A stretch of 35,791 nt of DNA from Lachnospiraceae bacterium (GTDB lineage: Bacteria; Bacillota; Clostridia; Lachnospirales; Lachnospiraceae). Made by a program: the position numbers and the translations under genes. Location: positions 1-35,791 of the forward strand of contig JAFXTJ010000030.1 in assembly GCA_017535945.1 (NCBI GenBank), in the 5' to 3' direction. The notes under the pieces were generated by a model. It was given only the letters and a program-made list of their open reading frames with translations. It was not told the origin of the DNA and did not search any database. Below, piece after piece: positions 1 through 35,791 of this stretch. The number at the start of each line of letters is the position of its first letter. Position 1 is the first letter of the stretch.

Positions 1-48
1 TGTATTTGTCTTTGTATTTGTCTTTGTTTTTGCCTTTGTTATTCCGGC
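1..48. repeat. Short 12-bp direct repeats at window edge
   Basis: Two exact copies of TGTATTTGTCTT (1-12 and 13-24) are followed by a degenerate third copy TGTTTTTGCCTT (25-36) and then a partial match (37-41). The stretch is T-rich on the plus strand. It may continue to the left of the window. No function can be assigned. Confidence 0.7.
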
Positions 49-79
49 ATCATTCCCTATCCCGCTGTCGGCGGCAACC

Positions 80-465
80 GGTAACTGCATTTGCGGCATA
101 TCTGCGTTTGCAGTTACCCTCAGGTGAAGTAATGCTGCCTTACTCTGATGATCCCGCGAGACGGGGTAACTGCATTTGCCGTATATCCGCCTTTTCAGTT
201 ACCATCTTGCGTAGAAATGCTACCCTACTCTGACCATCCCGCGAGATCAGGGTAACTGAATTCACGGCAAATCAGTGTTTGCAGTTACCATCTTGCGTAT
301 AAATGCTGCCTTACTCTGATGATCCTGTGGAATCAGGGTAGCTGCATTTGCCGTATATCTGTGTTTGCAGTTACCATCTTGCGTAGAAATGCTGCCTTAC
401 TCTGATGATCCTGTGAAATCAGGGTAGCTGCATTTGCCGTATATCTGTGTTTGCAGTTACCATCC
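80..465. repeat. Tandem array of about 85/86-bp units with internal inverted repeats
   Basis: Four full units begin at 80, 165, 251 and 337, and a partial fifth begins at 423. Spacing is 85, 86, 86 and 86 bases. Each unit opens with an inverted repeat, GGTAACTGCA paired with TGCAGTTACC across about 20 bases, and ends with a second weaker dyad around CTGATGATC...GATCAG. Units 4 and 5 carry GGTAGCTG in the left arm, which still pairs as G-U in plus-strand RNA. The array lies beyond the terminator of the TM2 gene and holds no convincing gene. Short reading frames through it are products of the repetition. It resembles intergenic palindromic repeat elements, but I cannot name a family. Confidence 0.85.
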
Positions 466-497
466 GGTGGATACTGCCCCGTGGACAGATTCTCTGC

Positions 498-533
498 AAA
501 TATAGAAGAGGTGCGGGACGCCCGCACCTCTTC
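498..533 (-). terminator. Rho-independent-type terminator after the TM2 gene
   Basis: A perfect 13-bp stem, GAAGAGGTGCGGG (505-517) with CCCGCACCTCTTC (521-533), has a 3-base loop. On the minus strand it is followed by TATATTT, a short U-rich tail. It sits about 60 bases past the stop codon of the TM2-domain gene and is correctly placed to end that transcript. The tail is weaker than in a textbook terminator. Confidence 0.75.
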
Positions 534-590
534 ATGGAAATTCTGTAAACAGATTGCAATTTGTACATCCGCTTGATCGGAGCGTGATGA

Positions 591-839
591 TCAGAACCAG
601 GTCTTCTGATTCTGCACGTAGATTTCCTGGAATTCCTCGTCGGATTTGGTCAGATACATGATCCCTTCGATCACACCGATGACCTCCATCACCGTACCGA
701 CGATACCGCAGGTAAGAATTGTGGCCAGGAGCATGATCACACCCTCCTTGGTATAGCCGAGATAAAACTTGTGGACCCCGAGAGCGCCGAGAAAGATTGC
801 AAGCAGGCCGGCCACTATTCTTTCTTTGGGACTGTTCAT
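591..839 (-). CDS. TM2-domain membrane protein
   Basis: This 82-residue protein begins MNSPKERIVAGLL. It has two hydrophobic segments, about residues 8-23 and 35-60, separated by the short turn HKFYLGYTKEG. The motif GxxGxHKFYLG is the hallmark of the TM2 domain family, small membrane proteins of mostly unknown role in bacteria. The start at 839 is preferred because AGGAGG lies 9 bases upstream; an earlier ATG at 857 and longer forms lack a ribosome site. The C-terminus is a short polar tail ending in KTWF. It stands alone between a GRNA-loop stem-loop upstream (888-903) and a strong terminator downstream, so it is probably monocistronic. Function not known. Confidence 0.85.
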   Translation of the reverse strand: MNSPKERIVAGLLAIFLGALGVHKFYLGYTKEGVIMLLATILTCGIVGTVMEVIGVIEGIMYLTKSDEEFQEIYVQNQKTWF

Positions 840-887
840 AACTGTGTTCCTCCTCATATGATTGATCAAGTATTCTTTGCGGATAAT

Positions 888-903
888 CCGGGTTTTCACC
901 CGG
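888..903 (-). other. Intergenic stem-loop between GGDEF gene and TM2 gene
   Basis: CCGGGT and ACCCGG form a perfect 6-bp stem closed by a GAAA tetraloop on the minus strand. It lies about 86 bases past the diguanylate cyclase stop and 49 bases before the TM2 start. There is no run of T after it, so it may be a weak terminator for the GGDEF operon or a 5' leader element of the TM2 gene. I see no convincing promoter for the TM2 gene in 840-988. Confidence 0.4.
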
Positions 904-988
904 TCTATCTCAGTTGGATGAACTTGGCATATCTCAATCGGACGGGCCTGCACCATGGATATTTCACATGCGCGGGTCCGTCAGGCAC

Positions 989-2491
989 TTACCGGACCTC
1001 CCCTCCGTACAGGTTCTTGAAGGCGGCCTTGTCCTCGTACATAGCCTCGTCCGCGCGCTTCAGTACCGGCTCGACCGACTCGTCCTCCGGGGTGCTGTCC
1101 GCGATGCCGACCGCTGCGGAGTAGCGCAGCCAGGGATCTCTGTCCGTCTTCTCGTAGGAGGTACGGAAGTCCGCCCGCAGCCTGTCCACGATCTTCCTCC
1201 GGTTCTCGTAATCGCCGCCCGTCAGGAGCGCCACAAACTCATCGCCTCCGACACGGAACACCGGGGAATGCCGGAAGGCTTCGCAGACCATATGGCAGCA
1301 TCCCATGATATATTCGTCTCCCGCCTCATGGCCATGCACGTCGTTGATCCCCTTGAGGTTGTTCATATCGACCATGACGACGGCAAAAGATACCTGCTCC
1401 GCGGCGATCCGCTCGTTGAGCTCAGCGGATTTCTTGACATAGAAGGCCTTGCTCCCGACATGCGTGAGGGCATCCCGGTAGGTTTCCTCACTGAGTTTGC
1501 CGATCTCCTTCTCCTTATCCTGCAGATCGTGCTCGGCCCTGGCCTTGTCCTCCTGCAGCCGGATGAGATCCCGGAGATAATCGATGATGCTGATCTGCAT
1601 GTCCCGGATCCCGTGGTAGATCTCTCCGATCTCATCATTGCTCCTGATGTTCATATTGATGACACCGGCCTGCTCGTAATCGGCATTCTGCGAGGGAGCG
1701 AATTTCTTCATCTCTCCGGTCATCGCATTGAGCGGCCGCACAACGGCGCGGTTGATGAAGAAGACCGAGATCGCGAGCACCACGGAGGTAAAGACGAGCA
1801 TGCCGGTGACGAGGATCGCGAGCAGCCGCCTGCGCTCCGTCATCAGTTCGTCCATGCCGATGTCACAGCCGACGATGCAGACCGCTTCGCCGTTGGAGTC
1901 ATACACGGGCTTGAAATCGGAGCAGAGCCAGCCCCAGTCCCCGTAGGAGATCGTAGGCTCGGGCATATCCGTCAGGTCGATGCCCCGCAGGGTCTCCTCC
2001 CTTTCCTCATAATAGCCCGTTTCATAGATCGGATTCTCATCGTCGTCGATGAGGTACATATCCTCCAGCGCATCCTTATCCCCGTGCGCGATGATATAGA
2101 GATACTTGATGCCGTCCATGTTGCGCAGATATTCCGAGAGCTGTTCCCGGGTTTCGGAATACTGTTCCCAGAGTCCCGCTTCTCTCAGATACGCCTCGAC
2201 CGGCGCTTCATCGCCCGCCTCCTCCGCGGCATCCCGGATCGCCTGGAATTCTTCGGAGGCAGCCACGCCCTCGAGTTCACGCAGGAAATCCCCGTCCACC
2301 ATGGAGGCGAAGTTGCGGGCATTGTCAGCTGTATTCTGCTTATAGTAGCTGTCGATCTGGTTCGCCTGCGCACGATAGGCGATGGCGGTCGTACCGAGAC
2401 CGACCATCACCACGATGGCCGCGACGAAGACATACATCTTCGTTGCGATCGAGACCCGTCTTTTTTCTTTTCCGGGTTCCTTATCCGTCAT
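989..2491 (-). CDS. Membrane diguanylate cyclase (sensor-HAMP-GGDEF)
   Basis: This 500-residue protein is expected to make cyclic di-GMP from two GTP at the membrane. Order of parts: a basic N-terminus, a membrane helix at about 18-40, an extracytoplasmic sensor at about 41-222 of Cache-like look, a second helix at about 224-247, a HAMP-like linker at about 248-300, a coiled segment at 300-335 and a GGDEF domain at 340-495. The catalytic motif RVGGDEF is intact (GGDEF at 415-419), and the metal-binding Asp lies in VDMNNLK (about 375). The usual inhibitory RxxD upstream is not seen; the position reads RHSP. The start at 2491 has GGAGG upstream. It follows a lipoprotein gene by 52 bases, so the two are probably cotranscribed and the lipoprotein may be its partner or input. 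Confidence 0.93.
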   Translation of the reverse strand: MTDKEPGKEKRRVSIATKMYVFVAAIVVMVGLGTTAIAYRAQANQIDSYYKQNTADNARNFASMVDGDFLRELEGVAASEEFQAIRDAAEEAGDEAPVEAYLREAGLWEQYSETREQLSEYLRNMDGIKYLYIIAHGDKDALEDMYLIDDDENPIYETGYYEEREETLRGIDLTDMPEPTISYGDWGWLCSDFKPVYDSNGEAVCIVGCDIGMDELMTERRRLLAILVTGMLVFTSVVLAISVFFINRAVVRPLNAMTGEMKKFAPSQNADYEQAGVINMNIRSNDEIGEIYHGIRDMQISIIDYLRDLIRLQEDKARAEHDLQDKEKEIGKLSEETYRDALTHVGSKAFYVKKSAELNERIAAEQVSFAVVMVDMNNLKGINDVHGHEAGDEYIMGCCHMVCEAFRHSPVFRVGGDEFVALLTGGDYENRRKIVDRLRADFRTSYEKTDRDPWLRYSAAVGIADSTPEDESVEPVLKRADEAMYEDKAAFKNLYGGEVR

Positions 2492-2543
2492 CGCATGAAC
2501 CTCCTGTCATCCGTCTTGGTCATGTCGGGCGATCCGTGCCGTA

Positions 2544-3734
2544 TTACTTCACGATCGTATCGAAGATGAGAACATCCTCCTCATCCGTCTCACCGAAGAG
2601 CTCGCCGAATTTCTTTTCGGCCGTCGCCTGGTCGTAGTCCGTATAATCCGTATCGGCCGTCCGGTAATCATAGGACGCGTTGCCGTCGGTGTCATAGCGT
2701 ACGATGGCTTCCTCCGCCGTGGTAAAGGCGCCGTCCTTGATCGTAAGCTTATACATATAGTGATTGCCGCCGGTGTAAAGGAGGCCGTCCTTGATCGCGA
2801 GCGGATAAGCCGTGCCGCCGCAGTTCACGGCACCGATGTATTTGACATCCCCATCCGCATAGATAAATGCCTCGGCGTCGATCGCACCGGTCTTGCCGGG
2901 TTCGAACTCATAGGTACCGCTCGCTACGAGCAGCACATCCTCGTCGCCGATCTTGACCGTCGTGTATCCCTTGCCGGCCGGCAGGTTGTCCACGATCTGC
3001 GTAAAGGTTTCGCAGCCGGTGATCTCGGTGGTCATCATCGCATGGGCGTCATAGGTCACCATGGCATCCTTCCAGACCGGTTCCCAGGAGGGATCATACA
3101 TCTGCTCCGCGATCGCCTGGATGTCAAAACCGGAGAGATCCGATGCTCCCGTGGAGAGGCTGTAGGAAATGCCCACCTCGATATCATACCAGGTGATGAG
3201 ATCGAGCATCCCGCTCTCATTGATGTCCCGGTAGCTTTTGCCCTTCATGTTCCCGCCGCCCCAATTGGCCAGCGTGCAGTCGAGCTCGTCATCCCAGTCG
3301 TAATACAGGCCGTGGATCTCGGTGTCCTCCTGTGTCCCCTGCTGGGCTCTCGCGCAGTAGATCAGATCATCCAGTTTAAAGTCCAGCTGTACCATGGGTC
3401 CCACGCCGGACGGCGTATCCTCCTGCGGCTCCATCATCATCCAGTCCAGGACTTCCGCCCCTTCGGGAGCCTTGAACAGCCTGAAACATGCCTCTCTGGC
3501 CTCTTCCTCCGTGCACTCATGCCAGGGATTGACCATCCCCACATAGCCGGGCTCCTCGGCACCTTCCCCTTTGGGGGCTTCCTCCGCCGGCTTCTCGATC
3601 GCTTCCGCACCCGCCGGCTTATCCGTCTCCGGCTGCGTCATCTGCGGATCCTGCTTCGCACCGCAGCCCGCAAGCAGTACCGCCGTCATCAGGACCGCTC
3701 CGATCCTCAATCCCCATGCTGTCTTCCTCATCAT
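2544..3734 (-). CDS. Secreted lipoprotein of unknown function
   Basis: This 396-residue protein starts with two consecutive Met codons, a hydrophobic signal and the lipobox LLAGC (Cys at about 24), so it should be lipid-anchored on the outer face of the membrane. A Pro/Glu/Ala-rich linker (about 27-62) leads into an acidic globular region with many Asp, Tyr and Trp residues. I do not recognise a named family. It is the first gene of an operon with the diguanylate cyclase 52 bases downstream. A strong promoter and an unusual run of four SD-like repeats lie just upstream. A role in sensing or surface adhesion linked to c-di-GMP is only a guess from context. Confidence 0.85.
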   Translation of the reverse strand: MMRKTAWGLRIGAVLMTAVLLAGCGAKQDPQMTQPETDKPAGAEAIEKPAEEAPKGEGAEEPGYVGMVNPWHECTEEEAREACFRLFKAPEGAEVLDWMMMEPQEDTPSGVGPMVQLDFKLDDLIYCARAQQGTQEDTEIHGLYYDWDDELDCTLANWGGGNMKGKSYRDINESGMLDLITWYDIEVGISYSLSTGASDLSGFDIQAIAEQMYDPSWEPVWKDAMVTYDAHAMMTTEITGCETFTQIVDNLPAGKGYTTVKIGDEDVLLVASGTYEFEPGKTGAIDAEAFIYADGDVKYIGAVNCGGTAYPLAIKDGLLYTGGNHYMYKLTIKDGAFTTAEEAIVRYDTDGNASYDYRTADTDYTDYDQATAEKKFGELFGETDEEDVLIFDTIVK

Positions 3735-3740
3735 GATTTC

Positions 3741-3780
3741 TCCTCTTTCTTCCTCTGTTTTCCTCTATACTCCTCTATCG
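3741..3780 (-). promoter_or_regulatory. Four SD-like AGAGGA motifs in 10-base register
   Basis: On the plus strand the block TCCTCT starts at 3741, 3751, 3761 and 3771, so the mRNA leader of the lipoprotein carries AGAGGA four times with exact 10-base spacing. Only the copy nearest the ATG is correctly spaced for initiation. The others could act as extra 30S docking or protein-binding sites. Confidence 0.7.
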
Positions 3781-3801
3781 TCAGCATATGACGTAAGTTT
3801 G

Positions 3802-3830
3802 ATTATACCACGATCCGGCTCTTCTGTACA
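3802..3830 (-). promoter_or_regulatory. Sigma-A-type promoter of lipoprotein/GGDEF operon
   Basis: The minus strand reads TGTACA (3830-3825; four of six matches to TTGACA), a 17-base spacer, then TATAAT (3807-3802) preceded by TGG, giving an extended -10. Transcription should start near 3795, leaving about 60 bases of leader before the lipoprotein ATG. Confidence 0.8.
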
Positions 3831-3867
3831 CGGTGCATCTCCAGTCCGACGCAGTTTCGTCCGGTCT

Positions 3868-4137
3868 TTCAGCCTGCTACAATTCCCCGTTCAGCCATTT
3901 GTAGCAGGCTATTTCAACACATTCAGCCTGCTACAATACCATGTTCAGTCATTTGTAGCAGGCCATTTCAACACATTCAGCCTGCTACAATTCTCCGTTC
4001 AGCCATTTGCGGCAGGCCATTTCAGACCATTCAGCCTGCTACAATTCCCTGTTCGGCCATTTGCGACAGGTCATTTCAGGCCTTTCAGCCTGCTACAATC
4101 CTCTGTTCGGCCATTTGTAACAGGCCAGACAACCGCC
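3868..4137. repeat. Tandem array of five 54-bp units with inverted repeats
   Basis: Units start at 3868, 3922, 3976, 4030 and 4084, each exactly 54 bases. Each holds the left arm GCCTGCTACAA and, after about 17 bases, a right arm resembling TTTGTAGCAGGC, so each can form a hairpin. The left arm is invariant, while the right arm drifts (for example TTTGCGGCAGGC and TTTGCGACAGG). The array fills most of the gap between the YolD-like gene and the promoter of the lipoprotein operon. Because 54 is a multiple of three, a plus-strand frame reads as 18-residue repeats, but it has no coding support. The rest of the gap (4138-4243) shows nothing further that I can identify. Confidence 0.9.
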
Positions 4138-4243
4138 AAGTCCGAAAACAGCCGCCGACAAAGTGAAATCTTCGCCTGTTACCGATACACCTCCCGGGGC
4201 GGAGGGTCACACCGACGCTCTCGCGCCGCAACACAGTCCCCCG

Positions 4244-4477
4244 TCAGATCTCCTCCGGCAGCTGCGTGATCTCGATCCCGTCTCCGAGCGCCGCCTGCTC
4301 CTGCGTGAGCCGGGCGGTCTCGTCCACCGCCTCGTCGTAGCCGGTGAGCGCCGCGAAGGGAGAAAACTGCGCCGCACGCTTCTCCGGCGCCATCCGGCGG
4401 TGCGTCAGCGAACCGCTGTAGGGCAGATCGATGATATCCGCGTAATCATCCGCCTGCAATCCATGCAATCCCTGCAT
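4244..4477 (-). CDS. YolD-like small protein, partner of the polymerase
   Basis: This 77-residue soluble protein contains HRRMAPEKRAAQFSPFAALTGYDEAV, the type of motif found in small YolD-like proteins encoded beside Y-family polymerases in Firmicutes. It starts 11 bases after the polymerase stop codon, with a perfect AAGGAGG site 6 bases before the ATG, so the two are surely cotranscribed. The family is generally thought to work with the error-prone polymerase, in a role loosely compared to UmuD, though this is not well established. The C-terminus is acidic (GDGIEITQLPEEI). Confidence 0.8.
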   Translation of the reverse strand: MQGLHGLQADDYADIIDLPYSGSLTHRRMAPEKRAAQFSPFAALTGYDEAVDETARLTQEQAALGDGIEITQLPEEI

Positions 4478-4488
4478 TCCCTGCCTCC

Positions 4489-6021
4489 TTATGCCTTGTG
4501 CCCGCCGACCTGCCCGTTGCGGGCGATCGTCGTGGCACCCTCCTGCAGGTTCATCCCCTTCAGGATGGCATTCTTGCCGTAGCGCTTCTTGATATCCAGA
4601 ACGGCGTGCTGCAGATTCTTCTCCTTCTCCAGAGCCTCGCGCTCCTCCTGCCGTTTGCGCTCCAGCGCCTCGTAATCGGTGAAAAGGTCCAGCTGCTCAC
4701 AGACATCCTGCTTGGAAGCTTCCACCTCCTCTTCTTTTTTCGTGTTCACCGCGACGACATAGACACGGCGCACCAGAAGGGACGGATCCGCGATCCTGTC
4801 AAAGAGCCGCATCATGGCATCCATGATCAGACGCGTGGAACTGGTGAAGCCATCCAGTTGCATCGAGCCGTGCGCATGCTTCGGCACCTCTCTCCCGTAG
4901 CGGTCGATCGTGATCTCGCCGTGATATTCCGATCTGCGGGCGGGATCCGTGAGATTCTCCACATCATAACCCATCGTGAGCATGATCGAATCGCACATGA
5001 GGCCCTTGTCCACCAGATCCAGCACGAGCAGATCCGTCATCTCCCGCACGATGAGCCTCGCCTCGTCATATGCATAAGGTCTCGTCAGCACCTGGCCGCT
5101 GGAGAGACTCGTATTCTCCGGCCGGTACGCCTTGACCTCCGCCATGGTGCAGGGCTCATACCCCCAGGCATGATCGATGAGGAGTTCCGCGTTCACACCC
5201 ATGATCTTGTACAGCATGGGCTCCCCGCGGTAAGGATCCCTGTCCAGCGACGCTCTGGCGATGTCTCCGAGCGTATAGATCCCGCGGTCCGCGAGTTTTT
5301 TGGCCGTACCGCCGCCGATCCGCCAGATGTCCGTGATCGGCCGGTGGCCCCAGAGCTCCCGGCGGTAACTCATCTCATCCAACTCGGCGATCCGCACGCC
5401 GTCCGCGTCCGCCTCGGCATGCTTTGCCACGACATCCATGGCCACCTTGGCCAGATACAGATTGGTACCGATCCCGGCCGTGGCGGTGATCCCGGTCTCC
5501 TTAAGCACGTCGCGGATCATCCCCATCACCATATCGTGGGCACTTTTTCCGCTCACGGAGAGATAGGCGGTGAGATCGATGAAGACCTCGTCGATGCTGT
5601 AGGCGAAGATGTCCTCCGGTGCCACATGGCGCAGATAGATGCGGTAGATCTGCGTGCTCACCTGCATATAACGGGCCATTTTGGGCGGCGCCACGATATA
5701 ATCCAGTGCGAGCGAGGGATCACCGGCCTCCCGGATGTCCCGGTAGGTGCCCGTGAAGCGGTGTCCCGGCGCCCGGCGCAGCCGCTCCGCATTGACTTCT
5801 TTGACACGCTGCTCCACCTGAAAGAGACGGGGTCTCCCGGGGATGCCATAGGTTTTGAGCGCAGGTGAAACGGCGAGACAGATCGTCTTGCCGGTCCGCG
5901 ACGCATCGGCCACAACGAGATTCGTGGTCAGGGGATCCAGCCCCAGATCGACGCAGTCGCAGGAAGCGTAAAAGGATTTCAGATCGATGGCGGCATAGAT
6001 CCGCCCGGTTTTGGTGTCCAT
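4489..6021 (-). CDS. Y-family translesion DNA polymerase (UmuC/UvrX type)
   Basis: This 510-residue protein would copy past damaged DNA. The N-terminal catalytic motifs are present: AAIDLKSFYASCD (about 10-22, first metal-binding Asp) and YSIDEVFIDLT (about 141-151, second Asp-Glu pair). A helix-hairpin-helix region (about 225-260, IWRIGGGTAKKLADRGI) and the C-terminal little-finger domain follow, then a charged coiled tail. Length and organisation match UvrX/UmuC-like polymerases of Firmicutes. Family polymerases are often SOS-induced and of low fidelity. The promoter is placed so close that the mRNA should be leaderless, and no ribosome site precedes the ATG. The YolD-like gene follows directly. 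Confidence 0.93.
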   Translation of the reverse strand: MDTKTGRIYAAIDLKSFYASCDCVDLGLDPLTTNLVVADASRTGKTICLAVSPALKTYGIPGRPRLFQVEQRVKEVNAERLRRAPGHRFTGTYRDIREAGDPSLALDYIVAPPKMARYMQVSTQIYRIYLRHVAPEDIFAYSIDEVFIDLTAYLSVSGKSAHDMVMGMIRDVLKETGITATAGIGTNLYLAKVAMDVVAKHAEADADGVRIAELDEMSYRRELWGHRPITDIWRIGGGTAKKLADRGIYTLGDIARASLDRDPYRGEPMLYKIMGVNAELLIDHAWGYEPCTMAEVKAYRPENTSLSSGQVLTRPYAYDEARLIVREMTDLLVLDLVDKGLMCDSIMLTMGYDVENLTDPARRSEYHGEITIDRYGREVPKHAHGSMQLDGFTSSTRLIMDAMMRLFDRIADPSLLVRRVYVVAVNTKKEEEVEASKQDVCEQLDLFTDYEALERKRQEEREALEKEKNLQHAVLDIKKRYGKNAILKGMNLQEGATTIARNGQVGGHKA

Positions 6022-6027
6022 GAGACC

Positions 6028-6033
6028 ATTATA
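6028..6033 (-). promoter_or_regulatory. Extended -10 promoter giving a leaderless polymerase mRNA
   Basis: The minus strand carries TGCTATAAT, a full extended -10, ending only 6 bases before the polymerase ATG. The expected start of transcription is therefore the A of the ATG or a base next to it. No good -35 is seen at 16-18 bases. A single GAAC half-site sits just upstream, reminiscent of half of a Gram-positive LexA box, but the other half is missing. Confidence 0.6.
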
Positions 6034-6041
6034 GCACAGTT

Positions 6042-7244
6042 CTACTGCTTATTCCGTGCAGGCATCCGCTCCAGCGCGTACACCGCGATGAGGACGCCGG
6101 CGCCGCAGACGGCCGTCCCGGTCACCAGCATGGCTGTGATGCCGGCATGATCCAGGATCACGCCGCTTAACAGATTGGAGAACACCCCGCCCACCGTGAT
6201 GGCGCTCGTGACGAAGGCCTGTCCCTTGACCTGGTCCGCGTCGGACATATGGCTGTTGACATAGTAGGCCGAGGCCGGGATGAACACGGCGTAGGCAAAG
6301 AGCTGCATGGACTGGCTCAGATACATCATCGCCATATTGCCGGCAAAGATGAGGATCAGGATCTTCACGAAGAAGGCCGCGCCCGACAGGATCAGGAGCC
6401 GGTCCGCTTTGATCCGCTTCAGGACCAGACCGATAACCGCCATCACCGGCAGCTCCAGGATCGCCTGCAGAAAATTGGAATAGCCCAGCTCCGTCTCCCC
6501 GCCTCCCAGCGTGCGGATGATCTGGATCATGAAGTCATTGATCATATTATGTGCGAAGAAGAAACAGACCGTTCCCGCGAGAAAGACCATAAAAGCCGGA
6601 TAGGCACGGGCAAACGATGGCAGGGAATTCGGCGATGCCGCTTCCGGGGAACCGTCATCGATGCCGTCCGGTCCTCCCTCTCCCTCCGGCTTCCGGAAGG
6701 TGTATACGACGGCAGCGGACAGCAGCATGGAGATCACATTGATGATGAGCAGGATCCGCACGCCGTACCGGGCGACCGCGCCGCCCACAATGGCGGAGGT
6801 CACCGCAAAGCCCGCAGAGCCCAGTCCTCTCGCAAGGCCGTAATAGATCCGGCATCCGGCCTTCTCATACTCGAAGAACAGCGCCGTCATCACGGGCTGA
6901 TAGACAAACTGCACCATGTAGATGAGGGCATAGATGACGAAGATCACAGGCCTGTTTCCCGGCACCGTAAACAGGATCAGCGATCCCGCGAGGATCACCG
7001 TGACGGCGATGAGGATGAACCGTCTGTTGGTGAGAGGGCCGGGCCGGTCGATGATGCCGGCGACAACCGGCTGAGCGATCGCGGACAGGATATTGGCCAG
7101 CGCCAGGAGCACGCCGACCAGCGTGTTGGAAAACCCGTTGTCAAGCAGAAAGACCGCCGCCATCGCGTGGATCGTGCAGAAAGCGATGAAATACGTCACA
7201 TTGATGAGCGTATACCGGATTGTCCAGGATCTGTCATACCCCAT
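6042..7244 (-). CDS. MFS transporter
   Basis: This 400-residue integral membrane protein has about 12 predicted helices in two halves, with a hydrophilic central loop (about 195-212, Glu/Gly/Asp-rich) as in major facilitator proteins. It resembles the LacY/nucleoside-symporter-like branch (MFS_1_like) by overall pattern, with DRPGP after helix 2. The substrate is not deducible. The start overlaps the end of the preceding membrane gene by 11 bases, and GAGGG sits ahead of the ATG, indicating coupled translation. It is the last gene of the export island before the polymerase promoter, so it may move a metabolite or signal connected to it, though that is only positional. Confidence 0.85.
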   Translation of the reverse strand: MGYDRSWTIRYTLINVTYFIAFCTIHAMAAVFLLDNGFSNTLVGVLLALANILSAIAQPVVAGIIDRPGPLTNRRFILIAVTVILAGSLILFTVPGNRPVIFVIYALIYMVQFVYQPVMTALFFEYEKAGCRIYYGLARGLGSAGFAVTSAIVGGAVARYGVRILLIINVISMLLSAAVVYTFRKPEGEGGPDGIDDGSPEAASPNSLPSFARAYPAFMVFLAGTVCFFFAHNMINDFMIQIIRTLGGGETELGYSNFLQAILELPVMAVIGLVLKRIKADRLLILSGAAFFVKILILIFAGNMAMMYLSQSMQLFAYAVFIPASAYYVNSHMSDADQVKGQAFVTSAITVGGVFSNLLSGVILDHAGITAMLVTGTAVCGAGVLIAVYALERMPARNKQ

Positions 7245-7995
7245 GATATTTCACCCTCAGATAGCATGCGACGGCGATCAGTCCGATGGTCTCCATGAAA
7301 TGGAAGATCACGGAGGACCAGACGATCCCGTAGGCCCTGCCCATTACCGGCAGCGTATACATCTCCATCCCCGCGGCGGAGATCATGAACAGCCCCGCCA
7401 CGAGCACCACTGCAGCGATCAGGATCCTGTCCGCCAGAAAGATCCCTGTCATGGCGGCACCCAGCAGCAGCGCAATGAGCATTCCCTGATACTTGAATCC
7501 GTGGCTGAGATTATAAAAGGACGCGTAGGCGCTGCCCGTGCTCCCCGTGGCATCGATGAACGCCCGGGCCAGACCGGTCACAAAACGCCTGTAGATCTCC
7601 GCGGAGAGATCATACATCGACTGCGCCCCCACGAGGATCGCCAGCCAGATCAGCAGGAGTTTCCGGACGGTCTCGGCGGGCAATGCCGCATTCCTCTCGC
7701 CAAAGGTCTCCTCCTGCAGGCGGGCCAGCTCCTGTCTCTCCTCTTTCGGGATGACCCTGAGGTTCCTGCCGATCTCAATAAGAGCGGTGAGAAAGATCAG
7801 CGCGGTGATCAGGAGAACCGCAGCCGCAGGCACGAGCTGCATCCTGGCGAGCGTTTCGTCCGCGAGATCCGGCAGGATCCCTCCCCGCCGCATGATCAGG
7901 CGGACGGCAAGGGAGACGGCCGCCGCGATCAGCCGGAGCATTGCCACGAATAAAAGCACATTTGAGAGGATATGCTTCTTCGGACTGAAATACAT
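7234..7995 (-). CDS. Polytopic membrane protein of unknown function
   Basis: This 253-residue protein has about six hydrophobic segments (around 13-35, 54-76, 112-130, 170-188, 189-206 and 223-246) and a charged loop at 78-108. I do not recognise the family. It starts 2 bases after the SpoIIE phosphatase stop and overlaps the MFS gene by 11 bases, so it belongs to the same transcript and is probably made in proportion to them. It could be an accessory to the neighbouring sensor phosphatase or transporter. Confidence 0.75.
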   Translation of the reverse strand: MYFSPKKHILSNVLLFVAMLRLIAAAVSLAVRLIMRRGGILPDLADETLARMQLVPAAAVLLITALIFLTALIEIGRNLRVIPKEERQELARLQEETFGERNAALPAETVRKLLLIWLAILVGAQSMYDLSAEIYRRFVTGLARAFIDATGSTGSAYASFYNLSHGFKYQGMLIALLLGAAMTGIFLADRILIAAVVLVAGLFMISAAGMEMYTLPVMGRAYGIVWSSVIFHFMETIGLIAVACYLRVKYHGV

Positions 7996-7997
7996 GG

Positions 7998-9638
7998 TTA
8001 CGAGCCGCCTCCGTCGGGCCCGAAAAACCGGAAACAGAGCATTGTGATATCGTCGAACTGTTCCGTCCCGCCCGTGAACGCCCCGATGGCATCAGAGACA
8101 TGCCGGATGACCCGTTCCGCATCCGCGTCCGGTTCCTCATTGAGCGCATTGCACAGCCGTTCCTGTCCAAACTCCTCCTCGGAGGTATCGGTCGCCTCCG
8201 CCGCGCCGTCCGTGTAGACGAAGAAACTGTCTCCGGGCTGCATGGTAAAGCAGTGCTCTTCAAAATCCACATCCGCGACTACGGCGATCGGCGGCGAGTG
8301 CCTGTAGATCATGAGTTCATACTCTCCGCTCCCCCTCCGCACCGCGGGATGCTCGTGCCCGGCATTTGCCACGATGCATTCGCCCGTGGAGATCGTGAGG
8401 ATCATGAGCCAGACCGTCACAAACATATCCGCGCGGTTGGTCACGACCAGCTGGTCGTTCACGTGCCCGAGCGCCTGTCCGGGTGTATCTCCGCTGAGCA
8501 TACGGTTCTTGATGAGCGCCTTGGATACCATCATGAACAGGGCGGCCGGGACCCCCTTGCCGGACACATCGGCAATCGTCAGTGCCAGATGGTCCTCATC
8601 GATGAAGTAGAAATCGTAGAAATCGCCGCCGACATCCCTCGCAGGATCCATCTTCGCGGCCAGATCAAATTCCCTGCGTCCGGAGAACAGCGGCTCCACC
8701 TGCGGCAGGATCCCGATCTGGATCTTGGTCGCGAGGGACAGTTCCGACGAGATGCGCTGCTTGTCCGCGGTCATCCGGGTGATGCTCTCCACATAGCTGC
8801 CGATCTGTTCCTCCATCTGATCCACGGATTCCGCGAGCACGCCGATCTCGTCACGGTTTCTGACCTTCTCCCTGAGAGACTTTTCCGGCAGCACATGCTC
8901 GGCAGCAAACCGCCTCGCTTCCCGCATGATCCTGCGGATGGGCGACAGCAGCATCTTGTTGAGATAATACCCCTGCCCGATAAGGACCAGGAGCGACACG
9001 ACGATCAGGGTCCTCAGGATCCCCATCAGAAAATCATGCCGGGCACGGTAGAGCGCTTCCATCTGCTCCTGCACGCACAGGATCCCCTGCACGCTCCCGT
9101 CCGACGCCCTGACCGGGATCATCGCGGTGAGGTGCGGATCCGTCTCGATATATCCTTTGTCCCTGATCACCACGGCCCGGTCCGTCTGCCCTTCATACAG
9201 GGCACGGTATTTTCCCCGGTAGTCGTCGTTGGTGGTCTCCCGCACATAGCCGAAATCGTAGCGGGTGTAGGGGCTGTTCTCGTTGATGGTGGAGAAGACA
9301 AAGGTGATATGCGCGTAGTCCGTGCGGTCCGGCACGATGAGATAGATAAAGGTCGTCCCCTGCGTATTGCACATATCCTCCATCTGCCCGAGGATCTCCA
9401 GGTACTCCTCCGTACTGCCGCCGCTTTCGAGATACGCACCGATCCGGTCTCCGTCGATGATACGGGAAGCGGTGTCCGCCGAATGGAACGCGCTCTCCGT
9501 ATACTGCGCCATGAGCACATTGGAGAAATCGCGGTAGCCGATGCCGCCCACGACGGTGGAATACAGGACAAGCAGCGCCAGGATGCCCAGCAGGCTCTTG
9601 AAGAGGATATGCTCATTCAGTCGTTTCAGTTTCTTCAT
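7998..9638 (-). CDS. Membrane sensor phosphatase, SpoIIE/PP2C type (copy 1)
   Basis: This 546-residue protein should dephosphorylate a STAS antagonist in a partner-switching pathway. Parts: helix at about 14-34, extracytoplasmic sensor at about 35-205, second helix at about 208-230, HAMP-like region at about 232-290, and a PP2C/SpoIIE domain at about 310-545. Metal-binding motifs are intact: MDPARDVGGDFYDF, IADVSGKGVPAALFM, VYTDGAAEATD and FDDITML. The gene lies 15 bases after an RsbW-like kinase gene, the natural opponent of such a phosphatase. It is a paralog of the protein at 23439-25250, with strongly matching catalytic blocks but a different sensor half. The ribosome site is weak, which suggests coupling to the kinase gene. 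Confidence 0.92.
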   Translation of the reverse strand: MKKLKRLNEHILFKSLLGILALLVLYSTVVGGIGYRDFSNVLMAQYTESAFHSADTASRIIDGDRIGAYLESGGSTEEYLEILGQMEDMCNTQGTTFIYLIVPDRTDYAHITFVFSTINENSPYTRYDFGYVRETTNDDYRGKYRALYEGQTDRAVVIRDKGYIETDPHLTAMIPVRASDGSVQGILCVQEQMEALYRARHDFLMGILRTLIVVSLLVLIGQGYYLNKMLLSPIRRIMREARRFAAEHVLPEKSLREKVRNRDEIGVLAESVDQMEEQIGSYVESITRMTADKQRISSELSLATKIQIGILPQVEPLFSGRREFDLAAKMDPARDVGGDFYDFYFIDEDHLALTIADVSGKGVPAALFMMVSKALIKNRMLSGDTPGQALGHVNDQLVVTNRADMFVTVWLMILTISTGECIVANAGHEHPAVRRGSGEYELMIYRHSPPIAVVADVDFEEHCFTMQPGDSFFVYTDGAAEATDTSEEEFGQERLCNALNEEPDADAERVIRHVSDAIGAFTGGTEQFDDITMLCFRFFGPDGGGS

Positions 9639-9653
9639 CTTGTAACGGAGACC

Positions 9654-10064
9654 TCAAAAGGCTTTGTGCATGGTCAGGATATTCCGGCCGTCCCGGTATT
9701 CGTAGGACACGCCGTCCATGCTCTTTTTTGTGAGGAAGATCCCCAGTCCGCCGACCCCGCGTTCCTCCGCCGGCAGGCTGACGTCCGGGTCCTCTTTGGC
9801 CAGCGGATCGAACGGAATGCCGCTGTCCGCAAAGGACAGGCGCACCACAGCCGAATTCTCATCGATCTCGATCCGGATGTCCACCACACCGCCATCTTCG
9901 CCGTATGCATAGGACGCGATGTTCACAAAGATCTCCTCGACCGAGAGATCGATCTTCATCTGTGTTTTGGGATCGCAGCCGGCGGCTTCGAGTTCCTCAT
10001 CGATGATCCCGATCAGCTCGTCCAGTTTCTCGGTTTTCGCTTCGAGTGTCAGTTCACGTACCAT
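9654..10064 (-). CDS. RsbW-like anti-sigma factor/serine kinase (copy 1)
   Basis: This 136-residue GHKL-fold protein should bind ATP and either phosphorylate a STAS protein or hold a partner. The N box reads EEIFVNIASYAYG (about 53-65) with its Asn present, the G1 box is DSGIPFDP, and the G2 box is GVGGLGIFL. It is a close paralog of the protein at 22988-23446; both share the ending YEYRDGxNxLTxHK. The start at 10064 has GGAGAGG upstream. It lies between the second ABC transporter (16 bases) and the sensor phosphatase (15 bases), so the regulatory pair is built into the export operon. No sigma factor is nearby. Confidence 0.9.
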   Translation of the reverse strand: MVRELTLEAKTEKLDELIGIIDEELEAAGCDPKTQMKIDLSVEEIFVNIASYAYGEDGGVVDIRIEIDENSAVVRLSFADSGIPFDPLAKEDPDVSLPAEERGVGGLGIFLTKKSMDGVSYEYRDGRNILTMHKAF

Positions 10065-10080
10065 TCCGTCCCTCTCCTGT

Positions 10081-12258
10081 TCAGTCGTCCAGACGCTGTC
10101 TCTTCACCAGTTCCGCAAAGATCCCGCCTCTGCCGATCAGTTCCTCATAGGTACCGGATTCCGCGATCCTCCCTTCATCCAGCACGAGGATCCTGTCGCA
10201 GTTTTTGATCGTCGAGAGCCGGTGCGCGATGACGATACGGGTGCATCCGAGCGCGTCGAGCGCCTCCGAGATCTGCTTCTGCGTTCTGTTATCGAGTGCG
10301 CTGGTCGCTTCGTCAAACATGAGGATCCTGGGCTTGGGCGCCAGCGCTCTGGCGATCATCAGCCGCTGCTTCTGCCCGCCGGAGATCCCGCCCTGTCCTT
10401 CACCGATCACCGTATGCATCCCCATGGGCATCGCCCGGATATCATCGGCGATCCCTGCAAGTTCCGCAGCCTCCCAGGCATCCTCCACGGTGAGCCAGGG
10501 GGCCGCGATCACGATATTGGAATAGATATCCCCGGGGAACAGGCTCCCGTCCTGCATCACGACGCCGATGCGCCTGCGCAGAGAGCTTAAGTCGATCCTG
10601 TTCAGGTCCTTGCCGTCATAATAGATCGCGCCGCGTTCCGGTTTCTCAAAGCCTAACAGGAGGCGCATGAGCGTGCTCTTGCCGCAGCCGGTGCGTCCGA
10701 CGATCGCGATGTATTCCCCGGAGCGGATCTTGAGATCGATCCCCGCCGCGACATAAGGGGCCGACTCATTGTAGCGGAACCACACATTGCCCAGTTCGAT
10801 CCCGCCGCCGAGTCTGGTGATCATCTCCTTATCCTCCGCGCGTTCCGGTGCGGTCTTTAAGATCGGTTCCGTCATTTCCAGGATCGGACGGATCCGCGAG
10901 ACATCCGACACGATCTGCGAGAATGCCCCGAAAGCGCCGGCCACATAGCCGAACGCCGCATTGAACGCGATATACCCGGAAGGTGTGACACCGGTCCTGA
11001 CAGCGAAATAATACAATGCCGCCGTACCGCCGAGCGATACCGCCAGCGTGACGGCCGGCGAGATCCTGAGGAAGAACGGCGGCCGGTAGGCGGCGCGCGC
11101 CTCTTCCGCGTAGCAGTCCGCCCATCTCGAGAAAGCACGCTTCTCCGCTCCGGAGAGTTTGATCTTCTGCACACCGGTGATCAGGGCATAGGAAAGCCCC
11201 TGTTCTCTGGCGCCCGCAGCGAGCAGGATCCGGTTGTTCGCCGTCTGCAATACGGCCGTGATCAGGGAGACCAGAGCCGTGGCGGCGACGATGAGGAGCG
11301 CGGGACCCACCAGTCCCGGCGAGAACTGCGTGATCTGCGTCACATAGAGGAGCGACAGGAGCGACAGGATCCCGGTGGAGAAGAGTTCTCCGATGAGAAG
11401 CCTGCACAGCTCGCCGACCGCGCTGCTGCGGTTGGCCAGTTCGCCTGCGCTGTATTTCTTGAAGAACGGTGCCGGCAGCGCGAAGAGCCGCATCATGACG
11501 GCCGCTTCCACCGCCAGGGAGGTTTTCTTCTCGATCCGGGCGAGCACGAGATAACGCGAAGCCGTAAAGATCTGCACGGATACCGCGGCCGTCAGCATGA
11601 AGAGCGCCGTCCCCCACAGCAGGGAGGTGTTGCCGCTCTCCAGGACAAATCCCGTCAGGAGCTTGGTGATATGCGGCAGGAGCATCGAGACCAGTGTCAC
11701 GATCAGCGCAAAGGCCAACAGCAGCCCCAGATCCCCCATGCTCAGACAGTCTCTCAGGTAGACGAGCAGATCCGGGATCCCGATCTCGCGTAACGGCAGG
11801 GGCCTGTAGAAGCAGACGGCATCCTCGGAAAAATCCGCCGCGTTCCCGGCATTCACACGGACCATGCGTCCCGTACCGTCATCATAGCGGTATCCGCCAA
11901 AGGTCCCCGGTATGACGCTGACCGGCAGCCCGTCCGCGGCGCGGCGCACGATCATGGGGCCGAACGCGTCGCGATACCAGCCCTTCGTGAGTTTCACGCT
12001 GCGGTGCATCAGGCCGTGCGGCCTGAGCGCCCAGGTCATCTGCTCCTCCGGATCGGTCACATCGCCCGGGATCTGCGCGGGCCGGAAATGATAATACCGC
12101 AGGATGTCGTCGATGGCGCTCTTCGTCGCGGCCTGTTCGTCGGTAAAGCGCGCGGAACCACCGCCGACAATGGCGGCCGCCATCTTCAGGACGGCGTCCT
12201 CAAACTGCTCCTGATCCCCTTTATTCCGTTGTCTGATCTGTTCCTCGAACCAGCCCAC
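10081..12258 (-). CDS. NHLP-type export ABC transporter, permease-ATPase without peptidase
   Basis: This 725-residue fused permease-ATPase matches the second ABC subunit of NHLP/NHLM bacteriocin-type systems. It has a soluble N-terminal domain of about 160 residues, a six-helix membrane region at about 165-440, and a nucleotide-binding domain at about 485-725. The latter carries GRTGCGKST (Walker A), ISGGQKQRLMIARAL (signature), ILMFDEATSALD (Walker B) and an IAHRLSTI switch. No C39 peptidase is present. GTG is used as start, with AGGAG 7 bases upstream. It follows the peptidase-type exporter by 9 bases, so the two equal-length proteins may form a heterodimer or act in series on the double-glycine peptides. 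Confidence 0.9.
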   Translation of the reverse strand: MGWFEEQIRQRNKGDQEQFEDAVLKMAAAIVGGGSARFTDEQAATKSAIDDILRYYHFRPAQIPGDVTDPEEQMTWALRPHGLMHRSVKLTKGWYRDAFGPMIVRRAADGLPVSVIPGTFGGYRYDDGTGRMVRVNAGNAADFSEDAVCFYRPLPLREIGIPDLLVYLRDCLSMGDLGLLLAFALIVTLVSMLLPHITKLLTGFVLESGNTSLLWGTALFMLTAAVSVQIFTASRYLVLARIEKKTSLAVEAAVMMRLFALPAPFFKKYSAGELANRSSAVGELCRLLIGELFSTGILSLLSLLYVTQITQFSPGLVGPALLIVAATALVSLITAVLQTANNRILLAAGAREQGLSYALITGVQKIKLSGAEKRAFSRWADCYAEEARAAYRPPFFLRISPAVTLAVSLGGTAALYYFAVRTGVTPSGYIAFNAAFGYVAGAFGAFSQIVSDVSRIRPILEMTEPILKTAPERAEDKEMITRLGGGIELGNVWFRYNESAPYVAAGIDLKIRSGEYIAIVGRTGCGKSTLMRLLLGFEKPERGAIYYDGKDLNRIDLSSLRRRIGVVMQDGSLFPGDIYSNIVIAAPWLTVEDAWEAAELAGIADDIRAMPMGMHTVIGEGQGGISGGQKQRLMIARALAPKPRILMFDEATSALDNRTQKQISEALDALGCTRIVIAHRLSTIKNCDRILVLDEGRIAESGTYEELIGRGGIFAELVKRQRLDD

Positions 12259-12267
12259 CGGATTCTC

Positions 12268-14445
12268 CTATTCGTTGGCCACCAGATCGGCATAGGCGCC
12301 GCCTGCGGCATACAGTTCGTCATGCGTGCCTCTCTCGACCACACGGCCGTGGTCCAGCACGATGATCTCATCGCAGTCCCGGATCGTGGAGAGACGGTGT
12401 GCGATGACGATACAGGTGATGCCGCGGTTTACGACCGCCTGCACCAGTTCATGCTCCGTCTGCGCATCCAGCGCGCTCGTCGCCTCATCCATGATGATGA
12501 CGGAGGGATCCTGCGCCAGGACCCTGGCGATCTCGAGGCGCTGTCTCTGTCCACCGGACAGATCCCTGCCGCCCTCGGCGAGACGCCCGTGATAACCGCC
12601 CTCACGCCGCAGGATATCGCTGTGGATCTGCGCATCGCGCGCAGCGAGGATCATCTCGAAATCCTCGATCGAGCGGTCCCACATGCGGATATTCTCGGCG
12701 ATGGTATCCTCAAAGAGGATGATGTCCTGATCCACCACAGCCACCGAACCGGTGAAGACGCTGCGGTCGATCTGATCGATTCGCCTGCCGTCATAGGTGA
12801 TCTCCCCCTCCCACGGCCTGCAGATCCCGGAGAGCAGCTTGGCGATCGTGCTCTTGCCGCAGCCGGAAGCACCCACCAGCGCGATCCGGCTGCCCGGCTC
12901 GCAGTGCATGGAGAAATCGCGGATGAGCGGTTCGTCCAGACGGGAATAGCCAAAGGTCACATGCTCCATGGACAGGCTCCCGGAGAGCTTCTCCGCTTCT
13001 CCCTCCTGTATCTGCCCGGATTCCCGCACGTAGGGATCGTCCGGATAGTTCATCACATCCTCGATCCGTTCCATCTGCGTGCGCATCTCCTGAATGGTCT
13101 GTCCCGCCGAGATCATCGTTATGGCCGGTGCCATAAAGGAGTTCAGGAAGCTCTGGAACATGAGGATCATGCCCAGCGTAAACTCCCCGCGCATCGCCAG
13201 ATACACGCCGAGCACGAGCACGATATCCCCCGCCGCGGCGGACAGAAAGGCCGGGATCATCCCGAGTCCCACGTCCAGCCTGGCATAACGGACCTCCTGT
13301 GCGTTGACGGAAGCCTGGAAACCGGCCCAGCGTGCGAAGAAGCCGTCCTCCGCGCCGCCCGCCTTGATCGTCTCCGCCATCTGGATGCCGCCGACGGTGG
13401 CTGCCGCGAGTTTCCCCTCATCGCGCATCTGCACGCGCATGATATCGACCCGCCTGGCGGAGACCAGACGGCTCACCACGGCGCTCAGCGCGATGGCGGC
13501 GATGCCGACAAAGGTGAGCAGGGGCGAGAAACGCAGCATGACGATCAGATAGAACACCATCATGCCGGTATCGAGCAGCATCGGTGCAAAGGTGCCCACG
13601 AGCGTGGTCGCGATGGAAGCATTGCTGCTCTGCCGGATCTGGATATCCCCGGCCATCCGCTGGCTGAAGAATTCCATCGGGAGCCGCAGGACCTTCCACA
13701 GATAGGTGCTGTTGCCCACGGCGGCGAGCTTGCCGCTGATCCGCAGGGCATAGACCTCCTGCAGCCCGGCGATGATCACGCGCAGGATCGATACGCCGGC
13801 GAAGAGTGCGATGAACGGATGCAGCAGTTCGATATTTTCACCGGTGAGCAACCGGTCCATGAAGAAGCGGGAAAAAGCCGGATCGATCAGGCCGAAGAGA
13901 TTGGCGAGAGTCGAACAGAGCGCCACAAAGGCGACCGCGACACCCGCGCCCGCCAGACGCTGTCTGGCAAACGCAAGTGTACTCTTGCGCCTGCCGTCCG
14001 GTTCAAATCCTTCATCGGGTGAAAACTGCAGACAGATCCCGGTAAAGGAGCGGTCAAACTCCTCCATCGGCACTTTGACGGTGCCTCTCGCGGGATCGTT
14101 GATGATGGCGTATCCGCCGCGGAAACCGCAGCATACGACGAAATGATTGAAATTCCAGTGGAGGATGCAGGGAAAGATCCCTTCTTCGAGAAGCATCTCC
14201 GACTGTTCATAGCGGAAGCCCTGCGCCTTGAGTCCGTAGCCTCTGGCGGCGCGGAGCATGTTCCTGGCGTTGGAGCCGTCTCTGGATACGCCGCAATCGA
14301 CGCGCAGCTGCTCCAGCGGGATCCATTTCCCGTAGTAAGCGAGGATCATGGCCAGAGAGGCGGCACCGCATTCGAGCGCCTCCATCTGCATGACCACAGG
14401 GACTTTGACCGCTCTGCGGGCAGCCGGTTGTCTGTTATTGTTCAT
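12268..14445 (-). CDS. Peptidase-containing ABC exporter (C39, PCAT/NHLP type)
   Basis: This 725-residue protein should cleave leader peptides after Gly-Gly and export the rest across the membrane. The C39 domain (about 15-145) keeps its catalytic set: Gln20 and Cys26 in QMEALECGAASL, His101 in HWNFNHFVV, and Asp117 in NDPARG. A six-helix region (about 165-455) and an ATPase domain (about 490-725) follow, with GASGCGKST, LSGGQRQRLEIARVL and VIIMDEATSALD. Candidate substrates are the two double-glycine peptides encoded just upstream and possibly the zinc-ribbon peptide at 20978-21193. A miniature HlyD lies 26 bases upstream. All catalytic residues visible suggest a working enzyme. Confidence 0.94.
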   Translation of the reverse strand: MNNNRQPAARRAVKVPVVMQMEALECGAASLAMILAYYGKWIPLEQLRVDCGVSRDGSNARNMLRAARGYGLKAQGFRYEQSEMLLEEGIFPCILHWNFNHFVVCCGFRGGYAIINDPARGTVKVPMEEFDRSFTGICLQFSPDEGFEPDGRRKSTLAFARQRLAGAGVAVAFVALCSTLANLFGLIDPAFSRFFMDRLLTGENIELLHPFIALFAGVSILRVIIAGLQEVYALRISGKLAAVGNSTYLWKVLRLPMEFFSQRMAGDIQIRQSSNASIATTLVGTFAPMLLDTGMMVFYLIVMLRFSPLLTFVGIAAIALSAVVSRLVSARRVDIMRVQMRDEGKLAAATVGGIQMAETIKAGGAEDGFFARWAGFQASVNAQEVRYARLDVGLGMIPAFLSAAAGDIVLVLGVYLAMRGEFTLGMILMFQSFLNSFMAPAITMISAGQTIQEMRTQMERIEDVMNYPDDPYVRESGQIQEGEAEKLSGSLSMEHVTFGYSRLDEPLIRDFSMHCEPGSRIALVGASGCGKSTIAKLLSGICRPWEGEITYDGRRIDQIDRSVFTGSVAVVDQDIILFEDTIAENIRMWDRSIEDFEMILAARDAQIHSDILRREGGYHGRLAEGGRDLSGGQRQRLEIARVLAQDPSVIIMDEATSALDAQTEHELVQAVVNRGITCIVIAHRLSTIRDCDEIIVLDHGRVVERGTHDELYAAGGAYADLVANE

Positions 14446-14471
14446 AACAGGTCCGTCTCCACACCGGCCGG

Positions 14472-14897
14472 TCAGTTGAACAGCATCCGGATGACCTGCG
14501 TCTGCCGGTAACTCACGCGTGCTTCATAGGAGCCGTCGGGGATCTGCATAAAGGCGGTGGCGAAGATCTCGCCGTCCTCCCCGGGTCCCGCAAAGGTGAC
14601 CGGTGCGCTCACGTCTCCGATCTGCACCGTCATCCCCTTTTCCACTCTTTGCGCGTCCTCTGCCGTGTCAAAGGTGATCGTAAGCGTGCCGTCCTGCACG
14701 GCGGCCCTGCCGGGCACATAACTCTCCACCACGGCGAAGTAACTCCAGAGGATCAGTGCGGCAAGCAGCAGCACGGCAGCGCCAAGCGCCGCCCATACGG
14801 ACGGCGTTGTGACGCGCAGATAATCATTTAACTGCTCCGGAGAGGACAGCCTCTCCATGCTCTTTTTCCGGAAGATCCCCTTTTCCTGTCCGTCCAT
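14472..14897 (-). CDS. Miniature HlyD-like secretion protein of NHLP system
   Basis: This 141-residue protein begins with FRKKSMERLSSPEQLNDYL, the N-terminal signature of NHLP-system membrane fusion proteins, followed by one membrane helix (about 36-56) and a short beta-rich domain. The long coiled-coil hairpin and lipoyl domains normal to HlyD proteins are missing. There is no room for a lost segment: the exporter gene starts 26 bases after its stop, and the leader peptide gene ends 29 bases before its start. It is thus probably a naturally reduced adaptor, not a frameshift fragment. The likely role is to join the exporter pair into a complex in a cell without an outer membrane. Confidence 0.8.
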   Translation of the reverse strand: MDGQEKGIFRKKSMERLSSPEQLNDYLRVTTPSVWAALGAAVLLLAALILWSYFAVVESYVPGRAAVQDGTLTITFDTAEDAQRVEKGMTVQIGDVSAPVTFAGPGEDGEIFATAFMQIPDGSYEARVSYRQTQVIRMLFN

Positions 14898-14926
14898 GCG
14901 ATCGGATTACCTCATAAAGACAGGGC

Positions 14927-15169
14927 TCAGCACTTCGCGATCTTAATCTGATCGCCGCCGGTGCTGCCGTTCTTCATGCCCAGGTCGGTGGCGATGGCAC
15001 TCGTTCCCTTCGCCCTCTTGTAGCCGGTAGAGCCAGCGACGGGGTTTTCCCCCTTGGCGCGCTTGTAGTTCAGCTCTTCGCCGGTGAAGTCCTTCTTGAT
15101 GCACATGCCGCCGGCAACGCCGTCCAGCTCCTCATCGGAGATCGCCATACTGTTTTTCTCTTCGCTCAT
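14927..15169 (-). CDS. Double-glycine leader peptide with YKRAKG repeats
   Basis: This is an 80-residue precursor. The leader (1-21) ends EELDGVAGG, the cleavage type of C39 exporters. The predicted mature part is 59 residues, begins MCIKK, and ends in Cys80. It contains two YKRAKG motifs at 35-40 and 50-55, 15 residues apart, is strongly basic, and has only two cysteines (23 and 80), which could pair. The ATG at 15169 has GGAGG 5 bases upstream; a GTG one codon earlier is too close to that site. No recognisable modification enzyme is encoded nearby. It is probably a secreted bacteriocin-like or signalling peptide; activity unknown. Confidence 0.85.
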   Translation of the reverse strand: MSEEKNSMAISDEELDGVAGGMCIKKDFTGEELNYKRAKGENPVAGSTGYKRAKGTSAIATDLGMKNGSTGGDQIKIAKC

Positions 15170-15205
15170 CACTTCCTCCTTTCAACGGCCGGGTGACGTT
15201 CCGTT

Positions 15206-15412
15206 TCACTTCTTGAAAACAACCCTGGTCTTCTCTCCCGCGGTAGCTGCCGCCGAAGAATTGCCGCTCATCATGACGGTCTTCTCCTCCGTCATCTCAC
15301 CGCCGATGGCGCCTGCCACTTTCTTGCCGTACTTACGCACCTTGCTGTCGACGCCGCCGTTGACCTCGTCCAGTTCCTCATCGTCCAGTGTCTGCTTGTT
15401 CTCTTCGTTCAT
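15206..15412 (-). CDS. Double-glycine leader peptide, Lys/Ala/Gly-rich core
   Basis: This is a 68-residue precursor. The leader is the first 20 residues and ends DEELDEVNGG; the predicted mature peptide is 48 residues, begins VDSKVRKYGKK, and ends RVVFKK. The core has a small glycine/alanine patch (VAGAIGG), a Met/Ser/Ala-rich middle and no cysteine. The start at 15412 is fixed by a perfect AAAGGAGG site 7 bases upstream; a longer frame to 15580 would run into the end of the preceding gene and lacks a ribosome site. The leader matches those of the next peptide and of the zinc-ribbon peptide, while the cores are unrelated. Likely exported by the C39 transporter. Confidence 0.85.
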   Translation of the reverse strand: MNEENKQTLDDEELDEVNGGVDSKVRKYGKKVAGAIGGEMTEEKTVMMSGNSSAAATAGEKTRVVFKK

Positions 15413-15449
15413 ATCCTGCCTCCTTTGTGTAGTGACGCATCCGACCGGT

Positions 15450-18400
15450 TCAGCCGTCTGCCTCGCCGCCTTCCTCAGCTCCTGTTTCAGCTCCCGTTTC
15501 GCTTCCTGCTTCCTCTTCCTCAAATACAGCCAGGAGTTCCTCCCAATCGACATCCCAGGCCGACGCCTCGGAACCGTCATCCGTGACGATGGCGACCGAT
15601 GCGGGATCGGGCTGCTGTTCCGGCTCCGGTGCTGCCGTGCTCTTCGTATAGATCGTCAGGGTCACATTATGATCCGGCATGGTAAATGCGAGTCTGTTGC
15701 CCTCCACGCCGACATTCAGCGCGCTGTCATCCCACTCCCATCTGTCCCAGACGACATTGTCTCCGGAAAGATTGAGATAGACCTTATCCCCCGCGCTGAA
15801 GCGGTTCCTTGCCGAGCCGTCGGCCCCCGTGACGTAGACATTGCCGGGGCCGTTCACCGAGCCGATCACCACATCGTTCTTCCGCACCGCGGTCCCGAAT
15901 TTGATCGTGATCGACACATTCTTCGAGGGCATCGTGAAGCTGCCGTCACCGGGTGCTCCGGTCTGCACCGCCACATCGGCCGAGCCGATCGACTCGATGG
16001 GTGCGGTGTTGTGTACCGTCTGCAGGATGACCTGCTCGCCCGCCTTAAAGGTGTCGGTGTTCGTGCCATCGGCCTTCTGGGTCCAGGCGCTGCCGTCACC
16101 GGAGGTCCTGATCGTCACCTTGTAGGTGGGATCCGGCGCGGGTGCCGGGGCCGGGACATCCTTAAAGTTCACATAGACCGTGGCGCCGCCTCCTGGCATA
16201 TCGAAATAGGATTCATAGGCGCCGGCCGCCCGGTTCAGCGTCACATCGTTGGACTTGATGGAATCCAGCTCCGCCTTGCTGGTGTCAATGCCGATGAAGA
16301 CACGCTCGCCGGTCCGGAACTTGGTCCTCTTCTTATCGCTGCTGTCGCAGGTCCAGGCGCTTCCCTCGCCCTTTACCACCAGATAGGCCTCGTATTCCTC
16401 ATCGGCTTTTTTGAAGTTGACATAGACCGTGGCACCGCCCTTGGGCATCGTGAACGAGGCGGAATAGGAACCGTCGCTCACCATGCTGATCTTGGCATCC
16501 CGGGAGGTGATCGAATCCAGCTGCGAGGTGTTGCTCGTCGTCTGGATCAGGACCTGTTCGCCCTCCTTGAAGAAGCGGACATTCTCCCCCTTGGTGTTCT
16601 GGGTCCAGGCGCCGCCGTCGCCGCTCACGACGAGGTAGGCCTCATGCTCCTGCTCGGCTTCCTTCTCAAAGACGGCCGTGAGGGTCACATTGCGCTCCGG
16701 CATGTAGAAATACTTCGCACCGGTGCGGGAATCCGTCGTGAGATCAACGCCGTCCGCACGCAGGCTCTGCAGGATATAGCCGTTCTGCAGCTTGGTCTGC
16801 ACCATGACCTTCTCGCCGCGGGTGAAACCGGTCCTGGGGCTGCCCTTGTCCGAGGTGGTCCACAGCTGGCCGCCCTCGCCTCTGGTAACGGTACTCACCG
16901 CGTAAGTGCTCTCGGGATTCTTCTCAAAGACCGCCGTGAGCCTGACTTCCTTGGCGGGCATCAGGAATTTGAACTGGCCGCCCGGATTGACCTCCCTGCT
17001 GTCCCAGCGGACGAACCGCCAGCCTCTGGCAGGTGTCGCGTAGACGTTCACCCACACATTGGCCTGTGCCTTGTCATATTCGGCGTAGGCGCTGCCCTGT
17101 CCGCTCTCGCTCACCGTGATCTTGTAGAGTTTGGCCTGATCCCGTTCGCAGACGGCCTGGATGAGCACATCATTGTCCGGCATCGTAAAGGTGATCGGAT
17201 TCTCGTTCTTCAGGTCGTTGGTCAGACCCTCGGAGTTCCATTTTACAAAATGGAAGCCGGTCTTCGGATTGCACTTCGCCTTGATCTTGGTGCCCTTGAC
17301 CGCGCTGGTGGCGGAGAGCTCCACGGTGCTGTTCTCCATGTAGCCCAGCTTCACCGCGTGATTGTTGGAATTCTTCTCGAATAACGCCTTGACGGTGATG
17401 TCCTTGTCGGGCATCGTGAACTTGTTATCCGAAGCGACACTCACATCGCCGCTCTGCCATTCCTTGAAGTGCCAGTCCTTGTCCGGCGTCGGTGTCAGGA
17501 CGATGACCGAACCGACCGTTGCGGTCGCCACATTGGACTTCAGCTGGCCCTTGCCCTCGATCTCGAGGCTGATCTTGTGCGCCACGGCCTTGGGGGCCTG
17601 CTTCTGATCCGCCTGCTTTGTCTGTGTTTTCTGTGCTACCGCCTGGGAAGCCTGCGCGGACTGCTCGGTCTTTTTCTTCGCACCGGCGACCTGCTGTTTC
17701 TTCTCATTCTGGGTATCGATCGCTTCCTTCACTTCTTCGCTCACCGCATTGGCTTCGCCGACACGGATCTTTATCGCCGCGAAATTGCTCGCGTAGTCCA
17801 CGGCATGATCGATATGGACGCTGCGGACATCCTCGGCGAACACATAGAGCGTATAATCACCGGCGGGAGTCTCGGCCGGGATGTTCACCAGCACATCTCC
17901 GGTCGCCGCGATCTCGCTCAGCATGCCGTAGGCGGTCACATTGCCGTCCGCGTCCGTCAGCATCCCGGAGATCCCGGAGTAATTGACGCCGGGGTCCGCC
18001 TCGCCGATGCTCTGCACGTCGACCAGGAAGCCGTAGCCTGCGGGGACCACATTATTCGAATTGTCCTTGCGCGCCGCGGCAAATCCGCTGCCGCCCTTGA
18101 GGGTCAGCTGGTAGTAATTGTCATCCGTGGTAGCGACCGGTGCGAGATAGACCGGCTTGTATTCCTCCGCAGGGTAGGTAAAGGCGATGGCGTCCGGGTT
18201 GAGATTGAGTGCCGGCGCGATATAGACGAGTTCATCCGGAGAAACGCTCGTCATGTTGCCTGCCGCGTCCACGGCCGCATAGCCGCTGCCGGCAGCCGTG
18301 CGCAGCGCGTAGGTGGCATCCGTGTCATAGATGCGCATGTTCTCCTTGGCAAGCGTCCCGGGATTGCCGAGCCCGTAGGCGGCATCCTGCATCTCCGACT

Positions 18401-18896
18401 GATCCGGCAGGAAGATATAGTCGCCGCTTAAGGGTGTGTCTCCGCCGTTCCCGCTGCTCTGCAGGATTGCCTGACGCTCTGTCCGGGAGAAATTCCCCAT
18501 ATAGAATTCACTGTTCAGATAGCTGCGGATGCTGCTGTTCGCGTAATCCGTCCCGCCATTCTCATCCATGTGCCTGCGGGAGAGCGCGTAAGCGGAATCC
18601 AGCAGGATGCTGCCCGCGCCATAGGCGGTGCTGTTTTTGTCCAGGACGCGGAAGCAGATCGGATAATTACCCTGATTGCCGAAATAGACATAGCAGCCGT
18701 TCCATTCGCTGCCCGCTCCCTGCGGGTTGTACAGCGCCCCGGTCCCCAGCTCGACGGCCGGTGCGCCCGTCCCGGGATCGGCGGCGGCATAGACCGTTGC
18801 GGTACCTGTAAGCGGCATCACGGTCTGCAGCACGAGCGTGAACATCATGACGGCCGCTGTTAAATATCTCTTTATCCTGTCAGTCATTATTTTCAT
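15450..18896 (-). CDS. Large secreted protein with eight B-repeat-like modules
   Basis: This 1148-residue protein has a Sec signal (about 1-37, cleavage near VYA). An N-terminal module (about 50-240, with CYVYFGNQGNYPICFRVLD and a SxxRxYLN segment) is like the DUF6273 domain. A beta-rich module spans about 260-380, and a Gln/Lys/Ala linker about 385-445. Then come eight tandem modules of about 70-85 residues, each ending in a variant of FTMPxxxVTVxVxF, the divergent InlB B-repeat pattern; modules 4-8 share GxGSAWT-like openings. The tail is very acidic. I see no LPXTG, SLH or C-terminal helix, so it may be released or held non-covalently. It has GAGGTG before its ATG and lies 37 bases before the first leader peptide gene, in one operon. 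Confidence 0.88.
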   Translation of the reverse strand: MKIMTDRIKRYLTAAVMMFTLVLQTVMPLTGTATVYAAADPGTGAPAVELGTGALYNPQGAGSEWNGCYVYFGNQGNYPICFRVLDKNSTAYGAGSILLDSAYALSRRHMDENGGTDYANSSIRSYLNSEFYMGNFSRTERQAILQSSGNGGDTPLSGDYIFLPDQSEMQDAAYGLGNPGTLAKENMRIYDTDATYALRTAAGSGYAAVDAAGNMTSVSPDELVYIAPALNLNPDAIAFTYPAEEYKPVYLAPVATTDDNYYQLTLKGGSGFAAARKDNSNNVVPAGYGFLVDVQSIGEADPGVNYSGISGMLTDADGNVTAYGMLSEIAATGDVLVNIPAETPAGDYTLYVFAEDVRSVHIDHAVDYASNFAAIKIRVGEANAVSEEVKEAIDTQNEKKQQVAGAKKKTEQSAQASQAVAQKTQTKQADQKQAPKAVAHKISLEIEGKGQLKSNVATATVGSVIVLTPTPDKDWHFKEWQSGDVSVASDNKFTMPDKDITVKALFEKNSNNHAVKLGYMENSTVELSATSAVKGTKIKAKCNPKTGFHFVKWNSEGLTNDLKNENPITFTMPDNDVLIQAVCERDQAKLYKITVSESGQGSAYAEYDKAQANVWVNVYATPARGWRFVRWDSREVNPGGQFKFLMPAKEVRLTAVFEKNPESTYAVSTVTRGEGGQLWTTSDKGSPRTGFTRGEKVMVQTKLQNGYILQSLRADGVDLTTDSRTGAKYFYMPERNVTLTAVFEKEAEQEHEAYLVVSGDGGAWTQNTKGENVRFFKEGEQVLIQTTSNTSQLDSITSRDAKISMVSDGSYSASFTMPKGGATVYVNFKKADEEYEAYLVVKGEGSAWTCDSSDKKRTKFRTGERVFIGIDTSKAELDSIKSNDVTLNRAAGAYESYFDMPGGGATVYVNFKDVPAPAPAPDPTYKVTIRTSGDGSAWTQKADGTNTDTFKAGEQVILQTVHNTAPIESIGSADVAVQTGAPGDGSFTMPSKNVSITIKFGTAVRKNDVVIGSVNGPGNVYVTGADGSARNRFSAGDKVYLNLSGDNVVWDRWEWDDSALNVGVEGNRLAFTMPDHNVTLTIYTKSTAAPEPEQQPDPASVAIVTDDGSEASAWDVDWEELLAVFEEEEAGSETGAETGAEEGGEADG

Positions 18897-18915
18897 GGCT
18901 TTTCACCTCATATTC

Positions 18916-18931
18916 AAACGGCAGGCCGTTT
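18916..18931 (-). other. Small stem-loop between MetQ-like and repeat-protein genes
   Basis: AAACGGC and GCCGTTT form a perfect 7-bp stem with a 2-base loop, overlapping the stop codon of the upstream gene. No T-run follows, so it is more likely an RNA stability or attenuation element than a terminator. Confidence 0.35.
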
Positions 18932-19916
18932 AAGATCCTGCGTAGGGGACAACGGCGCCGGCGTATTTCGTCTGCATATAGGTCTGCAGATCGGAGCCCT
19001 GCAGCACCTCCACCAGTTTCTTCACACGGGGATCCTCCGCGTTCTCCCGCTTCACCGCGATGATGTTGGCATAACGGCTTGCGGCGGCGGAATCAGGAGC
19101 CTCATAGGCCAGCGCGTCCTGATCCAGTGTGTAGAGTGCCTGTCTGGCGTAGTTGCCGTTCATCACGACAAAGGCCGATTCGGCGATCGCCGCAGGCACC
19201 TGGGACGCATCCATGAGGGATATCGTGATGCCCTTGGGGTTATCCCGGATATCCTCGATGGAAGCGGCATCCTCTTTGGCCGGATCCAGCGACAGGAGTC
19301 CGCAGTCGGCGAGAAGTTTCAGGGCTCTCGCCTGATTGGCGGTATCCCGCGGGACGGTGATGATGTCGCCGTTTGATAGTTCACTGAGGGAATGCTTCCT
19401 GCCCCGGTAGATCCCCAGGGGCTCGAAATGGATCTTGCCCACGGATACGAGATCCGTGCCCTGTTCCTCATTAAAGGTCTTCAGGTATTCTTCGTGCTGG
19501 AAATAGTTGCATTCGTAGATGTCGGCATCGACGAGCAGATTGGGCATCATGTAATCGTCGTAATCCGCATTCACATAGAGCTGGATCCCTTCGCTCGCGA
19601 GAGCTGTCTGGGCCATTTTGAGGATCTCCTCATGGGCTCCCGGACAGGCCACGACCGTCAGGGCTCCTTCCGGTACCGTCTCCGCGTCGCCGTTCCATTC
19701 CACGGCCGGCTTGGTGTCCGACGGCTGATCCTGTGTCTGCTGCGCCGCAGGCTGATCGGCTGCCGGCAGCGTGGTGGAGGCCACGGGATCGCCTCCCTGC
19801 TTGCCGCAGCCGGCCGTCACGGCCAGCAGCAGAGACAGCCCGGTGATTGCGCATACGCGCCCGAGAGGGCGCGTATTCTCACTGTCTGTTCTGTTTTTAA
19901 GAATCATAATCTTCAT
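18930..19916 (-). CDS. MetQ/NlpA-family substrate-binding lipoprotein (orphan)
   Basis: This 328-residue lipoprotein has signal peptide and lipobox VTAGC (Cys about 37), then a Gln/Pro/Thr-rich linker to about 72 and a NlpA-type binding domain. Family landmarks are visible: ADIYECNYFQHEEYLKTFNEEQG, KIHFEPLGIYRGRKHSL, TVPRDTANQARALKLLADCGLL and YANIIAVK. Relatives bind methionine or similar amino acids for the MetNI transporter, but no MetN or MetI is encoded in the window. The ATG has AGGAGGG upstream. Placed between the HATPase-like gene and the secreted repeat protein, it may act as a ligand sensor or donate substrate to a transporter elsewhere. The ligand is not deducible. Confidence 0.9.
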   Translation of the reverse strand: MKIMILKNRTDSENTRPLGRVCAITGLSLLLAVTAGCGKQGGDPVASTTLPAADQPAAQQTQDQPSDTKPAVEWNGDAETVPEGALTVVACPGAHEEILKMAQTALASEGIQLYVNADYDDYMMPNLLVDADIYECNYFQHEEYLKTFNEEQGTDLVSVGKIHFEPLGIYRGRKHSLSELSNGDIITVPRDTANQARALKLLADCGLLSLDPAKEDAASIEDIRDNPKGITISLMDASQVPAAIAESAFVVMNGNYARQALYTLDQDALAYEAPDSAAASRYANIIAVKRENAEDPRVKKLVEVLQGSDLQTYMQTKYAGAVVPYAGS

Positions 19917-19966
19917 CGTCTTACCCTCCTGATATTACTAAAGAGGGATCGGAGATCAAAAACGGT

Positions 19967-20608
19967 TCATTTTCCGACAGAACGTTCTACTACGATCTCC
20001 ACATGATCCTTCCTGATGCTGACGCGCACATCGTCCGCCAGATTGGCGAGCACGGAACGCTCCAGCTCGTCCCAGGGCTCTCTGTCCTCGAAATCGTCCG
20101 TTTTATCCAGATCGATATACTGTTCTTCCAGTGAATTGCGGTAGCCGGCCAGAGACCATGCCATCTGTGCGGTATTTCCCGCCATCATCTCCATGCCGTA
20201 GTTATAGAAATCCGTCACCGGCGCGTCGGCGACGATCTGCGCCGATTCGTCAAAAGAGAGGACCGCCGTGGCGATCATGTCCTTTAACTTGCCGATGATG
20301 CCGGTGGCCGCGGCGTTCTTCCTGTCCTTGGAGGAAGCGATGAGCGCCTCCCTGCGGCTGACCGTCATATCCACCGTGCTGCTCAGATACAGACGTGTCT
20401 TCTTCTGATCGCCCTCGATCCGGAACATCGCGCGGAAATCATCATCCGTGATCCCGGCCAGCATCCCGAGCAGTTCCTCGGTGAGCAGACGGATCCGGAG
20501 ACTCTCCTTGGCGGCAAAGCCCTGCGACGCGGCATAATCCTCCGCGTACGCGAGCGCCTCGGCCATGCTCTCCTCTTCGGGCGTCACATAGATCTCTTCC
20601 CTGTCCAT
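19967..20608 (-). CDS. Divergent HATPase-like protein linked to STAS gene
   Basis: This is a 213-residue soluble protein. The segment ESLRIRLLTEELLGML occupies the position of the GHKL N box but lacks the usual Asn, and no clear G1 or G2 glycine boxes are seen, so ATP binding is doubtful. The C-terminal half is acidic (DLDKTDDFEDREPWDELE) and ends in a beta-rich IRKDHVEIVVER. It follows a STAS gene directly, as RsbW-type partners do; it could be a degenerate kinase acting as a pure binding partner. The ATG at 20608 with GAGG 6 bases upstream is chosen; a GTG at 20620, overlapping the STAS stop as GTGA, is the alternative. Confidence 0.7.
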   Translation of the reverse strand: MDREEIYVTPEEESMAEALAYAEDYAASQGFAAKESLRIRLLTEELLGMLAGITDDDFRAMFRIEGDQKKTRLYLSSTVDMTVSRREALIASSKDRKNAAATGIIGKLKDMIATAVLSFDESAQIVADAPVTDFYNYGMEMMAGNTAQMAWSLAGYRNSLEEQYIDLDKTDDFEDREPWDELERSVLANLADDVRVSIRKDHVEIVVERSVGK

Positions 20609-20616
20609 AGATAACC

Positions 20617-20916
20617 TCACTCCAGAGTCAGGATCTCGGTAAACCCGGTCACCTCGAAGATCTCGCGCACCTCGTTCGTCACGTTGCGGATCACCATCTC
20701 GCCCCTGCCGTTGACGGTCTTCTGGGTGGCGAGCAGGACACGCAGCCCGGCACTGGAGATGTACTGGAGCTTCGCGGCGTCAAAGATGACCGAATGCGCC
20801 TCCGCCAGTTCCGGCTTGATGGACTCTTCCAGTTCCCTGGCCGTTGTGGTGTCAAGCCTTCCCTCCAGCGTCACCGTGAGCTTGCCCTCTTCCATGGTCT
20901 TCTTGATATCCAACAT
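20617..20916 (-). CDS. STAS-domain anti-sigma factor antagonist (copy A)
   Basis: This 99-residue single-domain protein of the RsbV/SpoIIAA type should switch partners depending on phosphorylation of a conserved serine. The motif LQYISSAGLRVLL holds the target serine. The expected fold pattern (beta start LTVTLEGRLDT, end FEVTGFTEILTLE) is complete. The start at 20916 is chosen over a Met five codons earlier because that earlier ATG overlaps the GGAGGG ribosome site. It is the first gene after the extended -10 promoter at 20961, so it leads the operon for the secreted protein, peptides and exporter. It is a paralog of the protein at 22695-22994. Confidence 0.92.
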   Translation of the reverse strand: MLDIKKTMEEGKLTVTLEGRLDTTTARELEESIKPELAEAHSVIFDAAKLQYISSAGLRVLLATQKTVNGRGEMVIRNVTNEVREIFEVTGFTEILTLE

Positions 20917-20960
20917 GTCAACACCCTCCATAACTAAAGAAAAAACATACAGATAGTTGC

Positions 20961-20988
20961 ATTATATCACATTTTCCTCATCCCGCAA
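20961..20988 (-). promoter_or_regulatory. Extended -10 promoter of the export operon
   Basis: The minus strand reads TGATATAAT (20969-20961), a full extended -10. The best upstream hexamer is TTGCGG (20988-20983) with a 16-base spacer, only three of six matches to a -35. The -10 lies just beyond the stop codon of the zinc-ribbon gene, and transcription should begin near 20954, about 37 bases before the STAS start. A T-rich stretch follows but has no terminator stem. Confidence 0.7.
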
Positions 20989-21193
20989 AGTAATTGATCT
21001 TCTGACATGCCGGACACAGTGTCGAGGGCTTCTTCAGGTTCACGTTAAGCTTTGCGCCGCAGTGCGTGCAGGTGAACACCTCATACTTGGCGTTCGGATC
21101 GGTCTTCTCAAATACGACCGTCTGCAGCCCGCCGTTCACCTCATCCAGCGCGCCGTCCTCCAGTTCCTGTCTGCCGTTTGTTTCTTCCGCCAT
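20978..21193 (-). CDS. Zinc-ribbon peptide with double-glycine leader
   Basis: This 71-residue protein starts with a 22-residue acidic segment ending GALDEVNGG, which matches the leaders of the two peptides beside the exporter. The remaining 49 residues carry two CxxC knuckles (Cys42/Cys45 in TCTHCG and Cys60/Cys63 in LCPACQ), spaced as in a zinc ribbon or rubredoxin-like fold. The gene has a strong AAAGGAGGG site and follows the nucleotidase gene by 31 bases. If the leader is real, a metal-binding mini-protein would be exported after cleavage by the C39 transporter encoded about 6.5 kb away. If not, it is a small cytoplasmic zinc protein. Confidence 0.85.
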   Translation of the reverse strand: MAEETNGRQELEDGALDEVNGGLQTVVFEKTDPNAKYEVFTCTHCGAKLNVNLKKPSTLCPACQKINYFAG

Positions 21194-21224
21194 CGTTTTT
21201 CCCTCCTTTTTCCGCTGCGGACAC

Positions 21225-22685
21225 TCAGTCCGTGCATGTCAGGCGCCCGAAGCGCACGGGCGCAGCCGTCCTGTGTGTCTCAAAATGCCTTTCCATCGCA
21301 TCCCTGTCATTATCCGCCAGTTTGCGCACCGTGACCGTATCGCCGATCTCCTCCTGTCCGATCCCGAGGAAAGGAGTGATATTCCGGAATACATAGCCCG
21401 TGATCCCGACTCTCAGGTGCGCGGCCGGATCGACCGGTTCCCCGCGGTACAGGATCTCCCTGATCTCCCGGTCTCCGGAACGGACCTCCACCGAAAGCGT
21501 GCCGGAGAACAGGAAGAAGATATTTGCGCCCTCCCAGGCCTCCCTGCGGTAGATATGGTGCAGCATCGCGGTCAGCCGCTCCCCGGTCATCTCCAGTTCA
21601 TAGACCGCGTTCTCATAGGGAAATGAGACCATGAGATCCCGCTTCGTCACGACCGGTCCCATCTCCCTGGCCCAGATCACGTTGGTCGTGAGAAAAAACA
21701 CATCCGATCCGAAGATCTCCGCGTAGAGATCCGCAAAGAGATCTCCCAGTTCCGTCTCCCGGTGAAATCCGGGATGGGTATAGGTCTGCGGCCAGGTGAC
21801 GAGCGTCCGGTCGTATTTGCGGTCTGTCTCCGCCACGAACCGGTCATAGTAAAACGCGACCAGCGGATCCTCTCCGCAGACCGTCTCGTCGACCGGGCAC
21901 AGCTGCCAGGTATAATGATCCGGCCGGCGTGACTCTTTGTCCACATACAGGTCGAAGCGGCCGATCTGTCCGCTGCCGCAGCCCGCCTGCACGATGGGGA
22001 TCCCTCCGATGACGAGCGGTTCCTCCATGCGCGTGTGGGAATGTCCGCCGATGATGAAGTCCACTCCGGGCAGCCCGCTCTCCGCAAGCTGTTTGTCCTC
22101 CTCGATCCCGATGTGGGTCATGAGGATCGTGACATCGGCGGGATCCTCCGCGGTCTCCGCGAGCACCTTACCGATCTCCTCCCGCACATCCCGGATGCTC
22201 ACGGCGTCGTCCACGAGTTCCTCCTGACGGAAATGCTCCGCCACGGTCTGTGTGAGCAGTCCGATGAAGCGCAGCTTCACGCCGCCCCGCACCACGTCCC
22301 GGTAAGGCAGGAAAACCCTGCGGTTCAGTTCCTTGATGTAGATATTGGCACAGACGATCGGAAAATCCGCGCATTTCTCGAGGAACAGCAGATGGGACAG
22401 TCCGTAGTCGGCTTCGTGGTTGCCCGCACTGAACACATCCGGTTCCAGCGCGTTGACCAGTTTCACCGTGGAGAGGCCCTTATACTCTCTGTCGATGACG
22501 GACCCCATGAACATATCCCCGGCGATCACATAGATCACCTGCTCTTCCCGCCCCCTGACATCATGCACGAAGCCGGAAAGCCTCGCTATGCCGCCGGTGC
22601 GGATACCGTCCCTGTCCGCGGGCGCGAAATCCCCGTGGATATCATTGGAATGAAGCAGTACGATGTGCGTTAGCGATGAAGGCAA
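21225..22685 (-). CDS. Cytoplasmic 5'-nucleotidase-like metallophosphatase
   Basis: This 486-residue protein has a two-domain UshA/YunD pattern. The N-terminal calcineurin-like phosphatase domain has metal motifs HSNDIHGDF (about 12-20), AGDMFMGS (55-62), GNHEADYG (88-95), MTHIG and GGHSHT. The C-terminal 5'-nucleotidase domain spans about 320-480. Such enzymes release phosphate from nucleotides or related molecules. Most relatives are exported, but there is no signal peptide here, so it should act in the cytoplasm like YunD. The only possible start after the in-frame upstream stop is TTG at 22685, with GGAG further upstream; initiation may be weak and coupled to the STAS gene ending 9 bases before. 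Confidence 0.9.
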   Translation of the reverse strand: MPSSLTHIVLLHSNDIHGDFAPADRDGIRTGGIARLSGFVHDVRGREEQVIYVIAGDMFMGSVIDREYKGLSTVKLVNALEPDVFSAGNHEADYGLSHLLFLEKCADFPIVCANIYIKELNRRVFLPYRDVVRGGVKLRFIGLLTQTVAEHFRQEELVDDAVSIRDVREEIGKVLAETAEDPADVTILMTHIGIEEDKQLAESGLPGVDFIIGGHSHTRMEEPLVIGGIPIVQAGCGSGQIGRFDLYVDKESRRPDHYTWQLCPVDETVCGEDPLVAFYYDRFVAETDRKYDRTLVTWPQTYTHPGFHRETELGDLFADLYAEIFGSDVFFLTTNVIWAREMGPVVTKRDLMVSFPYENAVYELEMTGERLTAMLHHIYRREAWEGANIFFLFSGTLSVEVRSGDREIREILYRGEPVDPAAHLRVGITGYVFRNITPFLGIGQEEIGDTVTVRKLADNDRDAMERHFETHRTAAPVRFGRLTCTD

Positions 22686-22694
22686 AGCGCCCGG

Positions 22695-22994
22695 TCACTC
22701 CTGCTCAAACAGATCGATCATCCCGGTCACGCGGAAGATCTCCCGCACGCCGTCAGACATGTTGCGCAGGACGAGTCCGTCCCGCTCCTTCATGAATTTG
22801 CGTGCCGAGATCAGGACCCGCAGACCCGCGCTGGAAATATAGATGAGTTTCGTGAGGTCGACGACGATCCTGCGCGCGCCCTTTAAGTGTTCGTTCATCA
22901 CGCGGTCGAACTCGACGGCGCTCACAGTATCCAGCCGTCCCTCGAGGGACAGGATGTGTTCTCTGTCAATGACTTCTTCCGTGATATTCAGCAT
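22695..22994 (-). CDS. STAS-domain anti-sigma factor antagonist (copy B)
   Basis: This 99-residue RsbV/SpoIIAA-type protein has the phosphorylation motif LIYISSAGLRVLI intact and the terminal EIFRVTGMIDLFEQE element typical of the fold. Its start overlaps the end of the RsbW-like gene by 7 bases, and that gene in turn overlaps the SpoIIE gene, so phosphatase, kinase and antagonist are produced as one unit. Paralog of the protein at 20617-20916. Confidence 0.93.
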   Translation of the reverse strand: MLNITEEVIDREHILSLEGRLDTVSAVEFDRVMNEHLKGARRIVVDLTKLIYISSAGLRVLISARKFMKERDGLVLRNMSDGVREIFRVTGMIDLFEQE

Positions 22995-23446
22995 GATCCG
23001 TTCTCTCCCTGTTGATCCCCCGCCGGAGCGATCCGTTTGTGAATGGTCAGCATGTTGCTGCCGTCCCTGTATTCGTAGGTGACCTGATCCATGCGCTTCT
23101 TCACCATGTAGATCCCCAGGCCGCCGATCTTTCTCTCCATGCCGGAGAGCGTCACATCGGGGTCCTCCCGCTCGAGCGGATTGAAGGGCACCCCCTGATC
23201 GATAAAGGTCAGCACCAGTTCCGGCGGTTCCGTTTCCGTGGCCGGTATCACCTCCGAACGGATGAGCGCCATGCCGACACTGTCCTTATAGGCGTAATTG
23301 CAGATATTGACAAAGATCTCCTCCGCACTGATATGGAGCTGTACGCTGACCCTCCTCGGGCAGTTTAACGGCTCCAGATCCTCCTCGAGAAATCCCAGCA
23401 CCCGGTCCAGATTTTCGTTTCTTGCTTCCAGTCTGAGTTCACGCAT
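22988..23446 (-). CDS. RsbW-like anti-sigma factor/serine kinase (copy 2)
   Basis: This 152-residue GHKL protein has N box EEIFVNICNYAYK, G1 box DQGVPFNP, and G2 box IGGLGIYMVKK. The start MRELRLEAR at 23446 is chosen because it has GGGAGG upstream, aligns with the paralog at 9654-10064 (MVRELTLEA), and overlaps the phosphatase stop by 8 bases; a longer frame to 23542 would run inside the phosphatase gene. It carries a C-terminal extension (PAGDQQGENGSC) absent from the paralog. Likely substrate is the STAS protein encoded directly downstream; the second binding partner (a sigma factor or other effector) is not in the window. Confidence 0.92.
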   Translation of the reverse strand: MRELRLEARNENLDRVLGFLEEDLEPLNCPRRVSVQLHISAEEIFVNICNYAYKDSVGMALIRSEVIPATETEPPELVLTFIDQGVPFNPLEREDPDVTLSGMERKIGGLGIYMVKKRMDQVTYEYRDGSNMLTIHKRIAPAGDQQGENGSC

Positions 23447-25250
23447 CCTGATCCTGCCTCCCGAAATACTTGAGACCGAGCATCGTGATATCGTCAAACT
23501 GGTCCGCTTCGCCGACAAAGGTATCGATGGATTCGCGCACATTCTTAAGCAGCGTCGCCGGCGTCGCTTCGGGATCGGCGTTCAGGGCCTCCAGCATCCG
23601 CTCCACGCCGTAGAGTTCCTCCTTGGTGTCCGTGGCTTCCGGAACACCGTCGGTGTAGACATAGAGCGTGTCGCCGGGATTCAGGTCGAATTCCGTCTGC
23701 CGGAAACGCATGTCCTCCATGACGGCAAGAGCAGGCGAATGCTTCGTTGTGATGACCTCAAAGCTGCCGTCCTTCCTGCGGATCGCCGGCTTCTCATGTC
23801 CCGCGTTGACCTCCAGGGCATGGCCGGTGGCCAGATCGATCACCGCGCACCATACCGTCACGAACAGCTGCGCCTCATTGCCCTCGCACAGCTGGTTGTT
23901 GACATTGCCCAGCGCCTCGGAAGGCGACTCGCCCATGGTCATGCGGTTCTTGATCAGGGTCTTGGCGATGACCATGAACAGCGCGGCAGGCACTCCCTTG
24001 CCGGACACGTCGGCGATGACGATACCCAGATGATCATCATCGACCAGAAAGAAGTCATAGAAATCACCGCCCACTTCCTTGGCGGGATCCATCGTGGCAT
24101 AGATATCAAATTCCGGCCGGTCGGGGAAAGGCGGGAAGATCCGGGGCAGCATGTCTGCCTGGATCTGCGTCGCGACATTGAGCTCGGCGCTGATCCGCTC
24201 CTTCTCCGCCGTGATCTTGGCGATGTTGGCGATATAGGCCAGGATCCCGTGCTCCATGTTGAGCACGCTCTGTGCGAGCAGTTCGACCTCGTCACCGGTG
24301 CGGATCTCCGGGAGCCGCTCGGATATTGTGTCACCGGTCTCACCGAAGAGGGTGGCCTCCTCGGCGACCAGCGTGATCGGCGTGATGACATTCTGATTAA
24401 AGAAGAGCACGAAGAACAGCAGGATGATCAGGATCCCGCCCATGGTCACGATCGAGGTCCGGATCACAAAGCTGCGGATCGCGCTCTCCAGCCGGACCAT
24501 CGGGATCTCTACGCCGATGATGGCCAGAACATGCCCGTCCGCGTCGAGCATCGGATAGATCGCGGAAGTATTGTTGCCGAAGGCGCTCTTGGATTCGAAG
24601 AAATCACTCTGCCTCTGTCCGGTCCGCAGCACCCGGATCACCGCATCGATATACTTGGGATTCATCGTGGAGGTGTCACCGGCCGTAAAAGCCTCCTCCT
24701 CGATATTGTAGCAGTCAAAAATGTAATGGAACGGTTTCCAGTCCGGCTGCTTCTCGTAAACATCGTGGAAGGGGATCCTGCCCTTTTTCTTGCCGCTGTA
24801 GGCGAGGACTTCCTCCTCCGTAGTGTAGATGACATAGATGTCGTTGAGCTGCATGGCGATCCGGATATTGTTGAGCTCGCGTCTGACGCGCATGTATTCC
24901 GGCGTGTAGGTCAGCGCCTTGATTTGCTCACCGTCGCCGCTTTTGATCACGCTGATGTATTTCGCGATCATCTCCCTGTCCATGCAGCTCTCGGCCTGCG
25001 CGGCGATCATGTAGGCCGTGTCGTTATACTGCTGCTTGATGGAGGATTCGGCGCCCAGTTCGCCCACGAAAGAGGTGAAAAGAGCGAGCGCCAGCCCCGC
25101 GAACGCGAACTCGATAAAGATTCGCTTGGAGAGGGAGAGTTTTCTGGTCGCGTGCTTCTTTTTCTTCTCCTTCTTTTTCTTTTCAGGCTCCGCCGGGGTC
25201 ACTTCCGGTTTCTGCTCTGCCTGTATCAATTCCTGCTTCTCTTCTTCCAT
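23439..25250 (-). CDS. Membrane sensor phosphatase, SpoIIE/PP2C type (copy 2)
   Basis: This 603-residue protein has a Lys/Glu/Pro-rich cytoplasmic N-terminus (about 1-40, with runs of lysine), a helix at about 45-65, an extracytoplasmic Cache-like sensor at about 66-262, a helix at about 265-290, a HAMP-like region and a SpoIIE/PP2C domain at about 360-600. Catalytic motifs are complete: MDPAKEVGGDFYDFF, IADVSGKGVPAALFM, VYTDGVPEATD and FDDITMLGLKYFG. It begins a three-gene overlap cassette (phosphatase, kinase, antagonist) and follows the GH3 gene by 6 bases. It probably reports an external ligand by dephosphorylating the STAS protein. The lysine-rich tail is not found in copy 1. Confidence 0.93.
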   Translation of the reverse strand: MEEEKQELIQAEQKPEVTPAEPEKKKKEKKKKHATRKLSLSKRIFIEFAFAGLALALFTSFVGELGAESSIKQQYNDTAYMIAAQAESCMDREMIAKYISVIKSGDGEQIKALTYTPEYMRVRRELNNIRIAMQLNDIYVIYTTEEEVLAYSGKKKGRIPFHDVYEKQPDWKPFHYIFDCYNIEEEAFTAGDTSTMNPKYIDAVIRVLRTGQRQSDFFESKSAFGNNTSAIYPMLDADGHVLAIIGVEIPMVRLESAIRSFVIRTSIVTMGGILIILLFFVLFFNQNVITPITLVAEEATLFGETGDTISERLPEIRTGDEVELLAQSVLNMEHGILAYIANIAKITAEKERISAELNVATQIQADMLPRIFPPFPDRPEFDIYATMDPAKEVGGDFYDFFLVDDDHLGIVIADVSGKGVPAALFMVIAKTLIKNRMTMGESPSEALGNVNNQLCEGNEAQLFVTVWCAVIDLATGHALEVNAGHEKPAIRRKDGSFEVITTKHSPALAVMEDMRFRQTEFDLNPGDTLYVYTDGVPEATDTKEELYGVERMLEALNADPEATPATLLKNVRESIDTFVGEADQFDDITMLGLKYFGRQDQDA

Positions 25251-25256
25251 AACGGA

Positions 25257-26876
25257 TCAATCCTCTTGTTCTGTGAAGAAACCGAGTTTCTCATCGTCCA
25301 GTATCCGGACGGGTTTATACTGCGCCATATCCTGTCCCGTCGCCGCCATCTGTTGCTTATAGGCGAGGAAGGTTCCCTTTTTGAGGAAACGGATCTCCGG
25401 CAGCCCGATCTCACCGAGATTGCGGCAATCCGCGTAGTCGTAGTTCTCCGCCCGCAGCAGCGCATCGATCCGTTCCGGTTCGTTGGCGGGCTTCTCTCCC
25501 TCCGGTTCGATGAAGATGAGATAATGGCCCGGGAGTGTCCTCATGTCCGGATATACGCAGAAGCTCCCCTCCGGCTGGCCGAATGCCTCCATATACTCCC
25601 TGACGGCCCCCGCCATGTTGGCCGTGTTCATCTTCTCTCCGGCCACATTGATCTGCTGGTTCACCCGGTAGCAGACCTTGATCACCGGCGCGGTATCGTA
25701 GAAGTCCACGACCTCGACGACATCGCCCATGCGGTACCGGTAGAGACCGGTGAAGCTGGTGTAGACGAGTTCGTACCGTTCGCCTTTTTTCAGCTGCGAC
25801 GCGTCCTCGAGCAGCTTCTCCTCCGATTCTCCCGCAGGGATGAATTCGAAAAAGCCCGTGCGGGGTGTCAGGATATACTCCGCCTCATAGCCCATATCCC
25901 TCGGCGTCCCGAAGAAGCCCTCCGTCGCCGCGTAGATGAAGCAGTGATAAGGTACGGATCCGGCATAGGTCTTGAGTGCCGCCTGGTATTCCCGGAACGT
26001 GCTGCCCGTGATCGCCATCACGACACGCAGCTTCGGCCAGATCCTGGGCAGGATCGGATCGTCAAAGCCCTGCTCGAAAACCCGCACCAGTTCGTCCGCG
26101 CGGGCCGGATTCGGACTCAGATAGCCGTTCAGTGTCTTCCTGAAGTCCTCCGGGATGTCGATCTTATCCGAGATCTCACCGCTGCGGATATCCTCCGTAA
26201 GGCTCTTCCATTCGGTCTTCAGCACATCCAGCAGCTGCAGCAGATGATGCCCGTAGACGCCGATCACGGCGATGACGTCGGCATCGCGCAACGCGAACAG
26301 CAGTTTCAGATAACTGATATCCTGATCCGTCTCCGGGAAGAGCAGCTCTGTCGGTGATGTGCAGTAAGAGAAGTCTTCCTCTCCGGTCTCGTATTGTCTC
26401 GCGAAAGCCGTGCCGGAGGCCAGCAGGCTCTTCACGCCCTCCTCCAGCGTCGTGATGTGCATCTCGTTGGTGAGGAAGACCCGTCCGCCGAAATGCTCTC
26501 CGTAATGCATCTCCGTCCGCTGCCAGGTACACTGATAGGAGAATTTCAGATACAGATCCATCCACTCGTCGGTGATGGGCAGGACCTTGTTCTGCCCGGT
26601 CGTCCCCGAAGAGCGGGTGTAATACCGGATATTGTAGGAAGTGGTGACCGCACCGCCCCCTTTCATCATCCGGATGATATCGTCATAATACTCATTGTAG
26701 TTCGACAGCGGCACCTGCCTCCGGTAATCCGCAAGCGAACCGATCCTGTCAAAACCGTATTTCCTGCCGTACTCACTCGATGCGTTATCCCGCAGGATCT
26801 TCATGAGTGTCGCAGCATTGGATGCGGCAAAATCGGATGCGTCCCCCTTTAATTCATCCCATACATCAAATTGCAC
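25257..26876 (-). CDS. GH3-family acyl-adenylating enzyme
   Basis: This 539-residue protein is of the GH3 family (auxin-responsive GH3 in plants), adenylating enzymes that usually join a carboxylic acid to an amino acid. The ATP-binding motif YTRSSGTTGQNK (about 86-97), the YAATEGFFG motif (about 301-309) and YRYRMGDVVEV are intact, so it should be active. The substrate is unknown. GTG is the start, with AGGGGGGA upstream. Bacterial members are poorly studied; here it lies between the sensor-MFS fusion (21 bases upstream) and the sensor phosphatase (6 bases downstream), which suggests it makes or removes a small-molecule signal seen by that pathway. That role is inference. Confidence 0.9.
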   Translation of the reverse strand: MQFDVWDELKGDASDFAASNAATLMKILRDNASSEYGRKYGFDRIGSLADYRRQVPLSNYNEYYDDIIRMMKGGGAVTTSYNIRYYTRSSGTTGQNKVLPITDEWMDLYLKFSYQCTWQRTEMHYGEHFGGRVFLTNEMHITTLEEGVKSLLASGTAFARQYETGEEDFSYCTSPTELLFPETDQDISYLKLLFALRDADVIAVIGVYGHHLLQLLDVLKTEWKSLTEDIRSGEISDKIDIPEDFRKTLNGYLSPNPARADELVRVFEQGFDDPILPRIWPKLRVVMAITGSTFREYQAALKTYAGSVPYHCFIYAATEGFFGTPRDMGYEAEYILTPRTGFFEFIPAGESEEKLLEDASQLKKGERYELVYTSFTGLYRYRMGDVVEVVDFYDTAPVIKVCYRVNQQINVAGEKMNTANMAGAVREYMEAFGQPEGSFCVYPDMRTLPGHYLIFIEPEGEKPANEPERIDALLRAENYDYADCRNLGEIGLPEIRFLKKGTFLAYKQQMAATGQDMAQYKPVRILDDEKLGFFTEQED

Positions 26877-26897
26877 GCAGTCCCCCCTTCTCCTCTG

Positions 26898-29216
26898 TTA
26901 CTGTTCGGCTGCCGGTTTCTGCACAGCCGGGCGGCAGAACAGGAAGAACAGGCACGCCACGACCGCAAAGACGATACTGAAGATCAGCAGTCCCGTAGTG
27001 GAACCGTCCGGCTGGATGATCAGTCCGTAGAGCATCGGACAGACGATCTGCACCGCGCTGCCGGCCATGTTGAACACCGTCATCGCACGGGCTGTATCCG
27101 ATTTATCCCCCGCCTGTCCCGTGAAGTAACTCGTGATGGAAGGGGTCCCGAAGCCGTCGAAGAGTCCCATGATCCCGGCGCTCAGCATGACGATGGCCAG
27201 ATGTTTGCCGGCAAGCAGCAGGAGCATCCCGCCGGCCGCCATGAACAGAGCCAGGCTCGAAGCAAAGAAATGCGATCTCTTCTTGAGGAACTTCATCACC
27301 GTGAGCCCCAGATAGATGCCGGCAACGCCGTTGATCAGATACACATAGCTGGTCGCGATGGCATCCTGGCCGATGTTGTTCATGTAGGACGGCACAAAGG
27401 AAACAACATACATGAGGCCCACATTGAGCGGCACGCAGCCGAAGATCAGCGTCAGCAGCATCCGCTTGTTGATGAGCGGGCCGCCCGCACTCCCGGCGCC
27501 CTCCTCTTCCTCCGTATTCTGGGCACGGGAGATGAGTTTCCAGGGCATCGAGAAGATGCATCCGGCAAGCAGAACGACAAAGATCACGCCGGTGAACAGA
27601 TAGTTGGACTGGTAGCCCAGAGACTGGGCAAAGATGGCGCCCAGCGAAGCTCCGACCGTGATACCTCCAAGCAGACCCGCGTTGAGACGGCCGCAGTTGA
27701 TGGAGAAGGTCTCTTCATCCGGCGAACCGTTCACCACGATGGTATTGAGCCAGTACTTCATAAAGGCGAATCCGACGCCGCAGAAGGCGCGCAGCGCGAT
27801 GAGCAGATACGGCGAATCCACCCGCATACAGGCCAGACTCCCCAGGAACATGATGGGGAAGACCAGGATCATCAGATTCTTGGGCGGTGCGTTCTTGTAG
27901 ATCTTCTGGATCAGGGCGGAGGCCGCCAGCACCACCATGAGTTCGACCGTCAGGGGCAGCGATGCCGAGATCCCTTCCGGCAGGCCGAAGACCGACGCCT
28001 TCCAGCCGCGCATGACGACCGCGGCATACGGCAGGCTGATATAGACCGCCGTATACCCCAGGAACGAGATCAGCCGGATCTGCTGGGAGATTGTTTCATA
28101 CTGCTGCGGGGTCGGTGTATCAAACCACTTGGAGAACCGGATGGACAGGATCCCGCCCAGACTCATCAGTTCGTAGGTCAGCATCAGACAGACCGCCAGC
28201 ACGGCACCGAACGATATCACCATGACGCGGATACGGTTCGCGATATACTCGTTGTTGATCTCGACATCGAGGGAAAGAGACAGATCCGACTCCGATTCCA
28301 GCGGCAGGAAGATCCTGCCGTTCTTGCTGGTGTCCACACTGCCCTTCACGATATGGATATTCCGGATGGATTCACTGGTCTCGGATTTCTCCGCGAGATA
28401 TCCGTCGATCCGGTAGAGTTCGTCCTCACTGAGTCCCTTGTCGATCAGGGAATTCACGGTGCCCTTGATCATCTCGGCACTCTGCTTCGCCTTCTCTCCG
28501 ATCAGCGTATTGTACCCGTTTCTGTACACGCCGAGCAGGAAGAGGATATACAGGACCATGCCGGCCATGATGATCGCGATCGGGATGACCTTGCCTGCAT
28601 CCCCGTTGTGGAATCTGGCCCTGAAGAGCAGATAGACGATCAGGGTGAGGGAGATAAAGGTGATCGTGAGGAGCAGCGCCTCCGCGAGGGAACTGTCCGG
28701 CTTCTCCGCCAGCGCGTCCCTGTCATAGCATACGACAAAATAGCCGCAGAGCTTCTCACCGTCCTCGCGGACCGGCGTCACGATCATATTGACATCCGCA
28801 GCGCTCATGAGCACGGATTCCTCCGCGACCTCACGCATCCTGGCGATACGGGATTCGTCGGTCAGGATCGCCAGAAGGCGCACATTCTCCTGCGCATCGT
28901 CAAACGAGAAATACATCGGCTTCCCGTCGGCGTTCAGGACGACGACCTTAAGTTCCCGGTCGGACAGCGCCTTGATGTTATCGAGCACCTCGCCCATACC
29001 GTAGTAGTTGTCGAGGGTCTTGCCATAGTCGATGGCTCCCTCCACGCTCTCCACGATATCCTTGGTGCCGTTTAACAGGTACTGCTCTTCCAGTTCGATA
29101 CAGGTATTCTGATAGGCCATCTGACAGACCCATGTCACAAACCCCAGGCTCAGGGCCGTGATCATGATCATTGTGGCTGCCGTAAAAAACAGGCTGTTTC
29201 CTCTTTTCTCTCTCAT
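26898..29216 (-). CDS. Sensor-MFS fusion membrane protein
   Basis: This 772-residue protein has a membrane helix at about 10-32 and a first extracytoplasmic domain at about 33-180 that looks Cache-like (VVVLNADGKPMYFSF and a VTPVREDGEKLCGYFVVCY strand pair). Two helices (about 183-233), a second extracytoplasmic region at about 235-338 and a further helix (about 338-362) follow, then a 12-helix MFS transporter from about 385 to 763. ATG at 29216 is preferred, with GGGGAG 5 bases upstream; a GTG two codons earlier overlaps the preceding stop. MFS proteins do not normally carry such sensor modules, so it may be a ligand-gated transporter or a receptor. It is flanked by a solute-binding protein and the GH3 enzyme in one operon. 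Confidence 0.85.
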   Translation of the reverse strand: MREKRGNSLFFTAATMIMITALSLGFVTWVCQMAYQNTCIELEEQYLLNGTKDIVESVEGAIDYGKTLDNYYGMGEVLDNIKALSDRELKVVVLNADGKPMYFSFDDAQENVRLLAILTDESRIARMREVAEESVLMSAADVNMIVTPVREDGEKLCGYFVVCYDRDALAEKPDSSLAEALLLTITFISLTLIVYLLFRARFHNGDAGKVIPIAIIMAGMVLYILFLLGVYRNGYNTLIGEKAKQSAEMIKGTVNSLIDKGLSEDELYRIDGYLAEKSETSESIRNIHIVKGSVDTSKNGRIFLPLESESDLSLSLDVEINNEYIANRIRVMVISFGAVLAVCLMLTYELMSLGGILSIRFSKWFDTPTPQQYETISQQIRLISFLGYTAVYISLPYAAVVMRGWKASVFGLPEGISASLPLTVELMVVLAASALIQKIYKNAPPKNLMILVFPIMFLGSLACMRVDSPYLLIALRAFCGVGFAFMKYWLNTIVVNGSPDEETFSINCGRLNAGLLGGITVGASLGAIFAQSLGYQSNYLFTGVIFVVLLAGCIFSMPWKLISRAQNTEEEEGAGSAGGPLINKRMLLTLIFGCVPLNVGLMYVVSFVPSYMNNIGQDAIATSYVYLINGVAGIYLGLTVMKFLKKRSHFFASSLALFMAAGGMLLLLAGKHLAIVMLSAGIMGLFDGFGTPSITSYFTGQAGDKSDTARAMTVFNMAGSAVQIVCPMLYGLIIQPDGSTTGLLIFSIVFAVVACLFFLFCRPAVQKPAAEQ

Positions 29217-29218
29217 AA

Positions 29219-30436
29219 TCACTCCCCGATGAATTCTTTGGTCCTGGAATAGATCCGTTCCGCCGACAGCAGCATCTTGTCATCCACCGGGAACCCGATC
29301 CGGTCGGCGACCTCGAGATTGACACTCAGGAACGGCGGTGTGGCGAACCGCTGGCTGATGCTGCCGGGCTCCCCGCCGTGCAGGATGGTGGACATCGTAT
29401 GTACCAGGAAAGGTGCCTGCGCCGTGGCATCCGAAGCCGTCACGATCATAGTGGCGCCGTCCTCCACGAAGAATTCGCTGCTCTGAACGAACACAGGGAT
29501 ATTCTTCTCGTAAAAGACATCCAGCAGCTCCGGGATCCGTTCCTCATTCCAGATCATATCCGTGTTTAAGAGGAAAGCATCGATTCCTTCACTGACCAGT
29601 TCCTGATAGATCTTCTTCAGCTGACTGTAATACGCGTCATCCCCGGACTTGCCGCGCTCGATCTTGCGGTAGGTGATCTTGAAGCCCAGTGTCTCAGCCG
29701 CTTCGCTGTAGGGATAGTACGAACCGATGGACTCGTCGTAGAAGACCATGCCGATATTGGTGAAGGGATAACTGTTGTGGTAGAACTTCATCTGGTTGCG
29801 GTAGACACCGGAATTGGTATGGCACCAGATATTCTTTTTGCCGGAATGATCCTCATCCGCCGCAAGTCCCGAACTCACGGGATCCACGGTCCCGGAGACC
29901 ATGATCGGCACCTCGGTGATCCCCATCTCGTTGATGAGCACATCCGCGGGCCAGGTTCCGAGGCAGAAGATCAGATCGACCTCCCCGTTCGCGATCCGCT
30001 TCGAGAGATCCTCCTTGGTGTAGTCCACGCCGTCAAAGGCGTCCGAGATATAATAATTGAGATCATCGGAGAAACGCAGATAGGGGCCGACATCCCGGGC
30101 CGCCAGATAGGAGATCACTGCCTTGGCATCCGTATCGGCAGGGTCAAAGGGCAGCTCCTCGTTGAGTGTGATCCATCCGGATGCATCAAGCTGTTCGATG
30201 AACCGGTAGAGCATCTCGCCCGTCGCGGGATACGGATCGATGTCCACATACGCGATATTGAACGGAGAACCGTTCGCTTTGGTGACGGGAGTGTCCTCCG
30301 TCCCCTCCGAGGCCATGTATGCCTGGGCCCGCTCCAGCGCTCCCGGATCTATCACATTGCCGCCCGCGGTGACGAATACGCCCACGGGAAACAAGAGCAG
30401 AATCAGGAGCAGAATACTGATCCATCGTCTCGCCAT
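29219..30436 (-). CDS. TrpX-like ABC solute-binding protein
   Basis: This 405-residue protein has an N-terminal signal anchor (MARRWISILLLILLLFPVG) and no lipobox Cys. The body has the type-I periplasmic binding fold of the ABC_sub_bind/TrpX family: NIAYVDIDPYPATGEMLYRFIEQL, DLIFCLGTWPADVLINE, IGMVFYDESIGSYY and GIDAFLLNTD. The start at 30436 has GGAG 9 bases upstream; a longer frame to 30496 lacks this. Family members usually feed a permease and ATPase, but neither is encoded near. The next gene is the sensor-MFS fusion, whose start overlaps its stop, so it may present a ligand to that sensor. It is the first gene after the promoter at 30506-30534. Confidence 0.86.
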   Translation of the reverse strand: MARRWISILLLILLLFPVGVFVTAGGNVIDPGALERAQAYMASEGTEDTPVTKANGSPFNIAYVDIDPYPATGEMLYRFIEQLDASGWITLNEELPFDPADTDAKAVISYLAARDVGPYLRFSDDLNYYISDAFDGVDYTKEDLSKRIANGEVDLIFCLGTWPADVLINEMGITEVPIMVSGTVDPVSSGLAADEDHSGKKNIWCHTNSGVYRNQMKFYHNSYPFTNIGMVFYDESIGSYYPYSEAAETLGFKITYRKIERGKSGDDAYYSQLKKIYQELVSEGIDAFLLNTDMIWNEERIPELLDVFYEKNIPVFVQSSEFFVEDGATMIVTASDATAQAPFLVHTMSTILHGGEPGSISQRFATPPFLSVNLEVADRIGFPVDDKMLLSAERIYSRTKEFIGE

Positions 30437-30505
30437 AGATTTCTTCTCCAATACAAAACCGGGTACAGGCGTATCGCCCGTCCCTTTCACGCGCAAAACA
30501 TATGT

Positions 30506-30534
30506 ATTATATACGATTTAAGCGTTTGGGGCAA
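30506..30534 (-). promoter_or_regulatory. Sigma-A-type promoter of the sensor/GH3/phosphatase operon
   Basis: The minus strand reads TTGCCC (30534-30529, four of six matches), a 17-base spacer and TATAAT (30511-30506). It overlaps the 3' end of the Ig-like protein gene and would start transcription near 30499, about 63 bases before the solute-binding protein ATG. The leader contains an imperfect GC-rich dyad around GGGCGATACGCC. Confidence 0.75.
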
Positions 30535-31846
30535 CATCTGTATCATCAGATGCGTCAGATTCTTCCAAAAATGAACCCTTGTCACGTTCACTCGCCGCGA
30601 TCAGCAGCCCGAAACCGCCCAGTACGATCAGACAGCAGACGGCGACGACGATGATCAGCTTCAGCCGGATATCGGAGAAATACTTCGCCTTCTCCGCCTC
30701 TTCATCCGTATAAAGTCCTTCTCCTTCTTCTCCCGCCTCCTGCAGGAGTTCCTCCGTGCCGGCGAGCACGCCCTCCGGGGTCACCTCTTCCCCGGCAGCC
30801 TCTTCGCCTGTCTCCTCCCCGGCGTCCGCGAGCGCCGTTTCATCCTCCTGCGCTGCCGCATCCGCGGCGGGCTGCGGATTCTTCTTTGCTTCCTCGGCGG
30901 CAGCGGCCGCGGCGGCTTTTTTCGCCTCCTCTTTTGCTGCCTTGTTCGCTTCCTTAACGGCTTCGGCCTTCTCCTCGTTGCTCTGCGAGGCGGCATCGGC
31001 CTGCGCCTGCTGCTCCTCCTGGATCGCCTCCTTGGCCGCCGCCTGCTCCTCCGCGGAGGCCTGGTTCGCGTTGACGACGAGCTTCGTCTCGACCGGCCGT
31101 GTGGGAACGGTGATCTCCGACTTGGTGGCCTCGCTCTGTTCGATGAGGTCCGTCTCCATGTAACGGCGGTAGCCTTCGATCGTTGTGCCGGGTTTCACCT
31201 CGTTCAGCGTGTTGTAGCCGCTCCAGGTCTCGCCGTCAAAGCTGTATTCACAGCCCTTTGCCTCCGGGATGATGACGGTATAGGTCACTTCGCCTTCGTC
31301 GTCGACGAGGAGTTCGCATTCCATTGAGAACTCTTCCGGAGGCTTCGGGACATAGGCGCGGTGGATATGCTCGCCGCCGTTCGTCTCTTCATCCAGGAAA
31401 TCCAGCAGCTCGCCTCTGCAGTTGGAAGCGGTGACCGAGCAGGAGATCCGGCAGCCGATGTCCTTGATCTTGAGTACATAGGAACGATTGCGACCGACGA
31501 CCTTGGATCTCTCCTCCTCCTCCACATCACCGTCACCGTTCTCATGCTTCACGATATAATACCGGGTCCAGACATAGTTGAGCGTCCCGGGATTGGGCGT
31601 TTCGATCTCCGTCGTGGCCGTGAGCGTATAGCCGATCTGTCCGGGACCCTCGATCACGAGCTTGCCCTCCAGGGGCGGGAACATCCCGTTCATCGCCTCG
31701 ATTGCTTCTTCGACCGCTTCCTTTTTGAGCTGCGCTTTCTCCGCCGCCGTCATCGCATGGACGGAAAGCGGTGTCAGCAGGAACACGACCAGAAACAGCG
31801 CCGTCAGAGATTTTATAAATCCTTTCCGCATCACGTTATCCCGCAT
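30518..31846 (-). CDS. Exported, C-terminally anchored Ig-like protein
   Basis: This 442-residue protein has a Sec signal (about 1-31, ending VHA), a short Lys/Glu helix, an Ig-like domain at about 60-155 (GYTLTATTE, a YVWTRYYI strand, DIGCRISCSVTAS), and a second beta region at about 170-250 with YSFDGETWSGYNT. A long Ala/Glu/Lys coiled-coil-like stretch (about 255-385), a membrane helix (about 397-418) and a short acidic tail follow. It should project from the cell surface. ATG at 31846 overlaps the acetyltransferase gene by 11 bases; an ATG at 31831 is also possible, and the GAGGAG site is very close to the first ATG. Function unknown. Confidence 0.82.
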   Translation of the reverse strand: MRDNVMRKGFIKSLTALFLVVFLLTPLSVHAMTAAEKAQLKKEAVEEAIEAMNGMFPPLEGKLVIEGPGQIGYTLTATTEIETPNPGTLNYVWTRYYIVKHENGDGDVEEEERSKVVGRNRSYVLKIKDIGCRISCSVTASNCRGELLDFLDEETNGGEHIHRAYVPKPPEEFSMECELLVDDEGEVTYTVIIPEAKGCEYSFDGETWSGYNTLNEVKPGTTIEGYRRYMETDLIEQSEATKSEITVPTRPVETKLVVNANQASAEEQAAAKEAIQEEQQAQADAASQSNEEKAEAVKEANKAAKEEAKKAAAAAAAEEAKKNPQPAADAAAQEDETALADAGEETGEEAAGEEVTPEGVLAGTEELLQEAGEEGEGLYTDEEAEKAKYFSDIRLKLIIVVAVCCLIVLGGFGLLIAASERDKGSFLEESDASDDTDVAPNA

Positions 31847-32732
31847 TCTCCTCTTCCCAGAAGGAAAGTCTTAACTGTGCCTTACGCCTCATACGGTCGA
31901 TATAGGTCAGATCGACCGTCGCCCGGAAGCCTCTCATCACTCTGACACCGGCTCTCTTTTCCAGGAAGCCGAGCAGATTTTCGTTCACGAGGATCATGCG
32001 GACAAATGCCAGATCCCCGGACGAGACCGCCTGTGCGACGAAAAACCGCATCATATCCAGCACCGCCTCCGGATTGGGGGAGACCGTATACAGATAATTG
32101 ATGGTCGCGATCTTGCCCGCACTGCGGTATGCCAGCAGGATACCTGCCGGTTCGCCGCCCTTCATATAGACACAGGAGAGCTTCTCATCATAGTCACTGC
32201 GTTCGATCGGAAAAGTGACCAGATCATCCCCGCTCGCCACAGCCGCCTGCTCGATGGACGTGAGCGCCCCGCCCGAAACCTTGGCGAGCGCCACACTGCT
32301 CTTTGCCGCGCCGGAGAGTTCCTTGACCTGCTGCAGCTGTGCCGGCGTGGAATAGGCGATCGCGGATTCCGTCTCCTCATAGGTGATCGGGAAAGCATCC
32401 AGAAGGGCCCGGAAAGCCCCCGTGGAAGCACCGCTCTGTGTCTCCCCCGTCACCAACCGGTCAAAGCCCTGATCACGGAGTCTCGACATCAGATCGGAAA
32501 GGATCCGCTGTGCGATGCCGCGGCCGCGATAGTCCTCCGCCAGATAGATCCAGATAAGCTCCGCCTCGGGCACACGCAGTCTCAGCGCCAGCGCACCGCA
32601 GGCCGTATCATCCTCATCGATCCCGAAAAGCATCACCGACTCATCCGCCAGGAACTCCCTGCGTATGATCACAGGCAGATAATCCTGATAGTATTTGCAA
32701 TTGTTCTGATCGATCCCGACCAAAAATTCCAT
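31836..32732 (-). CDS. Double GNAT-like N-acetyltransferase
   Basis: This 298-residue protein has a complete N-terminal GNAT domain (about 1-130): the acetyl-CoA motif YRGRGIAQRIL (about 88-98) follows the beta strand AELIWIYLAEDY. The C-terminal half (about 160-298) has a second, weaker GNAT-like pattern, as in two-domain members. The acceptor is not deducible. AAGGAGG precedes the ATG. It lies 27 bases after the large protein gene and overlaps the Ig-like protein gene, so all three are in one operon. Confidence 0.83.
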   Translation of the reverse strand: MEFLVGIDQNNCKYYQDYLPVIIRREFLADESVMLFGIDEDDTACGALALRLRVPEAELIWIYLAEDYRGRGIAQRILSDLMSRLRDQGFDRLVTGETQSGASTGAFRALLDAFPITYEETESAIAYSTPAQLQQVKELSGAAKSSVALAKVSGGALTSIEQAAVASGDDLVTFPIERSDYDEKLSCVYMKGGEPAGILLAYRSAGKIATINYLYTVSPNPEAVLDMMRFFVAQAVSSGDLAFVRMILVNENLLGFLEKRAGVRVMRGFRATVDLTYIDRMRRKAQLRLSFWEEENAG

Positions 32733-32758
32733 CTTATCTTCCTCCTTAACCGAACCGT

Positions 32759-35700
32759 TTAAGCCGCACCCTGCTTCTGTTCCAGAGGTGCCGGAACCAG
32801 CGGGTTCTTCATCAGATACTGCCGGGAATCCTCACCGACCCGCAGCGCGGCGTGCAGGATATCCTGGGTGACCTGCATGCTTTCGGTATTTTCCAGCTGT
32901 GCCGCGGCGGCTATCATCCCGCGCAATCCCTTCATCCCCGTGGAAAGGCCCCCGAAATACGCTACCTGATGGAACAGGCGTGCATCTCCCGGATCGTTCA
33001 TATCCAATACGCCGTTATCTCCTTTCAGAAGGCCGAAATCCACCTGGATATTGCCTCCCAGACTGTCGATCTCTTCCAGATGTTCCATGAGAAATACCAG
33101 ATCCGGTTCGGCCTCCAGCCCGAATATTCCTTCCATCCGGTTGTAATTGACCTTGAGTGTCTCGAAATAGGTGCGGAGTCCTTTCTGCTGTTCTTCTCTG
33201 GCTCCTCTCACCTGCTCTTCCGTGGCATTCTCAGGCAGAAAAGCATCCGCCGCGAGCTGCTCCAGCATTTTTTTGTATTCATCCTCCGTCAGCATGCGTG
33301 CCGCATCCGTTTCTTCGTATGCGTGGTAGGAACGGAAGATCGATTCGGAGATCAGAGGTTTCTCGGATCCGGCAAGGGTGAAATGATTTCTACTGAGAGG
33401 CTGAATGAAACGGATCTCTGTGAGCTCAAACTGTATCCGTTCGATCTCCGCCCGGAGTTCTCTTGCTTCCTCATCGGAAATGTCCCCGGAATTCAATTCC
33501 GCGGTCAGCACCGGCAGCACCTCGTTCCGCCGGTCAATGAGAGCCTTGACTGCATCCTCCACCGATGCCTTGGGGTCCGTTTTCCTCAGATTGGACAGTT
33601 CCGATTCGATGTATTCATTTAAATCATCCAGCCGGCTGACGATCTCCTCGTGTTCCGCCTCTCTTTCCGTACTCTGATGCACCAGCACATACTGTTTGAT
33701 ATCGCGGCCGTTCATGAGTCTTGTGGTACCGCCATCCATCTGTGTCTGCCCCATTCCGTAGTATTTAACGAAATAGTTTCTGCACTGTTCCTGCGGAGTA
33801 TCTCCCTGCAGCTGGCTGCCGACCTTATTCATCTCCCCGGCGGAAAAAATATCCTCCGGTTTCAGCTGCACCGTTTTCTGGGCATGCAGGACAGCGACAC
33901 TCCTCGCCTGCATCATCGCCCCCTGGATCAGCGTGCACTTGGCACCGAAGATCGCGCTTTTTCTGTGAAACTGAACGATCGCTTCGTCATAGGCCGCTTT
34001 CTGCTCCGGTGTGGCCCCCTCCGGCAATTCCCTGGGTTTCCCGAGATACCGGTCGCGGATCGAGACACGGTCTTCGGAGGAGACGTTGTATTTGGCCAGA
34101 TCCGTGACCATCTGTCCGGCGAGATTGAGATCGATGATCTCCTCCTGCATCGCGAGCAGTTCCTCATCGCTCGCCCCGTTCAGCCGTCTGGTATCAAAAT
34201 TCATGATCTTATCCAATAACGGCGGCAGCAGTTCGGAGAGATCCCTGCCGACGGTATCCTCGATCTGTGAATAAGCACCCGGGTCACGAGGATGGGCCTT
34301 CCTCCCCTCCTCCAGCATATCGATCTCTTTGGCGAGGATCACTATGGCCTCGTTGTGCTCGGTGGCTTCCGCCTGTTTTTCCTCATCCGCGTCACTCTCC
34401 GCGACTTTCATGAGCATCATCATGCGCCCGCGTGTACCGTCGAGATAATGGGCGCTGTCCTCATCGGGAAAGACGGACCCGACCGCCTTTTCGTAGGCGG
34501 CACGCCGGGAAGAATAAATCCTTTTATAGCAGGTGGCGGAATCGAAGTCTCTTTGCTGCTTCTGTGCAAAGGCTCCGTCATATTGATACTTCTCTTTGAG
34601 GAAGATCGCTTCCGCGTCACTGACTTCTTTTCCCTCGAGCAGATGCTGCACGCAATGCTCCATCATCTCCCGTCTGCGGCTTAAGAGATCGTACTGCGTA
34701 CGCATCTCCTCCGCCTGCTGCCTGGCCCTTTTCACGACCAGGCTGCTGTCGTCCGCATCCTGCAGCCGTTCGCTCCCTGCGGCATACCGTGCGGCGAGCA
34801 GATCCGCTTTCTGGACGATCGAGACATAATTCACCAGGATCCTGTCCGCTGTGTCCGCCCTGTCATCCGCGTCATCTCCGGTGAGCCGCGATCTCATTGT
34901 TTCGATATAGGTCTGAAGATCACCGACCATCCGATAGCTTTCCACGCTGCGGCAGCCCAGATTCATGTCGACCGTATCCGCCATGTTTCTTTGCATGGTG
35001 ATCATCCCGTCCGTTATGGGCGGAGGTGTGAACATATCGTCCACTTTCTTGTTCAGTACGCGCTCCGCGGTCTGCGCGGAATCAAGGATCTCGTCTTTGA
35101 GTATGCGCACCTTGATCTCGTTTTCCGCCCTATCTGCCTCGATATTCGCATTGGGATCGGGAGAGACACCCCCGTCCTCGTTCAGTTTCAATCCGTTCGC
35201 ATGCAGTGCGGAAACAAAGGCGTCATGCATCTTTGTGAAGATGATGAGGAGGACGTCGGCGCGTACCTTCTGCGCATCGTCCAGCGCCTGATACGCAGCG
35301 GACTCCTTGTTGGAATACATCTCGTCAAAACGCGCCATATCGGAGTATTTGCCAAACACCGCCTCAAAATGCTCTCCGACAAATTCCGGCGTAAATTCAT
35401 ACGCATTGAAGGATAAAGAAGACACTCTGGCAAAGACGTTCTCATCCGGCACAGGCGTATACGGCGTTCTCTGCTCTTCGGCCCGCTTCGACTCGGACGC
35501 AAGGATCGGTACGGTATACGCCGTCACGTTCCTCTGGATCTTCTTTCCTTTTTCGATGTTCTTTTTGGCCTGCCTGCGCTTGCTGCGCATATCCTTACCG
35601 GAGAGCTCCGGTTCCGGGGGCGGATCCATGACGGGTGCCACCTGCAGCGGTACCTGCGCCTGCACCACGGGGGCCGGCGTCTCCCGCCTCGCCATCGCAT

Positions 35701-35791
35701 CGCGCCTGGCCAGTTCATTCTCGAACCGCTCCTGTTCCTGCCAGATATCGGAAGTACCGAACCGGATCTGGCGGTCTATCGTATCCTGAAA
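32759..35791 (-). CDS. Very large helical protein, N-terminus beyond window
   Basis: At least 1010 residues are encoded. The reading frame is open to the right edge: 32 codons precede the Met at 35695 and read as protein-like sequence (FGTSDIWQEQERFENELARRD), so the real start lies outside. From that Met a Pro-rich stretch, a basic segment (KRRQAKKNIEKGKKIQR, about 40-56) and a long helix-rich, highly charged body without membrane segments or signal follow. I do not recognise a family; it is probably cytoplasmic and partly coiled coil. It ends 27 bases before the acetyltransferase gene. Confidence 0.8.
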   Translation of the reverse strand, partial: FQDTIDRQIRFGTSDIWQEQERFENELARRDAMARRETPAPVVQAQVPLQVAPVMDPPPEPELSGKDMRSKRRQAKKNIEKGKKIQRNVTAYTVPILASESKRAEEQRTPYTPVPDENVFARVSSLSFNAYEFTPEFVGEHFEAVFGKYSDMARFDEMYSNKESAAYQALDDAQKVRADVLLIIFTKMHDAFVSALHANGLKLNEDGGVSPDPNANIEADRAENEIKVRILKDEILDSAQTAERVLNKKVDDMFTPPPITDGMITMQRNMADTVDMNLGCRSVESYRMVGDLQTYIETMRSRLTGDDADDRADTADRILVNYVSIVQKADLLAARYAAGSERLQDADDSSLVVKRARQQAEEMRTQYDLLSRRREMMEHCVQHLLEGKEVSDAEAIFLKEKYQYDGAFAQKQQRDFDSATCYKRIYSSRRAAYEKAVGSVFPDEDSAHYLDGTRGRMMMLMKVAESDADEEKQAEATEHNEAIVILAKEIDMLEEGRKAHPRDPGAYSQIEDTVGRDLSELLPPLLDKIMNFDTRRLNGASDEELLAMQEEIIDLNLAGQMVTDLAKYNVSSEDRVSIRDRYLGKPRELPEGATPEQKAAYDEAIVQFHRKSAIFGAKCTLIQGAMMQARSVAVLHAQKTVQLKPEDIFSAGEMNKVGSQLQGDTPQEQCRNYFVKYYGMGQTQMDGGTTRLMNGRDIKQYVLVHQSTEREAEHEEIVSRLDDLNEYIESELSNLRKTDPKASVEDAVKALIDRRNEVLPVLTAELNSGDISDEEARELRAEIERIQFELTEIRFIQPLSRNHFTLAGSEKPLISESIFRSYHAYEETDAARMLTEDEYKKMLEQLAADAFLPENATEEQVRGAREEQQKGLRTYFETLKVNYNRMEGIFGLEAEPDLVFLMEHLEEIDSLGGNIQVDFGLLKGDNGVLDMNDPGDARLFHQVAYFGGLSTGMKGLRGMIAAAAQLENTESMQVTQDILHAALRVGEDSRQYLMKNPLVPAPLEQKQGAA

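Follow-up and report, generated by a model that had tools for sequence, protein, structure and literature searches.

Peptide-export and partner-switch genes share one close-packed run in an uncultured Lachnospiraceae bacterium

Contig C72 of an uncultured Lachnospiraceae bacterium carries, on its minus strand, peptide-export genes and partner-switch genes in one close-packed run. In the window (the whole 35,791-nucleotide stretch of DNA analysed), 24 genes, as taken in our analysis, lie between 6042 and 35695, every one on the minus strand, with gaps of -11 to 50 bp. The run contains two SpoIIE/PP2C phosphatase genes (PP), two RsbW-like (HATPase_c_2) kinase genes (RW), two STAS genes (ST), an NHLM-type exporter pair consisting of a C39-ABC and a second ABC, a shortened HlyD, and three double-glycine leader peptides. 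Profile scores, the leader motif, and gene spacing confirm this inventory and its single strand, both reported in a first-pass annotation, with three amendments: the second RW gene is given another start, K217, a third RsbW-fold protein by prediction, had been missed, and the run is wider than the interval 7998..25250, continuing past 25250 and to below 7998. Judging from sequence comparisons, we tentatively propose, at close to even chances, that the run is a peptide-export operon of NHLM type governed by partner switching, which would receive more than one sensory input and most likely has an ECF-like sigma factor as its partner. This arrangement, which recurs in some relatives, suggests that outside signals decide the timing of peptide production or release.

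The exporter pair comprises ABC1 (12268..14445), an NHLM-type C39 peptidase/permease/ATPase, and ABC2 (10081..12258), an NHLM-type permease/ATPase. ABC1 scores 890 bits against TIGR03796, above the cut-off of 853.3 for an NHLP/NHLM peptidase/permease/ATPase, and its residues C26, H101, and D117, which we take to be catalytic, are unvarying across 10 aligned sequences. ABC2 scores 689.8 bits against TIGR03797, just short of the cut-off of 709.4, and this is still its best family by far. The mini-HlyD (14472..14897, 141 aa) matches TIGR03794 at 31.7 bits, below the cut-off of 156.2, with the match limited to the N-terminal end of the model (85 of 421 positions); homologues of it are present in related exporter loci. 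The three precursors are encoded by pepA (14927..15169), pepB (15206..15412), and pepC (20978..21193). A leader motif composed by eye from these three occurs exactly three times in the six-frame translation (71,578 residues), at 15136, 15382, and 21157 (minus strand), and not once in 50 shuffles of one frame; elsewhere, just four exporters (L046, L047, L053, and L056) have it in short open reading frames. By eye, the pepA core has two YKRAKG repeats and a Cys close to both ends. Against the CTB bacteriocin model pepA scores 24.1 bits (cut-off 32), pepB scores 22.1 bits against PF10439, under the cut-off of 27.1, and pepC, with a zinc-ribbon-like core containing two CxxC, gives weak matches to zinc-ribbon models.

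With NHLP/NHLM bacteriocin export, as described in the part of the source considered (PMC2887384), the run shares a C39-ABC with a second ABC, an HlyD-like partner, and double-glycine leader peptides. The run differs in its short HlyD, in its sub-threshold ABC2, in having short leaders rather than nitrile-hydratase or Nif11 leaders (no NCBIfam model of either type matches pepA, pepB, or pepC at E 0.1), and in lacking, among the scanned proteins of the window, any enzyme for peptide modification. The text of that source contains no word beginning 'sigma', 'phosphatase', or 'STAS'.

Both phosphatases are membrane sensor proteins: PP1 (7998..9638) has an extracytoplasmic domain (by eye), a HAMP domain, and a SpoIIE/PP2C domain, and PP2 (23439..25250) likewise has a SpoIIE/PP2C domain. 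PP1 and PP2 score 158.5 and 168.1 bits against PF07228 (SpoIIE), over the cut-off, and the PPM/SpoIIE motifs, certain residues of which we take to bind metal, are invariant in the phosphatase alignment, as in partner-switch phosphatases. RW1 (9654..10064) and RW2 (22988..~23446, the start most likely lying, by eye, at ~23446 rather than at 23542 as annotated before) score 79.9 and 64.5 bits against PF13581 (HATPase_c_2) and retain intact N, G1, and G2 boxes (in an alignment of 9 for RW1), marking both as RsbW-like serine kinases. In K217 (19967..20620, 217 aa), which was previously unannotated and has a predicted RsbW/SpoIIAB fold, the three boxes are not seen by eye in an alignment of 23, and the protein is predicted to be a pseudokinase or anti-sigma-like. 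Its start overlaps the end of ST2 by 4 bp, and a same-strand STAS gene lies within 300 bp of the K217 gene in 16 of 30 K217 loci, our own locus counted. ST1 (22695..22994) and ST2 (20617..20931) score 52.2 and 58.9 bits against PF01740, and both carry ISSAGLR, with a Ser ahead of the conserved Gly that is presumably the phosphosite, by analogy with SpoIIAA. In the assembly, which is 81.9% complete, SpoIIE matches over the cut-off number two, both in this window, and HATPase_c_2 matches number three: RW1, RW2, and one on contig C117 (27.7 bits), which by eye looks like a histidine kinase. One more STAS is encoded on contig C81.

Comparison with relatives supports an association between the switching genes and this type of exporter. 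Specifically, 7/33 other family genomes have a PP at most 10 kb from such an exporter (0.98 expected, P 2e-5) and 8/33 have an RW in that range (0.73 expected, P 2e-7), the expected counts assuming uniform gene placement. A PP, RW, STAS, or K217 gene is present at 13/41 strong-exporter loci and at 0/19 loci where a C39 exporter of the same family scores lower (13/42 and 0/18, P 0.006, with L105 moved between classes). The linkage is found in a minority of relatives, at a frequency above expectation, and 23/33 exporter genomes have no phosphatase within 20 kb of the exporter; the consistent lack of regulators in exporter-bearing relatives, named in the first-pass annotation as speaking against its interpretation, is not what we find. 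In loci with at least 5 kb on both sides, a switch gene accompanies 14/33 exporters at least 52% identical versus 4/58 less similar ones; this contrast leans on the scan sample (5/11 versus 0/33), in which the less similar loci are largely from other phyla, and within the family sample it is 9/22 versus 4/25 (P 0.10). Exporter-linked phosphatases are dispersed over a tree of 37 phosphatases (12 changes, at least 6 of them forced, versus 12.6 with shuffled linkage). This dispersal is also the pattern of chance placement, and only the linkage excess within 10 kb argues otherwise.

No sigma factor is encoded on contig C72, as the first-pass annotation had correctly stated, and the run thereby departs from a sigma-type partner switch. 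Four relatives have a gene for an ECF-like sigma within the combined cluster, directly beside an RsbW gene in two: PP-STAS-sigma-RW-HlyD-ABC1-ABC2-MATE-PP (L086), RW-PP-..-STAS-TM253-..-sigma-K217-STAS-..-ABC2-ABC1 (L224), and, on exporter contigs, sigma-RW-PP (L248) and RW-PP-..-STAS-..-sigma (L247). The output is therefore most likely transcriptional. No close relative of these cluster-linked sigmas is found in our assembly, whose own two ECF sigmas are just 25-31% identical to the nearest of them, so a non-transcriptional target, for example STAS acting on the exporter, keeps some plausibility; the earlier hint at such a target draws on the sigma-free contig and is weakened by the four relatives. 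None of the five sigma factors of the assembly (four scanned, RpoD by eye) has SigB, SigF, or SigG as best match. With the RsbU-RsbV-RsbW-SigB and SpoIIE-SpoIIAA-SpoIIAB-SigF switches the run shares a PP2C phosphatase, an RsbW-like kinase, and a STAS antagonist, as well as the predicted fold of K217; it differs in its contig without sigma, in the ECF-like rather than SigB/F/G type of the relatives' linked sigmas, in having K217 as an additional RsbW-fold protein that lacks ATP motifs, and in the packing of its genes with a peptide exporter. Release of an ECF sigma by partner switching is described for EcfG-NepR-PhyR in the part of the source considered (PMC8103513), where a sigma-mimic response regulator plays the role of antagonist in place of a STAS/RsbW pair.

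In the proposed mechanism, extracytoplasmic signals would switch on PP1 or PP2, and the active phosphatases would dephosphorylate the STAS proteins. Free STAS would bind RW1, RW2, or K217 and set free the partner held by these, most likely an ECF-like sigma, because the same combined cluster in relatives has such a sigma among its switch genes; the freed sigma would turn on the export operon. In this genome, the sigma may lie within the missing 18% of the assembly, may be either of the two distant ECF sigmas, or may have been replaced. The pepA, pepB, and pepC precursors would then be cut at the double glycine by the C39 peptidase and exported, as with other such exporters. We infer that extracellular cues may be sensed and may gate secretion, as had been suggested from the sequence at first reading. 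Among the papers listed by our literature searches, we recognised none describing the combination of an NHLM-type exporter with a partner switch. Quorum-sensing two-component systems are the regulators to which the export of bacteriocin-type peptides is usually attributed in gut anaerobes. If the exporter is recurrently linked to ECF-like sigmas and partner switches, this would add a second control logic and would assign functions to the little-described K217 family and to MATE transporters that carry a fused RsbW-like domain.

An alternative that we consider unlikely is that the genes are neighbours only, with partner-switch cassettes being common in this family, gathering in regulatory islands and driving other targets, such as the GH3, MFS, and SBP genes or targets elsewhere, and the exporter being a passenger. 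Next to PP2, at a distance of 6 bp, lies the gene for a GH3-family adenylate-forming enzyme (25257..26876; PF03321, 215 bits), followed by genes for an MFS transporter whose MFS domain is preceded by a long N-terminal part (26898..29222; PF07690) and an ABC-type substrate-binding protein, SBP (29219..30496; PF04392). The GH3 homologue in L254 adjoins PP, PP-RW, and STAS genes, the MFS homologue in L241/L242 adjoins SBP, PP, RW, and STAS genes, and the SBP homologue in L243 adjoins a PP; the PP2-RW2-ST1-MFS-SBP side has counterparts in L241/L242 and L243 without an exporter in the fetched stretch, and exporter-free PP/RW/STAS sets, K217-STAS pairs, and MFS/SBP sides occur in the fetched stretches of, for example, L216, L217, L225, and L241-L243. 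The passenger reading also gains from the 23/33 unlinked genomes, from the abundance of SpoIIE matches (11 in one and 9 in another of 35 exporter genomes), and from the lack of significant enrichment of switch genes near close exporters in the family sample. Against it stand the excess within 10 kb, the empty weaker-exporter loci, the tight PP1-RW1-ABC2-ABC1 packing with gaps of 9-16 bp, and the ABC2-PP-PP/RW adjacency in L056.

Two related forms of control are described in the parts of the sources considered: BtrU-BtrV-BtrW of Bordetella, a partner switch governing type III secretion partly after transcription (PMC8256260), which resembles our run, by description, as a switch over a secretion system and differs in secretion system and phylum; and MlaFB, an ABC transporter regulated by a STAS protein (PMC7367683). 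By analogy with the action of MlaB on the MlaF ATPase, dephosphorylated STAS, or the K217-STAS pair, could act directly on the exporter ATPases, a rather unlikely reading. The sigma-free contig is consistent with it, as are loci in which a STAS gene adjoins the exporter and the fetched stretch shows no kinase or phosphatase gene (L141, STAS then HlyD, 9 bp; L069, ABC2 then STAS, 42 bp; L057, ABC2 then STAS, 237 bp, with RW and PP further along the same contig). ST1 and ST2 match the mlaB_1 model at only 1e-4 and 1e-3, far under its cut-off. The sigma gene in the clusters of four relatives argues against direct action, as does the fact that MlaB acts on an ABC class other than that of this exporter. 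A distinctly unlikely variant has the STAS proteins, set by the extracellular-sensing phosphatases, acting without transcription, with kinase-dead K217 as the effector coupling STAS to the exporter or its sigma, so that one signal would both switch on and open the exporter. Very improbable, finally, is a diguanylate cyclase as the output, with c-di-GMP then acting on surface factors and export, by analogy with the activation of SiaD by SiaC (STAS) in the SiaA-SiaB-SiaC-SiaD system of Pseudomonas aeruginosa, which has a PP2C phosphatase, an RsbW-fold kinase, a STAS protein, and a non-transcriptional target (PMC8457831, in part). Related sensor regions are found in PP1 and in a GGDEF protein with HAMP that the window encodes at 989-2491. 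In the G041 island, a GGDEF protein is encoded between PP and STAS, and the best NCBIfam match of PP1 is SiaA. The SiaA equivalog scores of 87.4 (PP1) and 49.5 bits are, however, far beneath the cut-off of 700, the GGDEF neighbour is confirmed in one fetched island only, and the GGDEF protein of the window resembles a membrane sensor and ends ~5.5 kb from PP1.

The remaining genes of the run include those for a 5'-nucleotidase-like metallophosphoesterase (21225..22685; PF00149, PF02872), an NlpA/MetQ-like lipoprotein (18930..19916; PF03180, 205 bits), a divergent InlB B-repeat protein (15450..18896; PF18998, 4 stretches; secreted by eye), and, directly after PP1, TM253 (7234..7995), a 253-aa membrane protein by eye with no Pfam match. 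TM253 occurs in 8/299 family genomes, 6 of the 8 with a strong exporter. Its six other genomes show no switch gene within ~1.5 kb of it; only in G041, with ~1.5 kb examined on each side, are switch genes beside TM253. The G041 island contains a TM253 homologue of 51% identity and, beside the exporter, a protein with four stretches of the InlB B-repeat (PF18998).

The window carries an NHLM-type exporter packed together with the components of two partner switches. The genes named in the first-pass annotation are present, and the SpoIIE/PP2C phosphatases (PP1 and PP2), the RsbW-like kinases (RW1 and RW2), the STAS proteins (ST1 and ST2), and the C39-ABC protein all score over curated cut-offs. 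In particular, the C39-ABC exceeds the TIGR03796 cut-off, identifying the exporter as NHLM, while the second ABC protein misses the TIGR03797 cut-off by 20 bits and the HlyD-like protein comprises the N-terminal portion of TIGR03794 only. Positions 6042–35695 hold 24 genes (our selection), all on the minus strand; no gap exceeds 50 bp, and there are six overlaps. In the six-frame translation of the window, a leader motif built from the three double-glycine leader peptides matches at three places and nowhere else. As cargo of a bacteriocin exporter, one of these peptides is odd: pepC (20978–21193) combines its leader with a zinc-ribbon-like core containing two CxxC motifs. Both halves, NHLM exporter and partner switch, are of known kinds. 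Among the papers listed in literature searches, with subscription journals mostly outside, none was recognised as a description of the combination, its recurrence, its sigma genes, or the family of K217, a 217-aa predicted RsbW-fold protein (19967–20620, minus strand); NHLM, NHLP, SpoIIE, sigma factor, and phosphatase are all absent from the main text of a 2026 rumen bacteriocin survey (PMC13289728). A search of PDB sequences with the K217 profile gave no matches, and structure comparison of PP1 covered residues 310–546 only. PP2 and the gene of a GH3 adenylate-forming enzyme are 6 bp apart, and a GGDEF protein (PF00990, 989–2491) has a sensor region related to that of PP1. Across 7000–26900, a promoter scan found 4 promoter-like sites versus 6.7 in shuffles, and terminator-like sites on both strands were in excess (21 versus 11.6, s.d. 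3.5); those on the minus strand all lie inside genes, none in an intergenic gap.

In a partner switch, a PP2C phosphatase removes phosphate from a STAS protein and an RsbW-like kinase adds it, and unphosphorylated, free STAS protein draws the kinase off its target. Judged from sequence, we tentatively favour an NHLM-type export operon under partner-switch control, with output probably through an ECF-like sigma factor. Specifically, the phosphatases, whose membrane topology was read by eye, would sense outside signals, K217 and its STAS partner would form one arm of the switch, and the target would be an ECF-like sigma factor driving the export operon.

The main gap is the sigma gene, absent from the window as the first-pass annotation had stated, and direct, post-transcriptional action of STAS on the exporter is therefore a live rival. 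STAS modules acting after transcription have precedents in MlaB, which acts on MlaF (PMC7367683), and BtrUVW, which acts on type III secretion (PMC8256260). Sigma genes are found in related loci. In relative genome G041, an island of ~20 kb on one strand shares most with the window among the fetched loci: it comprises RW (RsbW-like kinase), PP (phosphatase), a GGDEF protein, STAS, the membrane protein TM253 (253 aa; 7234–7995, minus strand, in the window), a small peptide, an ECF-like sigma factor, K217, and STAS, followed by a STAS/AMP-ligase fusion, a window-like InlB-repeat protein, ABC2, ABC1, mini-HlyD, and a lipoprotein with a relative at 2544–3734 of the window. The sigma gene, which adjoins K217, is extra relative to the window. 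A sigma gene also lies between STAS and RW in L086, adjoins RW in L248, and lies ~2.2 kb from the STAS gene in L247. Additional exporter loci, such as L072, L071, L085, and L172, have a nearby sigma gene with no phosphatase found. Several cluster-linked sigma factors are 40–67% identical to one another; the two ECF sigma factors of the window's own genome show 25–31% identity to the nearest of them. That genome has five Sigma70_r2 places, four with best models in an NCBIfam scan (ECF, two; WhiG/FliA; SigH) and a fifth identified by eye as RpoD. Service of the regulators to a SigB/SigF/SigG-type sigma factor elsewhere in the genome was rejected: none is among the five, in an assembly (144 contigs, 2.65 Mb, the window being the entire contig C72) that is 81.9% complete, so that absence is not proof. 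The assembly's only other STAS match (contig C81, L282:1483–1782) precedes an FtsE-like ATPase and comes after an ORF resembling, by eye, a phage-tail/baseplate protein.

A TIGR03796 search of 299 family genomes found matches in 52 (E ≤ 1e-150; 31 above cut-off), and 60 exporter neighbourhoods were fetched, leaving out the exporter places of G199, G182, and G278. A PP, RW, STAS, or K217 gene is present in 13 of the 41 strong loci (TIGR03796 ≥826 bits) versus none of the remaining 19 (Fisher P 0.005). One of the 19, L105, exceeds the cut-off once frame neighbours are added; moving it gives 13/42 versus 0/18 (P 0.006). Genomes with linkage within 10 kb number seven times (PP) and eleven times (RW) the value under uniform placement (33 genomes, sizes rounded, leaving out the window's own genome and G199, and without entering two PP and two RW genes from G207, which lacks an exporter); this genome-wide background comparison concerns PP (SpoIIE) and RW (HATPase_c_2) only. 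In a pool with a second exporter set, from one genome scan with no overlap with the first among exporters sharing >45% identity with that of the window (closest pair 77%), a switch gene accompanies 14/33 well-flanked exporters with ≥52% identity to the window exporter versus 4/58 less similar ones, omitting L224, L247, L248, and L252, whose contigs were already counted. This contrast is due to the scan sample (5/11 versus 0/33, the latter largely from other phyla); within the family alone it is not significant (9/22 versus 4/25, P 0.10). Because it does not hold there, our estimate for switch-controlled export moved from evenly balanced to a shade below, while the view that the two are neighbours only, with the cassettes driving something else and the exporter a passenger, gained slightly and is still unlikely.

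The proposal that exporter and switch genes travel together holds in part: linkage is in excess in relatives, but the majority of exporters have no linked phosphatase, and switch cassettes are also present in fetched stretches that contain no exporter, including one resembling the PP2-RW2-ST1-MFS-SBP side. Exporter-linked phosphatases form no clade in the phosphatase tree, indicating that linkage was gained or lost many times. As island markers, TM253 (8 of 299 genomes) and a 396-aa lipoprotein (24 of 299) proved unhelpful: among loci examined with ~1.5 kb on each side, G041 is the only one where they adjoin exporter or switch genes.

Several relatives have variant architectures. L224:10983–12890 encodes a fusion of a STAS domain with an AMP-binding, acyl-CoA ligase-like enzyme and adjoins K217-STAS, and L056:1931–4549, in an exporter cluster with a STAS gene downstream, encodes PP and RsbW-like kinase in one protein. 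The K217 proteins of L227:9473–10672 and L231:9713–10960 are ~400 aa with at least two in-frame K217-profile matches, and their RsbW-like domain may be tandemly duplicated. MATE-family transporters with a C-terminal RsbW-like (HATPase_c_2) domain lie close to partner-switch genes, and some of them belong to exporter clusters: the two domains are identified by family models in L254:12507–14246 and L053:2934–4658; HATPase_c_2 by family model and the MATE part by local profiles in L225:3073 and L247:11780; both by local profiles only in L248:12695; and MatE by family model and the HATPase part by eye in L086:5284–7038.
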